Source: Flavobacterium sp. CFS9
GTDB lineage: Bacteria; Bacteroidota; Bacteroidia; Flavobacteriales; Flavobacteriaceae
Assembly (NCBI RefSeq): GCF_041154745.1
Contig: NZ_AP031573.1
Span: 3,782,001-3,846,000, forward strand
Length of the DNA stretch: 64,000 bases
Direction: 5' to 3'
Part shown: positions 1-64,000 of the stretch, in pieces
Position numbering within the stretch: the stretch's first letter is position 1
How the letters are laid out: every line of letters begins with the position of its first letter
Program-made: the position numbers and the translations under genes
The notes under the pieces: generated by a model
The model's database searches: none
What the model saw: only the letters and a program-made list of their open reading frames with translations
What the model was told of the DNA's origin: nothing

Positions 1-610
1 TAATTTTGGCCATTCCTTCCAAAGGATATGTCTTATAAACTTCGCTTCCCAGAATTCCAAACATGATTAATGGCTTTTCCGTATCGACCTGATAGCTTTT
101 TAGAAGCTTTTTTGCATCATCAATTTCAGATTCTTTTAAAAAGATTTTTGGTTTTACATCCGTAATCTTTTCAGAAATGAACGGTTTTAGAAGCATCAAA
201 CGATTTTCGATAGCCAATCCGTGTTCTGATTCTACGGCATCTAAGCGTTCATAAGTGTAATTGTAGAATATTTTGGTGTACCATTTACGATACGAAACCT
301 TATATTTTGCACCCGAAAACAACGTAATTAGATTAGTTTCCAGCTTAGAATAAACATCAATAACGGCATCGTATTTATTACGTCGAATTTGAAAAATAAA
401 TTTAAACAGAGAAGGAGTTGATTTTCGAACCTTGTTGGATAAAGGAATAACGTTATCAATATTCTTGTTCTCTTTTAGTACATCCACAGAATTTGGATAA
501 CACATATAATCGATAACCGAATCCGGATATTTGGTTTTTAGATTATTACAGATTATAGTGCTCGTTAATACATCTCCAATTCTTTTTTGCTGAATGACTA
601 ATATTCTCAT
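1..610 (-). CDS. Glycosyltransferase family 9 (heptosyltransferase-like), C-terminus beyond window
   Basis: Open minus-strand frame starting at the ATG at 608-610 and running off the left edge, so about 203 N-terminal residues are visible. The protein begins MRILVIQQKRIGDVLTST, the usual N-terminus of ADP-heptose:LPS heptosyltransferase (GT9) proteins: a beta strand followed by the R/K-x-GD-V/L loop of the first Rossmann-like domain. A later stretch reads KPLIMFGILGSEVYKTYP, which fits the start of the second, nucleotide-sugar-binding domain. By family, such enzymes add a sugar to the LPS core or a surface glycan at the inner membrane. It is divergent from the GT2/deacetylase genes, so the two form one surface-glycan neighbourhood. 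The acceptor and donor cannot be told from sequence. Confidence 0.8.
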   Translation of the reverse strand, partial: MRILVIQQKRIGDVLTSTIICNNLKTKYPDSVIDYMCYPNSVDVLKENKNIDNVIPLSNKVRKSTPSLFKFIFQIRRNKYDAVIDVYSKLETNLITLFSGAKYKVSYRKWYTKIFYNYTYERLDAVESEHGLAIENRLMLLKPFISEKITDVKPKIFLKESEIDDAKKLLKSYQVDTEKPLIMFGILGSEVYKTYPLEGMAKI

Positions 611-703
611 TTATTTAAAATTCAATTTGTGGGCTAAATTAGTAATAATTTTATAAAGTGTGCAAACGTATGATTAAGATAAGGTAACTACAATAAAAAG
701 TTC

Positions 704-711
704 TATTTTTG
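704..711 (+). promoter_or_regulatory. Predicted -7 box for the GT2/deacetylase genes
   Basis: TATTTTTG matches the Bacteroidota -7 consensus TAnnTTTG and lies 25 bases before the ATG at 737. No convincing -33 TTG is seen at normal spacing. Confidence 0.5.
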
Positions 712-736
712 TAAAAAAACAAATTCCCCCAAGAAA

Positions 737-1486
737 ATGCAGATAAGTGGTCTTGTTATTACTTTCAATGAAGAGAAAAATATCGGTAAATGTATAGATG
801 CTTTACTAAAAGTGTGTGATGAAGTAATTGTAGTAGATTCGTTCAGTAAAGACCGAACTGTTGAAATTGCCAAAGAAAAAGGAGCAATTGTTGTAGAACA
901 AGCTTTTTTAGGTGATGGTCCGCAACGCACTCATGGTTTGCCATATTGCAAAAATGACTGGATTTTAAATCTTGATGCTGATGAGTTTCTGGATAAAGAT
1001 GCAGAAAAATTTATAACAGATAAAAAGTACCTTGAGGGAAATTATGATGCTTTTAGTTTCAGAGTAAAAAACTTTTTAGCCGATAAACTTATCAATTTTT
1101 CAGGATGGTATCCGGACCATAAAGTTCGTTTTTTCAATAAACAGACAGCGCATCCTTCTGATTCTAAGGTGCATCAGAAAATAATCACTCAAAACGAGAA
1201 GAAAGTTGCCGTGCACATCCTGCACTACGGTTGGGATTCTTTAGATCAAATTATTGCAAAAAAGAATCAATATTCCGGTTGGCATGCACAGCAATTGTTT
1301 GACCAGGGGGAAAGAATATCGGCAATTAAGCCAGTTATCAATGGAGCAGTTGCGTTTATCAGATGTTACTTTTTTAAGAAAGGTATTTTTAATGGTATAG
1401 ACGGTTTGTCGATAGCCATGATTCAGAGTTTCTTTTCTTATATGAAATATGCTAAGCTTTTAAAACTTCAAAAGAGGCTAAAATAA
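737..1486 (+). CDS. Glycosyltransferase family 2 (WaaE/KdtX-like), paralogue 1
   Basis: A 249-residue cytoplasmic or peripheral GT-A glycosyltransferase. The N-terminus ISGLVITFNEEKNIGKCIDAL is the nucleotide-binding strand-helix of GT2 enzymes. VVDSFSKDRTVEIA follows, and the metal-binding DxD motif is in LDADE (D80, D82). The family member it most resembles is the LPS-core beta-glucosyltransferase WaaE/KdtX, which makes a core-region linkage; the exact sugar is inference. No transmembrane segment is evident. It is closely similar over its whole length to the gene at 2524-3273, including the C-terminal MKYAKLLKLQK. A -7 box at 704-711 supports the start. Confidence 0.87.
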   Translation: MQISGLVITFNEEKNIGKCIDALLKVCDEVIVVDSFSKDRTVEIAKEKGAIVVEQAFLGDGPQRTHGLPYCKNDWILNLDADEFLDKDAEKFITDKKYLEGNYDAFSFRVKNFLADKLINFSGWYPDHKVRFFNKQTAHPSDSKVHQKIITQNEKKVAVHILHYGWDSLDQIIAKKNQYSGWHAQQLFDQGERISAIKPVINGAVAFIRCYFFKKGIFNGIDGLSIAMIQSFFSYMKYAKLLKLQKRLK

Positions 1487-1801
1487 AATTTGATAAAAAC
1501 GGAGGTACAATTTCAATTACAGTACTGTTTTTTAAGATACTAGCACAGTCCTTCACGCTGTGTTGTTACTTGGTTTTTCGATTGTTGCATGTGTCAGATA
1601 TATTTTCTGCAATATATCTAGGGGTAAATTTGCTTTAAAAATTATAATAAGTGGTTTTTTTCTTATATTTACAAGCGAGCAAGATCAGGTTTTATTTAAC
1701 AATAATGAGGTTTTTTGTTTCATTTCTTTTTTTTTTACTTAAAAGTGTTTTTTTTGTGAAAAATAATACTATTAATGATAGATTTGCTAAAAAAAAAGAG
1801 A
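1487..1801. other. AT-rich intergenic stretch, no gene seen
   Basis: This gap between the first GT2 gene and the deacetylase is strongly T-rich. Short open frames here have no recognisable protein character and overlap one another. No hairpin terminator or clear -7 box was identified, so whether the deacetylase is transcribed from here or from upstream is open. Confidence 0.4.
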
Positions 1802-2515
1802 ATGTCAAAGCTGCCCATTTTAATGTATCATAATGTTGTAGAAGACGAAGCAAAGTCTGTAAATCTAAGTGTTTCTATAGCAAAGTTAGAATCACAATTT
1901 AAATTTTTACACGATAACAATTACACGACATTTCATTTTAAAGATTTAAAAAATTTAAAAGAACTTCCTACCAAAAGCGTTATAATCACTTTTGACGATG
2001 TTACCGTGTGCCAACTGTTGTATGCGGTGCCTTTGCTTGAAAAATACCAATTAAAAGCCTCTTTTTTTATACCATTTTCTTATGTTGGTAATTTCGATTA
2101 CTGGATCGAAGGAAAAGAAAAAATTATGAGTGTCGAACAGTTAAAAGGATTAAACCCTGATCTTATTGAACTAGGGTATCACTCTTTTGAACATAAAAGA
2201 TACAGTTCGTTGTCTAAAGAAGAGTTAGAAGCTGATTTTGCGAAATCTAATGCCTTTATTTTGGATAATCAATTAGATATAAAACCTGTCCTGGCATATC
2301 CTTTCGGGAATTATGCCAAGAAACATTCTGAGTTTGCTGTTTTTGAAAATATGATGCGTGATAACGGTATTAAGTACGGTTTGAGAATAGGCAACAGAGT
2401 AAATAATTTTCCCTTTAAAAATAACTATTTGGTAAAGAGAATAGACATAAAAGGTGAAGATAGTTTGTTTAGATTTAAATTAAAATTGAAAATAGGTAAG
2501 CTTAAATTATTTTAA
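1802..2515 (+). CDS. Polysaccharide deacetylase family protein (carbohydrate esterase 4/NodB fold)
   Basis: A 237-residue protein beginning MSKLPILMYHNVVEDE. An in-frame ATG at 1775 would add nine Lys-rich residues; 1802 is preferred because family members start just before the PILMYH strand. The NodB motifs are visible: motif 1 ITFDD, motif 2 YHSFEHKRYS (the HxxxH zinc ligands) and motif 3 LAYPFGNY. Motif 1 is followed by V instead of the usual G-Y, a mild deviation near the active site. The family removes N- or O-acetyl groups from polysaccharides using a divalent metal. No signal peptide is seen, so it would act in the cytoplasm on a lipid-linked or nucleotide-linked precursor, or be exported by other means. 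It sits between two GT2 paralogues, 8 bases before the second, which points to LPS or capsule assembly. Confidence 0.85.
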   Translation: MSKLPILMYHNVVEDEAKSVNLSVSIAKLESQFKFLHDNNYTTFHFKDLKNLKELPTKSVIITFDDVTVCQLLYAVPLLEKYQLKASFFIPFSYVGNFDYWIEGKEKIMSVEQLKGLNPDLIELGYHSFEHKRYSSLSKEELEADFAKSNAFILDNQLDIKPVLAYPFGNYAKKHSEFAVFENMMRDNGIKYGLRIGNRVNNFPFKNNYLVKRIDIKGEDSLFRFKLKLKIGKLKLF

Positions 2516-2523
2516 AAAATGCT

Positions 2524-3273
2524 ATGGAAATTAGTGGATTGGTAATAACGTATAATGAAGAAAAAAACATTGGTAAATGTATTGATGCGCTGTTCAGGGT
2601 TTGTAACGAAGTAATTGTTGTAGATTCGTTAAGTACAGATAATACAGTGAAAATTGCCGAAGAAAAAGGGGCTAAGGTTGTTTTGCAGAGCTTTTTAGGT
2701 GACGGACCTCAGAGAATTCACGGTCTTCCTTATTGTAAAAATGACTGGATTTTAAATTTAGATGCGGATGAGATTTTGGCCGAAGATGCGGAGAAATTTA
2801 TATTATCAGGTCAATATGAAAAACAAAATTTTGATGTGTATGCCTTTTCTCTGTATAATTATATGGGCTGTAAGCTGATTAATTTCGCAGGTTGGTACCC
2901 GGATAAAACTTCACGATTTTTTAACAAACAAACTGCTTCTCCTTCAAAAGATAGTGTTCATCAAAAAGTTTTGGGTAATAATAAGACCCATTTAAAAGTT
3001 CATATTCATCATTATGCCTGGGACTGTTTCGGACAATTTATCAGTAAGAAAAATTTATACTCGACCTGGCATGCTCAGCAGCTTTACGATCAGAATAAAA
3101 GAGTAAACAGTTTTAAGCCTTTGTTAAATGGCACAGTTTCTTTTATTAGATGTTATTTCTTTAAAAAAGGTTTTTTGCATGGATTAGACGGTTTTACATT
3201 TTCGGCGACTCAGGCTTTTTTTTCGTATATGAAGTATGCTAAGCTTTTGAAACTTCAAAAACAGAACAAGTAA
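2524..3273 (+). CDS. Glycosyltransferase family 2 (WaaE/KdtX-like), paralogue 2
   Basis: A 249-residue GT-A glycosyltransferase, the same length as the gene at 737-1486 and plainly its duplicate: the segments GDGPQR, HGLPYCKNDWILNLDADE, RCYFFKKG and SYMKYAKLLKLQK are shared. The catalytic DxD is at D80/D82. Differences concentrate in the middle acceptor-facing part (residues about 90-150), which suggests related reactions on different acceptors or positions. It starts 8 bases after the deacetylase stop, so the two are probably co-transcribed. A strong hairpin follows at 3286-3329. Specificity cannot be read from sequence. Confidence 0.87.
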   Translation: MEISGLVITYNEEKNIGKCIDALFRVCNEVIVVDSLSTDNTVKIAEEKGAKVVLQSFLGDGPQRIHGLPYCKNDWILNLDADEILAEDAEKFILSGQYEKQNFDVYAFSLYNYMGCKLINFAGWYPDKTSRFFNKQTASPSKDSVHQKVLGNNKTHLKVHIHHYAWDCFGQFISKKNLYSTWHAQQLYDQNKRVNSFKPLLNGTVSFIRCYFFKKGFLHGLDGFTFSATQAFFSYMKYAKLLKLQKQNK

Positions 3274-3285
3274 AAAATAATCTAT

Positions 3286-3329
3286 AAAAAAGCAAAGCGG
3301 AATGATCACTCATTCCGCTTTGCTTTTTT
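3286..3329. terminator. Bidirectional hairpin terminator between GT2 and dapD
   Basis: A perfect 20-bp stem (3286-3305 with 3310-3329) around the 4-base loop TCAC. It begins with an A-run and ends with a T-run, so it can terminate both converging genes. Confidence 0.9.
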
Positions 3330-3343
3330 ATAGAGACTGTAAA

Positions 3344-4159
3344 TTAAACAGCAACATCGTACTCACGAAGTGCATTGTTTAATGAAGTTTTTAAATCAGT
3401 TGATGGTTTACGAGTACCAATGATTAAAGCACATGGTACCTGGTATTCACCTGCAGCGAATTTTTTAGTGTAACTTCCCGGAATCACAACAGAACGAGCA
3501 GGAACAAAACCTTTCATTTCAACAGGTTCGTCACCCGTTACATCAATAATTTTTGTAGAAGCAGTCAAACAAACGTTAGCACCAAGAACAGCTTCTTTTC
3601 CTACATGAACTCCTTCTACTACAATACAACGAGAACCAATAAAAGCACCGTCTTCAATAATAACCGGAGCAGCTTGTAAAGGTTCTAAAACACCGCCAAT
3701 ACCAACACCACCGCTTAAGTGGACATTTTTACCAATCTGTGCACAGCTTCCAACTGTCGCCCATGTATCAACCATAGTACCTTCGTCAACATAAGCACCA
3801 ATGTTTACATAACTTGGCATCAAAATTACACCGCTTGAAATATAAGCTCCATAACGGGCTACAGCATTAGGTACTACACGAATTCCTTTTTCAGCATAAC
3901 CTTTTTTCAGCAACATTTTGTCGTGGTATTCAAAAATACCGGATTCCCATGTTTCCATTTTTTGAATAGGGAAATACATTACAACAGCTTTCTTAACCCA
4001 TTCGTTTACCTGCCACTTGTCACCAACCGGTTCAGCGCAACGTAATTTTCCTGCATCAATCAATTCAATAACTTCTCTGATAGCATCAGTTGTAGTCGTT
4101 TCTTGCAATAAAGCTCTGTTTTCCCAAGCTTGTTCTATTATAGTCTGTAAAGAATTCAT
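3344..4159 (-). CDS. dapD: 2,3,4,5-tetrahydropyridine-2,6-dicarboxylate N-succinyltransferase
   Basis: A 271-residue enzyme of the succinylase branch of lysine/meso-diaminopimelate synthesis. It transfers succinyl from succinyl-CoA to tetrahydrodipicolinate. The N-terminal helical part (about 1-100) is followed by left-handed beta-helix hexapeptide repeats, for example GVILMPSYVNIGAYVDEG, GTMVDTWATVGSCAQIG and VHLSGGVGIGGVLEP, then VIIEDGAFIGSRCIVVEGV. The C-terminus has the family-typical VPARSVVIPGSYTKKF segment. Length and motif order match the family. It is a single-gene unit converging on the GT2 gene, with a -7 box at 4176-4183. Confidence 0.97.
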   Translation of the reverse strand: MNSLQTIIEQAWENRALLQETTTTDAIREVIELIDAGKLRCAEPVGDKWQVNEWVKKAVVMYFPIQKMETWESGIFEYHDKMLLKKGYAEKGIRVVPNAVARYGAYISSGVILMPSYVNIGAYVDEGTMVDTWATVGSCAQIGKNVHLSGGVGIGGVLEPLQAAPVIIEDGAFIGSRCIVVEGVHVGKEAVLGANVCLTASTKIIDVTGDEPVEMKGFVPARSVVIPGSYTKKFAAGEYQVPCALIIGTRKPSTDLKTSLNNALREYDVAV

Positions 4160-4175
4160 AAGTTTTAATTTTTGG

Positions 4176-4183
4176 CAAAGATA
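4176..4183 (-). promoter_or_regulatory. Predicted -7 box of dapD
   Basis: On the minus strand this reads TATCTTTG, a full match to TAnnTTTG, 16 bases before the dapD ATG. Confidence 0.6.
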
Positions 4184-4328
4184 AGGTATTTGCGGAAAAG
4201 CAGAAAAGTAAAGCTATCGTAAAATGTTATAGGTGTAACTTTTTGTTTGTATTTTGATAAATAAATTTAAGCGTAAAATAATGCAGGAATGCGGTTAATC
4301 TATAAACGCTTTTTTTTGATAGGAAAAC

Positions 4329-4342
4329 ATGATAAAAATCAG
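4329..4342 (+). promoter_or_regulatory. Predicted FNR-type operator upstream of the PAS gene
   Basis: ATGATAAAAATCAG, one mismatch from the palindrome ATGAT-N4-ATCAT. Its centre (4335.5) is exactly 36.5 bases before the G (4372) of the -7-like box TAATTTCG. The ccoS and hemN sites have the same spacing. Binding is inferred. Confidence 0.5.
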
Positions 4343-4364
4343 ATTTTGCGTTTTTACTTCTGGT

Positions 4365-4372
4365 TAATTTCG
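4365..4372 (+). promoter_or_regulatory. Predicted -7 box of the PAS gene
   Basis: TAATTTCG differs from TAnnTTTG at one base. It would place the transcript start near 4377, giving a leader of about 70 bases. Confidence 0.45.
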
Positions 4373-4446
4373 CGGTATAATTCCCGAAAGAATAGAGAGG
4401 AATTGAGATATACCATTCCAAAACAAAAATATTTAATCAGTAAGAA

Positions 4447-5076
4447 ATGAATCAAGAAAATCAACTCCGAACGCCTGTTACAGTAATCGATAAAGAAGTC
4501 ACGTGGGATAAAACACAAGTGATTATGAGTAAAACAAATGCTTTTGGCATTATTGAATATGCTAATGAAGTATTTGTAGATGTATGCGGTTATGAAGATT
4601 ATGAGTTAATGGGGCAACCACACAATATTATACGTCATCCGGATATGCCAAAGGTTATTTTTAAGGTACTTTGGGAAAATCTTAAAAACGGAAAGAACTT
4701 CCATGCGATTGTTAAAAACCTTGCGAAGTCAGGACGTTACTATTGGGTTATTACCGATTTTGAGATTGCAAAAGACGAAAACGGAGTTATTGTAAATTAT
4801 TTTGGAAGACGACAAGCAGTACCACAAGAGGTAATAGCCTTGCATATTGAGCCGTTGTACAAAAAACTGCTTCAAATCGAGGCAGCGAGTGGTATGGAGT
4901 TTAGTGAAAAGTATCTAATTGGATTTCTGGAGGAAAAGAAGAGGACTTATGTTGAATATATTAAGGAGTTAATTTACGAGCATGAGAAATCGCAGGCAAA
5001 ATTTGCTCAGTATGAAGTACAGGAAAATGATGAAGAGGAGGAAAGAGGTTTTTTTAGAAGACTGTTTAACAGATAG
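4447..5076 (+). CDS. Stand-alone Aer-like PAS domain protein (probable flavin redox/oxygen sensor)
   Basis: A 209-residue soluble protein. Residues about 24-125 form a PAS domain of the energy-taxis (Aer) type: NAFGIIEYANEVFVDVCGY, then GQPHNIIRHPDMP (R63, H64, D66) and KSGRYYWV. The RHPDMP segment is the part of E. coli Aer that contacts FAD, so FAD binding is likely by family. The C-terminal third is charged and helical with an Asp/Glu-rich run near residues 190-200. There is no methyl-accepting, histidine-kinase or GGDEF output domain and no membrane segment, so the partner is unknown. A hairpin terminator follows. The upstream region has an FNR-type palindrome at cco/hemN-like spacing, linking it to low oxygen. 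Confidence 0.85.
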   Translation: MNQENQLRTPVTVIDKEVTWDKTQVIMSKTNAFGIIEYANEVFVDVCGYEDYELMGQPHNIIRHPDMPKVIFKVLWENLKNGKNFHAIVKNLAKSGRYYWVITDFEIAKDENGVIVNYFGRRQAVPQEVIALHIEPLYKKLLQIEAASGMEFSEKYLIGFLEEKKRTYVEYIKELIYEHEKSQAKFAQYEVQENDEEEERGFFRRLFNR

Positions 5077-5108
5077 AAGTTATTTTTTTTAGGTTTTGAA
5101 TATTTGGA

Positions 5109-5149
5109 AAAAAATCCGTTTTGAAAAAAAAGCTCAAAACGGATTTTTT
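5109..5149 (+). terminator. Hairpin terminator after the PAS gene
   Basis: Perfect 16-bp stem (5109-5124 with 5134-5149) ending in a T-run, 33 bases after the stop codon. Its A-run on the left arm could make it work in both directions. Confidence 0.85.
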
Positions 5150-5275
5150 ATTAGGTAAAATGAATATTGATTGTTTTTAAGGATGTTGAATTTTATGAAT
5201 TTGATAGAGAAATGGTTCCAGTGTTCGGTTTTATAAAATACTGAGATTCTCTTTAGATTTATAATTTTTCCTTTC

Positions 5276-5283
5276 TATCTTTG
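5276..5283 (+). promoter_or_regulatory. Predicted -7 box of ruvX
   Basis: TATCTTTG, a full TAnnTTTG match, 14 bases before the ATG at 5298. The leader would be very short. Confidence 0.6.
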
Positions 5284-5297
5284 TTGAAAATTCAAAA

Positions 5298-5714
5298 ATG
5301 CCAAGAATTCTTTCTATAGACTACGGACAAAAACGTACCGGAATTGCTGTTACTGACGAAATGCAGATTATTGCTTCAGGTTTAACAACAATACCGACCA
5401 ATACCCTAATTGATTTTCTGAAAGATTATTTTGCAAAAGAAAAGGTAGAAGCCGTTTTAATTGGTGAGCCTAAGCAAATGAATGGTCAGCCATCAGAGAG
5501 CGCTTCGGTTATTAAAGGGTTTGTAACTCATTTTACGAATATTTTTCCTGACATGAAAGTCATTCGTGTCGACGAACGTTTTACGTCAAAAATGGCCTTT
5601 CAAACGATGATCGATAGCGGACTTAGTAAAAAACAGCGCCAGAATAAAGGTTTAATCGATGAAATTTCGGCTACGATTATGCTTCAGGACTATCTTTCGT
5701 CCAAACGTTTTTAA
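5298..5714 (+). CDS. ruvX: Putative pre-16S rRNA nuclease / Holliday junction resolvase-like YqgF
   Basis: A 138-residue RNase H-fold protein of the YqgF/RuvX family. The motifs are in the expected order: ILSIDYGQKRTGIAVTD (first acidic residue), VLIGEPKQMNGQPSE, VIRVDERFTSKMA (second acidic residue) and IDEISATIMLQDYL (third acidic residue near the C-terminus). The family trims the 5' end of 16S rRNA in E. coli; the resolvase name is older and less certain here. The start at 5298 gives the normal length, with a -7 box just upstream. The def gene lies downstream, separated by mqo and the FUSC gene. Confidence 0.94.
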   Translation: MPRILSIDYGQKRTGIAVTDEMQIIASGLTTIPTNTLIDFLKDYFAKEKVEAVLIGEPKQMNGQPSESASVIKGFVTHFTNIFPDMKVIRVDERFTSKMAFQTMIDSGLSKKQRQNKGLIDEISATIMLQDYLSSKRF

Positions 5715-5797
5715 CACCCAATCTTTTAGCTTTTTATTTTTTAGAAAAACATAACTTTTATCATGCAATTTTAGTTTTTTTTTGCAATTATAAAAAG

Positions 5798-5805
5798 TAC
5801 CTTTG
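5798..5805 (+). promoter_or_regulatory. Predicted -7 box of mqo (decides the start codon)
   Basis: TACCTTTG, a perfect -7 match. It overlaps an upstream in-frame ATG at 5803, so transcription should begin near 5811 and translation must use the ATG at 5827. Confidence 0.65.
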
Positions 5806-5826
5806 CACTTTAAAAATAATACTGTT

Positions 5827-7326
5827 ATGTCTGACAAAACAATACGTTCTAATAGTGAAGTAGTGCTTATTGGAGCGGGAATTATGAGTGCCACTCTTGG
5901 AGTAATTTTGAAAGAATTACAACCTGATATAAAAATTGAAATTTACGAAAGATTAGATGTTGCTGCTGCTGAAAGTTCAGATGCATGGAATAATGCAGGA
6001 ACAGGGCACTCTGCCTTTTGTGAATTAAATTACACTCCTGAAAAGGCTGACGGAAGTATTGACCCGAAAAAAGCAATAAGTATTGCAGAATCTTTTGAGA
6101 TTTCACGCCAATTCTGGTCCTATTTAGTAGAACAGAAAAAGGTACCATCTCCTGATAATTTTATTAAAAGTGTTCCCCATATGAGTTTTGTTTGGGGAGA
6201 TAAAAATGTGGAGTATCTTAAAAACAGATTTGAAGCATTACAAAATAACCCTATTTTTTCTCAAATGGAATTCAGTTCTGATTTTGAGCAATTAAAAAAA
6301 TGGATGCCGCTTGTCATGGAAGGCAGAGATGCTAATGAAAAACTGGCAGCTACTTACATGGAAATAGGTACTGACGTGAATTTTGGGGCTTTAACCAGAA
6401 GCATGTTCAATTATTTAGCCACACTTGATGGTGTTTCACTGCACTTTAATCATGAAGTTAAAAAACTAAAACAACGTGAAGATAAATCATGGCGTATCAA
6501 AATCACCGATCTTGCTACCGGTGATGTGAGAAAAGCCTATACTAAGTTTGTATTTATCGGAGCTGGTGGAGGTTCGTTACCTTTGCTAGAAAAGGCAAAT
6601 GTACCTGAAGGAAACGGTTACGGAGGTTTTCCGGTAAGCGGACAATGGTTAAAATGTACCAATCCGGAGGTAATTGCAAAACATCAGGCAAAAGTTTACG
6701 GAAAAGCAAGCGTTGGGGCACCTCCAATGTCTGTACCACATATTGATACCCGTGTGATTGATGGCGAGAAAGCATTGCTTTTTGGTCCGTTTGCAGGATT
6801 TTCAACACGCTTCCTGAAAAATGGTTCTTACTTAGATTTACCATTATCTATAAAACCGAACAACTTAATCCCGATGTTGTCTGCAGGATATCATAATATT
6901 CCTTTAACTAAATATTTGATTGAGCAGGTACGTCAGTCTCCTAAAGACAGAATGAAAGCCTTACGTGAGTATTTGCCAACAGCACGTTCTAAAGACTGGA
7001 AACTGGAAAGAGCTGGACAACGTGTTCAGGTCATCAAAAAAGATGAAAACGGAGGTGGAGTTTTAGAGTTCGGTACTGAAGTAATTAGTACACACGATGG
7101 AAGCCTGGCGGTGTTATTGGGAGCTTCTCCGGGAGCATCAACTGCAGTAGGTATTATGATTGATTTGATCAGCAGATGTTTTACCAATCAGGTGAAAACA
7201 CCGGAATGGCAGTCAAAAATGAAAACAATGATTCCTTCTTACTGTCAGACTTTAAATGATAAACCGGAACTTTTAGCAGAGCTTAGAAAACATACTTCTG
7301 AAGTTTTAGGACTAAAAAATAGTTAA
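5827..7326 (+). CDS. mqo: Malate:quinone oxidoreductase
   Basis: A 499-residue FAD-dependent peripheral membrane enzyme that oxidises L-malate to oxaloacetate and reduces quinone, serving both the TCA cycle and the respiratory chain. The N-terminal dinucleotide-binding fold EVVLIGAGIMSATLGVILKEL is followed by YERLDVAAAESSDAWNNAGTGHSAFCELNYTP, diagnostic of Mqo. FIGAGGGSLPLL, GFPVSGQWLKC and the C-terminal LGASPGASTAVGIM complete the family pattern. ATG 5803 (8 residues longer) is rejected because it lies in the predicted -7 box. The gene appears monocistronic and converges on the FUSC gene. Confidence 0.97.
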   Translation: MSDKTIRSNSEVVLIGAGIMSATLGVILKELQPDIKIEIYERLDVAAAESSDAWNNAGTGHSAFCELNYTPEKADGSIDPKKAISIAESFEISRQFWSYLVEQKKVPSPDNFIKSVPHMSFVWGDKNVEYLKNRFEALQNNPIFSQMEFSSDFEQLKKWMPLVMEGRDANEKLAATYMEIGTDVNFGALTRSMFNYLATLDGVSLHFNHEVKKLKQREDKSWRIKITDLATGDVRKAYTKFVFIGAGGGSLPLLEKANVPEGNGYGGFPVSGQWLKCTNPEVIAKHQAKVYGKASVGAPPMSVPHIDTRVIDGEKALLFGPFAGFSTRFLKNGSYLDLPLSIKPNNLIPMLSAGYHNIPLTKYLIEQVRQSPKDRMKALREYLPTARSKDWKLERAGQRVQVIKKDENGGGVLEFGTEVISTHDGSLAVLLGASPGASTAVGIMIDLISRCFTNQVKTPEWQSKMKTMIPSYCQTLNDKPELLAELRKHTSEVLGLKNS

Positions 7327-7347
7327 GCTCAGAACCTACAATAAATG

Positions 7348-7377
7348 ACAAATCCAGATGAATTAATCTGGATTTGT
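7348..7377. terminator. Hairpin between mqo and the FUSC gene
   Basis: A 12-bp perfect stem (7348-7359 with 7366-7377) around a 6-base loop that overlaps the FUSC stop codon. It has no clean T-run on either side, so it may be a weak or factor-assisted terminator, or only an RNA-stabilising hairpin. Confidence 0.4.
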
Positions 7378-9585
7378 TGCTTTAAATTCCTTTGTAATCT
7401 TTAAAATCTTCTCAGCAAGATTGCTCATCCAAATTAATTGCTCGATAACCATTTGAGCTTCCTGCATTTTGGCTTGTCGTGTTTCTTTATCCAAATCATC
7501 ATCGGCAGCCAGACGCTTAAAGTTGACACGTTTAAGTTCTTCAAATTGTAAAGTCACGTCCTCCTTATCAAAATAAGTGTCATTTATTATTTTTTCATTC
7601 CTTAACACAGCAATGGCGTGATTCAGATTGGAAAGAATTGTTTTTATGATGTAATTAAAAGATTCTGAAGCAGAAGTAGTTTGGTGCGACTGGATATAAG
7701 TCGATAACGATGCTAAGGCTGATAATATCGAATGGTTAAGCACCACCAGTTTGTTAACCAATGGAAGTGTTTTTTGTTTCGATTTAGGCTCCTGCATCAT
7801 TCGCTGAAAGGAAGTCATTAAATTTCCAACCTCAACAAAAGCATTTTTTCTGGACAGTCGGTATGAAGTAGGAACTTCGCCTTTCTTGTTGTAGAAATCG
7901 GCAATCTCCTTCAGATAATTTCGATTGGCCCGAATCGAATTTTCAATGTGAATAGGAGTATTGATAAATTCCCAGGCCGGCCATAAAAACTGATTCGCTA
8001 AAAATGCTAAAATAGCTCCCGCAAGTGAATCGAGAATTCTAAACTGAATCACTTCAACCACATTCGGGGCTAAAATTCCATAGATAAAAACCACATACAT
8101 CGTAACAAATGTTGCGCTGATCTTGTAGTTAATCTGGGTAAACGAAATACCAAGAAGCATACAAACAATAGAGAATATACTCAATACAACGTGGTTTTGT
8201 ACCAAAGAAACGATTCCAAAGGCTATTAATCCGCCTAAAATAGTACCGAAAATTCGATTATAGGAGCGTTCTTTCGTTAAGCCGTAACCCGGACGCATGA
8301 TTACGACAATGGTCAGTAAAATCCAGTAAACGTTTTGAAACGGAAGAAACTTTCCAATCACAAAACCAATTAAAATAGTCGTCGTTAGTCGTATTGAATG
8401 CCTGAAAATAGAAGAAGAATAGGAGAGATTCTCAATTAGCGTGCGTAACGGGTAATATTGAGGTGTTAGAAACTTCTCCAGTTCCTTATCCTTGTCTTTT
8501 AATTTATAAGATTGCATCGCAAGTGAAAAAGCACGCTGAATGGTTTTGATTTTTCCCACCTGATTTTTAGCATACTTCAGCATATTCGTCAACATCAAAA
8601 CACCTTCGGCAGCTTCTTCTTTGCCTAAAGTTTTTTCATAGTCAAAAATCGCAAACTCCAAAGCATCCAGTTCATTCTTTAAATCATTTTTGTCTACATA
8701 TACACTTATATTGTGTACGTTTTTAGATAATTTCTTTAAGGTAGAGGCTAATTTATAAGCTACATTTTGATAGGTTCGCAGTACATCCGGATGCGCGGAA
8801 AATTTTTCATGAATTTTGTTGTGGTCGAATGAAGTATATAAAGCCAGTTCCTGAATTTCTACCAAAGTGATAAAAACCAGTAGCATTTTCCGATTTTGAC
8901 TCGTAGCTCCCGAAGTATTCTGATTGCCAATAAGCATTTTTCTCAGATCCTCATGAATCAGGTTGAGTTCTACCTGAACGCTTAATTGTTTTTCGATTAT
9001 CGCTGTTCGGTTGGCTTCAGGACTCCATAAATCTCCTCTGAGTTTTAGATATTTGGCCGTTAGTTTTATTCCTTCGGCGATTTGAAGTTCAACATATTTG
9101 TATGGCTGTACAAAGTGAAAAACAAGTGATACAATCAGATATAAAATTCCACCTATAAAAATAAAGCCCGAATATTCAAAAGCTTCCCAACCTTCATGCA
9201 AATGACCAAACGACAGGGAAATTGACAATAAAGCAGAAAACGAAACCAGAGTGGCACGCTGACCATATACTGAAATCATTGAACATAAAAACAGTAAAAA
9301 ACCTAAGAAAGGATAAAATAGAAACGGGTAAGGATAAGCCAGATTTACTAATAAGTTCACTCCCGAAACGATAAAAGAAGCTACTATAAGTCCTTTTATT
9401 TTATGGCTTAGCGAACTGGCAATATCACTGGGATAGGTATAAAAAGCCCCCAAAGCGATAGTAAAACCTATTTCGAAATGCCCTAGGAAGTTCAAAATTA
9501 AGACAGGAACAACTGAAGCAATAGTTACTTTTGAGGCGTTTAAAAAAGAAGTACTGTTGGTAAATTTCGAGATGCGATCAAACAT
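7363..9585 (-). CDS. FUSC/YccS-like membrane protein (putative transporter)
   Basis: A 740-residue inner-membrane protein with two hydrophobic clusters, each of several helices: an N-terminal set (about residues 10-170, with VTIASVVPVLILNFLGHFEIGFTIALGAFYTYP) and a second set (about 375-530, with FLPFQNVYWILLTIVVIMRPGYGLTKERSYNRIFGTILGGLIAF). The second is the typical FUSC domain with the RP-GYG...R..R..GT motif. Long cytoplasmic helical segments lie between and after them. Related proteins (YccS, AaeB) are proposed or shown to export aromatic acids; the substrate here is unknown. ATG at 9583-9585 is chosen: the longer frame to 9666 would begin upstream of the -7 box at 9603-9610. Confidence 0.88.
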   Translation of the reverse strand: MFDRISKFTNSTSFLNASKVTIASVVPVLILNFLGHFEIGFTIALGAFYTYPSDIASSLSHKIKGLIVASFIVSGVNLLVNLAYPYPFLFYPFLGFLLFLCSMISVYGQRATLVSFSALLSISLSFGHLHEGWEAFEYSGFIFIGGILYLIVSLVFHFVQPYKYVELQIAEGIKLTAKYLKLRGDLWSPEANRTAIIEKQLSVQVELNLIHEDLRKMLIGNQNTSGATSQNRKMLLVFITLVEIQELALYTSFDHNKIHEKFSAHPDVLRTYQNVAYKLASTLKKLSKNVHNISVYVDKNDLKNELDALEFAIFDYEKTLGKEEAAEGVLMLTNMLKYAKNQVGKIKTIQRAFSLAMQSYKLKDKDKELEKFLTPQYYPLRTLIENLSYSSSIFRHSIRLTTTILIGFVIGKFLPFQNVYWILLTIVVIMRPGYGLTKERSYNRIFGTILGGLIAFGIVSLVQNHVVLSIFSIVCMLLGISFTQINYKISATFVTMYVVFIYGILAPNVVEVIQFRILDSLAGAILAFLANQFLWPAWEFINTPIHIENSIRANRNYLKEIADFYNKKGEVPTSYRLSRKNAFVEVGNLMTSFQRMMQEPKSKQKTLPLVNKLVVLNHSILSALASLSTYIQSHQTTSASESFNYIIKTILSNLNHAIAVLRNEKIINDTYFDKEDVTLQFEELKRVNFKRLAADDDLDKETRQAKMQEAQMVIEQLIWMSNLAEKILKITKEFKATNPD

Positions 9586-9602
9586 ATATGAAGGTTTACA
9601 AA

Positions 9603-9610
9603 CAAAGGTA
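9603..9610 (-). promoter_or_regulatory. Predicted -7 box of the FUSC gene
   Basis: The minus strand reads TACCTTTG, a perfect match, 17 bases before the ATG at 9585. It lies inside the longer alternative frame, supporting the shorter start. Confidence 0.6.
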
Positions 9611-9715
9611 AGAATTGTACGAATTAATTTGGCATAATTATAGCTGAGTTTTTGGTGAGATTGCAAAAAATGACATATAATAGCCCTTTCGAATTATTCA
9701 TTGACTATTTTTTAC

Positions 9716-9723
9716 TATTTTTG
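9716..9723 (+). promoter_or_regulatory. Predicted -7 box of def
   Basis: TATTTTTG, a full TAnnTTTG match, 63 bases before the def ATG. Confidence 0.5.
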
Positions 9724-9786
9724 CCAGCTGAATTAAGAGAATTGAATTCAGTGTTTTTCAGTAGATAATACATTAAAATAATACAA

Positions 9787-10377
9787 ATGATTTTACCAAT
9801 TGTAGGATATGGTGATCCTGTTTTAAGAAAAGTAGGTGAGGCAATTACGCCAGATTATCCAAACCTAAAAGAAACAATAGCTAACATGTATGAAACCATG
9901 TACAACGCTTTAGGGGTTGGACTTGCCGCGCCTCAGGTAGGCGTGCCTATTCGTTTGTTTGTTATTGATACAACTCCTTTTAGCGATGATGAGGACCTCT
10001 CTTCAAATGAGCAGGAAAATGTAAAAGGTTTCAAAAAAACGTTTATCAATGCTAAGATTTTAAAAGAAGAAGGTGAAGAATGGAGTTTTAATGAAGGTTG
10101 TTTGAGTATTCCGGACGTTCGTGAAGATGTGTACAGAAAACCTACCGTTACAATTGAATATTGTGAGGAAGATTTCGTAATGAAAACAGAAGTTTTTGAC
10201 GGGTTGGTAGCCAGAGTAATCCAGCACGAATACGATCATATTGAAGGAATTTTGTTTACAGATAAAATCTCTTCTCTAAAGAAACGTCTGATCCAGAAAA
10301 AACTAAAAAATATTACTGAAGGTAAAACATTTCAGGAGTACAGAATGAAATTTGCTGCCGCAAAAAAAGGAAGATAG
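9787..10377 (+). CDS. def: Peptide deformylase
   Basis: A 196-residue cytoplasmic metalloenzyme that removes the formyl group from the initiator methionine. All three family motifs are present: motif 1 GVGLAAPQVG, motif 2 NEGCLSIP (Cys metal ligand) and motif 3 QHEYDHIEG (two His ligands and the catalytic Glu). The insertion between motifs 1 and 2 (DTTPFSDDEDLSSNEQENVKG) is acidic and common in Bacteroidota sequences. It is followed 70 bases later by the DUF5606 gene, likely in one transcript ending at 11053-11087. Confidence 0.97.
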   Translation: MILPIVGYGDPVLRKVGEAITPDYPNLKETIANMYETMYNALGVGLAAPQVGVPIRLFVIDTTPFSDDEDLSSNEQENVKGFKKTFINAKILKEEGEEWSFNEGCLSIPDVREDVYRKPTVTIEYCEEDFVMKTEVFDGLVARVIQHEYDHIEGILFTDKISSLKKRLIQKKLKNITEGKTFQEYRMKFAAAKKGR

Positions 10378-10447
10378 TATTCTAAAGTGTGAATTTAGAA
10401 TCAAAGAGATATAATAAATCAAATTCTTAATACTAATTTTAATAAAC

Positions 10448-10933
10448 ATGAATTTAGAGAAAATTTTAGCCATTTCTGGGAAACCAGGTTTATATGTATT
10501 GAAAGTGCAAACTCGTACAGGTTTTGTGGCAGAATCATTAACAGATGGAAAAAAAATCACAGTAAACTTAAAAAGTAATGTAAGTTTATTATCTGAGATT
10601 TCAATTTATACTTACGAAGGCGAAAAACCATTAACAGAAGTAATGCAGCGCATTGCAACTAAAGAAAATAAAGGACAGGCTATTTCACACAAAGAAGACA
10701 ATGCTACATTATTGGCTTACTTTAAAGAAATTTTACCTGAATATGATGAAGAAAGAGTTTATCCTTCAGATATTAAAAAAGTATTAAACTGGTACAATAC
10801 GCTTCAGGCTAAAGGTTTAGTAACAGATTTAGCTCCTGCTGCTGTTGAAGCTGCAGAAGAAGCTCCGGTTGCTGAAGAAAAACCAAAAAAAGCACCTGCT
10901 GCTAAAAAAGCAAAAGCTAAAAAAGAAGAATAG
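10448..10933 (+). CDS. DUF5606 domain protein
   Basis: A 161-residue soluble protein recognised as the conserved Bacteroidota DUF5606 family: NLEKILAISGKPGLYVLKVQTRTGFVAESL, then ISIYTYEGEKPLTEVM and the SDIKKVLNWYNTL helix. The function is unknown. Residues from about 128 form a low-complexity Ala/Glu/Lys/Pro tail (AAEEAPVAEEKPKKAPAAKK). Such a Lys/Ala tail could bind nucleic acid or ribosomes, but that is only inference. It sits directly after def, a pairing I recall in related genomes. Confidence 0.88.
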   Translation: MNLEKILAISGKPGLYVLKVQTRTGFVAESLTDGKKITVNLKSNVSLLSEISIYTYEGEKPLTEVMQRIATKENKGQAISHKEDNATLLAYFKEILPEYDEERVYPSDIKKVLNWYNTLQAKGLVTDLAPAAVEAAEEAPVAEEKPKKAPAAKKAKAKKEE

Positions 10934-11052
10934 TAGTTCATAGCATTCTTTTAAGGTACTAAGTTTCTGAGTGACTAAGTTTTTTTAGATTGTTAAAAAA
11001 GATTAAGCTCAGCATCTTAGAAGTTCAGAACCTAAATATTTCAAAATATATT

Positions 11053-11087
11053 AATCCTGTTAAGACATTTTCTTGACAGGATTTTTT
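11053..11087 (+). terminator. Hairpin terminator after def-DUF5606
   Basis: 13-bp stem with one G-U pair (11053-11065 with 11071-11083), then a T-run to 11087. Confidence 0.85.
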
Positions 11088-11128
11088 ACTTTTACACCAA
11101 TCGTTACAACCCGGATAAAACTTCAATA

Positions 11129-11899
11129 ATGAGCAAAGAACTTCAGCTTAAGGCCTTCGAAAGACTATTAATTATTATGGATGAACTCCGTGAGCAATGT
11201 CCGTGGGATAAAAAACAAACTTTGCAAACACTTAGGCATCTTACCATTGAAGAAACCTATGAGCTGGGAGACGCCATTTTAGACAATGATTTGAACGAGG
11301 TAAAAAAAGAACTGGGTGATTTGCTTTTGCATATTGTTTTTTATGCGAAAATAGGCTCTGAAACCAACGATTTTGACATGGCAGATGTGTGTAACGAAAT
11401 TTGTGATAAACTCATTCACCGTCATCCTCATATCTACAGCGATATCAAAGTCAAAGACGAAGAAGAAGTAAAACAAAACTGGGAAAAGTTAAAGCTGAAA
11501 GAAGGTAAAAAATCAGTTTTAGAAGGAGTTCCGAGAAGTTTACCGGCATTAGTAAAAGCCAGCCGAATTCAGGACAAAGTAAAAGGAGTTGGTTTTGATT
11601 GGGAAGAATCGCATCAGGTTTGGGACAAAGTTCAGGAAGAACTGGAAGAATTGCAAGTTGAAGTAAAAGCAGGTGATCAGGATAAAATAGAGGCCGAATT
11701 TGGAGATGTTTTATTCTCTATGATCAATTACGCCCGTTTTTTAAATGTAAATCCCGAAGATGCTTTGGAACGTACTAATAAAAAATTCATCAAGCGTTTT
11801 CAGTATCTGGAAAGCAAAGCAGCAGAGATGGGAAAACCTTTGATGGATATGACGTTGGCCGAAATGGATGTTTTTTGGAACGAAGCTAAAAAGCAATAA
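11129..11899 (+). CDS. mazG: Nucleoside triphosphate pyrophosphohydrolase MazG
   Basis: A 256-residue two-domain all-alpha NTP pyrophosphatase. Domain 1 has LREQCPWDKKQTLQTLRHLTIEETYELGDAI with the EExxE metal site, and ELGDLLLHIVFYAKI (ExxD). Domain 2 repeats this pattern: KVQEELEELQVEV then EAEFGDVLFSMINYARFL. KLIHRHPHIYSD is also typical. The family hydrolyses (d)NTPs to monophosphate and pyrophosphate, cleaning the nucleotide pool; in E. coli it also lowers ppGpp. Its stop codon abuts the stop of the converging Crp/Fnr gene with no space for a terminator. Confidence 0.96.
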   Translation: MSKELQLKAFERLLIIMDELREQCPWDKKQTLQTLRHLTIEETYELGDAILDNDLNEVKKELGDLLLHIVFYAKIGSETNDFDMADVCNEICDKLIHRHPHIYSDIKVKDEEEVKQNWEKLKLKEGKKSVLEGVPRSLPALVKASRIQDKVKGVGFDWEESHQVWDKVQEELEELQVEVKAGDQDKIEAEFGDVLFSMINYARFLNVNPEDALERTNKKFIKRFQYLESKAAEMGKPLMDMTLAEMDVFWNEAKKQ

Positions 11900-12580
11900 T
11901 TATTCTGCGAGTCTTTTCAGGGCTTTGATGTCCTGAAGTTTGATTTTTTTACCCACTAATTCAATCAAATTCAGTTTGTTAAAATCCGATAACAATCGGA
12001 TACAGCTTTCTGTTGCTGTACCAATAATACCCGCCAGCTCTTCTCTCGTAAGCTGAACTTTCAGAGTGTTATCTGCATTCTCACCAAATTCGTCATGCAA
12101 CTGCAGTAAAGTTTCCGCTAAACGCTGTTTTACCGTTTTTTGTACCAATGCAATTTTATCGTTTTCAGATTCTTTCAAATCTTCACAAACTGATTGCATC
12201 AAATTCATCGAGAACTGATTGTTGTTATTGAAAAAGTGTAGAATTTCAGCTTTTGGAATAAAGCATACTTCCATATCCGCAACTGCTTTGGCGGTTAAGT
12301 TGGCTGGTTCATTGCTGATCATAGAACGCTGACCTAAAAGCTCTCCTGATTTTACCAGTTTTACAATTTGATCTTTTCCGTTGGCACTTAATTTAGAGAG
12401 CTTTCCAACACCGTCTTTTACACAATAAACTCCGTTGGTAACTTCACCTTCTTCAAAAAGTGCATCGCCTTTTTTAATCGTGTAAGTTGTTTTGCTATTC
12501 GCCAGTTTCACAACTTCGTCTTTATTGAGCGCTTTTAGAGAAGAAAGCTGTCTTACGATACATTGGTCACATTTATTCAT
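11900..12580 (-). CDS. Crp/Fnr-family transcriptional regulator, likely controls the cbb3/hemN regulon
   Basis: A 226-residue regulator beginning MNKCDQCIVRQL. The cyclic-nucleotide-binding-like beta barrel spans about 25-125 (YTIKKGDALFEEGEVTNGVYCVKDGVGKL), then the dimerisation helix, then a winged helix (LTREELAGIIGTATESCIRLLSDF). The recognition helix has E-S-C-I-R, keeping the Glu and Arg of FNR's E209-x3-R213 but with Ile where FNR has S212. Cysteines C4 and C7 at the N-terminus plus C53, C106, C132 and C192 could hold an iron-sulfur cluster as in FNR, but the spacing is not the E. coli one. The longer TTG start at 12610 is rejected because a -7 box lies at 12598-12605. It is divergent from ccoI. 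Confidence 0.9.
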   Translation of the reverse strand: MNKCDQCIVRQLSSLKALNKDEVVKLANSKTTYTIKKGDALFEEGEVTNGVYCVKDGVGKLSKLSANGKDQIVKLVKSGELLGQRSMISNEPANLTAKAVADMEVCFIPKAEILHFFNNNNQFSMNLMQSVCEDLKESENDKIALVQKTVKQRLAETLLQLHDEFGENADNTLKVQLTREELAGIIGTATESCIRLLSDFNKLNLIELVGKKIKLQDIKALKRLAE

Positions 12581-12597
12581 AGCAAAAATATTTATTA

Positions 12598-12605
12598 CAA
12601 AATTA
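12598..12605 (-). promoter_or_regulatory. Predicted -7 box of the Crp/Fnr gene
   Basis: The minus strand reads TAATTTTG, a perfect match, 17 bases before the ATG at 12580. Confidence 0.55.
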
Positions 12606-12715
12606 ACCAATATTCGCTTTCGCAGCTAGTGTTCGGGCCGAAAAAATACATAAAAAATCTGACATCACTGTTTGAAGGATTTATTTCATTAAATTAGAAA
12701 CGGATTTCTTTGTAG

Positions 12716-12731
12716 TATGATAAATGTCATA
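12716..12731 (+). promoter_or_regulatory. Predicted FNR-type operator upstream of ccoI
   Basis: TATGATAAATGTCATA, a palindrome of the form TATGA-N6-TCATA. Its centre (12723.5) is 37.5 bases before the G of a -7-like box AATATTTG (12754-12761). It overlaps a spurious upstream ATG at 12724, so it also argues for the ccoI start at 12784. Confidence 0.65.
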
Positions 12732-12783
12732 TTTAAAGTCGCCTCTTATTTTGAATATTTGTGGTATCAAAAAAAAACAAATT

Positions 12784-15168
12784 ATGAGTGAACAAAGTTG
12801 TTTTCATTGCGGACTTACGATTCCTAAAAATGAAGTAATCAATTTTGATGAAAAGAAGTTTTGCTGTGCCGGTTGTAAAACGGTCTACGAAATTTTTAGT
12901 CTTCATGATTTAACCGGTTATTACGATTTTGAAAATGCACCCGGCGCTACTCCACAGGATATCACAGGTAAATATGACTTTTTAGATAATGAAGCTATCC
13001 TTTCGAAAGTATTAGAGTTTCAGGAAGGAAATACCGCCATTGTTTCTTTAAACATTCCTTATATTCATTGCAGTTCCTGTATTTGGATTTTGGAGAATTT
13101 AAACAAAATGCAGCCCGGTATAAACCTGTCTCAGGTGAACTTTCCGGAAAAAAGGGTTCGGATTACTTTTAATTCAGATACCGTTTCTTTGAAAACTATC
13201 GTTTATATGCTTAGTTCTATAGGCTATGAACCTTATATCAGTCTGGAAAATTATGAATCGGGTAAAAATAATGTCGACAGAAGCTTAACGTATAAATTAG
13301 GTGTTGCCTTTTTTTGCTTCGGAAACATTATGTTATTGTCGTTTCCGGAATATTTCGAAATAAAAGAATTCTGGCTGGACAATTACAAACCCTTTTTCAG
13401 AATCCTGATTTTTATTTTGGCTTTGCCTAGCTTTTTGTACTCGGCAAGTGGTTATTATGTTTCTGCTTACAAGAGTATCAAATCGGGGATGCTGAACATT
13501 GATATTCCAATTGCATTGGGAATCATTGTAATGTTTGTTCGAAGTACTTTTGATATCGTCATGAATTATGGTTCGGGTTTCTTTGATAGCTTGACTGGAT
13601 TGGTTTTCTTCATGTTGTTAGGAAAGATGTTTCAGATTAAAACCTACAGTTTTTTAAGTTTTGAAAGAGACTTCAAATCCTATTTTCCAATTGCTGTGAC
13701 CAGAATTAATCCGGATACTTCAGAAGAAAGTATTCCTGTTTATGATGTTTTAAAAGGAAACAGACTGCTCATTCGAAATCAGGAGCTTATTCCTGTTGAT
13801 GGAATTCTGATTAGTGAAAAAGCAGAGATCGACTATAGTTTTGTAACGGGAGAAGCAGTTCCGATCACTAAAAAATCAGGAGATAAAGTTTTCGCCGGAG
13901 GGAAACATATTGGTAAAGTGATCGAAATGGAGGTTTTACATTCGGTGTCACAAAGTTATCTGACACAATTATGGAGTAATGAAATCTTCCAGAAAAAAGT
14001 GCTTCAAAAACACAAAACGATAACCGATACGATCAGTCGTTATTTTACACCGCTACTATTGTTAATTGCTTTTGCGGGTTTTGGTTATTGGATTTTTATT
14101 GATGCCAATACCGCTTTTAATGTCTTTACTGCGGTTTTAATTGTCGCCTGTCCTTGTGCATTGGCACTTACTGCACCGTTTACGTTTGGTAACATACTGC
14201 GAATTATGGGTAAACAAAAAATGTATCTCAAAAATGCGTTGGTAATTGAGCAGTTGGCAAAAGTAGATACGATTGTTTTTGATAAAACCGGAACGATTAC
14301 TACTAATAAGAAATCAAATATTGTGTATGAAGGAGATTTGCTTTCCGAAGAGAACTATATACTTATTAAAAATGTGCTTCGTGCTTCTAATCACCCTTTG
14401 AGCCGAATGTTGTATGATTTCCTGCCGGATTCAGATAGAATAAAAATTAATGATTTTCAGGAAATTACCGGAAAAGGAATTCAGGCTTCTACAGAGAATG
14501 CTACAATTCAAATTGGATCTGCGGCCTTTGTTGATAGTCCTGCAACGGAATTATCCGAAATTGAAAAAACGAGTCTGCATATCAGGATCAATGGTACTTA
14601 TTATGGAAAATTTACATTCCAGAATAAATATAGGGATGGTTTAGAAAAACTTTTCTCAACATTGAGTCGGGAGTACCAAATAAAGGTACTTTCAGGTGAT
14701 AATGACGGAGAACGTGCTACTCTGGAAGCTATTTTACCTGAAAATACAGAACTGATTTTTAATCAGAAGCCGGAGCAAAAGTTAGAATTTATCAAAAAAC
14801 TGCAGGATGAAGGCTGTAATGTGATGATGGTTGGGGACGGTTTAAACGATGCAGGTGCTTTGGCACAAAGTAATGTTGGAATTTCGATCTCTGAAAATGT
14901 CAATGTTTTCTCTCCCGCCTGTGATGCTATATTGGATGCAAATGAATTCTCGAGACTGAATTATTTTTTAAAATTATCACACAAGTCTATTACAATTATT
15001 AAAATGAGTTTTGTCTTGTCACTGCTGTATAATGTTGTTGGGCTATCCTTTGCAATTACAGGAAATCTGTTGCCATTGGTTGCGGCTATTATAATGCCTT
15101 TAAGCACAATTACGATTGTAAGTTTTGTTACGATTATGTCTAACTATTTCAGTAACAATAATTTGTAA
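12784..15168 (+). CDS. ccoI: Copper-translocating P-type ATPase for cbb3 oxidase assembly
   Basis: A 794-residue P1B ATPase (CcoI/FixI), which moves Cu out of the cytoplasm to supply the cbb3 oxidase CuB centre. In order: an N-terminal Cys-rich metal-binding domain (CFHCG, FCCAGC, residues 6-31), an HMA domain with IHCSSCIW (C96, C99), transmembrane helices from about residue 170, the membrane CPC motif (C456-P-C458), the phosphorylation site DKTGTIT (D500), the HP dipeptide in NHPLSRM, GDGLND, and final helices. An in-frame ATG at 12724 would give 20 more residues but lies inside the operator. It is transcribed away from the Crp/Fnr gene and heads the cco block. Confidence 0.95.
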   Translation: MSEQSCFHCGLTIPKNEVINFDEKKFCCAGCKTVYEIFSLHDLTGYYDFENAPGATPQDITGKYDFLDNEAILSKVLEFQEGNTAIVSLNIPYIHCSSCIWILENLNKMQPGINLSQVNFPEKRVRITFNSDTVSLKTIVYMLSSIGYEPYISLENYESGKNNVDRSLTYKLGVAFFCFGNIMLLSFPEYFEIKEFWLDNYKPFFRILIFILALPSFLYSASGYYVSAYKSIKSGMLNIDIPIALGIIVMFVRSTFDIVMNYGSGFFDSLTGLVFFMLLGKMFQIKTYSFLSFERDFKSYFPIAVTRINPDTSEESIPVYDVLKGNRLLIRNQELIPVDGILISEKAEIDYSFVTGEAVPITKKSGDKVFAGGKHIGKVIEMEVLHSVSQSYLTQLWSNEIFQKKVLQKHKTITDTISRYFTPLLLLIAFAGFGYWIFIDANTAFNVFTAVLIVACPCALALTAPFTFGNILRIMGKQKMYLKNALVIEQLAKVDTIVFDKTGTITTNKKSNIVYEGDLLSEENYILIKNVLRASNHPLSRMLYDFLPDSDRIKINDFQEITGKGIQASTENATIQIGSAAFVDSPATELSEIEKTSLHIRINGTYYGKFTFQNKYRDGLEKLFSTLSREYQIKVLSGDNDGERATLEAILPENTELIFNQKPEQKLEFIKKLQDEGCNVMMVGDGLNDAGALAQSNVGISISENVNVFSPACDAILDANEFSRLNYFLKLSHKSITIIKMSFVLSLLYNVVGLSFAITGNLLPLVAAIIMPLSTITIVSFVTIMSNYFSNNNL

Positions 15169-15222
15169 TCATTATAAATAATTCTGAAGTTATTTTTTAT
15201 ATTTTTAACATAGAGCTTCACC

Positions 15223-15238
15223 TATGATAATTATCATA
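15223..15238 (+). promoter_or_regulatory. Predicted FNR-type operator of the ccoS-ccoNOQPGH operon
   Basis: TATGATAATTATCATA is a perfect 16-bp palindrome whose core is ATGAT-N4-ATCAT. Its centre (15230.5) lies exactly 36.5 bases before the G (15267) of the -7 box, about -41.5 from the expected transcript start: the class-II activator position. Confidence 0.75.
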
Positions 15239-15259
15239 TTTTACCAGTCAATAACCGAG

Positions 15260-15267
15260 TAATTTTG
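15260..15267 (+). promoter_or_regulatory. Predicted -7 box of the cco operon
   Basis: TAATTTTG, a full match to TAnnTTTG, 19 bases before the ccoS ATG. There is no -33 TTG, as expected for an activator-dependent promoter. Confidence 0.65.
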
Positions 15268-15286
15268 TTAGTATAAAACGTAAGGT

Positions 15287-15478
15287 ATGAGTGTTATTTA
15301 TCTATTAATTTCAGTAAGTATTTTCGTAGCAATTGGATTCTTTGTTGCTTTTATTGTAGCTGTCAAATCAGGACAATACGATGACGATTATACACCCTCA
15401 GTCAGAATGCTTTTTGATGATGAGACCAAAATTACCAGCCAAAAGAACAATTCATCAATAAAAGAAAAACAAGTATAA
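15287..15478 (+). CDS. ccoS: cbb3-type cytochrome oxidase assembly protein CcoS
   Basis: A 63-residue small membrane protein: one N-terminal transmembrane helix (IYLLISVSIFVAIGFFVAFIVAV), then the family-typical KSGQYDD...R.LFDD segment. CcoS is needed to insert haem and copper into the cbb3 oxidase. It is first in the operon and ends 2 bases before ccoNO. In many proteobacteria ccoS follows ccoI; here it has moved to the structural operon with its own palindrome-controlled promoter. Confidence 0.93.
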   Translation: MSVIYLLISVSIFVAIGFFVAFIVAVKSGQYDDDYTPSVRMLFDDETKITSQKNNSSIKEKQV

Positions 15479-15480
15479 TT

Positions 15481-17667
15481 ATGGAAATGGAACAGTTTTA
15501 TTACGACAACAAAATTGTTAAAAAGTTCATTTACGCCACTATCCTCTTTGGAGTAGTGGGGATGTTAGTAGGGCTTACCCTTGCGGTGATGTACCTTTTT
15601 CCCAACATAACAGATGGGATCTCCTGGCTTAGTTATGGCCGACTACGGCCTTTGCACACCAATGCAGTTATTTTTGCCTTCGTTGGGAATGCCTTTTTTG
15701 CAGGAATGTATTATTCGCTGCAGCGTTTGCTAAAAGCCAGAATGTTCAGCGACTTTTTAAGTAATCTGCACTTTTGGGGTTGGCAGCTTATCATTGTCGC
15801 CGCAGCAATTACCTTACCTTTAGGGTATACTTCTTCAAAAGAATATGCTGAATTAGAATGGCCAATAGATATTGCGATTGCGCTTATTTGGGTAGTAATG
15901 GGGATTAATATGATTGGTACCATGCTGCGTCGTAGAGAACGTCATTTATATGTAGCTATTTGGTTTTATCTGGCGACATTTGTAACCGTAGCAGTGCTGC
16001 ACATTTTTAACAATATTGAGATTCCGGTTTCAGGTTTAAAAAGCTACTCTGTTTACGCGGGGGTTCAGGATGCTTTAGTTCAGTGGTGGTATGGCCACAA
16101 TGCGGTTGCATTTTTCCTTACAACGCCGTTTTTAGGACTGATGTATTACTTTGTTCCTAAAGTAGCCAATCGTCCGGTATACTCTTATAGATTGTCAATT
16201 ATCCATTTCTGGTCACTGATTTTTATTTATATCTGGGCAGGACCACACCACTTATTGTATTCTGCTTTACCAAACTGGGCACAAAATTTAGGAGTTGCAT
16301 TTTCAGTAATGCTTATTGCACCATCCTGGGGAGGTATGATCAATGGATTATTGACATTGAGAGGAGCGTGGGACAAAGTTCGTGAAGAACCGGTTTTAAA
16401 ATTCTTTGTAGTAGCCATTACAGGTTACGGAATGGCCACTTTTGAAGGCCCAATGCTTTCTTTAAAAAATGTAAATGCTATTGCGCACTATACAGACTGG
16501 ATCGTTGCGCACGTTCACGTAGGAGCTTTGGCCTGGAACGGATTCATGTCATTCGGTATTATTTACTGGCTGATCCCGAGAATGACAAAAAGTAATTTGT
16601 TTTCTAAAAAACTAGCCAATTTCCATTTCTGGATCGGAACACTGGGGATTATTTTATATGCTTTACCAATGTACGTGGCCGGCTTTCTTCAGGCATCAAT
16701 GTGGAAACAGTTTAATCCTGACGGTACTTTGACTTACGGAAACTTCCTTGAAACCGTAACGCAGATTATGCCAATGTACTGGATGAGAGCCATTGGAGGT
16801 ACCTTATACTTAGTAGGTATGCTGACGTTAGTGTATAACATCATCATGACAGTTAAAGCAGGAGATACAATTGAAGATGAATTAGCTCAGGCTCCAGCCT
16901 TACAAAGAATCAGCAGTGGAAGACTTAATGGAGAGAAATTCCATACCTGGTTGGAGAGAAAACCAATTCAGTTAACCATTCTGGCTACGATTGCTATTTT
17001 AATTGGAGGTATCATTCAGATTGTACCCACTATTATGGTAAAATCTAATATTCCGACGATCTCTAGTGTGAAACCTTATACACCTTTAGAACTTGAAGGA
17101 CGTGATTTATATATCAGAGAAGGTTGTGTGGGATGTCATTCTCAGTCTGTTCGTCCTTTCAGAAGTGAAGTAGAGCGTTACGGACCACAATCAAAAGCAG
17201 GAGAGTTTGTATACGATCATCCATTTTTATGGGGTTCAAAACGTACAGGTCCTGATTTGTTGAGAGTAGGTGGAAAATATAATGACAACTGGCATTTCAA
17301 TCACTTTTGGAATCCTCAAAGTACTTCGGCAGGTTCTATTATGCCGGGTTACAAATGGCTTTTTGATAATGAAGCGATGGATGTTTCTCTGACGCAGAAG
17401 AAAATGCAAGCAATGGTTTCGCTTGGTGTTCCTTATACGGAGGAAGAAATTAAAAATGCTCCTCAAACATTAAGAACACAGGCAATGGCGATTGAAAAAA
17501 GTCTGGAAAATGACCCTGATTATGTAAAAAGTTATGAGGACAGTAAGAAAAAAGCAATGGCAAAAGGTGAAAAATTTGTTCCGATGAACGAGAGAGAAAT
17601 TGTCGCTTTAATTGCTTACATACAAAGACTTGGAACGGATATAAAAGTAAAACAACCTTCTAAATAA
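15481..17667 (+). CDS. ccoNO: Fused cbb3-type cytochrome c oxidase subunits I and II (CcoN-CcoO)
   Basis: A 728-residue fusion, the normal arrangement in Bacteroidota. Residues about 1-480 are CcoN: twelve or so membrane helices with haem/CuB histidines in RLRPLHTNAVIFAF, WWYGHNAVAFFLTTPF, WAGPHHLLYSALPNW and HYTDWIVAHVHVGAL. Residues about 500-728 are CcoO: a membrane anchor (IQLTILATIAILIGGIIQIVP) and one c-type haem site CVGCH (C549, C552, H553) followed by SQSVRPFRSEVERYGPQSKAGE. It reduces oxygen to water with high affinity and pumps protons in the inner membrane. It is tightly spaced in the operon (2 bases after ccoS, 7 before ccoQ). An internal Met at residue 3 is an equally possible start. 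Confidence 0.97.
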   Translation: MEMEQFYYDNKIVKKFIYATILFGVVGMLVGLTLAVMYLFPNITDGISWLSYGRLRPLHTNAVIFAFVGNAFFAGMYYSLQRLLKARMFSDFLSNLHFWGWQLIIVAAAITLPLGYTSSKEYAELEWPIDIAIALIWVVMGINMIGTMLRRRERHLYVAIWFYLATFVTVAVLHIFNNIEIPVSGLKSYSVYAGVQDALVQWWYGHNAVAFFLTTPFLGLMYYFVPKVANRPVYSYRLSIIHFWSLIFIYIWAGPHHLLYSALPNWAQNLGVAFSVMLIAPSWGGMINGLLTLRGAWDKVREEPVLKFFVVAITGYGMATFEGPMLSLKNVNAIAHYTDWIVAHVHVGALAWNGFMSFGIIYWLIPRMTKSNLFSKKLANFHFWIGTLGIILYALPMYVAGFLQASMWKQFNPDGTLTYGNFLETVTQIMPMYWMRAIGGTLYLVGMLTLVYNIIMTVKAGDTIEDELAQAPALQRISSGRLNGEKFHTWLERKPIQLTILATIAILIGGIIQIVPTIMVKSNIPTISSVKPYTPLELEGRDLYIREGCVGCHSQSVRPFRSEVERYGPQSKAGEFVYDHPFLWGSKRTGPDLLRVGGKYNDNWHFNHFWNPQSTSAGSIMPGYKWLFDNEAMDVSLTQKKMQAMVSLGVPYTEEEIKNAPQTLRTQAMAIEKSLENDPDYVKSYEDSKKKAMAKGEKFVPMNEREIVALIAYIQRLGTDIKVKQPSK

Positions 17668-17674
17668 CAGCATC

Positions 17675-17869
17675 ATGTTTGAACAAATAAAACACAATAT
17701 GGAGAACATCTCGGGTATAGAAATTTACCCGATACTTTCTCTGCTGATTTTCTTTTTCTTCTTTGTAGGTCTGGGATTCTGGGTATTCTCTTATAGAAAA
17801 GAAAAAATTGAGGAGATGAGTGCAATCCCTTTAGATGAAGGACTTATTATAATTTCAAAAGATAAATAA
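17675..17869 (+). CDS. ccoQ: CcoQ/FixQ-like small subunit
   Basis: A 64-residue protein with one membrane helix (YPILSLLIFFFFFVGLGFWVFSYRKEKIEEM), then Pro-Leu-Asp-Glu-Gly, the usual end pattern of FixQ-type proteins. Its position between ccoNO and ccoP is the expected one. In other bacteria CcoQ stabilises the CcoP association with the core. Similarity for such short proteins is weak, so context carries part of the call. Confidence 0.8.
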   Translation: MFEQIKHNMENISGIEIYPILSLLIFFFFFVGLGFWVFSYRKEKIEEMSAIPLDEGLIIISKDK

Positions 17870-17871
17870 AA

Positions 17872-18813
17872 ATGAAAAGATTTTTCCCAGTATATGTAAG
17901 AGTGCCATTGATTTTTTTCATTGTCTTTGCTCTCATGGAATATTTTATAGATTCAGGCGACAGACCGGCTTTTATCAAATATCCGATGGTTTCCGTTTTT
18001 CTCTTTGTTTTTCTGTTTATTCTGATTGCAATTGAAATAACACTGAATGCCGTTAATAGGGTAATGTACGAATTAATGTCACCGGAAGAAAAAGCAAAAG
18101 CTGATCATGAAAAGAGTTTAAGCCTGACCGAAAGTACCTGGTACAAAGAGTTGATGCATAGACTAACTCAAACAGAACCCATTGAAAAAGAAGGTGAGTT
18201 GTTGATGGATCATAATTATGACGGCATCAAAGAGTTGGATAATAACTTACCACCCTGGTGGGTATACCTCTTCTACATCTGTATCATTTTTGGTGTAATC
18301 TATGTGGCCCGTTACGATGTTTTTGGTGGTGATGATCAGGAAACAGAGCTTAGAAAAGAAATGGCTCAGGCTAAGATTGATGTGGAGGAGTATCTGAAAA
18401 CGGCTCCTGATTTGATGGATGAAAAAACAGTTGTCTTATTGACAGATGATGCCAGTTTAGCTGCCGGTAAAGAGATCTTCATGACCAATTGTGCAGCCTG
18501 TCACAGAGCAGACGGTGGTGGACAAATTGGACCAAACCTGACCGATGATCACTGGATTTTAGGTGGTGGGATTAAAGAAATCTTCCATACCATTACGAAC
18601 GGAGGACGTGACGGAAAAGGAATGGTGTCCTGGAAAACCAACGGGATGAAGCCAAAGGAAATTCAAAAAGTAGCAAGTTACATTTTGTCTTTGCAAGGCA
18701 GTGATCCAAAAGATCCAAAAGAACCGGAAGGAGAAGTTTGGGTAGACCAAAGCACCCCTAAAAAAGGCGACACAGCAGATAAAACAAAAGATAGTACAGA
18801 AGTTAAAAAATAA
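17872..18813 (+). CDS. ccoP: cbb3-type cytochrome c oxidase subunit III with a single c-haem
   Basis: A 313-residue membrane-anchored cytochrome c. Two N-terminal membrane helices (residues about 5-55) precede the CcoP N-terminal domain, ELDNNLPPWWVYLFYICIIFGVIYVARYDVFG, which contains a third helix. The periplasmic part has one CxxCH (NCAACHRADGGGQIGPNLTDDHWI) and a distal haem ligand region in GKGMVSWKTNGMKPKEIQKVASYIL. Proteobacterial CcoP has two haem sites; a single site is what I expect in Bacteroidota. The C-terminus is a Lys/Asp/Pro-rich tail of about 40 residues. The protein feeds electrons to CcoO. Confidence 0.94.
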   Translation: MKRFFPVYVRVPLIFFIVFALMEYFIDSGDRPAFIKYPMVSVFLFVFLFILIAIEITLNAVNRVMYELMSPEEKAKADHEKSLSLTESTWYKELMHRLTQTEPIEKEGELLMDHNYDGIKELDNNLPPWWVYLFYICIIFGVIYVARYDVFGGDDQETELRKEMAQAKIDVEEYLKTAPDLMDEKTVVLLTDDASLAAGKEIFMTNCAACHRADGGGQIGPNLTDDHWILGGGIKEIFHTITNGGRDGKGMVSWKTNGMKPKEIQKVASYILSLQGSDPKDPKEPEGEVWVDQSTPKKGDTADKTKDSTEVKK

Positions 18814-18820
18814 TACCACC

Positions 18821-20239
18821 ATGTCAAATTTACCAGACGAAGCTTTTAGAGATACCATTGGAACTATTGATGAAGGCGGTAAGAGGAAGTTTATTTTTCC
18901 TAAAAAGCCTTCTGGTAAATTCTACGAATACCGAAAGATCGTTAGTTATGTTTTGCTGGCCATTTTAATTGCGAATCCGTTTATAAAAATAAATGGAAAC
19001 CAGTTTATGATGTTCAACATTATCGAACGACGTTTCAATATATTCGGATTTCCATTCTGGCCACAGGATTTTTATCTCTTCGTGATCTCAATGTTGGTGG
19101 GTGTTGTATTCATCATCTTGTTTACAGTCGTTTTTGGAAGAATTTTTTGCGGATGGATTTGTCCACAGACTATTTTTCTCGAGATGGTTTTCAGACGAAT
19201 CGAATATTGGATCGATGGAGATCGCGGTGCACAAGTGCGACTCGCAAAACAAGAATGGAACGCGGAGAAAATTCGTAAAAGAGTCATTAAATGGACTCTC
19301 TTTTTCCTGATTTCTTTCGGAATTGCCAATGTGTTTTTAGCCTATCTGGTAGGAAGTGACGAACTTTTTCTGATGGTAGAACAGGGGCCCATTCAGCAAG
19401 CCAGTAATTTTATCGCCTTGCTTATTTTTACAGGAGTCTTCTATTTTGTGTTTGTCTGGTTCCGCGAGCAGGTTTGTATTATTGCCTGTCCTTACGGGCG
19501 TTTGCAGGGAGTATTGCTGGATAATAAGTCAATCAATGTGGCGTATGATTTTGTGCGTGGAGAAAAAGAGGAAGGCCGAGCTAAATTCAGTAAAAAAGAA
19601 GACAGAGCCTTAACCGGAAAAGGAGATTGTATCGATTGTCATCAATGCGTACACGTTTGCCCAATGGGGATTGACATTAGAAACGGAACACAGCTCGAAT
19701 GTACAAACTGTACAGCCTGTATTGATGAATGTGATTCCATCATGGAAAATGTTGGTTTGCCTAAAGGACTTATTCGCTACGCATCCGAAGACGAGATCGA
19801 GAAAAAAGCACCTTTTAAGTTCACCACAAGGATGAAAGGGTATACAGCCGTTTTGTTTATTCTGTTGAGTGTATTTGTTGGAATGTTGTTTTTAAGAACC
19901 GATGTTCAGGCGATTATTCTGCGTTTACCAGGGCAGCTTTTTCAGCACAAAGGAGATAAAATCAGTAATGTGTATACCTATAAAATTGTCAATAAAACGA
20001 TGAAGGATTATGAGGACATTCATTTTGAGTTAATCGATCAAAAAGGTGAAATTAAAAATGTGGGGAAAACGCATTTTAAAGTAGTTAAAGAAGGTATTTC
20101 TCAAGGAACATTGTTCATAGAAATTGAAGAAGTACTTCTGGAAAGCGATAAAACAAAAGTTAAAATAGGGGTTTATAATGGCAAAGAATTGCTGGAAACC
20201 ACTACGACTAATTTTTTGGGTCCGCGAAGTTTTAATTAA
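18821..20239 (+). CDS. ccoG: Cytochrome c oxidase accessory protein CcoG (ferredoxin-like, RdxA/FixG)
   Basis: A 472-residue membrane iron-sulfur protein. About five membrane helices surround CGWICPQTIF and CIIACPYGRLQG; the loop with CIDCHQCVHVCPMGID and CTNCTACIDECDSIM binds two 4Fe-4S clusters. The C-terminal 110 residues form an Ig-like periplasmic domain (ISNVYTYKIVNKTMKDYEDIHFEL) found in this family. CcoG has been shown elsewhere to act as a Cu2+ reductase for cbb3 assembly. It lies in the operon 7 bases after ccoP. Confidence 0.95.
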   Translation: MSNLPDEAFRDTIGTIDEGGKRKFIFPKKPSGKFYEYRKIVSYVLLAILIANPFIKINGNQFMMFNIIERRFNIFGFPFWPQDFYLFVISMLVGVVFIILFTVVFGRIFCGWICPQTIFLEMVFRRIEYWIDGDRGAQVRLAKQEWNAEKIRKRVIKWTLFFLISFGIANVFLAYLVGSDELFLMVEQGPIQQASNFIALLIFTGVFYFVFVWFREQVCIIACPYGRLQGVLLDNKSINVAYDFVRGEKEEGRAKFSKKEDRALTGKGDCIDCHQCVHVCPMGIDIRNGTQLECTNCTACIDECDSIMENVGLPKGLIRYASEDEIEKKAPFKFTTRMKGYTAVLFILLSVFVGMLFLRTDVQAIILRLPGQLFQHKGDKISNVYTYKIVNKTMKDYEDIHFELIDQKGEIKNVGKTHFKVVKEGISQGTLFIEIEEVLLESDKTKVKIGVYNGKELLETTTTNFLGPRSFN

Positions 20240-20251
20240 AAGTATACGATC

Positions 20252-20701
20252 ATGAAAATAAATTGGGGTACCGGAATTGTCATTGCATTTGCATTGTTTA
20301 TGAGTTTCATTTTATATTTCGTTTTTGAAGTACAATCGAATAGTAAATACGACAATGATTTGGTTGTTGAAGAATACTATAAGCATGATTCACATTTTCA
20401 GGAAGAAATGGCACGTATTCAAAATGCTCAGGATTTACAGCAAAAACCTTCAATTGCTTATCACGAAGATGGAGTGAAAATAGTTTTTCCTGCCGTTTTC
20501 GAAAATGATAAGGTAAAAGGTAACGTATTGTTGTACCGTCCGTCAAATAAGAAATTTGATTTTAATACCCAGATTGCTTTAACAAACTCAGCGTTGTTAA
20601 TTCCGAAAAACAAACTAGTAAAAGGACGTTGGGATGTCAATATGGAATGGCAGTACGGAGGAAAAAAGTACCTGTCTAAGGAGGTAATATATGTAAATTA
20701 A
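20252..20701 (+). CDS. ccoH: FixH/CcoH family protein
   Basis: A 149-residue protein with one N-terminal membrane helix (GTGIVIAFALFMSFILYFVFEV) and a periplasmic domain with YYKHDSHFQEEM and a terminal KGRWDVNMEWQYGGKKYLSKEVIYV. This is the FixH/CcoH pattern; the protein assists cbb3 assembly. Last gene of the operon, followed by a hairpin terminator at 20712-20753. Confidence 0.93.
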   Translation: MKINWGTGIVIAFALFMSFILYFVFEVQSNSKYDNDLVVEEYYKHDSHFQEEMARIQNAQDLQQKPSIAYHEDGVKIVFPAVFENDKVKGNVLLYRPSNKKFDFNTQIALTNSALLIPKNKLVKGRWDVNMEWQYGGKKYLSKEVIYVN

Positions 20702-20711
20702 TATTTTAGAG

Positions 20712-20753
20712 ACCAATCCATTGAAAAGATTTTCTTTTAATGGATTGGTTTTT
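20712..20753 (+). terminator. Terminator of the cco operon
   Basis: 11-bp perfect stem (20712-20722 with 20739-20749), a smaller inner hairpin, and a T-run. Confidence 0.88.
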
Positions 20754-20809
20754 ATTCGAACAGCTTTTTACTTATCAGTTAAAGTAGGCTGTATCAAAAA
20801 ACAAAGAAG

Positions 20810-21511
20810 ATGTTGTATTCCGCTTTCATATTTGGATTAATCAGTAGTTTACACTGTATTGGAATGTGTGGTCCAATTGCCATGATGCTGCCCGTCGACC
20901 GACAAAATGAAGCAAAAAAGGTAACTCAGATCATTACCTATCATTTAGGCCGATTGACTGCATATGCAACCATTGGGCTTATTTTTGGTTTATTAGGGAG
21001 AGGATTCTTCTTAGCTGGACTTCAGCAAAAAATGTCTATTTTTATTGGTTTGGCGATGATAGTCATTGTTCTAATTCCTGAAAAGGTTTTTTCTAAATAC
21101 AACTTTTCCAAACCGGTCTATAAAATGATCTCCCGGGTAAAATCTAGCTTGGGGAATCAATTTAAAGACAGAAGCTACAAATCTCTCTTTACAATCGGAT
21201 TGTTGAATGGCTTCTTGCCTTGCGGAATGGTTTATGTAGCCTTATTTGGAGCTATAGCCATGCAAAGCGCCAGTTTAGGAGTGCTGTACATGCTCTTGTT
21301 CGGTGTAGGAACTATACCGCTAATGACCGTCGTAGTATATGTTAACTCACTAATCAAACTTCCCTTCCGAAATAAGATTCAGAAAGCAATTCCTTATGTT
21401 GCTGTTATTATCGGAGTATTATTTATCCTGAGAGGATTAGGTCTTGGAATTCCTTACATTTCTCCATCTAATATGAGTTTGTTTGTTCAGTCGACTCCAA
21501 ACTGTCATTAA
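20810..21511 (+). CDS. SafE/TauE-like (UreH-domain) membrane protein linked to cbb3 genes
   Basis: A 233-residue inner-membrane protein with six or so helices. Two cysteine motifs stand out: SLHCIGMCGPIA near the start and GFLPCGMVYVALFGA in the middle, the pattern of the UreH-like/DsbD-related transmembrane family usually labelled sulfite exporter TauE/SafE. In Bacteroidota it commonly follows ccoG-ccoH, so a role in metal or thiol handling during oxidase assembly is more likely than sulfite export; that is inference from context and the membrane Cys pairs. It is separated from ccoH by a terminator, and I see no palindromic operator of its own. Confidence 0.85.
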   Translation: MLYSAFIFGLISSLHCIGMCGPIAMMLPVDRQNEAKKVTQIITYHLGRLTAYATIGLIFGLLGRGFFLAGLQQKMSIFIGLAMIVIVLIPEKVFSKYNFSKPVYKMISRVKSSLGNQFKDRSYKSLFTIGLLNGFLPCGMVYVALFGAIAMQSASLGVLYMLLFGVGTIPLMTVVVYVNSLIKLPFRNKIQKAIPYVAVIIGVLFILRGLGLGIPYISPSNMSLFVQSTPNCH

Positions 21512-21535
21512 ACAGGAATCATGCGGAAATTGCTT

Positions 21536-21626
21536 TTGCCCTTTCAGGGCAATACTCGCGTTTAATTTAGTTCATAGTGCAGCGCACTATGAGTTAGATT
21601 ATGATATAGAATTGCCCTGAAAGGGC
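21536..21626. repeat. REP-like nested palindromes
   Basis: TTGCCCTTTCAGGGCAA (21536-21552) and its partner TTGCCCTGAAAGGGC (21612-21626) flank a third hairpin, CATAGTGC (21573-21580) with GCACTATG (21584-21591). The composite resembles a small extragenic palindromic element between the SafE-like gene and hemN, which converge. It may also end transcription. Confidence 0.6.
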
Positions 21627-21803
21627 TGGAGCCTCTAGGAATTATATTGATTTAAATAACAACCATACAATTTTTAGAGGATTTCATAGAAAATGGGATA
21701 TTTTTTGTCAAGATTGAGTTTTTACTCTTTCAGAGCATAAACAATTATCCTGATCATTTGTAGTACTCCAGAAATGTTATCGTAAAAGCTTTTTCAGAGT
21801 AAT

Positions 21804-23168
21804 CTAAACCGTCATAGAAAACAGGTTTGTTTCCGGAGATTTTCTTTTTAAATGCAGATCAAAGGCCATACAAATGTTACGTACAAAAGGTCTTCCTGCT
21901 TCGGTAATTGTAATTTTATTTTCTTCAATTACAACTAATTGATCGTTTTCCATTTCTTTTAAATCGGATAGAACTATTGGGATTTCTTTGAAACATAAAG
22001 ACTCATCACTCCAGGAAGTTTCAAATTCACAAGTTAAATTTAAAATGTGTTTTCGGATGATGAGATCTTCCTCATCGAGAATATGACCTTTCACTACCGG
22101 TAATTGGTCTGATTCCAACATTTGGTAATATTCCTCTATAGTTTTGGTATTTTGTGCAAAACTATACCAGCTATCGCTAATGGAAGAAACCCCTAAACCT
22201 ATCATAAGCTGTGTTTTTGAGGCGCTGTAACCCATAAAGTTTCGGTGTAGCTCTTTATTTTGCGCTGCCTTGTATAAACTGTCAGAGGCAAAGGCAAAAT
22301 GATCCATTCCAATTTCATGATAACCATTTTGTCCCAGCAATTGTTTGCCGACTTCATATAGTTTTCTTTTCTCGGCATCTTTCGGAATGTTTTCTTCATT
22401 AAATCCACGCTGGCCATTGCCTTTGATCCAGGGCACATGAGCATAACTGTAAAATGCCAGACGATCCGGTTTTAATGAGTTCGTTTTTTCAACAGTATCA
22501 ATAACATTTTCGATCGTTTGAAAAGGCAGACCAAATATAATGTCATGACCGATAGAAGTATATCCTATTTCTTTGGCCCAAAAGGTAACTTTGGCTACAT
22601 TATGAAAAGGCTGAATCCTGTGAATTGCTTTTTGAACCTTTTCGGCATAATCCTGAACACCAAAACTTACCCTGCGAAAACCTAAATGGTATAAGCTTTT
22701 AAGCTGTTCGTAAGTAGTGTTGTTTGGATGGCCTTCAAAACTAAATTCGTGGTTTTCGGCTTTGTGGGCATTTTTAAAAATACCATTGATAAGCTGTTCC
22801 AAATTGTTTACAGAAAAGAAAGTTGGAGTTCCGCCACCTAAATGGATCTCTTTTATAATTGGCTTTTCCGGAAGTAAATTGCAATAGAGGTTCCATTCTT
22901 TCAGAAGCGCTTTTATATAAGTTTCTTCAACATTGTGATTTTTAGTAATTCGTTTGTTACAACCGCAAAAGGTACATAAACTTTCACAGAATGGCAGGTG
23001 AATATACAAACTGATTCCGTTTTGCGAATTGCTCTCTGAAAAAGCCCTTTGGAATGATGCAATCCATTTCTGTTCATTAAAATTAGTTTCATTCCAATAA
23101 GGAACCGTAGGATAACTGGTATATCTTGGACCGGGAACGTTGTATTTCTGTGTTAATGAAATTTTCAT
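21804..23168 (-). CDS. hemN: Oxygen-independent coproporphyrinogen III oxidase
   Basis: A 454-residue radical-SAM enzyme that decarboxylates coproporphyrinogen III to protoporphyrinogen IX without oxygen, supplying haem under low oxygen. The start MKISLTQKYNVPGPRYTSYPTVP is the classic HemN N-terminus. The cluster motif is HLPFCESLCTFCGC (C61, C65, C68 and C70). IHLGGGTPTFFS and SFGVQDYAEKVQKAIHRIQP are also diagnostic. A longer frame from a TTG at 23225 would begin inside the predicted operator and upstream of the -7 box, so it is rejected. Proximity to the cco genes and the shared operator type make it part of the microaerobic block. Confidence 0.96.
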   Translation of the reverse strand: MKISLTQKYNVPGPRYTSYPTVPYWNETNFNEQKWIASFQRAFSESNSQNGISLYIHLPFCESLCTFCGCNKRITKNHNVEETYIKALLKEWNLYCNLLPEKPIIKEIHLGGGTPTFFSVNNLEQLINGIFKNAHKAENHEFSFEGHPNNTTYEQLKSLYHLGFRRVSFGVQDYAEKVQKAIHRIQPFHNVAKVTFWAKEIGYTSIGHDIIFGLPFQTIENVIDTVEKTNSLKPDRLAFYSYAHVPWIKGNGQRGFNEENIPKDAEKRKLYEVGKQLLGQNGYHEIGMDHFAFASDSLYKAAQNKELHRNFMGYSASKTQLMIGLGVSSISDSWYSFAQNTKTIEEYYQMLESDQLPVVKGHILDEEDLIIRKHILNLTCEFETSWSDESLCFKEIPIVLSDLKEMENDQLVVIEENKITITEAGRPFVRNICMAFDLHLKRKSPETNLFSMTV

Positions 23169-23188
23169 AAAAGAGGATTTTGGATCCT

Positions 23189-23196
23189 CAAAATTA
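23189..23196 (-). promoter_or_regulatory. Predicted -7 box of hemN
   Basis: The minus strand reads TAATTTTG, identical to the cco operon box, 20 bases before the hemN ATG. Confidence 0.65.
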
Positions 23197-23218
23197 GAGC
23201 ACTGTTGCCGAAAATAAA

Positions 23219-23232
23219 ATGACAAATATCAT
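23219..23232 (-). promoter_or_regulatory. Predicted FNR-type operator of hemN
   Basis: On the minus strand ATGATATTTGTCAT, of form ATGA-N6-TCAT. Centre 23225.5 is 36.5 bases upstream of the G of the -7 box, the same geometry as at ccoS. Confidence 0.7.
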
Positions 23233-23237
23233 GTAAA

Positions 23238-23411
23238 AAAAAGAGACTCAAAATGGGCTACGATGTGGACATAAGTATAGAAAGTAACACGAATTGCACT
23301 AATTGTCACCAATTTGTTAGTGAAATTAATTTCACTAACATGGTTCTAATAAAATTTGTGCAAATTCGTGGAATTTGTGTTCACATGGTAGCCCATTTTG
23401 AGCCTCTTTTT
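23238..23411. repeat. 174-bp inverted-repeat element (MITE-like or long hairpin)
   Basis: The 30-base ends (23238-23267 and 23382-23411) are inverted copies differing at 2 positions. Inside are further imperfect inverted segments and a perfect 22-base palindrome at 23317-23338 (half-site TTAGTGAAATT). It has no coding capacity. It lies between the stop of the 23433 gene and the hemN operator. Confidence 0.75.
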
Positions 23412-23432
23412 ACTGAATTAAATAACTAACAT

Positions 23433-23903
23433 TTAAATAGAATCCTGAATGATTTTAAGCCATTTTTTTGCAAATATATGATCCTGATAAGCGCTTATTT
23501 GTTTGATTCGGTCATCGTCAAAATCATAGAAAGCAATTGTATTTTTTTTAGAAGTTTCTTTGTCCAGAAATTCAAAATCGATTTTTAGTATCGTATCCGA
23601 GTTTCCGTCGGTTGTTAGTACCAATTTGCAGGAAGAGACATTTTTCAAATCAACATAAGTAGATTCTTCCTGATTGGGATTGAAATTCATCAGTATGAAT
23701 TTTTTATTCTTTTGATCAATCGTCAGTGTTTTATTGCTTTGAGATTCGGTCAGATCAAAGTCTTCCGGATGTGTCGGATTGAATCTCTTTTTGATGTTTA
23801 GGATTTTAGATTTGTTTGCAGCGTTTGAACGTGCTGAAAAATAAACAGGAATGGCTACTATGATGGCGATCACAATACCAATTATGGTTACACTTGTTTC
23901 CAT
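23433..23903 (-). CDS. Hypothetical membrane-anchored protein
   Basis: A 156-residue protein I do not recognise. One N-terminal membrane helix (VTIIGIVIAIIVAIPVYF) is followed by a soluble, beta-strand-rich domain with many Asp/Asn/Lys residues (YVDLKNVSSCKLVLTTDG, ILKIDFEFLDKET, IAFYDFDDDRIKQI). The layout suggests a PH-like or stress-domain fold facing the cytoplasm, but this is a guess. It appears to be a single gene; the 174-bp inverted repeat lies just beyond its stop. Confidence 0.75.
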   Translation of the reverse strand: METSVTIIGIVIAIIVAIPVYFSARSNAANKSKILNIKKRFNPTHPEDFDLTESQSNKTLTIDQKNKKFILMNFNPNQEESTYVDLKNVSSCKLVLTTDGNSDTILKIDFEFLDKETSKKNTIAFYDFDDDRIKQISAYQDHIFAKKWLKIIQDSI

Positions 23904-24014
23904 TTGTATTAAAATTTGATAAATTGATATGAAATAGTAAACAGTTTTCAGATTGAAAACGGCTTAATAATTGGGAAAAGAAAGATCTTCTCGACTAAAA
24001 AATCATAAAGTAAT

Positions 24015-24362
24015 CTACCAGAAAAAATGGAAGGGGTAGAGCATTAAAAGAACCTTTTTGCTCTGAGTACTGAATTGATTGGCAAAGTTTGAAGCAGTAT
24101 TTATCGCCTGATGCTGAGGAACAGCAACCAATAAAGAGTCAAACCATTTGATTAAACCGGAAGAATTGGTTTTGATATTCCCTACCAGATGATAACCTGT
24201 TTGTGGCTGAATAAAAGCCAAAGAATCAGTATAGTCGATAGAAAAAGTAGTATCTGCCTTTTTGCTTTCAATTTTGTCAACAACAGACTCGTTTGCCTGA
24301 GCGGCAAAAAAGGTGATGATCAAAAGTGATATAAAAGCAATAGTCTTACGAATCCAATTCAT
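24015..24362 (-). CDS. Hypothetical secreted protein
   Basis: A 115-residue protein with a clear signal peptide (MNWIRKTIAFISLLIITFFAAQA, cleavage near AQA-NE). The rest is polar and ends in a hydrophobic patch, VLLMLYPFHFFW. No family is recognised. The ending is unusual for a secreted soluble protein and could be a membrane-interacting tail. The neighbouring genes give no clue to function. Confidence 0.6.
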   Translation of the reverse strand: MNWIRKTIAFISLLIITFFAAQANESVVDKIESKKADTTFSIDYTDSLAFIQPQTGYHLVGNIKTNSSGLIKWFDSLLVAVPQHQAINTASNFANQFSTQSKKVLLMLYPFHFFW

Positions 24363-24438
24363 GGTCGCGAATTTAACTCTTAAAAGACAATTAAAGAAAT
24401 TTTACGTCATTAATTAACGTTTCAAAAGGGGCTAATTA

Positions 24439-24478
24439 TTTTATCCTCAACTTTTAATTGGTAGAGTTGAGGATAAAA
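24439..24478. repeat. Inverted repeat beyond the DoxX gene
   Basis: Perfect 14-bp arms (24439-24452 with 24465-24478). The stem starts with TTTT and ends with AAAA on either strand, so it lacks a trailing T-run. It could protect the 3' end of the DoxX mRNA rather than act as a classic terminator. Confidence 0.5.
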
Positions 24479-24483
24479 CAAAG

Positions 24484-24906
24484 TTATTGTTGCATTTTGA
24501 AATAATAGTCAGCTGAGTGTTTTCCGCTTCCATAGAATAAAAAGAACACACAAACCAATAAAACTACAATTGCAAGAATCAAGCTTTCAGAATGCATGTG
24601 TCCCATAAAATTAATCAGAACGGCCCCGAAAAGTATGGGCAATTGAGCAGCTATTGCCCAACGGGTAAGCAGCCCGAAAACAATCATGATACCTCCAATC
24701 ATGTGAGCCGGTGCGATGTAATGTAACAGAAACATTCCACCGCCAAATTTATCAATAGGAGAAATCAAATCATGCAGATACTGAACATTCGTTACAAATG
24801 AAACTCCTTTCATAAATAAAAAAACACCCAATACAATACGTACTAAATCTACAGGTAAATAAGTGTGCGAATTGGCCCATTTATTTAAGCTTTTTACATT
24901 TTCCAT
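24484..24906 (-). CDS. DoxX family membrane protein
   Basis: A 140-residue protein with four membrane helices: LVRIVLGVFLFMKGVSFV, HMIGGIMIVFGLL, AIAAQLPILFGAVLINF and ILAIVVLLVCVFFLFYGSG. The order and the GSG-near-C-terminus pattern fit DoxX/DoxD-like proteins. The biochemical role of this subgroup is not established; other members act in thiosulfate oxidation or in membrane redox complexes. It is a single gene, with an inverted repeat after the stop. Confidence 0.85.
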   Translation of the reverse strand: MENVKSLNKWANSHTYLPVDLVRIVLGVFLFMKGVSFVTNVQYLHDLISPIDKFGGGMFLLHYIAPAHMIGGIMIVFGLLTRWAIAAQLPILFGAVLINFMGHMHSESLILAIVVLLVCVFFLFYGSGKHSADYYFKMQQ

Positions 24907-25029
24907 GATACTACGTGATTAAAAATTACTCACTAAAGTTACTGATTTTTAATGATATATTTATTTTTAAGTAACTGAAAATAAGTTTTTTACTTTTTAT
25001 TTAACGCGTTTATGGGAATGTTTTAAAAC

Positions 25030-26658
25030 TTAAACCTGAATCACTCCTAAATTAAAGGATTTTTGAATAGGAGCGTGGTTGGCAGCTTCTATTCCCATTG
25101 AAATCCAGGTACGGGTGTCAAGAGGATCAATAATGGCATCTGTCCACAATCTTGAAGCAGCGTAGTAAGGTGAGGTTTGTGCATCATAACGCGCTTTTAT
25201 TTTGTTGAAGAGTTCTGTTTCTTTTTCTTCGTCAACAACTTCTCCTTTTGCTTTTAGTGAAGAAGCTTCGATTTGAGCAAGTACTTTTGCGGCCTGAGTT
25301 CCTCCCATAACGGCAAGTTCAGCACTTGGCCAGGCAAAAATTAATCTTGGATCATAAGCTTTTCCGCACATTGCGTAGTTTCCTGCACCATAAGAGTTTC
25401 CAACGATAACGGTAAACTTCGGAACAACCGAATTACTTACGGCATTTACCATTTTAGCACCGTCTTTTATAATTCCGCCATGCTCTGACTTTGATCCTAC
25501 CATAAAACCGGTAACGTCCTGTAAAAAAACTAAAGGTATTTTCTTCTGATTACAATTGGCAATAAAACGAGTCGCTTTATCGGCACTATCCGAGTAGATA
25601 ACCCCTCCAAATTGCATTTCACCTTTTTTAGTTTTTACAACCTTTCTTTGATTGGCTATAATTCCAACCGCCCAGCCGTCGATTCTGGCGTATCCTGTAA
25701 TTAGAGATTGACCGTAACCTTCTTTGTAAGCTTCAAATTCTGAATTATCAACCAAACGATTGATGATTTCCATCATGTCATATTGCTCGTTTCTGGCTTT
25801 TGGCAGGATTCCGTAAATATCTTTCGGTTCCAGAGCGGGTTTTTCGGCTTTGATACGGCTATAGCCAGCCTTGTCAAAATCACCAATTTTGTCTACGATG
25901 TTTTTTATTTTTTCTAAAGCATCTTTGTCGTCTTTGGCTTTGTAATCGGTAACACCTGAGATTTCACAATGTGTTGTAGCTCCTCCTAAAGTTTCATTGT
26001 CGATAGTTTCTCCAATTGCGGCTTTTACCAAATAGCTTCCCGCAAGGAAAATACTTCCCGTTTTGTCTACAATTAGAGCCTCATCACTCATAATAGGCAG
26101 ATAAGCGCCACCGGCAACACAACTTCCCATTACGGCAGCGATTTGGGTGATTCCCATACTGCTCATTTGTGCATTGTTTCTAAAGATTCTTCCGAAGTGT
26201 TCTTTGTCAGGGAAAATTTCATCCTGCATTGGCAGATAAACGCCGGCACTGTCTACGAGATAGATGATTGGCAGTCGGTTTTCCATAGCAATTTCTTGTG
26301 CGCGCAGGTTTTTCTTTCCGGTAATCGGAAACCAGGCACCGGCTTTTACGGTAGCATCATTGGCTACCACTATGCATTGCTTTCCTCTGATGTATCCTAT
26401 TTTAATGACAACGCCTCCAGACGGACAGCCACCATGTTCGGCATACATTCCTTCACCAACAAAAGCTCCGATTTCAATACTTTTAGAATTTTCATCTAAT
26501 AAGTAGTCAATACGTTCGCGTGCGGTCATTTTGCCTTCGGCATGTAGTTTTTCAATACGTTTTTCGCCTCCTCCTAATTTTACTTTAGCAAATTTTTGTT
26601 TTAGTTCAGAAAGTAGTAATTTATTGTGATCTTCGTTTTTATTGAAGTTTAAATCCAT
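25030..26658 (-). CDS. Acyl-CoA carboxylase carboxyltransferase (beta) subunit, methylcrotonyl-CoA type
   Basis: A 542-residue carboxyltransferase with two crotonase-like halves. MTARERIDYLLD, GGCPSGGVVIKIGYIRGKQC, DSAGVYLPMQDEIFPDKEHFGRIFRNNAQMSSMGI, VMGSCVAGGAYLPIMSDEA, then QDVTGFMVGSKSEHGGIIKDGAKM and GNSYGAGNYAMCGKAYDPRLIFAWP follow the family order. The PDKEHFGRIF segment is most like methylcrotonyl-CoA carboxylase beta, used in leucine degradation. Propionyl-CoA specificity is not excluded. The biotin-carrying alpha subunit is not adjacent, so the holoenzyme partner must lie elsewhere. Confidence 0.9.
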   Translation of the reverse strand: MDLNFNKNEDHNKLLLSELKQKFAKVKLGGGEKRIEKLHAEGKMTARERIDYLLDENSKSIEIGAFVGEGMYAEHGGCPSGGVVIKIGYIRGKQCIVVANDATVKAGAWFPITGKKNLRAQEIAMENRLPIIYLVDSAGVYLPMQDEIFPDKEHFGRIFRNNAQMSSMGITQIAAVMGSCVAGGAYLPIMSDEALIVDKTGSIFLAGSYLVKAAIGETIDNETLGGATTHCEISGVTDYKAKDDKDALEKIKNIVDKIGDFDKAGYSRIKAEKPALEPKDIYGILPKARNEQYDMMEIINRLVDNSEFEAYKEGYGQSLITGYARIDGWAVGIIANQRKVVKTKKGEMQFGGVIYSDSADKATRFIANCNQKKIPLVFLQDVTGFMVGSKSEHGGIIKDGAKMVNAVSNSVVPKFTVIVGNSYGAGNYAMCGKAYDPRLIFAWPSAELAVMGGTQAAKVLAQIEASSLKAKGEVVDEEKETELFNKIKARYDAQTSPYYAASRLWTDAIIDPLDTRTWISMGIEAANHAPIQKSFNLGVIQV

Positions 26659-26815
26659 AATATATTAATGTTTTAACAAAATAGTGTTGGCTAATTTACA
26701 AAATCAATTGAAACCCACATAATAAATGTTGTGCTGTTATGAAATAAAATTACGATTCTGATCGTTAAATTTTTACTATTTTTTAGAAGACGAAAAGTGC
26801 CTGTTTAAGACATAA

Positions 26816-26843
26816 AAAAACCGGAAGCGAACTTCCGGTTTTT
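26816..26843 (-). terminator. Terminator of the lpxD-like gene
   Basis: 12-bp perfect stem (26816-26827 with 26832-26843) with the loop CGAA. On the minus strand it is followed by a T-run. Its plus-strand copy also ends in T, so it can act in both directions. Confidence 0.88.
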
Positions 26844-26862
26844 CTTATTATTGATTTTTAGA

Positions 26863-27861
26863 TTATTTTTTAATATCACAAACCATTCGTTTTAGAAGAG
26901 CCCATTGCTTTAAAGCATCTCTGGCTTCTACAGCAGGATAACCTAACATGGTTTTTCCGGCAGCAACATCACAAATAACTCCTGAACCTGCTCCAACTAC
27001 GGCACCATCGCCAATAGTTGTATGGTCTTTGATGGAAGCGCTTCCGCCAATGATAACACCATTTCCTAAAGTTACAGAGCCGGCTAAGCCACTGTTTCCT
27101 GCCATAATGCAAAATTTACCAAGTTTACTGTTGTGACCTATTTGTACTAAATTGTCAATTTTACAGCCATCTCCAAGAATAGTAGAGCTAAATTTTCCAC
27201 GGTCTACGCAGGTATTCGCACCAATCTCAACTCCGTTACCAATAATTACGTTTCCAATTTGTGGAATTTTTACTAGTCCTTTTTCGCTACATGGACGAAA
27301 TCCAAAACCATCAGCGCCAATTGTCGCATTAGGATGAATGATACAATCGTTGCCAATATGACAACGCTCACGGATAACTGTTCCGGACCAGATAACGGTA
27401 TTATTACCAACGGTACATTCGTCTAGTATGGTTACGTTTGGATAAATAGTGGTATTGGATCCAATTTCTACTTTTGGTCCGATGTAACAGCCGGCACCAA
27501 TTTTGGCACCTTCACCGATAATGGCCGTTTCATCTACAGTAGCGGTTTTGTGAATATTAGTATGAAAAATTGGGGCAGGAGGGGCAAAAAGAGCCAGAAT
27601 TTGAGACATGGCCAAATCGGCGTTTTTTACTTTGATGAAGGCACGGTTTTCTCCCGGTTCTATTGAAATATCTTCGTTAACTACTGCAATCGATGCATTT
27701 GAAGTTGACCAGTATTTCTCATATTTTTTGTTTCCTATAAACGAAATTTCTGAAGTTGTCGCTTTTTCTAGTTGCTCGGTGGCAGTTATGCTTTGCGAAG
27801 TAGTGCCGTAAATTACGCCATTGATTACTTCGTTAATTTCTTGAATGGAATAGGATTTCAT
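26863..27861 (-). CDS. lpxD: UDP-3-O-acylglucosamine N-acyltransferase (LpxD-like)
   Basis: A 332-residue acyltransferase of lipid A synthesis, which adds a 3-hydroxyacyl chain from ACP to the amino group. The N-terminal domain (about 1-100) is followed by a long left-handed beta helix of hexapeptides (IGEGAKIGAGCYIGPKVEIG...). The catalytic His region is KIDNLVQIGHNSKLG, and IGADGFGF, GNGVEIGANTCVDRG and GGSASIKDHTTIGDGAVVGAGS match LpxD. The C-terminal helix is short (DALKQWALLKRMVCDIKK). Flavobacteria often have a second lpxD near lpxC/fabZ; this isolated copy may be that extra paralogue. Confidence 0.9.
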   Translation of the reverse strand: MKSYSIQEINEVINGVIYGTTSQSITATEQLEKATTSEISFIGNKKYEKYWSTSNASIAVVNEDISIEPGENRAFIKVKNADLAMSQILALFAPPAPIFHTNIHKTATVDETAIIGEGAKIGAGCYIGPKVEIGSNTTIYPNVTILDECTVGNNTVIWSGTVIRERCHIGNDCIIHPNATIGADGFGFRPCSEKGLVKIPQIGNVIIGNGVEIGANTCVDRGKFSSTILGDGCKIDNLVQIGHNSKLGKFCIMAGNSGLAGSVTLGNGVIIGGSASIKDHTTIGDGAVVGAGSGVICDVAAGKTMLGYPAVEARDALKQWALLKRMVCDIKK

Positions 27862-28173
27862 TTAATGAATGTAATAGATTATAGGGTTAATTTTTTCCAA
27901 ATAAAATCAATTAGATTTTAATTACCTAATATTATTTATGAGTTTATTGAAATATGTTTAGAATAATAGCTTAAATATTACAATATTAACATTTTAATGG
28001 TTTGTTTGTTAATAGTTTTTTAGTTTGTATTTAAGTTAGTACTGCTGTTTTTTTTGATATAAATGAGGGGGATTCGATTTGAATTGAAATGGAAAATCAA
28101 TAATTAATTTATTGATAAGTAGTGGCTTACAAATGTAATATAAAACATTTGAAAAAAAGCTTGGAATAAAAAA
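27862..28173. other. AT-rich intergenic region, nothing certain
   Basis: No convincing reading frame or RNA gene. The part nearest 27862 should hold the lpxD promoter, but I found no full TAnnTTTG match. The end nearest 28174 leads into the msrB terminator. Confidence 0.4.
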
Positions 28174-28209
28174 AAAATCGATTCGCTTTTGGTGAAAGGA
28201 ATCGATTTT
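28174..28209 (-). terminator. Terminator of msrB
   Basis: 11-bp perfect stem (28174-28184 with 28199-28209). On the minus strand it is followed by a T-run of about ten. Confidence 0.88.
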
Positions 28210-28216
28210 ATTTTTT

Positions 28217-28663
28217 TTAATTTTTTATTTTAGAAAGGGAAACGGCATTAATACAATATCGTAAACCGCTGGGTTCGGGACCATCTGGAAAGACATGTCC
28301 TAAATGAGCGTCGCAGGTATTGCAAACGACTTCAACCCGAACCATTCCGTATGATCTGTCAGCATGGTATGCAATCGCATTTTCTTTTAAAGGCTGAGTA
28401 AATGAGGGCCATCCTGTTCCTGACTCAAACTTCTCAGAAGCATCAAATAATAAAGTTCCACAGCATTTACACTCATAAATTCCGGGATCAAACAAACTGC
28501 AAAGTTCAGAACTGAAGGATCTTTCGGTGCCTTTCAATCGGGTTACCTGAAATTCTTCAGGAGTTAAAAGCTGTTTCCATTCTTCCTCCGTTTTTTCTAC
28601 TCTTTTTTCCGGTATCGGATTTCCTTTATTTGTAAAATGAATTACATCTGCCCATTTTATCAT
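28217..28663 (-). CDS. msrB: Peptide-methionine (R)-S-oxide reductase
   Basis: A 148-residue cytoplasmic repair enzyme that reduces methionine-R-sulfoxide in proteins. Zinc ligands are in ECKCCG and VCNTCDAHLGHVFPDGP; the catalytic Cys is in GLRYCINAVSL. FESGTGWPSFTQPL and TERSFSSELCSLFDPGIYEC are family hallmarks. No signal peptide. It lies downstream of prfB in the same direction, about 100 bases past the prfB stop, with its own terminator. Confidence 0.96.
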   Translation of the reverse strand: MIKWADVIHFTNKGNPIPEKRVEKTEEEWKQLLTPEEFQVTRLKGTERSFSSELCSLFDPGIYECKCCGTLLFDASEKFESGTGWPSFTQPLKENAIAYHADRSYGMVRVEVVCNTCDAHLGHVFPDGPEPSGLRYCINAVSLSKIKN

Positions 28664-28760
28664 AACTTTCTCTTTTAAGTTTTCTGTCTCAGTCCCAGTA
28701 TTAGGTCTCAGTTGTCGGTCTCAGTGAACTGAAAACTGCGACTGAAAACTGATCACTAAT

Positions 28761-29859
28761 TTATTCTTCCTCTTTCTGTCCCATCATCATTAAGTAGGCT
28801 TTCAGGAACGGATCTATATTTCCATTCATAACGCCATCAACATCACTGGTCTCGTAGCCTGTACGGACGTCTTTCACTAATTTATAAGGCTGCATTACGT
28901 AATTACGTATTTGCGAACCCCATTCGATTTTCATTTTTCCAGCTTCGATATCGGCACGTTGCGCTTGTTGTTTTTTTAACTCGATTTCATACAATTGAGA
29001 ACGTAACATCTGCATAGCACGCTGTCTGTTGTCCTGTTGAGATCTTGTTTCAGAACATTGGATCTGAATTCCGGTTGGCTTGTGTACCAATTGTACTTTG
29101 GTTTCGACCTTATTTACGTTTTGCCCTCCGGCACCGCTGGAACGGGAAGTTGTAATTTCGATATCGGCAGGATTAATGTCAATTTCGATACTGTCGTCGA
29201 CAAGCGGATACACATAAACAGATACAAACGAAGTATGACGTTTGGCATTACTGTCAAAAGGAGAGATTCGCACCAAACGATGCACTCCGTTTTCACCCTT
29301 TAGGTAACCGAAAGAATAATCTCCTTCGAATTCTAAAGTTACGGTTTTAATTCCGGCTACATCACCTTCCTGAAAGTTAAGTTCTTTGATTTTGTAACCG
29401 TAACTTTCTCCCCACATCATGTACATGCGCATTAGCATTCCGGCCCAGTCACAGCTTTCAGTTCCTCCGGCTCCCGCTGTAATTTGTACTACGGCACTTA
29501 AACTGTCTCCTTCATCCGAAAGCATGTTTTTAAATTCGATGTTTTCAATATGAGCCTGAGTAGTGTTGTAATGTTCGTCTAGCTCGGCTGCAGAAAGTTC
29601 GCCCTCTTTGTAAAAATCATAGGCAAGCTGCAGTTCATCAGTAAGTTCGATTGCTTTGTTGTAATCTTCGATCCATTTTTTCTTGTTTCGAAGGTTTTTT
29701 ACGATAGCTTCGGCTTCTTTTGCATTGTTCCAAAAATCAGGTGCAAAAGTCTTTTCTTCCTCGTTTGCAATTTCGATTAGTTTGGCATCAACGTCAAAGA
29801 TACCTCCTCAACGCACCAAGGCGCTCCACAATACCTTTTATTTGTTCGGTCGTTGTCAT
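28761..29859 (-). CDS. prfB: Peptide chain release factor 2, made by programmed +1 frameshift
   Basis: RF2, which ends translation at UGA and UAA. The ATG is at 29857-29859. A 21-codon zero frame (29859 to 29797) ends ...RRYL and meets an in-frame TGA at 29796-29794. Skipping the T at 29796 gives a continuous frame to the stop at 28761, for 365 residues in all. The catalytic GGQ is in [14 protein letters not shown] and the UGA-recognition SPF is in [13 protein letters not shown]. The sequence AGGAGG-TAT-CTT-TGA-C at the junction is the classical RF2 autoregulatory site: low RF2 favours the shift. An annotation that ignores it would start wrongly at the internal Met at 29525. Confidence 0.96.
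29794..29808 (-). promoter_or_regulatory. prfB programmed +1 frameshift site
   Basis: Minus-strand AGGAGG (29808-29803), then TAT CTT TGA. The internal Shine-Dalgarno-like AGGAGG is three bases before the CTT slip codon, followed by the in-frame TGA and C, as in E. coli prfB. Confidence 0.93.
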
Positions 29860-29971
29860 AAATTAATAGTAGTTTTATATGTTTTTTACAAATATTACGT
29901 TAATTTGGTTCTATCGTTATCGGGAAGTTAAAATTTACTGAAACTTACCAAAATTAACTAACAGTAATATG

Positions 29972-29979
29972 TAATTTTG
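29972..29979 (+). promoter_or_regulatory. Predicted -7 box of the threonine aldolase gene
   Basis: TAATTTTG, a full match, 31 bases before the ATG at 30011. Confidence 0.55.
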
Positions 29980-30010
29980 CTGTACAAAAATAAGATATAG
30001 TTTTTAGAAT

Positions 30011-31030
30011 ATGGAAATAAATTTAATTAGCGATACCATTACTAAACCAACATATGAAATGTTGCAGTATATGTTTAATGCTCATGTTGGGGATGACGTA
30101 TACAGGCAAGATCCTACAGTTATCGAATTAGAGACTAGAGTTGCTGAGTTTTTTGGTATGGAAGCCGGGCTTTTTTTTCCGTCTGGAACTATGGCAAATC
30201 AAACCGCAATTAAATTACATACGCAGCCCGGAGAACAATTGATTGCAGATAAATATGCTCACGTCTATCATTATGAAGGAGGAGGAGTTTCGTTTAACAG
30301 TGGTGTATCCTGTTGTTTGTTAGATGGAAATAGAGGGATGATAAATGCCAGTCAGGTAGCTGCGGCAATCAATGATCCTGAGTTTTATCACAGTCCGTTA
30401 ACCAGTTTGGTTTGTGTCGAGAATACCACCAATAAGGGGGGCGGGGCTTGTTATGAATTAGAAGATTTAAGAGAGATAAAAAAAGTTTGTGATGCTAATA
30501 ATCTGAAATTCCATTTGGATGGAGCCAGAATTTGGAATGCATTGGTGGCTAAAAGACAAAACCCGAAAGAATTTGGAGCAATTTTCGATACGATATCGGT
30601 TTGTTTGTCTAAAGGATTAGGTGCTCCAATAGGTTCTGTATTGCTTGGAACGAAAGAAGATATTCGTAGGGCGTTGAGAATAAGGAAGATACTTGGCGGA
30701 GGAATGCGTCAGGTAGGGTATTTGGCAGCAGCGGGATTGTTCGCTTTGGCACATAATATCGAAAGACTGGCAGAAGATCACAGAAGAGCTAAAGAAATCG
30801 CAGCTGTATTAAGTACGAAATCCTGGGTTTCCGCAATAGAACCGGTTGAAACGAATATTTTGATTTTCTCCCTGGCAGAAGGGTATAGCGATCTGCTTTT
30901 GATTGAAAAGCTTAAACAAAAAAATATCTTAATAAGCTCGATGGGGCATAATAAACTTAGAATTGTTACCCATTTAGATTATAAAGAAGTAATGCATACT
31001 TATGTGATTGAAACACTGCAGAAATTTTAG
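30011..31030 (+). CDS. Threonine aldolase family PLP enzyme
   Basis: A 339-residue fold-type I PLP enzyme of the beta-eliminating lyase/threonine aldolase family. It begins INLISDTITKPTYEMLQYMFNAHVGDDVYRQDPTVIELE, a family hallmark. FFPSGTMANQTAIKLH holds the phosphate-binding loop, FHLDGARIWNA has the Asp that contacts the pyridine nitrogen, and SVCLSKGLGAPIGSVL carries the PLP lysine. It likely cleaves L-threonine or allo-threonine to glycine and acetaldehyde. Stereospecificity cannot be read. It is a single gene, with a shared terminator to ybaB. Confidence 0.92.
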   Translation: MEINLISDTITKPTYEMLQYMFNAHVGDDVYRQDPTVIELETRVAEFFGMEAGLFFPSGTMANQTAIKLHTQPGEQLIADKYAHVYHYEGGGVSFNSGVSCCLLDGNRGMINASQVAAAINDPEFYHSPLTSLVCVENTTNKGGGACYELEDLREIKKVCDANNLKFHLDGARIWNALVAKRQNPKEFGAIFDTISVCLSKGLGAPIGSVLLGTKEDIRRALRIRKILGGGMRQVGYLAAAGLFALAHNIERLAEDHRRAKEIAAVLSTKSWVSAIEPVETNILIFSLAEGYSDLLLIEKLKQKNILISSMGHNKLRIVTHLDYKEVMHTYVIETLQKF

Positions 31031-31082
31031 GGGAAAGGTTCTAAGTTGCAAAGGTACAAAGGTCTTGATTTAAAGGCAGCTT

Positions 31083-31123
31083 GTATAAAAAAAGCTATCC
31101 GTAAAGGATAGCTTTTTTTATAC
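31083..31123. terminator. Bidirectional terminator between threonine aldolase and ybaB
   Basis: 18-bp perfect stem (31083-31100 with 31106-31123) around GTAAA, with A-run and T-run inside the arms. Confidence 0.88.
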
Positions 31124-31157
31124 ATCTTTGACTCAGAATCTTAGAGCCTTAGTCTCT

Positions 31158-31478
31158 CTATTTAAAAAGATTATCCATTCCCGGAATCATTGGCATATCC
31201 ATTTTGGCAACGGCATCCAATTCTCTTTCGTTTACACTTGTTGCTTTTTCTATTGCTTTATTCAGAGTTACAATAAGGTAGTCTTCAAGTTGTTCTTTAT
31301 CTTCCAGTAAAGAATCATCAATGCTGATTGATTTTACTTTTCTATTGGCTGTTAATGTTATTTTTAATAATCCGTCAGCGCTTTGTTCATCAATCAAAAC
31401 GGTGTCTAAACGTTTTTTTGTATCTTCAATTTTTTGTTGGGTTTCTTTAAGTTTACCCATCATTCCCATTAAATCCAT
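31158..31478 (-). CDS. YbaB/EbfC family nucleoid-associated protein
   Basis: A 106-residue protein. [26 protein letters not shown] is the N-terminal coiled helix, followed by the beta sheet [18 protein letters not shown] and the C-terminal helix with [17 protein letters not shown]. These proteins dimerise and bind DNA. It ends with a Met/Pro-rich [14 protein letters not shown]. It is separate from dnaX/recR, the usual neighbours in other phyla. A -7 box lies at 31506-31513. Confidence 0.92.
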
Positions 31479-31505
31479 TTTTGTTGATTTTTAAATTATT
31501 CCGTA

Positions 31506-31513
31506 CAAAATTA
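31506..31513 (-). promoter_or_regulatory. Predicted -7 box of ybaB
   Basis: The minus strand reads TAATTTTG, a full match, 28 bases before the ATG. Confidence 0.55.
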
Positions 31514-31545
31514 GTATATTGCTGTATGAAAGCAACATATATTTT

Positions 31546-33681
31546 ATGAAAAAATTAATTTGGTTCTGTTGCGTTTATAGTATTTTTGCTGCTTCGTATT
31601 TAAAAACTAATGCTCAATCAATGCAAAACGATATAGTGGCCCCAATAGCCAAAGAAGTTCCAAAATCACTAAAAAAACATAAAGAAACCAGAGTCGATAA
31701 TTATTTCTGGTTAAATGATCGCGAAAACCCTGAGGTAATTGATTATCTGAATCAGGAAAATGCTTATTACCAAAGTATGACTTTGCATACCAAAGGCCTT
31801 CAGGAAGACCTGTATGAAGAAATGAAAGGAAGAATAAAAGAAGACGATTCCTCTGTTCCTTATTTTTACAACGGATATTATTACATCACCCGTTTTGAGA
31901 CAGGAGAGGATTATCCAATTTTTGCCAGAAAAAAAGGGAGCCTTTCGGCAGAAGAAGAAATTTTATTCAACTGTAATGAGCTGGCAAAAGGACATGCTTA
32001 TTTTAAATTAGGAGGCTTAAGCATAAGCCCTGATAATAAATTCGCAAGTTTTGGAGTTGATATTGTAGGAAGAAGAATTTACACGATTCAGTTTAAAAAC
32101 TTAGAAACGGGAGAAATTTTACCCGATAGAATTGAAAATGCAACCGGAGGGTCGGTTTGGGCCAATGATAATAAAACTGTTTTTTATACCAAACAAGACG
32201 AAGTTACTTTAAGAGCGGATAAAATTTTCAGACACAAATTGCATACAGATGCTACAAAGGATGTTTTGGTTTTTAATGAAACTGATGACACCTTTAACGT
32301 TTCTGTCAGCAAAGAGAAATCAAGAAAATATATCGTAATTGGTTCCGGAAGTACCTTAACTACAGAATATAGGATTTTGAATTCTGATAACCCGGACGGG
32401 GAGTTTGAAGTGTTTCAGACCCGTGTTCGTGGGCTGGAGTACAGTATTTCGCATTATGAAGATTCGTTTTATATTTTAACCAATAAAGACAAGGCGACCA
32501 ATTTCAAGCTGATGAAAACTCCTGAAAACAAAACAGGAAAAAGAAATTGGGTAGATCTTATTCCGCATCGTGAAGATGTTTTATTGGAAGATATTGAGAT
32601 TTTTAAGAATTATTTAGTGGTTGAAGAACGCTCAAATGGTTTGAATCACATTCGTATTATGCCGTGGAATGGTGAGCCTGATTATTATTTGCCTTTTGGC
32701 AGTGAAACGTATAATGCATATACCACAACAAATGTTGATTTTGATACGGATATTTTGCGTTACAGTTACCAATCACTGGCAACGCCATCTTCTGTGATCG
32801 ATTTCAATATGAAGACTAAAACCAAAGAAGTTCTAAAAGAACAAGAAGTTTTAGGAGGGAAATTCGATAAAGAAAATTACATCGAAGAGCGTGTTTGGGC
32901 AACAGCCAGAGATGGTGTTAAAGTGCCTATTTCGATGATTTACAGAAAAGGGTTGGAAAGAAACGGTAAAAATCCGTTACTTCTTTATGCTTATGGTTCT
33001 TACGGAATCACAATGGATACTTATTTTTCTTCTACAAGACTTTCATTACTGGATCGTGGTTTTGTTTATGCAATTGCCCACATCAGAGGAGGAGAAGATT
33101 TAGGCAGACAATGGTATGAAGATGGAAAACTGTTAAAAAAGAAAAATACCTTTACAGATTTCATCGATTGCTCTAAATTTGTTATTAACGAAAAATTTAC
33201 TTCTTCTAAACATTTGTACGCAGAAGGAGGATCAGCCGGAGGACTTTTGATGGGGGTTATCTCAAACGAAGCACCGGAACTGTACAACGGAGTAATTGCT
33301 CAGGTACCTTTTGTAGATGTTATTACCACAATGCTGGACGACAGTATTCCGTTAACAACAGGAGAATATGATGAATGGGGAAATCCCAACAATAAAAAAT
33401 ATTACGATTATATGTTGTCGTACTCGCCGTATGATAATGTAAAAGCTCAAAATTATCCTAATATGTATGTCTCTACCGGATTACACGATTCGCAGGTGCA
33501 GTATTGGGAACCTGCCAAATGGGTAGCCAAATTGAGAAACCTAAAAACAAATAACAATTTATTGTTTTTAGACACCAATATGGATGCCGGACATGGCGGG
33601 GCTTCAGGACGTTTTGAGGCTTTAAAAGACTTAGCAAAGGAATTTAGTTTTTTATTAGATTTAGAAAAAATTAAAAGCTAA
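31546..33681 (+). CDS. Secreted S9A prolyl oligopeptidase / oligopeptidase B
   Basis: A 711-residue serine peptidase with a signal peptide (MKKLIWFCCVYSIFAASYLKT, ending NAQ). An ATG at 31519 would add nine residues before this signal and is less likely. The N-terminal beta-propeller domain (about 60-430) has KETRVDNYFWLNDRENPEVIDYL. The C-terminal hydrolase has GGSAGG (catalytic S563), the substrate-recognition region GEYDEWGNPN, HDSQVQYWEPAKWVAKLR and the catalytic His in DAGHGGASGRF. The oligopeptidase B family cuts short peptides after basic residues. A periplasmic location is predicted from the signal, whereas E. coli OpB is cytoplasmic. Confidence 0.93.
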   Translation: MKKLIWFCCVYSIFAASYLKTNAQSMQNDIVAPIAKEVPKSLKKHKETRVDNYFWLNDRENPEVIDYLNQENAYYQSMTLHTKGLQEDLYEEMKGRIKEDDSSVPYFYNGYYYITRFETGEDYPIFARKKGSLSAEEEILFNCNELAKGHAYFKLGGLSISPDNKFASFGVDIVGRRIYTIQFKNLETGEILPDRIENATGGSVWANDNKTVFYTKQDEVTLRADKIFRHKLHTDATKDVLVFNETDDTFNVSVSKEKSRKYIVIGSGSTLTTEYRILNSDNPDGEFEVFQTRVRGLEYSISHYEDSFYILTNKDKATNFKLMKTPENKTGKRNWVDLIPHREDVLLEDIEIFKNYLVVEERSNGLNHIRIMPWNGEPDYYLPFGSETYNAYTTTNVDFDTDILRYSYQSLATPSSVIDFNMKTKTKEVLKEQEVLGGKFDKENYIEERVWATARDGVKVPISMIYRKGLERNGKNPLLLYAYGSYGITMDTYFSSTRLSLLDRGFVYAIAHIRGGEDLGRQWYEDGKLLKKKNTFTDFIDCSKFVINEKFTSSKHLYAEGGSAGGLLMGVISNEAPELYNGVIAQVPFVDVITTMLDDSIPLTTGEYDEWGNPNNKKYYDYMLSYSPYDNVKAQNYPNMYVSTGLHDSQVQYWEPAKWVAKLRNLKTNNNLLFLDTNMDAGHGGASGRFEALKDLAKEFSFLLDLEKIKS

Positions 33682-33696
33682 TTAGATTTTTTTTGT

Positions 33697-33704
33697 TAAA
33701 TTTG
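33697..33704 (+). promoter_or_regulatory. Predicted -7 box of the cysteine-synthase-like gene
   Basis: TAAATTTG, a full match, giving a transcript start near 33709. Confidence 0.55.
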
Positions 33705-33751
33705 CAACCTATCAAGGTTATTTTAAAATGCCTTTGATTAACTATTTTTTT

Positions 33752-34792
33752 ATGAAAGAAGAAATAAACGCTTATAATAATGTTTTAGAATTAATAGGTA
33801 ATACCCCTCTTATTAAACTAAATAAAATCACCGAAGAGTTAGAAGGTAATTTCTACGCAAAGGTTGAAGCTTTTAATCCAGGACATTCCTCAAAAGATAG
33901 AATAGCGTTATACATTCTTGAAGAGGCCGAAAAAAGAGGTATTCTATCGCCAGGTGATACCATCATCGAAACGACATCCGGTAATACAGGTTTTAGTTTG
34001 GCTATGGTGAGCATTATAAAAGGTTATAATTGTATTTTGGCAGTAAGTTCAAAGTCATCGAAAGATAAAATTGACATGTTGAGGAGTTTAGGTGCGAAAG
34101 TTTACGTATGCCCGGCTCACGTTTCGGCAGATGATGAAAGATCATACTATAATGTAGCGAAACGTTTACACGAAGAAACAAAAGGTTCTGTGTACATTAA
34201 TCAATACTTTAATCAGTTGAATATTGATGCACATTATAACTCTACCGGACCAGAAATCTGGGAACAGACTAAAGGAAAAATTACACATCTTATTGCGTGC
34301 AGCGGAACAGGAGGAACGATCTCAGGAACTGCAAAATTCTTAAAAGAGAAAAATCCAAATATCAGAATTTTAGGCGTTGATGCTTTTGGATCGGTATTAA
34401 AAAAATACCACGAAACGAAAGAGTTCGATAACAAAGAGATTTATCCGTACCGTATTGAAGGTTTAGGTAAAAATTTAATTCCTTCGGCTACAGATTTTGA
34501 TATCATCGATAAGTTCATGAAAGTGACGGATGAAGAAAGTGCTCATTCTGCAAGAGAGATCACCAGAAAGGAAGGTTTATTTGTAGGATATACGTCAGGA
34601 GCTGTGATGCAGGCTATTAAGCAATATGCAGAAGAAGGAGAATTTACTAAAGAAAGTAATATTATTGCTATTTTTCCAGATCACGGTTCTCGCTATATGA
34701 GTAAAGTATTCAGCGATGACTGGATGAACGAGCAAGGCTTCTTTGACAGTGTTAATGAAGAGGAAGTTCAAAAAATTGAATTTGTAAAGTAG
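33752..34792 (+). CDS. Cysteine synthase / cystathionine beta-synthase-like PLP enzyme
   Basis: A 346-residue fold-type II PLP enzyme. It starts [23 protein letters not shown]; an ATG at 33728 would add eight residues and cannot be excluded. The PLP lysine is K48 in [12 protein letters not shown], the substrate loop is [13 protein letters not shown], and the phosphate-binding loop is [16 protein letters not shown]. It is longer at the C-terminus than CysK and has no CBS domains. It could make cysteine from O-acetylserine and sulfide, or condense serine with another thiol or nucleophile; substrate is uncertain. It is followed by a terminator. Confidence 0.88.
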
Positions 34793-34820
34793 TATAGTAA
34801 ACTGCTTTTTTAGATATAAG

Positions 34821-34851
34821 ACTCTATTCGTATTACGGATGGAGTTTTTTT
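34821..34851 (+). terminator. Terminator of the cysteine-synthase-like gene
   Basis: 10-bp stem with two G-U pairs (34821-34830 with 34836-34845), then a T-run. Confidence 0.8.
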
Positions 34852-34901
34852 ATGCCTAAATTGTTTTAGATAGCTAATTTTGGAGGGATTTAAAAAAACA
34901 A

Positions 34902-34934
34902 GCACATTCAAAAGTACTATATTTTTGAATGTGC
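34902..34934 (-). terminator. Terminator of the phosphodiesterase-LamG gene
   Basis: 12-bp perfect stem (34902-34913 with 34923-34934). On the minus strand it is followed by TTGTTTTTTT. Confidence 0.82.
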
Positions 34935-34980
34935 CTGAAAGTTGAGGTTGCCAAAGCGCAAATTCCCTCAGATAAGTTTA

Positions 34981-36600
34981 TTATTTTCCGGCAGGCAATA
35001 GAGAGCGGCCTTCCAGCGACCAGCCAAAAGCAATGTCTACACCAAACCATTTAAGCGATGAATAAGCAATATCTGTCATTTTAGGAACGTCTCCCGAGAT
35101 TGTTCTTCCACATTTTAAAGGAGCGTTACCTGAAACCCAGGTAGGAGTAGTAACAAAGGATAGCGAAACATTACTTGGACTTGAATCTGTAAAAGTATTC
35201 CCGGATCCGTTGTTACCTTTCCAGTATCCAATAAGACTATTGTAATCCGGATGAGCATTGGTTACAGACGAACAGCTGTTGTTTAGGATAGATGTTTCCG
35301 GCAATGCTTTGTTCCATATACGTACTTCGGCAATATTTCCGTTGATAGTTGGTCCGTAAGACAAAGTTCCGTCCTGACCAATTGCAAAAGGCAGTCCTGA
35401 GGATAAACTTCCAAAATCACTATTTATAGTTGTCTGGTCTACAAAGATACCATCCTGATAAATTTTTAGTAATTTGGCTGTACGGTCTACTACCATCGCC
35501 AGATGGTGCCATTTTCCATCGCTAATAGGATTACTTGCTGATAAGTCTAAACGCCCCGAACCGTCTCCAATATTAACCTTCCAGCTACTGTCTTTTCCGG
35601 CAATAACAAAACCGGAGTTTGAACCGGATGCCCAATTTTTGTTTGAAACAATAGCCGGATCATCTGAGAACCCTGATGTTTTAACTCTGCATTCGACAGT
35701 AAAACTCGTGGTGCCAAAATTGTAAAGCGAATTAGTGGTTGAGGTATAAATTTTATTGTTGTTAAAATTTACAAATGTTCCGGTAATAGAGGTTTCCGGA
35801 TCGGCTTGCTGAGTAGGGAAATCTTTATTGTAGAAAATAGTAAAAATATTTCTTTCCTGATAAGAGGAGCCGCCGTGAGAAGTACCTACGCCTCCATGAT
35901 CTGTAGAAACAATAATAAGCCAGTCTTCATCATTGTACGTTGGCCTGCTTTTTAAAGCGTTTAAAATCTCTCCGATATAAGAATCTGTTGTTTCGATGGC
36001 GGCTTTATATTGAGGGACACTTCCCGAAAATCCGGAGGAGTGTCCGGCATGATCGACATCATCGAACTGAAGAAATAAAGCATCAGGATTATCATTTTTA
36101 AGAGCGTTTACGGCCTCGTTTTTTACATCGAGATCAGCTGTTACGTTTTTTTCGACATCAATCCCGTCGATAATATCGTCATTAATAGGAGACCAGTGTA
36201 CGATAGATATAGTTTTTAGTGCCGGATTACCAATTTCCAAACGCTTTAAAAAGCTGGGATAAAGGGTAAAGTTTGGCGTCGAAAAAGAATTGTCAGTAAC
36301 TCCGTGTTTTGAAGACGATACTCCTGTAAGCATGGTAGACCAGCCGTTTCCGCTCCAGGTTGGAGAGTTGGTCAATGCATCAAAGCTGTAAACAGAATTG
36401 TTGAGTAAACTTTTAACATTTGGAGTATTTGAACTCATTAAAGCATCACCTCTGCAGCCGTCTATCCCAATAAGAAGCAATTTTTTCGTTTTTGGGGTAG
36501 AAGATTCAGACTCATGCTCAGAGTTGTCTTTAGAACAGGAAGTGATTAAAAATAGTGCCGTCAGAATCATGACAAAGCTCAGTAGGTTTTTTCTTTTCAT
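34981..36600 (-). CDS. Type I phosphodiesterase / alkaline phosphatase-superfamily lipoprotein with inserted LamG domain
   Basis: A 539-residue predicted lipoprotein: a signal peptide with lipobox LITSC, then a Ser/Glu-rich linker. The alkaline-phosphatase-superfamily core starts with KLLLIGIDGCRGDAL and SSNTPNVKSLL, with further metal ligands in FDDVDHAGHSSG and VSTDHGGVGTSHGG. At about residue 273 it is interrupted by a LamG/concanavalin-like jelly roll (NSLYNFGTTSFTVECRVK...DGKWHHLAMVVDRTAKLLKIYQDG...AEVRIWNKAL) to about residue 480. The core then resumes with KMTDIAYSSLKWFGVDIAFGWSLEGRSL, the family's C-terminal strand-helix. It likely hydrolyses a phosphodiester or phosphonate ester at the cell surface; LamG may bind the glycan that carries it. 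The start overlaps an 11-bp tandem repeat. Confidence 0.88.
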   Translation of the reverse strand: MKRKNLLSFVMILTALFLITSCSKDNSEHESESSTPKTKKLLLIGIDGCRGDALMSSNTPNVKSLLNNSVYSFDALTNSPTWSGNGWSTMLTGVSSSKHGVTDNSFSTPNFTLYPSFLKRLEIGNPALKTISIVHWSPINDDIIDGIDVEKNVTADLDVKNEAVNALKNDNPDALFLQFDDVDHAGHSSGFSGSVPQYKAAIETTDSYIGEILNALKSRPTYNDEDWLIIVSTDHGGVGTSHGGSSYQERNIFTIFYNKDFPTQQADPETSITGTFVNFNNNKIYTSTTNSLYNFGTTSFTVECRVKTSGFSDDPAIVSNKNWASGSNSGFVIAGKDSSWKVNIGDGSGRLDLSASNPISDGKWHHLAMVVDRTAKLLKIYQDGIFVDQTTINSDFGSLSSGLPFAIGQDGTLSYGPTINGNIAEVRIWNKALPETSILNNSCSSVTNAHPDYNSLIGYWKGNNGSGNTFTDSSPSNVSLSFVTTPTWVSGNAPLKCGRTISGDVPKMTDIAYSSLKWFGVDIAFGWSLEGRSLLPAGK

Positions 36601-36630
36601 TTTCTTTTCATTTTCTTTTCATTTTCTTTT
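36590..36630. repeat. 11-bp tandem repeat over the start codon of the phosphodiesterase gene
   Basis: Plus-strand unit TTTCTTTTCAT occurs at 36590-36600, 36601-36611 and 36612-36622, then partly at 36623-36630. On the coding strand each copy is ATGAAAAGAAA. Each upstream ATG reads only MKRK before a TGA that overlaps the next ATG. Confidence 0.9.
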
Positions 36631-37007
36631 AAATTGTTTTAGATATTTGTTTTACCCGAAACACATAAGAAACTTTGGAACAGACTGAATCTTGACCGCA
36701 CACTTTTTGTATTGGTAATTTTTTAAAGCTGTACAGCAGGATTTTCAGTCCAAATTGACTACTCATTTCTGATGCATATTTCAGGTTTAGAATGGGGTTG
36801 TAAATTTGGTGCAAGTTCGGCAGTAAAGAGAAATTTAAATATGATAAAAATCATATTTTATTGAATAACAGAATGTTGTTTGTTTTTTAAAACGAAAATT
36901 GAATAGGGGATAATTGATGATTAGCTTTTGAGCAGCTAATTTATGAAATTAAAGAGCTTGTGAAAAGCTATTGCCACCGGACAGTTTGTAGCAGATTTTT
37001 GAATGTA
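36631..37007. other. Intergenic region with one palindrome
   Basis: No believable gene was found; a 61-codon frame here has no protein-like character. The stretch contains the FNR-like palindrome at 36840-36855. Whatever promoter serves the phosphodiesterase gene must lie here, but no perfect -7 box was found. Confidence 0.45.
36840..36855. promoter_or_regulatory. Orphan FNR-like palindrome
   Basis: TATGATAAAAATCATA, of the same TATGA-N6-TCATA form as the cco sites. No -7 box is seen at 36-38 bases on either side, so its target is unclear. It may have arisen by chance in AT-rich DNA. Confidence 0.3.
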
Positions 37008-37043
37008 AAAAAGCCTTCTAAAAATAACTTTAGAAGGCTTTTT
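37008..37043 (-). terminator. Terminator of the small lipoprotein gene
   Basis: 15-bp perfect stem (37008-37022 with 37029-37043), ten bases past the stop, with T-runs on both strands. Confidence 0.85.
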
Positions 37044-37052
37044 GATTTTTTA

Positions 37053-37244
37053 TTATTGTTTTTTTTGCTGACCCGGTGCATAAGCTTTAGCACTTTTGCT
37101 TCCGGAGATTTTTTTAGCCTGCCCGGGTGGAATTTTCCCGGAAGGAGTACTGTGTGTATGTACACTACAGCTTATGATACTAAGAAGTAAAAAGACAATA
37201 ACCAAAAGAATTACTGCAAATTTGGTATATTTTGATGTTTTCAT
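37053..37244 (-). CDS. Small lipoprotein with PPGQAKK...SAKAYAPGQ motif
   Basis: A 63-residue protein: MKTSKYTKFAVILLVIVFLLLSIISC is a lipoprotein signal, and the mature part is only about 38 residues, rich in Gly, Pro, Lys and Ser (SGKIPPGQAKKISGSKSAKAYAPGQQKK). This short motif recurs, as I recall, in small flavobacterial lipoproteins of unknown function. A longer frame to 37319 is rejected because the -7 box TATATTTG at 37263-37270 lies within it. No function is assigned. Confidence 0.75.
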   Translation of the reverse strand: MKTSKYTKFAVILLVIVFLLLSIISCSVHTHSTPSGKIPPGQAKKISGSKSAKAYAPGQQKKQ

Positions 37245-37262
37245 TATTTGTTTTTTTAGCTG

Positions 37263-37270
37263 CAAATATA
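37263..37270 (-). promoter_or_regulatory. Predicted -7 box of the small lipoprotein gene
   Basis: The minus strand reads TATATTTG, a full match, 19 bases before the ATG at 37244. Confidence 0.6.
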
Positions 37271-37484
37271 TTAAACTGTATGAGTTTTGTAATTCCTTCT
37301 TTGAAAGAATTTTAATCATTTCTGCAAAATAAATAGAACGATGAGGGGTAATATGTATACTCGCAATAAGGGTAAATTATGATAAAAGGAAAAATATTTT
37401 TAGTTCTTCCCAACCTTTTCCTTTAAAATACACTCTATAGAAGTATAATCGTCTTTGAACGATTTAAACTAAAAACAGTATAGT

Positions 37485-38225
37485 ATGAAAAAGAAATTCA
37501 CTTTAGAAATAGCCGACCCTTGTTCTGAAAATTTTGATAGTATGATTCCTAATTCACAAGGTTCCTTTTGCAGTTCCTGTGCAAAGAATGTAATTGATTT
37601 AAGCCGAAAAACGAACTCCGAAGTAGCCAGATTCATCGCAGACAATAAGGACCAAAACATTTGTGCCCGATTGAAAATAACTCAGCTAGAGGAGGAGTTT
37701 GTACAGCAGGAAACCTCTAAAATGAATAATCTGAAGTATGCGGCAGTAGCAGCCTCTATACTGTTGGCTTCAAATGTTACAGGACAGGAAAAAACTCCGG
37801 TTCAAACTGAAATAAATGAATCAGTACCTAAAAGTAATATTATGGGGAAAATAGCGGTTAATCAAACCGTTCAGGAAGAAATTTCGATAATCCTCAAAGG
37901 GAAGTTGTTAGATGCAAAAACAAACAGACCTTTAAACGGTAAAGTCTATCCGAATCTAACACTTAGTGTAAACGATTCACAGCCTCCTATGAAAATAGAT
38001 CCGAAAACGGGTGATTTTTCGATTACGTCCCTGGTTTCTAAAAAAGGTGAAGCCCTTATCATTACTATCACTGGCGGAGATTATTTTTTATCGAAAACGA
38101 TCCCTTTTGACATTAAAAAAGTGAAAGGAAATGTTCTTCATCAAAACATAAAGATAAACACCGAGGAATTGATGAAGGTATATATCGCCGGAGGGTTAGG
38201 TATTAATTATTCTCAAAAAAAGTGA
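37485..38225 (+). CDS. Cys-rich N-terminal domain protein with membrane/carboxypeptidase-like region
   Basis: A 246-residue protein. Residues about 1-65 have the pattern MIPNSQGSFCSSCAKNVIDLSRKTNSEVARFI...NICARL, a conserved Bacteroidota module with a CxxC and a third Cys that may bind a metal. A short hydrophobic stretch (YAAVAASILLASNVTG) follows at about 84-99. The rest looks like a beta-sandwich of carboxypeptidase-regulatory type: ISIILKGKLLDAKTNRPLNGKVYPNLTL, KIDPKTGDFSI. The function is unknown; proteins with this layout are often single genes in flavobacteria. Its stop lies inside copy A of the 125-bp repeat. Confidence 0.8.
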   Translation: MKKKFTLEIADPCSENFDSMIPNSQGSFCSSCAKNVIDLSRKTNSEVARFIADNKDQNICARLKITQLEEEFVQQETSKMNNLKYAAVAASILLASNVTGQEKTPVQTEINESVPKSNIMGKIAVNQTVQEEISIILKGKLLDAKTNRPLNGKVYPNLTLSVNDSQPPMKIDPKTGDFSITSLVSKKGEALIITITGGDYFLSKTIPFDIKKVKGNVLHQNIKINTEELMKVYIAGGLGINYSQKK

Positions 38226-38334
38226 TTCAAGAGAATGGATTGATTTGTTGTTTTTTTAAATGAAAAAAGCTCTGGAGGTTCCAGAGCTTTTGGTTTTTAT
38301 AGAAGAATTAGTTTTTTTATAGTTTTCGCTTTTA
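38205..38334. repeat. Direct repeat copy A (terminator module)
   Basis: About 125 bases that closely match 39067-39197 in the same orientation, including AGTGATTCAAGAGAATGGAT and a hairpin of 11 bp (38265-38275 with 38281-38291) with T-runs. Copy A spans the end of the 37485 gene and the end of the 38338 gene. Confidence 0.85.
38265..38291. terminator. Terminator in repeat copy A
   Basis: Stem AAAAGCTCTGG/CCAGAGCTTTT with a 5-base loop, between the converging 37485 and 38338 genes. Confidence 0.8.
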
Positions 38335-38337
38335 AAA

Positions 38338-38889
38338 TTATTCATTCTCCTCAGCTTCCCATCGGCCAAGTTTTTTTCTTTTTTCAATTTGATGCAGAGC
38401 TATTTTTTTTATCTCTTCATCGTCTGATTGTGAAAGTATTTCTAATGCTTGAACATTATCAGGTTCTGGTTGTGCGCCGATAGCATAGATGATTTTTCTA
38501 ATATATGGATACTTAAAATCAGAAGGACTTAAATAATCAGGGATAATTTTGATTGCATTTAGTAATGAAGGAATATTTTCTTTAGTATTATTATAGTTTA
38601 ACTGAAAGAGACTTACTATATCTTCATGTGATTTATGAAAATTTAATAATAGTATCTTTCTTAAAGTAGGTTCATTTTCGGCATTAAAATATTTCATTAA
38701 AAAACCTGTATATAAAACATAGTTAACTAGTTTATAATCATTTGTTAACATTGAGTGTTCTATAGCTTCATTGAACTGATTTACCGTAAGTTCGATGTTT
38801 AATATTTCAATAAGGTGATCTTTACTTTTTATTTCCTTTTTGATATAATACCTATCCATTACATCTTTAATTTTTTCTACTACTGTCAT
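38338..38889 (-). CDS. Hypothetical helical protein between direct repeats
   Basis: A 183-residue soluble, probably all-helical protein, very rich in Ile, Lys, Asn and Glu. The C-terminal half (PDYLSPSDFKYPYIRKIIYAIGAQPEPDNVQALEILSQSDDEEIKKIALHQIEKRKK) looks like HEAT/ARM-type helix pairs. No signal peptide. I do not recognise a family. It lies alone between two copies of a 125-bp terminator module, downstream of the surface-protein operon. By analogy with polymorphic toxin loci it could be a cytoplasmic immunity protein, but this is only inference. Confidence 0.7.
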   Translation of the reverse strand: MTVVEKIKDVMDRYYIKKEIKSKDHLIEILNIELTVNQFNEAIEHSMLTNDYKLVNYVLYTGFLMKYFNAENEPTLRKILLLNFHKSHEDIVSLFQLNYNNTKENIPSLLNAIKIIPDYLSPSDFKYPYIRKIIYAIGAQPEPDNVQALEILSQSDDEEIKKIALHQIEKRKKLGRWEAEENE

Positions 38890-38964
38890 TACTTTATAAT
38901 TTCTTTAATGAATTTAAATTCGATTATACCTTTATTAAATTGTTTTAATACTTCCGTCGCTGGT

Positions 38965-38977
38965 GCGAGCATCTCGC
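38965..38977. repeat. Short GC-rich palindrome, REP-like remnant
   Basis: GCGAG-CAT-CTCGC in the context CGCTGGTGCGAGCATCTCGC stands out in an AT-rich intergenic stretch. It resembles extragenic palindromes of the kind associated with REP/RAYT elements. Confidence 0.4.
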
Positions 38978-39066
38978 TTGTATCTCAATCTAAATTAGTC
39001 TATAAAATCCGAAAATACCGACTATTTTATTTCAATGAAAATATTTATAATTAAAATATCACTTTT

Positions 39067-39197
39067 AATTATATGAAGAAAAAAAGTGATTCAAGAGAAT
39101 GGATTGATTTGTTGTTTTTTTGAATAGAAAAAGCTCTGGGATTTCCAGAGCTTTTGGTGTTTATAAAGAACACTTGTTTTTTATAGTTTTTGCTTAT
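39067..39197. repeat. Direct repeat copy B (terminator module)
   Basis: The second copy of the module at 38205-38334, downstream of the 39209 gene. The match begins at AATTAT and is strongest over the first 60 bases and the hairpin. The 319-base gap 38890-39208 otherwise holds only the palindrome at 38965. Confidence 0.85.
39129..39155 (-). terminator. Terminator in repeat copy B, end of the surface-protein operon
   Basis: Stem 39129-39139 with 39145-39155 around GATTT. On the minus strand it is followed by T5, after the stop of the 39209 gene. Confidence 0.8.
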
Positions 39198-39208
39198 ATT
39201 TTGAACTG

Positions 39209-40447
39209 TTATTGATCGAGATATTTGGAAAGAGAAGCTTTGTTTTTCTCTATTAATTGATTTAGAACGGTCAAATTAATCATTTTTTGTGTCTGATTTT
39301 GTGCTTGCAATCTAATATTTTCCAGATCTTTTTGAATCGGATCAGTCGAGTTTAAATCTATAAAAGTATTGGATTTCAGTTTCAGTAGGAGATTATTAAG
39401 AGTGTTAAACAGAGGGGAAGTATTGTCTACCTTTCCTTTGTTTTCCAAAAAAGTTTCTGTGTAAAATTTACCGTTTTTTTCGTGTTTGATAATATAATAT
39501 ACGGAGTCATCTAGTGAGAACTTAAATTTATGGATTAATCTGATGCTCTCATTTGTAGATGGAATTAGGAATTTTTCTACTGAATTTTTATATTTTTCAA
39601 GGCTTTCAGGACTATTAATTAAGGCATCTTCTCCTTTTTTGTAGACATGGAAAATAGAATTATCCAAACTAAATGGCATACTGATTTGAAAATTAGTTGT
39701 TTTAGGGGAAATACCAAATTCTGCTTTTGCATAATGATAATTTTCAACCCAGTTTCTTTCATCCCTTATTTCTTTTAAATATTGTGAATTATTTTCTTTG
39801 TACCAAGTTTTATAATAAGTATAGAATGTATTAATATCGATAATATTATTTATTGATATTTTTCTTTTTATATCTTTTAAGAGATTATTACTTTCGTTAC
39901 TTTTCTGAAAGATAAAATTAAGTTTATTGGAATCAAGGCTTTTAATTAAAGTTAGAATATTACCCTGATTAAACATATCATAAATATACCAACGGTTATT
40001 AATTTCTACGCAAGACATTACTGCTATAATTTGAAAAGGCAAGCCATCTATTGTTATTGCATATTTTACAAAATTCACCTTTTTTCCTTTTTCACTAAAC
40101 TCGTAGATAGATTCAATTTCAACATACTCTTTTTCTTTGTTTGATTTTTTTACCAAATTGTAGTGCTCTTGATCCTTAACAGATTTATGCTCTTTATCAT
40201 GATAATCACTTTTATCCCAAATGGAGTCATTTGCAGAAAAATAAGATTGTATTAAGCCTTCAACTCTTGTATAATCTATCTCAGAAGGAGAATCCGCTTT
40301 ATTAATTCTAAGTGCCGGGTTGAAAATTTTAAAATTGATTTCTTTTATATCATTATATTCTAAAGGAATACCTTCTTTCACATTGACTTGGGCGAAGAAG
40401 GCTGTTTTAAAAAAAAAGATAATTATAGTTATTATTAAGTTTCTCAT
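39209..40447 (-). CDS. Hypothetical secreted protein, AT-rich cassette
   Basis: A 412-residue protein with a signal peptide (MRNLIITIIIFFFKTAFFAQ). It is polar and rich in Asn, Ile and Lys, with no recognised domain. Segments such as VEIESIYEFSEKGKKVNFVKYAITIDGLPFQIIAVMSCVEINNRWYIYDMFNQG suggest an NTF2-like or cystatin-like curved sheet. The coding region is among the most AT-rich in the window (9 G/C in the 60 bases at 39841-39900). It is the last gene of the large minus-strand surface operon, 7 bases after the 40455 gene. Confidence 0.7.
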   Translation of the reverse strand: MRNLIITIIIFFFKTAFFAQVNVKEGIPLEYNDIKEINFKIFNPALRINKADSPSEIDYTRVEGLIQSYFSANDSIWDKSDYHDKEHKSVKDQEHYNLVKKSNKEKEYVEIESIYEFSEKGKKVNFVKYAITIDGLPFQIIAVMSCVEINNRWYIYDMFNQGNILTLIKSLDSNKLNFIFQKSNESNNLLKDIKRKISINNIIDINTFYTYYKTWYKENNSQYLKEIRDERNWVENYHYAKAEFGISPKTTNFQISMPFSLDNSIFHVYKKGEDALINSPESLEKYKNSVEKFLIPSTNESIRLIHKFKFSLDDSVYYIIKHEKNGKFYTETFLENKGKVDNTSPLFNTLNNLLLKLKSNTFIDLNSTDPIQKDLENIRLQAQNQTQKMINLTVLNQLIEKNKASLSKYLDQ

Positions 40448-40454
40448 GTCAATT

Positions 40455-40916
40455 TTATAGTTTTTTTCGTTCTTTCCTTTTGATGTTAATGTAATAAAAT
40501 AAGGCGGGTATCGCTGCTAACATAAATATTGGAGTAAACCAATAGTCACGCATTTCATAAGAAAATGGGCTGTTTATTATGTTATTTTTTCTTCTATATA
40601 TAATTTTATTTTTTACAGAGCTTATTCTCCAAATCGGAATTTCAGTTGTATTTTGATTTTCGATTATGCTTTGAGAAATTGTAATGCCACTCTTTAATTT
40701 GTCAGATTTGCAATATCCATAAAATATCCAAGAAGTTTTATTACTGCTACTACTCATTGGAGGTATTTTTTCTCTTACCACTAATGTATCTTTATGATAA
40801 TATTTTTGAGGATTAAATGAGGCGTAAAAAATCTTGGTTTTAGTAAAATCATTTGCTACTTCAATTCCAGTTATTGATACTCCTAAAAATATTAGTATTA
40901 AACAAAATGTTTTCAT
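40455..40916 (-). CDS. Hypothetical protein with signal peptide and C-terminal membrane helix
   Basis: A 153-residue protein: an N-terminal hydrophobic segment (MKTFCLILIFLGVSITGIEVA), an extracytoplasmic beta-rich part, and a C-terminal helix (YWFTPIFMLAAIPALFYYINI) with a basic tail RKERKKL. The topology resembles DUF3592-type small membrane proteins, but I do not recognise it with confidence. It starts 3 bases after the stop of the TANFOR/FN3 gene and is co-transcribed with it. It could be a membrane-located partner of that protein. Confidence 0.68.
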   Translation of the reverse strand: MKTFCLILIFLGVSITGIEVANDFTKTKIFYASFNPQKYYHKDTLVVREKIPPMSSSSNKTSWIFYGYCKSDKLKSGITISQSIIENQNTTEIPIWRISSVKNKIIYRRKNNIINSPFSYEMRDYWFTPIFMLAAIPALFYYINIKRKERKKL

Positions 40917-40919
40917 AAT

Positions 40920-43900
40920 TTACTTATTCTCTTTTATTAGCATTATTTTTTCATTATATTTTTCGGTTTCCCATTTTTTTCCCAGCGTATTTATATATCC
41001 AGATGCTTTTAATTCTAAATAAACTCCGTCGTGTAACAAACCATAATCAAATTTACCTCCATTATCATCTGTATAATAACCAATTCTTATTAATTCAGCT
41101 TTAGTAAGTCCGGAAGCTTCAATTCCTCCTGATAGATAATCATTGTCACCACCAAGACTAAATTCCGATTCTACTCCAAAAGCCATTTCTAATTTTAAGA
41201 TTGCCGGATCAACTCCACTTTTTACAATTTTTTTAGTTTTGGACTCTACATACAAACGTTCTTCTACTGCAGCCTTAACTTCACCAAAAGATTTGGCAGA
41301 AGCTACAATGTCTATTTTTGCTGTAACTACTTTTTTAATTTTTTGGATTACCCATTCAGGTAAAGGAAGTCTTTCAAATGATATTGGCAATGACCAAATA
41401 GTTGCCTTCCCTTCAATACCTAATTCAAATCCACCTCCAGTTTTAGTTTCTCCAAAGTACAATCTGGAATCAGGATCTTCAACATTTCTAAATTCTTTTT
41501 CAAAAGGAATTATATTATAATAATACTGAATTCCTGATTCTTTCAATAAACCTTTATTTTGCACTTTTTTGATAAAAGGTATTTTATCAAAAAACTTTGT
41601 TGCTTTCTCAACCATTTTAGTTGCTTCAAAAGCTTTTTCTATTAGTTTATTTTTAAAGTTCCCGCTGGCTAATGAAAGAGAGTTTTTGTAATAACCTTCA
41701 TCAACCCATTTAATACTTACATCTTTCGTTGTGATTTCAGGTGAACCTGAAATGTTCGTGAAGGTAGAATTTAAAACTTTATTATCATCAGCTAGACGAA
41801 TTTTAATTTGAGTAGTTCCATTCTTGTTTTCATCATCAATACCATTAATTTTCCATTTTATATAGTCTTTTGGAATTTTGTTAAGATTTGTTTGACTTAA
41901 AATTGCTTTTATTTCTGTATTTCTATGATCTGTTTTTCTTGGTTTATTTACATAATACAGTGTTTCTCCAGCATTTGCAACCCTCTTTTTTAATTTAACT
42001 GAATTTGGAATATGAGTAGCTGTCAATCCATTTTGTGTAAATTTTTCCACAATTTTTTCAACCTCTACCCGTACTTTTGGACTACCTTCAATGCTATTTG
42101 CTTCAGCTTGTAAATCTTGTTTTAATAGGTTATTAGTAGTTTTAATATCTTCAATAGGTAAGGTACTCTTACTGGTTTTACTGTCATATCCACGTACCAT
42201 TTCTGATTCGCCTGGTTTGTATATACTATAGCTTACTATGGCGTCCTTAGGTACCGTTTTCATTTCAAAGGTTTCTTCCATATGACGTCTATATGGTATT
42301 TTGATCCTGCCGCCATCATAATATTTTTGTCCTTTGTATTCTATAAAATAACCATTCTCAGTAACGGTTCCATTACTTGCGGTTGTTGTTGACGGTTCTC
42401 TAGTTTCATTTTTTACAGGAGTCGTTTCTTTTATTGGAGGAGGTGTAGGTTCAGGCTCGTCTACATCCACAACAGTAATAGGGTTATATTCAATCGGAGT
42501 TTCCGAAGGAGGTGTTGGATTATTAGGCTCAACAGCTTCTTCTTTTTCAGCAGCATCTACTTCTTCTTGTGTTGGTTTTGGCCCGAAAATAGATTCCATA
42601 ATTGGATCATATTCTTCTGAAATATCATTCATCAATTTATCAACATCCAGGAATTTATCCCAGTTACCAGCATCATAACCGGCTACAATTTCTCCCGAAA
42701 TTAATTTGAAATCGGTATTAAGCCCGATATTATCAAAGGTAATTTTGATACGGGTATTTTCGCTTAAGTTCCATTTTGAGTTGCCTTCACCATCTTTTGG
42801 GCTTAGGGCTTCAGCAGCATCAATAAGTTTCCTGAATTTTTCTAAGAAGGGAAGGGTTACATAACCTTCTCCCGAGAAATTACCATTACTTCCGGTTGCT
42901 TTTAAAACTACGATAGGAAAATCTCCCGCTGAAATGACATCATTCGGGAAAAGTTCCGGAAGTGGTGTTTGGTTGGTGAGATCTTTTGGATCCGGTTTGA
43001 TACCACAGCCCTGAAATACAATTTCGTCTCTGGCAATGGTAGTGAATTCATATATGGAACTGTGAATATATTTACCCACATCGCAGGACGACCCTACGGT
43101 ATATTCGTAGGTAGTGTTAGGCTTTAAATTGCTTAGCGTAATATTTTCTCTTGGCGTTACCGCTTTGTACCATTCCGAACCGGAATTTTTCTCACGATAG
43201 TTTACCTGATAGTCAAAATTATCGACGTTACCGCTCCAGTTTATCTTAGCCTGATCCTGGCCGATACTTTCGGTTTTAATGGCAAGGGGAGAGGTACAGA
43301 ATACTTCATAGGTAAAAGCAAAGATTTCGGTATAACCGTTGTTTTTAAAAACTCCAATTTCTTCAGCCCCCTGAATAGCTTTTGCTTTAATGCGCCAGGC
43401 GTATTTTTTACCGGGAATCAGTTGAGGTTCACTCATGCCATATTGCAGCGTGGTCATTTTGGTAGTGGTGGTATACAACGGAGGTGAGTAAGCAAATGCA
43501 TTTTGTACCGGGGTGTAATTGTCCCAGATTTCGACCAATGAAAATTCATACTCGACATTACTAACGTTGATGCTTCGCGGTGTCCAGCTGAAAACAATGT
43601 TTTGCAGGTTTTGCTGCATGATTGAAGCATTGTTCAAAGGCAGGTTCAGGAAGGGAGGTTCATTTTGAAAAATAACGGTAGTTGTACCCGTTTTTCGAGA
43701 CAGTTTTTTTCCTGTAGCAAAATCATATACCTCTACATAAAAGTTACTGATTCCTTCGGGTAAAGGCTGCGCATATTGATTCGGATTTAAGCCCAACAGG
43801 TTTTGATACTGAAAGTAGGGCGCCAGATCAACATTAGTTAATTGCAATGGAAACCCTCCTTCAAGATACAGTGGTTTTGCTCCTACAACAAAATCGTTGT

Positions 43901-44177
43901 TGCTGAACGCAACTCCGTTGCCCTGAAAGTATATTTTTAATCGAACCTGACGATTGGAGATGGTCAAATCGTTAAGCAGTAGTTGAATTTTAATGGGACT
44001 GTTTATCGTAGTCGCATCGGCATATTTGCTTAAATAAATAGGTGATGGCTGCGCAATTTGAGTCGTAACCGAAATCGGGAACGTTTGTGCAAAGCCTTCA
44101 AATCCTATTAAGGCGCAGAGCAGCAGCAGGTACAGGTGTAAGTTTTTCAGCATTTTGGGTAATTGAATTTTATCCAT
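40920..44177 (-). CDS. TANFOR/FN3-type secreted protein with divergent C-terminal region
   Basis: A 1085-residue secreted protein with a signal peptide ending GFAQ. A Met at residue 9 is an alternative start. Residues about 30-180 (FPISVTTQIAQPSPIYLSKYADATTINSPIKIQLLLNDL) fit the TANFOR domain, named after Tannerella forsythia proteins. A region at about 180-300 and an FN3 domain at about 305-383 (WSGNVDNFDYQVNYREKNSGSEWYK...PNTTYEYTVGSSC) follow. A Pro/Glu/Thr linker (about 545-610) leads to about 470 residues of unrecognised sequence ending in alternating Gly/beta strands. The C-terminal part is clearly more AT-rich than the N-terminal part. There is no T9SS sorting domain, so it may stay at the outer membrane or use another partner. 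Confidence 0.75.
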   Translation of the reverse strand: MDKIQLPKMLKNLHLYLLLLCALIGFEGFAQTFPISVTTQIAQPSPIYLSKYADATTINSPIKIQLLLNDLTISNRQVRLKIYFQGNGVAFSNNDFVVGAKPLYLEGGFPLQLTNVDLAPYFQYQNLLGLNPNQYAQPLPEGISNFYVEVYDFATGKKLSRKTGTTTVIFQNEPPFLNLPLNNASIMQQNLQNIVFSWTPRSINVSNVEYEFSLVEIWDNYTPVQNAFAYSPPLYTTTTKMTTLQYGMSEPQLIPGKKYAWRIKAKAIQGAEEIGVFKNNGYTEIFAFTYEVFCTSPLAIKTESIGQDQAKINWSGNVDNFDYQVNYREKNSGSEWYKAVTPRENITLSNLKPNTTYEYTVGSSCDVGKYIHSSIYEFTTIARDEIVFQGCGIKPDPKDLTNQTPLPELFPNDVISAGDFPIVVLKATGSNGNFSGEGYVTLPFLEKFRKLIDAAEALSPKDGEGNSKWNLSENTRIKITFDNIGLNTDFKLISGEIVAGYDAGNWDKFLDVDKLMNDISEEYDPIMESIFGPKPTQEEVDAAEKEEAVEPNNPTPPSETPIEYNPITVVDVDEPEPTPPPIKETTPVKNETREPSTTTASNGTVTENGYFIEYKGQKYYDGGRIKIPYRRHMEETFEMKTVPKDAIVSYSIYKPGESEMVRGYDSKTSKSTLPIEDIKTTNNLLKQDLQAEANSIEGSPKVRVEVEKIVEKFTQNGLTATHIPNSVKLKKRVANAGETLYYVNKPRKTDHRNTEIKAILSQTNLNKIPKDYIKWKINGIDDENKNGTTQIKIRLADDNKVLNSTFTNISGSPEITTKDVSIKWVDEGYYKNSLSLASGNFKNKLIEKAFEATKMVEKATKFFDKIPFIKKVQNKGLLKESGIQYYYNIIPFEKEFRNVEDPDSRLYFGETKTGGGFELGIEGKATIWSLPISFERLPLPEWVIQKIKKVVTAKIDIVASAKSFGEVKAAVEERLYVESKTKKIVKSGVDPAILKLEMAFGVESEFSLGGDNDYLSGGIEASGLTKAELIRIGYYTDDNGGKFDYGLLHDGVYLELKASGYINTLGKKWETEKYNEKIMLIKENK

Positions 44178-44212
44178 TTTTTGTCAGGTTAGCAGGGAAG
44201 TATTGACTCCTT

Positions 44213-46663
44213 TTATTTTTGAATATGGTTAAGATCGATTTCATCAATGTTTGCATTTTTAAGTGCGAGATCGTGATAAAACGGTATCATTTTGACTTCG
44301 ATAGCCGCTATTATTTCAGGACCGGATTTTTTTTCTTTTATCGATTTAAAAGCTTCTTCCATTTCTTCTGCACTAAAAACTACTGCAGCCGGATTTTGCT
44401 GTATTTCGGCAGCTGGAAGTTTGGTTAATGCCGAAATTTCTTTGAGCATCCATCGGTGACGTGTGAGTTGATCGCGATTTTTGTTACTTCGTTCTACCAA
44501 TTTCTGATAGGATTTGTAAGCGGTTTTATCGGTAACGTTTTCTTCATTCACACCATGCAGTTTGTGGCTGTTTACTCTTCCTAAAGCCGAAACATAAGCA
44601 TTTTCAAGACTTGCATCTTTGTCTTTCATCTCTGTTTCTAATTTTTTGGCAGCTTCGAGAACATAATCTTTGTATTTTTTTACGTTTTCTGCTTCGATAT
44701 TGTAAGCTTCAAGATAATCTAATACTTTCTCTTTAAACTGTTTGTCATCCGGTGTAAGCGAAGCCAGAGTGAGTAAATGCTCTAAATTTGTGCTTTCTTT
44801 TTCCGGTAATGGGTTTAGTGCCAATTGCATTTCTTTTAATTGAGCTGTAATCTGATCCCGTGTTCCTTCAAAAGCTTTTCCGTTAAGGTTTATTTTCAGA
44901 ATAGAAGTAAGGTTCATGTCTTCTTCTGTTTTTGGTTCTTTCTTCGGACGCATTTTGATTTTGTCAAAGGAATAGGAATAAGACAGTGTAGCCGTCATAT
45001 CATTGTTTTTACCGGTGGCCGTTTTACTGAATAATGTGATGACACTCATGTTGAAATTGTGTTTTTCAAGATAAATGTAAGACCCGTTCAATCTGAAATT
45101 GAAGATGTCGTTTTGTTTCTGACCATTGGCATAGCTAGTATTGTAACTTGTCGAGGCATTGGCATTCATTTTTTTATCGAAAAACAGTTTGGAAGCTCCA
45201 ATTGTTGGTCCGATAATAAAACTCTTCCCACCATCCGTTTGTCCATAGGTATTGTTTATAGAACCGTTGAAGCTGAGCTCTTTTTGAGGATACCCAAGAG
45301 AATAGGTAAGGGCTGAGTTGTAATAGGTCGATGCTCCGCCTGCAATTGTTTTTCCTTGCTGTTGGTTTACAGCATCCTGCATGGAGAAATTGGCACTAAT
45401 TGCTTTTTTTAACTGTTTGTCATTTCTTAACAGATAATTTACTGTCAGACCTAAATTTTGGTTGACTTGCCTGAAGTTTAATGTATCTAAATACTCGTAA
45501 TTGGAAACCTGATTGATGTAGTCAAACTGATTACGGCTGTTGGTGAACGATTGAAAGTTAGAATAGTTCAGGTTCAGGTTTAATTTTTGATTGGGTCTCA
45601 AATCGACATTAGCTGAGGTTACCAAACGTTTCATTTGGCTTTCTTTCTGCTTTTCTAAATTGTCTTTCTGAAGTCCTAAGTTTAAGGCAATCGACACTTT
45701 ATCTTTATACAGATTTTGGGTCGCATTAACGGTTACGTTTTCTAAATCGTTATTAAAATAGTACCCTCCGAAGGTTCTGTAGTTGGGGTCAATTCGTTCG
45801 TAACCTAATCCTAAAGTTCCTTTTCCGGCCGGGTAAGCCAATTGTCCTTTGAAAGCATTATAACTAGTGGTAGTACTGTTTCTGCCCAATAGAAAAGAAG
45901 AAACCCCTTTTGCTTTTCCACCTGCTACAACTCTTAAATCTTCGGTTATACTGCTGCTGGCATATTCGGTAGAGACTTGTAGTTTTTGAAAAAGTTTAAA
46001 ATTAGTTTCAAAACTAATGGCAGCATTTTCCTTTGGAGCGACATCCAGTTCAAAGGGTACGGGGTTGTTTAAAGAATTGATCTGATCTCTTGCTTTAAAC
46101 AAAGTAAGTCCCAGGTTTATTTTCTCCAGGGAATAAGCGGTTTTAAATCCATATCCAAATCTTTTGTAAGCAGGAAGAATATCAGGATAGGCTGAATCAA
46201 ATTCGTTGCTTTTTAATAAGCGTCCATACATCGCACTGATTTTAAATTTTCCCTGTGGAGTCAAATCTACTCCAAAACCGGTAAACTGATGACCGCTCAG
46301 TGTGTAAGGGGAGAAGGTCATGCTGACGTCTCCAATATGGGCAGTAATCCATTTATAAGAAGGATGTATGCTCAGACGATTCATTAAAACAGGTTTGTTG
46401 TACCCGAATTTTTGATTGGTATAAGAAAATGAAAGCGGTATGTTGTACAGATTAGCAATATTGAAATTGATGTTTCCGTTCAAAAAATAACTGAAAGGCT
46501 CTCGTGTGGCATTACCGGAATAGAATACCGTATTGGCTGATGCACCACCACTAACATTTATAAGTTTGGCTTTGCCGAGCTCCTGTACATTAAAGTTTTG
46601 CGAAAAAGCAAAGGTACCGGTGAATAGCAGTAGTGTAATTAAAATTATTCTTTTTAAAATCAT
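44213..46663 (-). CDS. Outer-membrane beta-barrel-like protein with helical C-terminal domain
   Basis: An 816-residue protein with a signal peptide (MILKRIILITLLLFTGTFAFSQ). Residues about 20-560 are rich in alternating aromatic/hydrophobic strands with Asn/Gly turns (GNINFNIANLYNIPLSFSYTNQKFGY, ATLSYSYSFDKIKMRPKKEP), as in a large outer-membrane barrel. Residues about 575-816 are charged and helical (LNPLPEKESTNLEHLLTLASL, EEMEEAFKSIKEKKSGPEIIAAIEVKM), probably periplasmic or extracellular. I do not know a named family. It is encoded between the SprB-repeat cargo and the TANFOR protein, so it could anchor or export them, as PorP/SprF-type barrels do for SprB, though it is much larger than those. 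Confidence 0.7.
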   Translation of the reverse strand: MILKRIILITLLLFTGTFAFSQNFNVQELGKAKLINVSGGASANTVFYSGNATREPFSYFLNGNINFNIANLYNIPLSFSYTNQKFGYNKPVLMNRLSIHPSYKWITAHIGDVSMTFSPYTLSGHQFTGFGVDLTPQGKFKISAMYGRLLKSNEFDSAYPDILPAYKRFGYGFKTAYSLEKINLGLTLFKARDQINSLNNPVPFELDVAPKENAAISFETNFKLFQKLQVSTEYASSSITEDLRVVAGGKAKGVSSFLLGRNSTTTSYNAFKGQLAYPAGKGTLGLGYERIDPNYRTFGGYYFNNDLENVTVNATQNLYKDKVSIALNLGLQKDNLEKQKESQMKRLVTSANVDLRPNQKLNLNLNYSNFQSFTNSRNQFDYINQVSNYEYLDTLNFRQVNQNLGLTVNYLLRNDKQLKKAISANFSMQDAVNQQQGKTIAGGASTYYNSALTYSLGYPQKELSFNGSINNTYGQTDGGKSFIIGPTIGASKLFFDKKMNANASTSYNTSYANGQKQNDIFNFRLNGSYIYLEKHNFNMSVITLFSKTATGKNNDMTATLSYSYSFDKIKMRPKKEPKTEEDMNLTSILKINLNGKAFEGTRDQITAQLKEMQLALNPLPEKESTNLEHLLTLASLTPDDKQFKEKVLDYLEAYNIEAENVKKYKDYVLEAAKKLETEMKDKDASLENAYVSALGRVNSHKLHGVNEENVTDKTAYKSYQKLVERSNKNRDQLTRHRWMLKEISALTKLPAAEIQQNPAAVVFSAEEMEEAFKSIKEKKSGPEIIAAIEVKMIPFYHDLALKNANIDEIDLNHIQK

Positions 46664-46751
46664 TCTTTATGGGCCATGGAAATCAAGACCGTTTTCTTGA
46701 TTTCCATTAGTATTTGAAATTTATAATTTTGCTTGCTGGATAAGTTAGAGT

Positions 46752-49700
46752 TTACTGAATAATGATTTTTCTCAATTTACTTCCTTGCTGTGACTCGAAT
46801 AACACGAAATAGATTCCTGATGGAAGCCCGGTTAAACTAAAGTTGAACAGGTAATTGTCTTTACCTTCCTGTGTTTTTGAATCTATCAGTAAGTTGTTAT
46901 TCAAATTATAAACCTTAACATGTGCCGGCATTACTTTATCCAGCAATACATCTACAGTAAAAGCTCCTTTTGACGGATTTGGATAGATTTTCAGATCGAA
47001 TTTTTTGAAAGTCTGATCGTCCGGATTGTTTTCTTCGTATTCCCCTTCAGTTACTAAGACTGACTTGGTTTGAAAAGCAGTACAGTTTCCTTTTTTGGTG
47101 TTTAATGTAATGTCGTATTCACCAGCCTGACTGAAACTGATTTCGGCAAAATCTTTGTTTTTCGAGATTACGGTTGCACCGGCAGGAATTACCCATTCGA
47201 TTTCATCGGCATCCGGATTACTGATGTCAACGATTATGAATTTCTCGTTTTTGAATACCTGACTAGAGACTGCAAATTCGGCACTAATTGGGGTATTCTG
47301 ACTTGAAATTTTGATGGTATCTGTAGCCTCACAACCCAATTTATTGGTAACTACAACGGTATAATTTGCAGGTTCAGAAACGGTAACTATCGCTTTGTTG
47401 CTCTTGAAACCTTTATCAGAAGTCCATGAATAGGTTGCTTTATCGTCATCAATTGTGGCATTAATGGTTAAGGTCTGATCAAAACATAAAGTCACATCTT
47501 CTCCGATATTGATAACATCTTTCGGTGGATTGACAATGGTGTAGGTATGATTGATCACACAACCTTTGATGTCCGTAACGACAACTTTATATTCTCCTGC
47601 CGAAGCATTCTTTAAGACATTTGATGTTTCTCCGGTATTCCATAAATAAGTATAAGGCGCTTTTCCTCCTGAAGCGGTCAGGGTAATAGTCGCATCAGAA
47701 CCGGCATAACAGGTTGGTATTTTAATAGTTTCGGCTGCTGCTAAATGAACAGGCGCTACAATGGTAATATCTTTTGTAATGGTACAACCGTGTTTGTCTG
47801 TGATTTTGACAAAATAATAACCCGGTGGGACATTTTTTATGCTAGCGGTTTGAGCACCCGTATTCCAGCTGTAGCTATACGGTAGTGTTCCTCCTGATGG
47901 ATTAGTATCAATAGTCCAGTCGTTGAAGTCTCCACAAAGAGTATAGTCTGCCGTGAGGTTATTGTTCAGAACCTGAGGCTCAGTAACGATGAAAATTTGG
48001 CTGGTAGCCTTATTACCATTTGAATCTGTTGCGATTGTATAATAAGAACCTTTTCCGATACCTGTTAGAATAGTCGTTGTTGCTAATACGGTGGCATTAT
48101 TTTCTGCAAACCATTGATAAGTATAGCTTTCGCCCGGTTTTAGGAATCCACCAATTGTATTTGGTTTCAAACTTCCGTTTTTATCTCCATTACATAAAAC
48201 AACGTTTTGTACTGCTACACTAGTTTCCAGCAAAGGAGGTTCTGTAACTTCTAATAGTTGTGAAGTTAAGCTACAGTTTTTAGCATCTTTGATGATAACG
48301 TAGTAGTTTCCGGCAGCCAGGTTTATTGCTGTGGCTGTGGTCTGATTTAATGCGGTACCATCATTTTTGAACCAGTTATAGGTGTAGGCACCGTTTGCTC
48401 CCTGTGCCGTTATAGCAAGAGATCCGTTACTTAGTCCTTTTCCTGTAGCAGGAATTGATACAATTTTACTAATTGTTAAAGCAGTTGGAGACGTAATTTT
48501 TACGGTTGCCTCTGTGCTTGTACATTGCTGTGTGTCTTGTACCTGAATGGTGTATTCTCCATCGGCTAAATCAGTAATAACTGTTTTTGCTCCGTTTGTG
48601 AAATTTGTCCAATTTTTAACCAATATTCCATTTTGGAAATAACGGGATCTGAATATTCCATTTCCTCCTGCTGCTGTGATAGCAATACTTCCGTTTGTAT
48701 CTCCTAAACATTTTACAGGTTCAGGAACGGTGGTAAAGGTTATATAATCAGGCTGAGTTATGATTATTGGAGCAGTGGTTACTTCAATTGCTTTTGAATC
48801 TTTTACAACAGCGTAGTAAGTACCTATTTTAGCATTGATGAGTTTGATGTTGTTCTCATTTGGCAATAAGACATTGTTTCTGTACCAGCTAATTTTTTTG
48901 GTTCCAAAACCTCCGGCTATTGTTGCTTCAAGAATCGCATTGTTGGATTCAAAGCAGGTCATGTCCTGAGTTTGTCTGATTGTGATGGTTAACGGATTAT
49001 CAGTAAAATCAAAATCAGCGTATTTTGTACAGCCGGTTGCATCCTGAACAGATACATAATAGTGATCTTTAACTAAACCAGTAAAGTCGACCATTTTGGC
49101 CGCTGTATTTGAAATCGTTTTTACAACTGTTATGTTAGCCAGTGCATCTTTAGTGTAGAGTTTATACTCAAAATTTGGTTTTCCTCCTATAATTTCAAAA
49201 TGCAGTGCACCGTCATTTCCGTTCAGAGCTGTAGGGTTGATATAGGTAATTTTATCAACATCGAATCCAAAATCTGCCGGTTGTGTGATGATGATGTTCT
49301 CCAGAATTCCGATACAATGGGTTGCATCAGCAGAATTGTAATTGGCGTCACGAACTTCTACTGCATAATCGCCTTCAGTAAGGGCGTTTAAGGCTACCGG
49401 TGTAAAGTTCTCGTATGCATTGGTGGCGGTGTTTCTTTTTTTCCATTGATAGTTATAAACAGGAGCACCATTTACGATGAAAGGTGTTCCTCCGGTAACT
49501 GCTATTTGAATTGCTCCGTCTTGTCCCGCGAAACAACTCACGGGAGTTTTTGAGATTAAGTTTACCACAACGGCGGTAGGCTGTTTGAATGTTACGTCAA
49601 TCGTATTAGAGTCTACATTGCCCACATCGGTAGCGGTAAGTGAGTAGTCTCCGTCTGGAATGTTTTTAAAACTGGCCGTGTTTTGAACGATAGTTACGAC

Positions 49701-52700
49701 AGTTCCGGTTGTTTTATTTCTTAGTTTATAAGTGTAAATTCTGTCAATTTGGTTTTGTGTAAAAGTGGCTCCTCCGGTTGCAATAGCTTCTAAAGTACCT
49801 GATAAACCGTTACATTTTGCCTGTAAATGAGTTTCTGTCAATACAGGTTTTGTAGGTTGTTCTATTGTATAATTGTTGGTGATTGTACATAATTTTGAAT
49901 CGGTTATCAAAACGGTATAAACTCCTGCAGGAACATTGTTTAAGACAGGACTATTAGTTCCTACTACCATGTTCGAACTATTTTTCCATTGATAGGTATA
50001 TCCCGGAGTTCCGCCCTCTACGGTGATTGCAATTTTACCGGTCGACAAGCCAAAACCTGTTGTTGGGGTAACCGTCTCACTGCTGATGAAAACAGATTTT
50101 GCAGGTTCAGCAATATTAACAGTTTGTGCTTGTGTCTGACATCCGTTAGCGTCACTTATAAATATGGTGTAGCTTCCGTTAGACAATCCTGAAATGATTC
50201 CGTTTTGAGCATCAACTGTTCCGGCACTTGTTACAATAGTGTAGGGTTTGGTGATGTCAGCAAATTTTGTACCTCCTGTGATGGTTAATTTTACAGTACC
50301 GTTACTTCCGCCATGACACGATACATCTGTTTTTACAAAGGTGAATGCCAGTTTATCAGGTTGCGAAATGGTAAAAGTATTGGTGCCAAAAAGAATATTA
50401 TTCTTCTGGTCTTTTACGGTGATAGTATAATTTCCGGCTCCAAGATTTGACGCTTTTGAGCTGGTTGAATTGGCTGTATTATTTTCTGTATGACTATATT
50501 TTACTCCGGTTGTGTTGTTGAGCCATTCAAATGTATAGGCTTTTACACCCCCGGTTACTACAGCTGTAAATTCGGCAGGTGAATCACCATAACAGGCTAT
50601 ATTTGTATTTGGAGTCTGTGTGATACTAATGATTTCAAGTTTATCAGGCTGGATGATTTGATAGTCTGCTTTTGGAAGACTACAGCCATTAGCGTCTTTT
50701 ACAATTAAATGGTAAATTCCAATACCCAGATTTTGTATGGAGGCAGTTGAACCAATTATTGTTGGCGATGCATCTTTTGTCCATTCATAAGTATAATTAG
50801 GTTTTCCACCTGAAACCGTTACCGCTATGCTACCATTTTGAGTTTCAAAACCGGTTAGATCAATTGGGGTAGCGCTCTCAATTTTTAATGGTGCATTTGG
50901 CTGTGTAATTTCAACAGGAATAGTAAGTGTTTCTGTACACCCGTGATCGGCACGATCAGTTACGGTAACATTATAAGTACCAATTGTAAGTCCTGACAAA
51001 TCATCAGAAGTGGAATAATTTACTCCGTTTTTAGTCCATTGCTGTGTGTAAGGACCAGTTCCTCCTGTGATCGTAATATCAATAGCACCGGTTGCGGCAC
51101 CATAACATAAAACATCTGTTTGCTTGGTTAAGGTTACGGTTAATTTATCCGGTTGTTGTAAATCATAGTTGAGTTGTTCTGCTTTTGCAAAAGGACCCGC
51201 TGGTTCAGGATTTGCCGTGTCGGTTACAGAAACACTGTACTTTCCGACAGCATAATTTGTGATTTCCGATGTAGTTTCAGACGGAAGTACAATTCCATTT
51301 TTCTTCCACACATATTTGTAAGGTGCAATTCCACCTTTAGCAAGAGCGACCAATTTTCCGTTAGAATCTCCATTACATTTAATAAATTGGGTTTCTTTGA
51401 TCTGAACTTCCAATAAGTCCGATTCGGTTACCGTATAGTCCTTTGTAACGATACAGCCCGCATTGTCTGCAGTATTAGCACTAGCATCTCTAATTTCTAA
51501 GCGATAAGTTCCTGCTTTCAGAGCGGTTATATCTCTCGTCGTTCTCGGAAAAGTAGGATCACCGGCACGGGTCCAGTTGTATTTGTAAATCGGAGTACCA
51601 CCTGCAGGATCAGCAGGGAATATTATGGAACCTGTATTTTGACCAAAAATGGCGACATTTTTAATGACTGGTGTTGGAACAACTATTGGATCAGGCTGGG
51701 TAATTACTATATTGTCTAATCGGGCAGGGCAGCCATTGTCATCGGTAACGGCAACCCAGTAGGTACCAGCGGGAACATTGCTTAGTCTTGGAGCTGTACT
51801 TCCGTTACTCCATAAATAATAGTAAGCACCGGTTCCTCCCGAAACAGTAACGTCTATCGCTCCATCATTTCCGCCATTACAAGAAACATTACGGCGTTGT
51901 GCAGCTGAGTTTTTTACATTAAGTACTTCATCTGGTTCTGTTATCTTATAAATTATTGAAGTTATGGTGTTATTAGTAGCATCCGTTACTTTAACAGTAT
52001 AGTCTCCTTTAAAAATTCCGCTTAGAGTTGCCGATTCTTTACCGGGCATTTCAGTTCCGTTTAACAACCATTGAAATTTATAATTAGGGGTAGTAGTGTT
52101 TAGTGTTCCGCCACTTGCTACTACGGTTATGCTACCCGTAGGCTGGCCTTTACATTTGATGTTGGTCTGATCTTGCTTAGTTACTTCCAATGCTTTTAAT
52201 TCGATTATTCCGGAAGTTTTATCACATCCGTTTTTATCGACTACTTTGACTTGGTAACTGCCATTTCCTAAGCCTGTAATGGCATTGGTGTTAGCGGTAA
52301 AGGGTTGGCCATTTTTAGTCCAAGAGTAAATATAGTTACCTGCCCCGCCAGTTACTGAGATTGTTATTGTTCCATCAGTTGCTCCGGACGATGTAGGTTG
52401 TGTTTTTGCATCAAGCTTAATTTCTAGTGCAGGAGGTGATGGTTTAATTTCTGTGGTTATATTATTGCTAAACGTACATAAATTTGCATCTGTTACCGTG
52501 TACTTATAGTTACCAGCTTTTAAACCGGTTCTGTTTATACTTGTGCTGCCGTCATTCCAAAGCACTGATAGTGGAGCAACTCCACCCTTTAAGCTTATTT
52601 GAATTTCACCATCATCTGTTCCGAAACAGCTAACATCTTTTTTAGAAAGTACCACTGATTCTATTTGAGGATTAGGCTCTAATAACACTACAGGTCCGGT

Positions 52701-53324
52701 AGCAGGATTTCCTTTGCTATCGGTAACTTCAACTTTATAATAACCGGCAGTTTGCCCTGAGACATCGGGATTTGTACTTGGTCCCGAAATCTTACTGGAG
52801 TTATTTCCGGCTGCGTCACATTTGTACCAGGTATAATTGTAAGTTCGGTTTATTGGTGTTGCGCTGTAAGGATAACCTCCAACAGCTGAAGCTGTCAGAT
52901 TGCCTGTTCCTCCGGGGCATTTTATATTGGCTGGTTTTGGAGTACTGACGATTAGCGCTTGGGGTTCGTAAATTATAAAAGGAATATTACCACTTGTACA
53001 AACTCTGTCTCTGTCTTTCGCGTACATGACGTAGCTTCCGGCTGGCAGAGAAGTCCAGGAAACCGGGGTATAAGGCTGCCCATCTTTGGTAAAGTAATAA
53101 ACGTAGTCGCCTGTACCTCCTTCAAAAATAATAGAAAACGTACCATTGGCTCTGCCATTTTCTGTCGCATTGGTATAACTCAAAGTACCAGATGTAACTG
53201 TAATTGTTTTTGGCGTTGTGATTGTAATGGTTCTCGCTCCGTTAACTGCCGGTTGAGGGTCCGGAGCCTGAGAATATCCCAATAAACTCGTAAGAAACAG
53301 TAGTAGTAAGTAGATTTTTTTCAT
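46752..53324 (-). CDS. Giant SprB-repeat surface protein with T9SS type A sorting domain
   Basis: A 2190-residue T9SS cargo. MKKIYLLLLFLTSLLGYSQ is the signal peptide; the frame to 53399 is rejected because it would put about 25 polar residues before it. About 22 SprB-type Ig-like repeats follow, each of the form C-x-G-x3-G-x-I-x3-x-GG-x-PY-x-W...aGxYxVxVxDxxGC...ITQP. Near residue 1960 an Ig-like unit (VTLCFDQTLTINATIDDD) and a PKD-like unit appear. The C-terminus YPNPSKGAFTVDVLLD...LPSGIYFVLFESQQGSKLRKIIIQ is the type A sorting domain removed by the sortase during export. Repeats follow a three-unit order by cysteine position. SprB homologues are mobile surface adhesins in gliding flavobacteria; a role in adhesion or motility is inferred. 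It sits 22 bases after the 53347 gene. Confidence 0.9.
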   Translation of the reverse strand: MKKIYLLLLFLTSLLGYSQAPDPQPAVNGARTITITTPKTITVTSGTLSYTNATENGRANGTFSIIFEGGTGDYVYYFTKDGQPYTPVSWTSLPAGSYVMYAKDRDRVCTSGNIPFIIYEPQALIVSTPKPANIKCPGGTGNLTASAVGGYPYSATPINRTYNYTWYKCDAAGNNSSKISGPSTNPDVSGQTAGYYKVEVTDSKGNPATGPVVLLEPNPQIESVVLSKKDVSCFGTDDGEIQISLKGGVAPLSVLWNDGSTSINRTGLKAGNYKYTVTDANLCTFSNNITTEIKPSPPALEIKLDAKTQPTSSGATDGTITISVTGGAGNYIYSWTKNGQPFTANTNAITGLGNGSYQVKVVDKNGCDKTSGIIELKALEVTKQDQTNIKCKGQPTGSITVVASGGTLNTTTPNYKFQWLLNGTEMPGKESATLSGIFKGDYTVKVTDATNNTITSIIYKITEPDEVLNVKNSAAQRRNVSCNGGNDGAIDVTVSGGTGAYYYLWSNGSTAPRLSNVPAGTYWVAVTDDNGCPARLDNIVITQPDPIVVPTPVIKNVAIFGQNTGSIIFPADPAGGTPIYKYNWTRAGDPTFPRTTRDITALKAGTYRLEIRDASANTADNAGCIVTKDYTVTESDLLEVQIKETQFIKCNGDSNGKLVALAKGGIAPYKYVWKKNGIVLPSETTSEITNYAVGKYSVSVTDTANPEPAGPFAKAEQLNYDLQQPDKLTVTLTKQTDVLCYGAATGAIDITITGGTGPYTQQWTKNGVNYSTSDDLSGLTIGTYNVTVTDRADHGCTETLTIPVEITQPNAPLKIESATPIDLTGFETQNGSIAVTVSGGKPNYTYEWTKDASPTIIGSTASIQNLGIGIYHLIVKDANGCSLPKADYQIIQPDKLEIISITQTPNTNIACYGDSPAEFTAVVTGGVKAYTFEWLNNTTGVKYSHTENNTANSTSSKASNLGAGNYTITVKDQKNNILFGTNTFTISQPDKLAFTFVKTDVSCHGGSNGTVKLTITGGTKFADITKPYTIVTSAGTVDAQNGIISGLSNGSYTIFISDANGCQTQAQTVNIAEPAKSVFISSETVTPTTGFGLSTGKIAITVEGGTPGYTYQWKNSSNMVVGTNSPVLNNVPAGVYTVLITDSKLCTITNNYTIEQPTKPVLTETHLQAKCNGLSGTLEAIATGGATFTQNQIDRIYTYKLRNKTTGTVVTIVQNTASFKNIPDGDYSLTATDVGNVDSNTIDVTFKQPTAVVVNLISKTPVSCFAGQDGAIQIAVTGGTPFIVNGAPVYNYQWKKRNTATNAYENFTPVALNALTEGDYAVEVRDANYNSADATHCIGILENIIITQPADFGFDVDKITYINPTALNGNDGALHFEIIGGKPNFEYKLYTKDALANITVVKTISNTAAKMVDFTGLVKDHYYVSVQDATGCTKYADFDFTDNPLTITIRQTQDMTCFESNNAILEATIAGGFGTKKISWYRNNVLLPNENNIKLINAKIGTYYAVVKDSKAIEVTTAPIIITQPDYITFTTVPEPVKCLGDTNGSIAITAAGGNGIFRSRYFQNGILVKNWTNFTNGAKTVITDLADGEYTIQVQDTQQCTSTEATVKITSPTALTISKIVSIPATGKGLSNGSLAITAQGANGAYTYNWFKNDGTALNQTTATAINLAAGNYYVIIKDAKNCSLTSQLLEVTEPPLLETSVAVQNVVLCNGDKNGSLKPNTIGGFLKPGESYTYQWFAENNATVLATTTILTGIGKGSYYTIATDSNGNKATSQIFIVTEPQVLNNNLTADYTLCGDFNDWTIDTNPSGGTLPYSYSWNTGAQTASIKNVPPGYYFVKITDKHGCTITKDITIVAPVHLAAAETIKIPTCYAGSDATITLTASGGKAPYTYLWNTGETSNVLKNASAGEYKVVVTDIKGCVINHTYTIVNPPKDVINIGEDVTLCFDQTLTINATIDDDKATYSWTSDKGFKSNKAIVTVSEPANYTVVVTNKLGCEATDTIKISSQNTPISAEFAVSSQVFKNEKFIIVDISNPDADEIEWVIPAGATVISKNKDFAEISFSQAGEYDITLNTKKGNCTAFQTKSVLVTEGEYEENNPDDQTFKKFDLKIYPNPSKGAFTVDVLLDKVMPAHVKVYNLNNNLLIDSKTQEGKDNYLFNFSLTGLPSGIYFVLFESQQGSKLRKIIIQ
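47945..52655 (-). repeat. Six-fold super-repeat of three SprB units inside the giant protein
   Basis: Type 1 repeats have N- and C-terminal Cys, type 2 lacks the N-terminal Cys, and type 3 lacks the C-terminal Cys. The order 1-2-3 occurs six times. The N-terminal Cys codons of the type 1 units lie at 52626, 51879, 51105, 50316, 49533 and 48708, a period of 747-825 bases. Confidence 0.8.
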
Positions 53325-53346
53325 AATGGTATGGTTGTTCGGGAAT

Positions 53347-54552
53347 TTATTGTTCTTCGCAATTGAATTTGTCAACGATTTTAACGGTATGAGGTCCATC
53401 AGTGGTTATGGGGATCTGGTGATAACCGGAAAACTCTATTTTTTTTGGTACGGGCTGACCATTTATCATTTCAGTCTGGTTGTCTAAAATGTAATAGTAC
53501 GGAGTGGTTCCGCCAGCAGCGTGTACTTCTATTGCACCTTTGTTGTCACTGCAAAGAGGCTGCATGGCCTTTGCCCAAAAAGTTAAAGGTGTTTTCTCTT
53601 CTATGGTAAAAGCATCTGTAACAATAGCGCTTAAGCCTACTTTTTGACCGTTATCCGATATGCTTTGTGCCTGGTATTTTATTTTATAAGTACCCGAGGC
53701 TATATCATTCCAGGTATACGTTTTATTAGAAACTTCATTTTCTGAGGCATAAATACTCGAGATAAAACCTGTATCAGGAGCGACCGGATTGGCATGGAAG
53801 AGATTCAGAAGAAGTTTGTTACCTGTTTTTAGCGCCGATTTAAATTTTAGAGTAGCACTGCCTGTTGCTGTATTGCTGCATTTAACAGGGGTTGCTTCCG
53901 GTTTTTTTTCAGCCAGTTCTGGTGAACAGCCGATAATATTATAAATGATTGTATTTGTAAATTGCGTTTGATAACCTGCCTGAAAGAAAATTTGAGATTT
54001 ACCATCGTAATCGCCAATGTCTTTGAGGTTAAAAGTAATGGCTCTTTTTCCCTGAAATTGAGAAGGCATGGGTTTCCATCCCGTTGCATCGTATTGGTAT
54101 TGCCAGTTCCATCCATTGGTTAAAGTAACAACGTCGTCGGCACAAAGGTTATTGGAAACAGGTTGTGTAAGATGAATGGTCCACGCTACTGAATTACCCA
54201 CACAACCCCCAAAGTTTTCCTGAGTGCTCACTGCCGGATTGTATGGAATGGTATATTCCTTTGAACAATTTACCTGACCGTTGCTTTTCTGTTCGAGCGC
54301 TAAGAAATATAATTCATTAATATTCGTAGTGTAAAAAAAGTCATATTGCACTTTTTCCTGAGAGAGAGGAAGTATATTACGGGTTGTAAAAACCAGTCCT
54401 TCATTTCTCCTTCCTTCAATAGTATATCGGGTTGTCTGTGTACCTGGTGTTTTGGGATTTATTGTAGATCGGATCAATAATCCATACTCCGTCTGCCCCT
54501 GAACGACGAGGGTTGTTAAAAAGAATAAGAGTAAGAGTAATTTTTTGTTCAT
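53347..54552 (-). CDS. Secreted SprB-end protein, tandem paralogue 4
   Basis: A 401-residue protein starting MNKKLLLLLFFLTTLVVQGQ, a clear signal peptide. A TTG 15 bases upstream is rejected because it overlaps the preceding gene; the chosen ATG is 4 bases after that gene's stop. The N-terminal half (TEYGLLIRSTINPKTPGTQTTRYTIEG) is unlike those of its neighbours, but from IIGCSPEL on it shares the family plan: a Cys-containing beta domain (CSNTATGSATLKFKSALKTGNKLLLNLF...YTWNDIASGTYKIKYQAQ), then an SprB repeat (PLTFWAKAMQPLCSDNKGAIEVHAAGGTTPYYYILDN). It stops at HTVKIVDKFNCEEQ, before the repeat's last strand. Function unknown; surface structure likely. Confidence 0.78.
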   Translation of the reverse strand: MNKKLLLLLFFLTTLVVQGQTEYGLLIRSTINPKTPGTQTTRYTIEGRRNEGLVFTTRNILPLSQEKVQYDFFYTTNINELYFLALEQKSNGQVNCSKEYTIPYNPAVSTQENFGGCVGNSVAWTIHLTQPVSNNLCADDVVTLTNGWNWQYQYDATGWKPMPSQFQGKRAITFNLKDIGDYDGKSQIFFQAGYQTQFTNTIIYNIIGCSPELAEKKPEATPVKCSNTATGSATLKFKSALKTGNKLLLNLFHANPVAPDTGFISSIYASENEVSNKTYTWNDIASGTYKIKYQAQSISDNGQKVGLSAIVTDAFTIEEKTPLTFWAKAMQPLCSDNKGAIEVHAAGGTTPYYYILDNQTEMINGQPVPKKIEFSGYHQIPITTDGPHTVKIVDKFNCEEQ

Positions 54553-54556
54553 TATG

Positions 54557-55720
54557 TTATTTTTCAATGCAATCAGAGTCGTCTACAACGACTACTTTGT
54601 GATCTCCATCTGTTGTAATGTTGATGGTGTGGGGATTAGTGAAAGGATGTTTTTGTGACAAAGGCTCGCCATCTAAAAGATAGTAGTAGGAGTTTGATCC
54701 ACCGGTAGCAGTTATAAGTATTCCTTTTGGGTCTGTACTGCAGTTTGGTTGTACTGCTGTTGCTGTAAAAGTTAAGGGTGCTCTTGGGGTAATTGTAAAA
54801 TTGCTAATAGTAGACAATGTGGAAGGAGTACCATTACCAAACTGTGTTTGAAATTTAAATTGGTATTGCCCAGGAGGGATATTTTTCCATTTATAACTAA
54901 GTGCGGACACTTTTTCTACTTCAGGATCATTTGAAGTTGCAGAAGTCACACTACCATTACCTACAGGATTGCGATTGAAAAGATATTTCTCACCTGTTTC
55001 TAATGGCCTGCTAAAAGTAAAGATTACACTGCCATTGCTGTAACTGCAAGCGGTAATATTTGGGTCGGAGGTAGCAGAAAGTGTAGGAGAACAAGGTATA
55101 ATGTTGTAAGTAACTACATTAGAATAAACATTTTCATCAGGTGCACTCGGGTCGGAGTCAATTAAAACCCTGAAAATTATAGTTCCCGAATAATTGTTTA
55201 GGGCCGGATAATTAGCTTTAACAAATTCAAAGCTTTGATTGGGTGTGGTAGTAATGTTCATAGGAGTGAAATTAACACCGTTAGTGCTGTATTCCCATGA
55301 AAAACGATAGGGGCCCGGACAGCTTACCGCGGTAAGTGTTTTTTTATCGCAAAATAAATTGGTAAGTACGGTTGGTTCGGGTAAAACGGCATTGGTTATT
55401 CCCCAATAACAATTATCCATGTTAATTGTACTTTGTTCATAACAGGCCATAGGATCACGCCAGGCACAGCCAAAACTGGTATCGGCTATCGAAATAAGTT
55501 CCACATATGTTGGGTTCTGACTAAAGACATGATAATCTCCAAATTCGGCAACTGGTGTAATAACGGTGTTGCCGGACATAAAGTAATAGGACTGTAATGC
55601 AGCGCATTCGTTGACACAGGTACCCATACTATGACGGACGATGTACAGTTTTTGCGAATAACTCTTACTGACAGATAAGAGCATTAGGGTTACTAAAAAA
55701 AGATAAATGATTTTCTTCAT
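54557..55720 (-). CDS. Secreted SprB-end protein, tandem paralogue 3
   Basis: A 387-residue protein with a signal peptide (MKKIIYLFLVTLMLLSVSKSYSQ). The N-terminal part (KLYIVRHSMGTCVNECAALQSYYFMSG) has extra cysteines and is unique to this copy. From about residue 205 it is closely similar to paralogue 2: CSYSNGSVIFTFSRPLETGEKYLFNRNPVGNG, YKWKNIPPGQYQFKFQTQFGN, then the truncated SprB repeat ending VVVVDDSDCIEK. It starts 4 bases after paralogue 2 stops, so the genes are translationally coupled. No T9SS sorting domain. Confidence 0.78.
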   Translation of the reverse strand: MKKIIYLFLVTLMLLSVSKSYSQKLYIVRHSMGTCVNECAALQSYYFMSGNTVITPVAEFGDYHVFSQNPTYVELISIADTSFGCAWRDPMACYEQSTINMDNCYWGITNAVLPEPTVLTNLFCDKKTLTAVSCPGPYRFSWEYSTNGVNFTPMNITTTPNQSFEFVKANYPALNNYSGTIIFRVLIDSDPSAPDENVYSNVVTYNIIPCSPTLSATSDPNITACSYSNGSVIFTFSRPLETGEKYLFNRNPVGNGSVTSATSNDPEVEKVSALSYKWKNIPPGQYQFKFQTQFGNGTPSTLSTISNFTITPRAPLTFTATAVQPNCSTDPKGILITATGGSNSYYYLLDGEPLSQKHPFTNPHTINITTDGDHKVVVVDDSDCIEK

Positions 55721-55724
55721 AGTG

Positions 55725-56972
55725 TTATTTTTCGATACAATCAGAATCGTCTACGACGATTACTTTATGTTCGCCATCTGTTGTTATTTTTATGGTATGA
55801 GGACTTGTAAAGGCATGTTTTTGTTCTGGTAATTCACCGTCTAAAAGATAATAGTAAGAGTTTGACCCTCCTTTAGCCGTTATTAGGATCCCTTTTTCGT
55901 CTGTACTACAGGCAGGTTGTACCGCTGTTGCAGTAAAAGTTAAGGGGGGACTGGGAGTAATGGTAAAATTGGTCACTGTCGACGGAGTAGAAGGGGTATT
56001 GTTCCCAAACTGTGTCTGATACTTAAAATCATATACCCCTGCAGGTATATTTTTCCATTTATAACTAAGTGCAGAAATTTTTTCTACCTCAGGACCATCT
56101 GAAGTTTCAGAACTGGGAACCCCATTGCCTACAGGAATACGATTGAATATGTATTTTTCGCCCGGTTCCAGAGGTCTGCTAAACGTAAAGGTCACACTGC
56201 CATTGCCATAACTGCAAGTGGTAAGGTTTGGACTCGAGGTATGATCTAATTTTGGTGAACAGGGTATTATGGAATAGGTTGCAATATCTGACTCAAAGGT
56301 TTCAATTTTATTGGTATTCAGATTTTCATAATCAACAACAAATCTAATAAAAAGGTTTCCTGTATAATTTTTCAAATCCGGAACATCTTTGAAGTTAAAG
56401 TTTAGCCCTTTTTCGGTATATTGTGCGCCATAAGTAAAGTATTTCCATTGTGTATCGGTACTTTTTTTGTACTGCCACGAATAGCCTGCACCTGACAGCT
56501 GTATTTGTTTTAAAATCGTAAGATTATCACAATTACCAATCATGCCGTTTGTTTGCGGCAGGTCCAAAACCAGAAAGTTGGTGCGGCCATGACAAACTCC
56601 CATAGATAGGTTTTTTGGAGCAACCAGAGTAGTCTGATCATTTTGACGGCATTCCGGTCCGCCCATTTGAGTTGGTTTAACAACATATGAACCATTGATC
56701 GTAATTTTAAGAGGGTATTTAGACGCATCATACTGCACCAGATCATATGTAGTTTTGACATCGTCATCGTTGTTCGTTAGGTCATAGGCTTTACCGAAAG
56801 CCGTAGCTCCGTTAGCAGTGATGTTTACACTGTACGTATTGGATTTGAGGTCAGGACCGTATCTCGTTAACTGTGTTTCAATTAGTATTTTACCGGTTTG
56901 ACCATAGGTGACCTGAGCCGCAAAAAAAGCGACTAGAATCAAAATATAAGTGGTTTTGTGTAAAATATTCAT
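55725..56972 (-). CDS. Secreted SprB-end protein, tandem paralogue 2
   Basis: A 415-residue protein with a signal peptide (MNILHKTTYILILVAFFAAQVTYGQ). The N-terminal domain (KILIETQLTRYGPDLKSNTYSVNITANGATAF) differs from the others; the C-terminal 190 residues are nearly those of paralogue 3 (CSYGNGSVTFTFSRPLEPGEKYIFNRIPVGNG, and ending VIVVDDSDCIEK). This constant C-terminus with variable N-terminus suggests duplication followed by exchange of the exposed domain. The gap to the preceding paralogue is 36 bases. Function unknown. Confidence 0.78.
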   Translation of the reverse strand: MNILHKTTYILILVAFFAAQVTYGQTGKILIETQLTRYGPDLKSNTYSVNITANGATAFGKAYDLTNNDDDVKTTYDLVQYDASKYPLKITINGSYVVKPTQMGGPECRQNDQTTLVAPKNLSMGVCHGRTNFLVLDLPQTNGMIGNCDNLTILKQIQLSGAGYSWQYKKSTDTQWKYFTYGAQYTEKGLNFNFKDVPDLKNYTGNLFIRFVVDYENLNTNKIETFESDIATYSIIPCSPKLDHTSSPNLTTCSYGNGSVTFTFSRPLEPGEKYIFNRIPVGNGVPSSETSDGPEVEKISALSYKWKNIPAGVYDFKYQTQFGNNTPSTPSTVTNFTITPSPPLTFTATAVQPACSTDEKGILITAKGGSNSYYYLLDGELPEQKHAFTSPHTIKITTDGEHKVIVVDDSDCIEK

Positions 56973-57008
56973 TATTGAATGTTTAGAATAGTATCGTATT
57001 TCTTGAAG

Positions 57009-58328
57009 TTATTTTTCCATGCAGTCAAAACGGTCCAGAACAATCACTTTATGGTCACCATCGGTTGCAATTGGTATGATGTCAGGATTTTTAGTAAGCT
57101 CTTTTTTGCTTTCATTATCTAAAATGTAGTAGTAAGGAGGTGATCCTCCATCCACTAAAATCTCAACACCACCTTTATCAGTATTGCATTGAGGCTGCAC
57201 AGCGGTTGCTTTAAAAGTTAACGCCGTAGTATTTTCTATTTTAAAAATCGGAGTTTCTACCGGACTGGATCCAATTGTGGTATTAGGATCAGAAGTGTTT
57301 TGTGTTTGGTATTTTATCATATAAGAACCGGGAGCAAGTCCTTCCCAGGTATAGGCTCTATTGGTAATATCCGTATCTTTTGCAAACCTGTGACTTCTGA
57401 ATGCACCATTTTCATATAAAGTAAGAAGCAACTTTTGGCCCGATGGAACGTCCGAAAGGAAATTTAAAGTTACACTGCCATTTGGTTCGTTATAACATTT
57501 AACCTTAGCAGCTACCGGGGCACCATTAAGTTTAGGAGAGCAGGGAATAAATTTGTAGGTTAAAATATCAGAATAATCATTTGCACCGCCACTTCCGGTT
57601 CTGGTGTATCTCGCCCTTAATTGAAAATTTTGGTTCAATTGCAGATTAGGGATGGATGTAAATGTTATTGGTATGTTTTGTGCCGATCTTGAGGCATAAG
57701 GTAATAACTCTTTCCAATTTGCAGTGTTTGGATCATAATATTCAACGGCAAAAGTCATAAAGCCACTTTCACCAACTACGGCTACCGTAAAATTAAAAGT
57801 CTCACATTGTTTCAGCTCTGAATTTGAAACATTGTAATTGTTTACTTCCACTAGTGTCTGCAAATAGAAGAATTCAAACTGAGTATTGTGTGTAACCGTA
57901 ACGTTATCAAAATTATAAGCAAAGTTAGATTGCCAGTAACCGGAATACGGACCTGTCATAAATGGTGCATGTTTCTGAAAGAATCCCGAAGATACGTTAT
58001 CAACTGCTCCACTAAGACGCAATGGGGTATTGGAAACAACGACACCATCCATCGGACTAGCACCTGAATTTTTTAAAACATACGAAAATGAACTGCTTGA
58101 GCCCGTCGAACTTGCATTGGCATAAGTTCCGTTAAAGGGATATGTATCACCAGTGTTTAAGTAAAAGTAAACGTTTCGGCTGGTGCTTGGTGATTTTCTT
58201 AAGTCCCACTTCACTTTATACTTGTACGTTGTCTGACCGTTAATGAGCTGCATACCAAAAACAGTCAAAAACAGACAGGCCATTTTTAAGGTTAGAGATA
58301 TGTTTTTGTATGTAATAAATAGTTTCAT
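57009..58328 (-). CDS. Secreted SprB-end protein, tandem paralogue 1
   Basis: A 439-residue protein, first of four tandem paralogues. Signal peptide within MKLFITYKNISLTLKMACLFLTVFG...NGQ. The N-terminal domain (TTYKYKVKWDLRKSPSTSRNVYFYLNTGD) is again unique. The shared plan follows: FIPCSPKLNGAPVAAKVKCYNEPNGSVTLNFLSDVPSGQKLLLTLYENG, then LTFKATAVQPQCNTDKGGVEILVDGGSPPYYYILDN, ending KVIVLDRFDCMEK. It is 4 bases after the FN3 gene. The four copies may form parts of one surface assembly or serve as alternative tips. Confidence 0.78.
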   Translation of the reverse strand: MKLFITYKNISLTLKMACLFLTVFGMQLINGQTTYKYKVKWDLRKSPSTSRNVYFYLNTGDTYPFNGTYANASSTGSSSSFSYVLKNSGASPMDGVVVSNTPLRLSGAVDNVSSGFFQKHAPFMTGPYSGYWQSNFAYNFDNVTVTHNTQFEFFYLQTLVEVNNYNVSNSELKQCETFNFTVAVVGESGFMTFAVEYYDPNTANWKELLPYASRSAQNIPITFTSIPNLQLNQNFQLRARYTRTGSGGANDYSDILTYKFIPCSPKLNGAPVAAKVKCYNEPNGSVTLNFLSDVPSGQKLLLTLYENGAFRSHRFAKDTDITNRAYTWEGLAPGSYMIKYQTQNTSDPNTTIGSSPVETPIFKIENTTALTFKATAVQPQCNTDKGGVEILVDGGSPPYYYILDNESKKELTKNPDIIPIATDGDHKVIVLDRFDCMEK

Positions 58329-58332
58329 GTAT

Positions 58333-60414
58333 TTAGAACTTTACAGTGAAAAAATCCATTTTTGAGGTTCTTCCATCTTTAAATGTTGCTCTGATACCGT
58401 ATTGGTATGTTGTATTAATGGTAATGGTAGGATCTGGTAAAAAGCGTGTTTTTCCCGGAACAATCTGAATCAATTGCAATGGATCTTTATCTGAAGCTTT
58501 GTAGATTTCGAAACTGTCAACTTCATTGTTTGCGTAATCCCAGGACAAATCAATAGTATTGGAAGTTTTATTGGGCTGAGCGAAAAAACCTTTCACAGCA
58601 GGCATTACAGAATATTTTGGAACAAATAAAGTTAATCCCGGCGAAGGATTAGAAACTAAATTACTCTCGTCTTTGGCAAAAATGGCATAACGGTAAGTGT
58701 TACCTTCAACCGCCGTTTTATCCTGAAATTTTTCTTCCTTATTCTTGGTTTCCAAAATCAGTGTCCAGTCTTTTTGATCATTTTCTTTTCTGTACAGCTG
58801 GTGTACTGCCACATCTTCACTCTGACTGTTTACCCATTCCAGAAAAATAGCTCCTTCTTTGATTTTGAAGCTGGTAAAAACAGGTGAAGTAGGAGGGATT
58901 ACATCTGGTTTTTTAATAATTAAAACATCTGAGAAATCAGACATATTGTAATGATAATCTACAGCAATAACTTTGTAATAAACCTTACTGTTCAAACTTT
59001 TAACAAGCACTTTGTCCTGAAAAGAGTTTGGTTCGCTGGGGCTTACAGTCAGCTGAGTAAGTTCTTCTTCTGCGGTATTTCCTCTGTAAATACGATAACC
59101 TAACAGATCTTTTTCTTTGTTAGGATCCCATGTTAATTTCACAACACCCAAACTGTCTATAACTCCTTTTAAGCCAACTGGTTTAGAAGGAGGTATGGAG
59201 TCTACGGGCTGTACAAGCATAGGAAATGAAGTTCTGTTGCTGCCTTGTTTTCCAAGCGCCGTAATCGTAAAATAATTCGTCGATAAAAGTTTGTTGTACG
59301 TAACTGAGCGGCTTTTGGCCGGGATATTTTTCACCACTTTTGTATAGCCGTCAGTATCAGTATCTGAACGGTTTAATTCAAATCCAGTGATTTCATTATC
59401 ACCTTCTGCCGGAAATTCCCAGGTTAACGTAACGGTGTTTTCATCTTTAAATTCTTTGACAGTAAGATGAGGAACATATTTTAAGATCGTGGTTCCTTTT
59501 CCTGTTATAACTTGTGAATAAGGGCCTAATTCACCAAAAGGTGAAATTCCCTGAATTCTGTAGCTGTACGGTTTATTGTTCGCAATAGAATCAACATAGA
59601 AAATTTGACTGTTACTGGTGTTTTCCTGATTTAAACTGGTGTAAGGCTTATCAGTAATTCTCTCAAAAGTTTTTTTATCGGTGGAACGTTCTACAAAATA
59701 ATTGGCATAGGTATGCGAAAGTATTTTAAAATTCCAGCTTAACATGGTGCTGCCGTCTGTAAAATGAGCCGTAAAATCCATTGGTTTTGGAAGAGGCTGA
59801 TAATCCTCTAATCCAACGAAAATTCCGCCATAAGCAATTGCAGCCTCTTTTTCAGGCACGTTTGAGATTATCCTGTAGGCATATTTTTCGTTAGGTTTAA
59901 CCGTTTTATCTTCAAATCCAAGGCCAGCTTTTTTTGCAATTTCGTAATCCCTGTCAGCGGTTAACAGAGCAAACGTAAACCTTTGCTCGTTTTCTTCAGA
60001 AAGGTTTATGATGTTCTCTAGTTTATCTGTTCCGGTAACCGAGAAATTTTCGCCATAAATGGCTTGTGCTACGATGGCAGCATTGTCGTTCTTTTCAATT
60101 AATTTTTCCCATGTTTCCAGTGGCTCAGGTTTCAAAGCATTAATTAGAACTACTTTTTCAGGGGTTGGTAAAGTTTTATTGTTACGGGTAACGGTATAAC
60201 GTTCTACAGTATAGCCATAAGTATTTAGTTTTTTCCAGGCCATCGCATTGCTGACAGCCCATCTTAACAAAATTCTGTCCTTTTGCACTCTGGCTATAAC
60301 TTGTATTTCCGATTTTATTTCGTTTGGATTCGCTTCTCCCGTATCATTTTTCTCTTGTGCATAGTGAGTACCGGTTATTATAAAAGTAAGGAGAATTAAA
60401 AATTTAAGCTTCAT
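58333..60414 (-). CDS. Secreted multi-fibronectin type III protein
   Basis: A 693-residue protein with a signal peptide (MKLKFLILLTFIITGTHYAQ); the longer frame to 60465 is rejected because it overlaps the preceding gene. About five FN3 domains can be traced: PMDFTAHFTDGSTMLSWNFKILSHTYANYFVERS, HLTVKEFKDENTVTLTWEFPAEGDNEITGFELNRS, KPVGLKGVIDSLGVVKLTWDPNKEKDLLGYRIYRG, SPVFTSFKIKEGAIFLEWVNSQSEDVAVHQLYRK, and VKGFFAQPNKTSNTIDLSWDYANNEVDSFEIYKAS. No T9SS sorting domain is seen; the last residues MDFFTVKF end on an FN3 strand. Probably an extracellular scaffold. It starts 1 base after the giant gene's stop. Confidence 0.85.
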   Translation of the reverse strand: MKLKFLILLTFIITGTHYAQEKNDTGEANPNEIKSEIQVIARVQKDRILLRWAVSNAMAWKKLNTYGYTVERYTVTRNNKTLPTPEKVVLINALKPEPLETWEKLIEKNDNAAIVAQAIYGENFSVTGTDKLENIINLSEENEQRFTFALLTADRDYEIAKKAGLGFEDKTVKPNEKYAYRIISNVPEKEAAIAYGGIFVGLEDYQPLPKPMDFTAHFTDGSTMLSWNFKILSHTYANYFVERSTDKKTFERITDKPYTSLNQENTSNSQIFYVDSIANNKPYSYRIQGISPFGELGPYSQVITGKGTTILKYVPHLTVKEFKDENTVTLTWEFPAEGDNEITGFELNRSDTDTDGYTKVVKNIPAKSRSVTYNKLLSTNYFTITALGKQGSNRTSFPMLVQPVDSIPPSKPVGLKGVIDSLGVVKLTWDPNKEKDLLGYRIYRGNTAEEELTQLTVSPSEPNSFQDKVLVKSLNSKVYYKVIAVDYHYNMSDFSDVLIIKKPDVIPPTSPVFTSFKIKEGAIFLEWVNSQSEDVAVHQLYRKENDQKDWTLILETKNKEEKFQDKTAVEGNTYRYAIFAKDESNLVSNPSPGLTLFVPKYSVMPAVKGFFAQPNKTSNTIDLSWDYANNEVDSFEIYKASDKDPLQLIQIVPGKTRFLPDPTITINTTYQYGIRATFKDGRTSKMDFFTVKF

Positions 60415-60415
60415 G

Positions 60416-63400
60416 CTAATTTGTTTTATTGAATGTAAAAATTGAACTGGTACCAGCTTGTCCACCAGGAAGTATATAGTTTAATTTGACATTGTAAATG
60501 CCGTCTTTTATCATTGGAAACCTTCCTGTTATGATGTAATTGTACTTATCGATCATAGCCCGATTCTGACTGTTCAAATATTTATTAACTACTTTATACT
60601 GAATTTTGATAAAATCGTCCTTATAGTAAAAAGGCTGGTTGTAGCGATATGGCAGCCTGTCTCTTAAATAAGAACTTTTCGGATTGTTTATTAAATCAGA
60701 CAGGTAAGAAGTGATTATTTCCACCCCTCTAACAGGAGGATTTCCTAAAAGAGTTGTATTTCTGTTTAAAGTTAAATCGGCTTCTAAAGGATATCCTCGG
60801 TATATCAATGGATAAATATCATTCTTAAAATAGCTATCATCTAACAGGGCTTCAACACTTACCAGTGGAATGTTCATTGATTTAGGAGTACCGGCGATTT
60901 CAATCTCATCAAAGGCTTCAGTTGATGTATTTTCTGCATGTAATGCATGAATATCAGCTTCAATAATCTCTATGTGAGTTTTACGTGCTTTCTTAGCGGC
61001 CATTTTTTCCTGAAAAGTATTGTACTCACTTGTATTGAAGTTGTACTGCAGCAATTCAATACCCTGACCGCCTGTTAGCGTTTCTGCCAGTTTATTGTTT
61101 TTAACTTCAACATTAGCATTTGACCCCAGATCCTGTTTCTCAAAACTTTCATTCAGGTTAGCATTAGCATCTTTTGCAGTTTCCAGTGTCATTAAGGATA
61201 AACTATAAGGTTTTACGTTTTCTAAAACTGGTAAACTAACGATTACCTTTTTTAAATCGGCGTTGTAGCTTATAGAACCATTTGATGTTTTAGTTCCCGT
61301 TTTATAGAATGCTTTTTGAGATTGCCCCGGTTTAAGATCAAATAAGTAAGCCTGTCCGGTTTTTAGTACGATGTAGGCATCTTTACTTTCGTTTTGATAA
61401 ACATACTTTTGATCAAAAACAGGGTAACTGTAAGCAATATTGCTTACCGGAATATTATTAGGTGCTACACCCGTAGTAAAAGTTCTGGTTTCAGTTTCCA
61501 TTGCCACCTGACCCTGATCCATAATGGTTTTCCAGGCACCATTTGTATATTCCTGGAAACTTACTTTTACGGTTAAGGTTAATTCTGATTTTTCAGGTAA
61601 TATTTCAGATGAATTGAAACTTACCAAATCATTTGTTTTATTCCAGCTTAAAGTACCAATTACAGGAACTCCGCCTTTTTTAACGGTATATTCTTCTAGT
61701 TTGAGTCGATAGGTTTTAACGCCGTCATCTCCTTCAATGTTGAAGTTTTTATCTACAGGCATATTAAATCCAACCTGAGGTACGGTAAAGACATCTACAT
61801 CTTTTGTTCCCTGAGCAGGAGTAATATCGGCAATAGATTTTAAGCCTTCTAACGGATTAGCTGATATAAATTCGCACTGTTCTCCAAATTCAAGTTTGAA
61901 GCGGAAACTACCTCTTACGGCACCACCAAGCAAGCTGAATTCACCCGCCATATAACCTCTAATCCATACCGGATTTGGCAGTTTGGCCTGTAATAAAACA
62001 GCACCTCCACCTTTTATAATGGATATTTTCTTTCGTATAAAAAACAGTTTTATATTAATTCCAAGTTCCCCTTGCATATAGGCATACGACTGACCATTAG
62101 CGTACCAACCGTTGATACCAATTTGCCCTGAGCCCTTACATTGTGCTTCTCCATAATCTTTAACCATAATGTCAAATCCAAATCCGGCCTGGAAATTGGC
62201 ATAAAACATTAAGAAACTCAAGTTTCCGGTTTTGATGCTAAAGTCAGAACCAAAAGCAAATCCTTTTCCTGAAGCAATGCTGTTTTCATCACGCATATAA
62301 TTCAGTTTAGCAACATCAACTCTTAAAAGTTTAGCAACAATATCGGGTGGAGGTGGACTGCCCGGGATATCATCTCCAAGCATGAAATAACCACCAGCCT
62401 CTACTTCGACAGATCCAATAGCCAGTTTTATACCCAATCGATCAGTAGGAGTACCTGCACGGATGTACCATTTATCCGGTCCGAAGTGTAAAACTGCCCA
62501 ACCCGCTCTGTTTCCTGAAGCACGGCCTTGTATGAAACCTCCCGGAGTATCAATATATAAATCGAAGGTACCGTGTAGTGTTTTTGCTCTAAAATCGTAT
62601 TCGATCGCAGCAAAGGCATTGATCCCCATACTGTTTTTTACATCGTTTGGATAAAGTTGTTCTGCGGCGGCAGATAAATTAGATGTTTTTAAGGCTTCAG
62701 TTGCGATTTGCCCCATTAAAGATTCATTTTCAGTAACCGTTTGTAAGGCTTTTGTTAGTTCGTCAGCCCCCGGAATTTCAAACGGCTGCATTAAGTGACC
62801 TTCTCCATAAATGCTAATTCTGTTAAGACCACCATGTTTATTAAAAGCAATTTCGAAACCGGCACCTCCCCAAAAAGCATTTGCTGTTGCAGTACCCGCA
62901 AACTTAATCATTGCCTTAACACCTAATCCTGAATCTGCATCAGGTACATAATTGGATTTCGACGCTACAAAAGAAGAACTAAAGCCGTCTTTTTTCATTT
63001 GATAATAGGCACCACCACCAAAACCTTTAAAAGTAATGGGGCCGGCAGGAATATTTAAGTTGTCTACCATGGCATCTACATACCAATATCTAAATGTAGT
63101 AGATCCAAAAATAGCATTAGCTTCAACCTTGATACCTCCTGTAAAATCAGCCGATACACTTCCCTTGAAACCGTTTCCATAAACCGGATCATTGTCCATT
63201 ATGGCAATGCTTCCTTTAAATTTTACACCTCCTAAGTCGGCAGCAACTTTTATTTCCTCAAACTTAAGGCGTTCGTATTTCCATTTCTGAATTCCTTTTT
63301 CTCTGTCGAATGATCCAATGACATAAAATTTAGTCTGACCATTAAACTGATTTTTCATAATGTTAATGGCAACATCAACTTTCAGACTTGCCGATACATC

Positions 63401-64000
63401 TGTAGCGACGAGAGAAATTTCGTTAATGGTAACAGGAAAATTACTTACTGCGGCATCTTTTTCCTGAATGTGTTTGTAACCGAAATAGTCTGCCGTTAGA
63501 TAAGGCACAACAGTCTGCAAGGTTAAATTCTGGAAAATGATTCCTTTAAAATTTATGGCTTCTTTTTTCTCGCCATCAGCATTAGTTGTTTCGGAAGATT
63601 TAATTGGAGATGCGGCAAGTTCGGCTGCGGTGGTATTTTTATTACTGCCTTTTAATGCCAAACTTCCGTAAAGAACCGCTTTTGGTAAAAACTTCCCGTC
63701 TTTTACCTTTAGTTCCAGATAAGAGTTTTTTTCTAAAGAAGCCGTCGCTTTAAAAGCCTGAAAGCAAATGTTATTGGTTACATCAGCTTTAAGAATATAT
63801 TCGTTGTCGACAGGGTTTATGATGGCATTGTAAGCTAATCTTCCTCTCGATTTAGGGTCACATTGTGTATTTTCTTCAGAAGAAACCGGTAAAACGATTT
63901 CACCATTGAAGGCAGCGGCTGTTAATGAGTTGGCTCTGAATTCCATCTCAATATGGTCTAATGAAAACTGCCATCCTGAAGCACTTCCTTCTTTAAGACT
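60416..64000 (-). CDS. Giant secreted beta-rich protein, N-terminus beyond window
   Basis: An open frame from the stop at 60416 to the right edge, about 1194 residues, with no start inside the window; upstream of the first Met at 63946 the frame continues (...SGWQFSLDHIE). The visible part has many Gly/Ala-rich beta segments (GFKGSVSADFTGGIKVEANAIFG, GFGGGAYYQMKKDGF, GLGVKAMIKFAGTATANAFWGGAGFEIAF) that suggest a stacked-strand or barrel-like structure. At about residues 735-850 an Ig-like domain is likely (VFTVPQVGFNMPVDKNFNIEG...LSWNKTNDLVSFNSSEILPEKSELTLTVKVSF). The last 250 residues have no clear family. As the upstream-most visible gene of the operon it may be the core of the surface structure. 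Function unknown. Confidence 0.75.
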   Translation of the reverse strand, partial: SLKEGSASGWQFSLDHIEMEFRANSLTAAAFNGEIVLPVSSEENTQCDPKSRGRLAYNAIINPVDNEYILKADVTNNICFQAFKATASLEKNSYLELKVKDGKFLPKAVLYGSLALKGSNKNTTAAELAASPIKSSETTNADGEKKEAINFKGIIFQNLTLQTVVPYLTADYFGYKHIQEKDAAVSNFPVTINEISLVATDVSASLKVDVAINIMKNQFNGQTKFYVIGSFDREKGIQKWKYERLKFEEIKVAADLGGVKFKGSIAIMDNDPVYGNGFKGSVSADFTGGIKVEANAIFGSTTFRYWYVDAMVDNLNIPAGPITFKGFGGGAYYQMKKDGFSSSFVASKSNYVPDADSGLGVKAMIKFAGTATANAFWGGAGFEIAFNKHGGLNRISIYGEGHLMQPFEIPGADELTKALQTVTENESLMGQIATEALKTSNLSAAAEQLYPNDVKNSMGINAFAAIEYDFRAKTLHGTFDLYIDTPGGFIQGRASGNRAGWAVLHFGPDKWYIRAGTPTDRLGIKLAIGSVEVEAGGYFMLGDDIPGSPPPPDIVAKLLRVDVAKLNYMRDENSIASGKGFAFGSDFSIKTGNLSFLMFYANFQAGFGFDIMVKDYGEAQCKGSGQIGINGWYANGQSYAYMQGELGINIKLFFIRKKISIIKGGGAVLLQAKLPNPVWIRGYMAGEFSLLGGAVRGSFRFKLEFGEQCEFISANPLEGLKSIADITPAQGTKDVDVFTVPQVGFNMPVDKNFNIEGDDGVKTYRLKLEEYTVKKGGVPVIGTLSWNKTNDLVSFNSSEILPEKSELTLTVKVSFQEYTNGAWKTIMDQGQVAMETETRTFTTGVAPNNIPVSNIAYSYPVFDQKYVYQNESKDAYIVLKTGQAYLFDLKPGQSQKAFYKTGTKTSNGSISYNADLKKVIVSLPVLENVKPYSLSLMTLETAKDANANLNESFEKQDLGSNANVEVKNNKLAETLTGGQGIELLQYNFNTSEYNTFQEKMAAKKARKTHIEIIEADIHALHAENTSTEAFDEIEIAGTPKSMNIPLVSVEALLDDSYFKNDIYPLIYRGYPLEADLTLNRNTTLLGNPPVRGVEIITSYLSDLINNPKSSYLRDRLPYRYNQPFYYKDDFIKIQYKVVNKYLNSQNRAMIDKYNYIITGRFPMIKDGIYNVKLNYILPGGQAGTSSIFTFNKTN

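Follow-up and report, generated by a model that had tools for sequence, protein, structure and literature searches.

A probable polymorphic-toxin operon of the TANFOR kind with its own surface apparatus in Flavobacterium sp. CFS9

The TANFOR proteins have been described as polymorphic toxins of the Bacteroidetes (Jana, Salomon and Bosis 2020, PMC7073777). According to the parts of that account on which we draw, one DNase domain was tested together with its immunity protein, SprB, CTD and FN3 domains are enriched near TANFOR genes, and both the exit route of these toxins and their path to rival cells were left open (PMC7073777). More recently, TANFOR was counted as a trafficking domain in a survey of 2025, as given in the portion of it that is cited here (PMC11796102). 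Because the class had already been published as polymorphic toxins with SprB, CTD and FN3 neighbours, the claim of the initial annotation that the locus studied here had no known name or relative is not supported.

The window, by which we mean the whole stretch of 64,000 nucleotides that was analysed, corresponds to positions 3782001-3846000 of the one-contig, 5.37-Mb genome of Flavobacterium sp. CFS9. It carries an operon of 11 minus-strand genes that runs from g11 (first) to g1 (last, ending at 39209); with gene starts set mechanically, neighbours are 3 to 88 bases apart or overlap slightly. A minus-strand operon of at least ten genes had been read at 39209-64000, and all of the genes named there are indeed open frames on that strand. 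Its start had been sought past the 64-kb limit and does lie outside the window, with g11 beginning 1,140 bases beyond base 64000 and what we take to be a yebC-like gene as the next one upstream. Most likely, the operon is an antibacterial weapon that combines a toxin whose end is swapped among strains, matching protection genes, an outer-membrane pore of very large size and a conserved set of surface giants. To judge from the sequences, it would probably be a TANFOR-type system of polymorphic toxins with a surface apparatus of its own; the toxin half of this explanation is well supported, and the export route is the part that we infer.

The first gene, g11 (60416..64000, minus strand, as for every gene of the operon), encodes a giant beta-rich secreted protein of 1,574 amino acids, delineated by BLAST and profile comparison, whose first 380 residues fall beyond the window and for which no sequence relative was found in the PDB at E-values up to 1. 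It is followed by the FN3-repeat protein g10 (58333..60465; fn3, 3e-14 in Pfam) and by g9 (57009..58328), g8 (55725..56972), g7 (54557..55720) and g6 (53347..54567), in which four SprB-end proteins had been seen. The paralogy of all four was established by BLAST (28-64% identity), g8, of 415 residues, being 64% identical to g7 across 241 residues. The SprB label is partly sustained by the Pfam scan, which took in g6, g7 and g9: SprB was matched below the cut-off in g6 (1e-5) and at the C-terminal end of g9 (7.7e-6), whereas g7 gave only weak, sub-cut-off BiPBP_C/Y_Y_Y matches. The giant protein g5 (46752..53399, its true start probably being near 53324) agrees with the SprB-type T9SS cargo proposed before, with 15 SprB stretches (Pfam, 5.9e-120) and, at the C-terminus, Por_Secre_tail (PF18962, 4.9e-16), which we take to be a type-A T9SS tail. 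The large barrel with a helical tail that had been recognized from the letters of g4 (44213..46663) is also what structure prediction returns, namely an outer-membrane barrel (residues 35-565, about 25 strands) and a helical tail (residues 602-803). Pfam gave no match for g4, g11 or g1.

The toxin itself would be encoded by g3, in which clustering and comparison with Flavobacterium tructae separate a conserved N-terminal delivery part (42621..44177), with a signal peptide, a TANFOR-like region and FN3, from a variable, beta-rich C-terminal part that has no zincin motif (40920..42620), which we call a putative toxin by its position and exchange only. A barrel profile built from five rows was searched against the species-genome collection and yielded at least 573 pattern stretches, at least 458 of them true relatives, from which the best 80 were kept. 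In 75 of these 80 loci (the best 80 of at least 458 relatives), the barrel gene has a TANFOR gene within two genes on its 3' side. Four of the loci that show no TANFOR after the barrel lie at contig ends or on short contigs (L074, L075, L106 and L124), and the other, L118, has its barrel away from a contig end, a true exception that counts against our main reading. Among 76 TANFOR proteins with a length of 900 residues or more, those of the window and of genome G008 included, residues 21-480 fell into a single cluster and the last 150 residues into 42 clusters, an arrangement that reads as polymorphic C-termini on a conserved N-terminus; the downstream neighbours (n = 64) formed 36 clusters. 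In the C-termini of 41 representatives from the relatives, ten Pfam member-family matches pointed to eight toxin families: TNT and the ADP-ribosyltransferase exoenzyme (two each), two deaminase families, WHH, a non-specific endonuclease, colicin DNase and ART (one each). At least 31 of the 41 matched no Pfam family, the figure being a lower bound because one protein may be counted twice.

Downstream genes go with the C-termini. A downstream family was shared by 38 of 79 pairs from the same C-terminal cluster, compared with 22 of 1,937 other pairs, and none of 2,000 permutations of the toxin/downstream pairing reached 38, a result that is inflated by strain relatedness. When pairs from different C-terminal clusters with a long N-terminal alignment were considered, 40 of 2,764 were at least 90% identical in the N-terminus. 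The g3 of genome G004 is 75% identical to that of the window in its first 506 residues, the remainder is not aligned by BLAST, and other small genes come after it. Around the toxin operon of this same genome (L008, L009), on both sides, stand three endonuclease-like genes, presumably of the endonuclease V kind, one of them with an extra N-terminal part. Locus L128 has two TANFOR genes, whose N-termini are 98% identical and whose C-termini are unrelated, one of them being of the window's type. A zincin motif is embedded at a fixed position, residues about 840-990, in 66 of the 76 TANFOR proteins (L050-L129); it could possibly serve the release of the toxin end, and in one long relative Reprolysin_5 was matched in this region (4.8e-6).

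The description of g3 as a TANFOR/FN3 protein was upheld for FN3, which Pfam found in g3 as in g10, and for the homology of its N-terminus to relatives that match the TANFOR model, whereas the model itself, TIGR02542, did not match the g3 of the window, which weighs against the main reading. This model matched five of 30 N-termini homologous to g3 (best, 4.5e-4) and, in 28 chosen genomes, gave 21 matches in 17 genomes (best, 8.4e-13, none above the cut-off), all 21 of which coincide with matches of a profile derived from g3.

No known toxin family was matched in Pfam by the C-terminal part of the window's g3, another point against our reading. This part aligns at 47% over 566 residues with its counterpart in L055 and has distant relatives in L050, L094, L102, L120 and one of the two toxins of L128; the seven window-type toxins are short (974-1,089 amino acids) and the zincin motif is missing from them. 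Behind it come g2 (40455..40916), which has a hydrophobic segment at both ends and only sub-cut-off Pfam matches and is probably an immunity gene, and g1 (39209..40447), which encodes a secreted protein and is probably a second immunity or modulator gene, both being so read from the counterparts that stand beside toxins of the same type. A g1-like exported protein follows the toxin in L055 (33%, 2.7e-50), L050, L102, L094 and L120, and a protein of 148-181 amino acids with two hydrophobic segments follows it in L055, L050, L094 and L120, the corresponding protein of L128 having a single segment (the hydrophobic ends were read off the sequence for g2 and computed for the counterparts). Among those counterparts, g2 is matched in sequence by the L055 copy only (27%, 1.5e-6), and no g2-like gene was seen in L102, which again speaks against the main reading. 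The combination of a membrane-type g2 and an exported g1 suggests that the membrane or the periplasm is where the toxin acts. Genes resembling g1 or g2 also occur apart from a window-type toxin (L109 genes 07-08 and L058 gene 08) and are possible orphan immunity genes.

Comparison with the closest named relative by barrel among the matches listed, F. tructae (L050, 98%), locates the exchange. The window aligns with it at 89% over 42621-53976. Along g3 the agreement is 95-100% up to residue 480, 85% at residues 481-520 and then mostly 10-37% per block; homology ends at residue about 519 and is back, at 90%, at 38306, just past the operon. On the 3' side of a minus-strand gene of 183 amino acids (38338..38889) lies an 87-base sequence with a terminator-like hairpin (38215..38301, no strand assigned), and a second copy of it, 92% identical, is found between that gene and g1 (39079..39165, likewise). 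This flank is single in L050 and in L052, and it had no match in the other 78 of the best 80 loci. The 183-amino-acid gene, placed between both copies, is 60% identical over 109 amino acids to L053_08, the second gene 3' of another TANFOR toxin, and is probably an orphan immunity gene of a displaced cassette. The simplest reading would be that a new toxin-immunity cassette was inserted here and that its predecessor's immunity gene stayed in place.

The surface genes were followed through a class sample of 396 genomes by profile searches at 1e-5, in which at most two candidates per genome were scored for the barrel and for g11, and at most four for TANFOR, so that matches may be missed. The barrel was matched in 87 genomes (61 of 198 genera), g11 in 50 and TANFOR in 160. 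That 160 genomes have TANFOR and 87 the barrel at this loose threshold counts against the main reading; many of the weak TANFOR matches span only FN3 or part of the domain. For the overlap, 78 barrel rows with E-values up to about 1e-20, from 67 genomes, were retained and 26 weaker ones dropped, and TANFOR rows were taken down to about 1e-15, with weaker rows and second pieces of a single frame dropped, both cut-offs having been set after inspection of the match lists. Strong TANFOR matches were thereby found in 61 of the 67 strong-barrel genomes, TANFOR only in five and neither in 324 (n = 396), and in one of the five, G100, a barrel just beyond the cut-off adjoins the TANFOR gene. A TANFOR gene lies within 5 kb of 53 of the 78 barrels, and TANFOR or g11 within 20 kb of 68, which leaves ten with neither in that range. 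Among near relatives the barrel is patchy (4/60).

Twenty stretches, drawn from 16 genomes and containing 17 barrels, were mapped. The same locus contains g10 for 16 of the 17 barrels, the exception stopping at a contig end, and large SprB-repeat proteins occur in the mapped loci of G402, G365, G161 and G230. In all 32 loci from L050 to L081 (31 named Flavobacterium and one Flavobacteriaceae), an SprB giant with a T9SS-tail motif immediately precedes the barrel. From 18 loci of other Flavobacteriaceae, 15 were extended, L082 being left out and L093 and L122 lying too close to a contig end; all 15 have g11, then directly g10, then an SprB-repeat giant of 951-3,734 amino acids, with one additional gene inside this run in L110, a T9SS-tail motif in 14 of the 15 giants and, in L099, five SprB-end proteins as well. 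The order is g11-g10-SprB-ends-g5-g4-toxin-immunity in Flavobacterium, g4-toxin-immunity-g11-g10-(SprB-ends)-g5 in other Flavobacteriaceae, and g10-g5-toxin-small genes-g4-g11 in G008, the position of g10 differing in G008 and G365. These extended loci and differing orders indicate that content is conserved and order permuted. A check of gene order in Flavobacteriia, as the initial annotation had proposed, therefore supports the content and not the order, in a toxin class that already has a name; its broader claim of a coherent surface-protein system of several genes, conserved and equipped with a large barrel that is not PorP/SprF, is supported. Chance alone would be far from producing such conservation of the gene set.

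Some loci depart from this layout. The contig of L090 carries, on the opposite strand, a further g11-g10-SprB block that has a TANFOR gene of its own, of 1,358 amino acids (L174); no second barrel was seen in L090 or L174, and one barrel may serve two toxins. Genomes G194 (L141, L142) and G218 have the barrel and a short g11 of about 980 amino acids (in G194 also g10) on one contig and TANFOR on another, which suggests that these partners can work for a toxin whose gene lies elsewhere. TANFOR and g11 are joined in one frame of about 1,800-2,300 amino acids beside the barrel in G042 (L013), G441, G221, G199, G308 and G070, a candidate second form of the system.

A fused TANFOR-g11 frame is present in five of the 17 mapped barrel loci, all five without the zincin motif, and also in G042; from this it follows that TANFOR need not carry a toxin, which is against the main reading. 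It argues for a reading in which the barrel, g11, g10 and the fusion make up an older system of general secretion or surface assembly, with the toxins as only one acquired cargo, and the breadth of the barrel among genomes and genera at 1e-5 points the same way. We hold this to be a serious possibility, if a tentative one, and for the window it can stand together with the main explanation. It is rather unlikely that the TANFOR toxins are ordinary T9SS substrates that leave through SprA, while g4, g11 and g10 only anchor or assemble a surface structure. This reading would fit the T9SS tail on g5, the presence of the T9SS translocon SprA in the window's genome and in all 67 barrel genomes, and the hypothesis of T9SS export put forward in 2020, as worded in the parts of the source used here (PMC7073777). 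However, Pfam finds no T9SS tail on g3, the tight tie between barrel and TANFOR is left unexplained, and SprA occurs in almost every genome of the class sample (384 of 396), so its presence says little on T9SS dependence. The appendage, adhesion or gliding system proposed by the initial annotation, whose variable C-termini would be ligand-binding or antigenically varying tips, is in keeping with the SprB repeats, the FN3 domains and giant beta-rich proteins, the single-frame TANFOR-g11 proteins without zincin motif of other families and the lack of a toxin match in the g3 C-terminus of the window, but it is improbable, given that the last gene block appears to be an exchangeable cassette for toxin and immunity on a protein of the TANFOR type, that deaminase, WHH and other nuclease, TNT and ADP-ribosyltransferase domains stand at the equivalent position in relatives, that downstream families are paired with C-termini, and that a DNase toxin of the class and its immunity protein were shown by experiment, on the evidence of the sections cited (PMC7073777).

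In the preferred reading, that of a TANFOR-type toxin system with its own surface apparatus, the operon proteins would reach the periplasm through Sec, and g5 would be exported by the T9SS through its C-terminal domain and form a long surface stalk. The tail-less g3 would exit through, or sit in, the barrel g4 together with g11 and g10 and be presented to neighbouring bacteria, and g2 and g1 would shield the owner, with immunity located in the envelope. The barrel may be an anchor and not a channel. That g4, g11 and g10, with g5, constitute a dedicated delivery machine of the Bacteroidota, in which a barrel of usher size exports or displays tail-less TANFOR proteins beside the T9SS and toxins are exchangeable cassettes, is an idea that we put forward as possible and with some doubt. 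With the account of 2020 (PMC7073777, in the parts used), which presented TANFOR proteins as polymorphic toxins, the toxin class is known; the apparatus is new within the literature searched, where no description was found of a partner set made of a g4 of about 25 strands, the giant g11, the FN3 protein g10 and the T9SS-tagged SprB protein g5. Partner families that are class-wide and tightly linked make the export question answerable by gene removal. If the barrel is the exit, the Bacteroidota can export toxins by a path that exists alongside the T9SS; if it is not, the T9SS takes part in the killing of rivals. A practical route to new toxin and immunity families is likewise offered by the boundary of the swap, by the paired genes and by the metalloprotease motif.

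Among the known systems, the SprB/SprF gliding adhesins resemble the locus in their SprB repeats and in having a giant repeat protein that ends in a T9SS tail (g5), and they differ from it in that the g4 barrel is larger and the locus is tied to toxins. The PorP/SprF barrel is missing from the locus, as had been noticed: the genome has 12 PF11751 matches, of which the nearest is about 160 kb away, and the g5 tail is PF18962 and not the SprB-type (type B) C-terminal domain. A chaperone-usher system was rejected, no usher or chaperone Pfam domain being found in g4 or g10; barrel size alone is alike, and g4 shows 12% and 15% identity to the usher pore (FimD/PapC) and to MtrB, with Foldseek TM-scores of at most 0.49. 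Two-partner secretion or CDI was likewise rejected, with no TpsB/CdiB, POTRA or TPS Pfam domain in g3, g4, g5 or g11. In contrast to CDI and Rhs systems, neither g3 nor g11 has a Pfam match to a carrier, the sole trace being a sub-cut-off RHS_repeat (0.048) in g6; what the locus presumably has in common with them is a conserved carrier, an exchanged C-terminal toxin with its immunity gene, and a left-over immunity gene with a duplicated flank. As for the TANFOR toxins, the words barrel, porin, metallo, protease and operon do not occur in the main text of the 2020 paper, and the recurring g4/g11/g10 set, the embedded metalloprotease motif and the TANFOR-g11 fusion are not in its account, as far as the parts used here extend (PMC7073777). 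With those toxins, as they are portrayed in the same parts, the window's system shares a signal peptide, a TANFOR-like N-terminus, FN3 and polymorphic C-termini, downstream genes of matching families, and the SprB, T9SS-CTD and FN3 neighbours and the T9SS in the genome that were found for the g3 locus.
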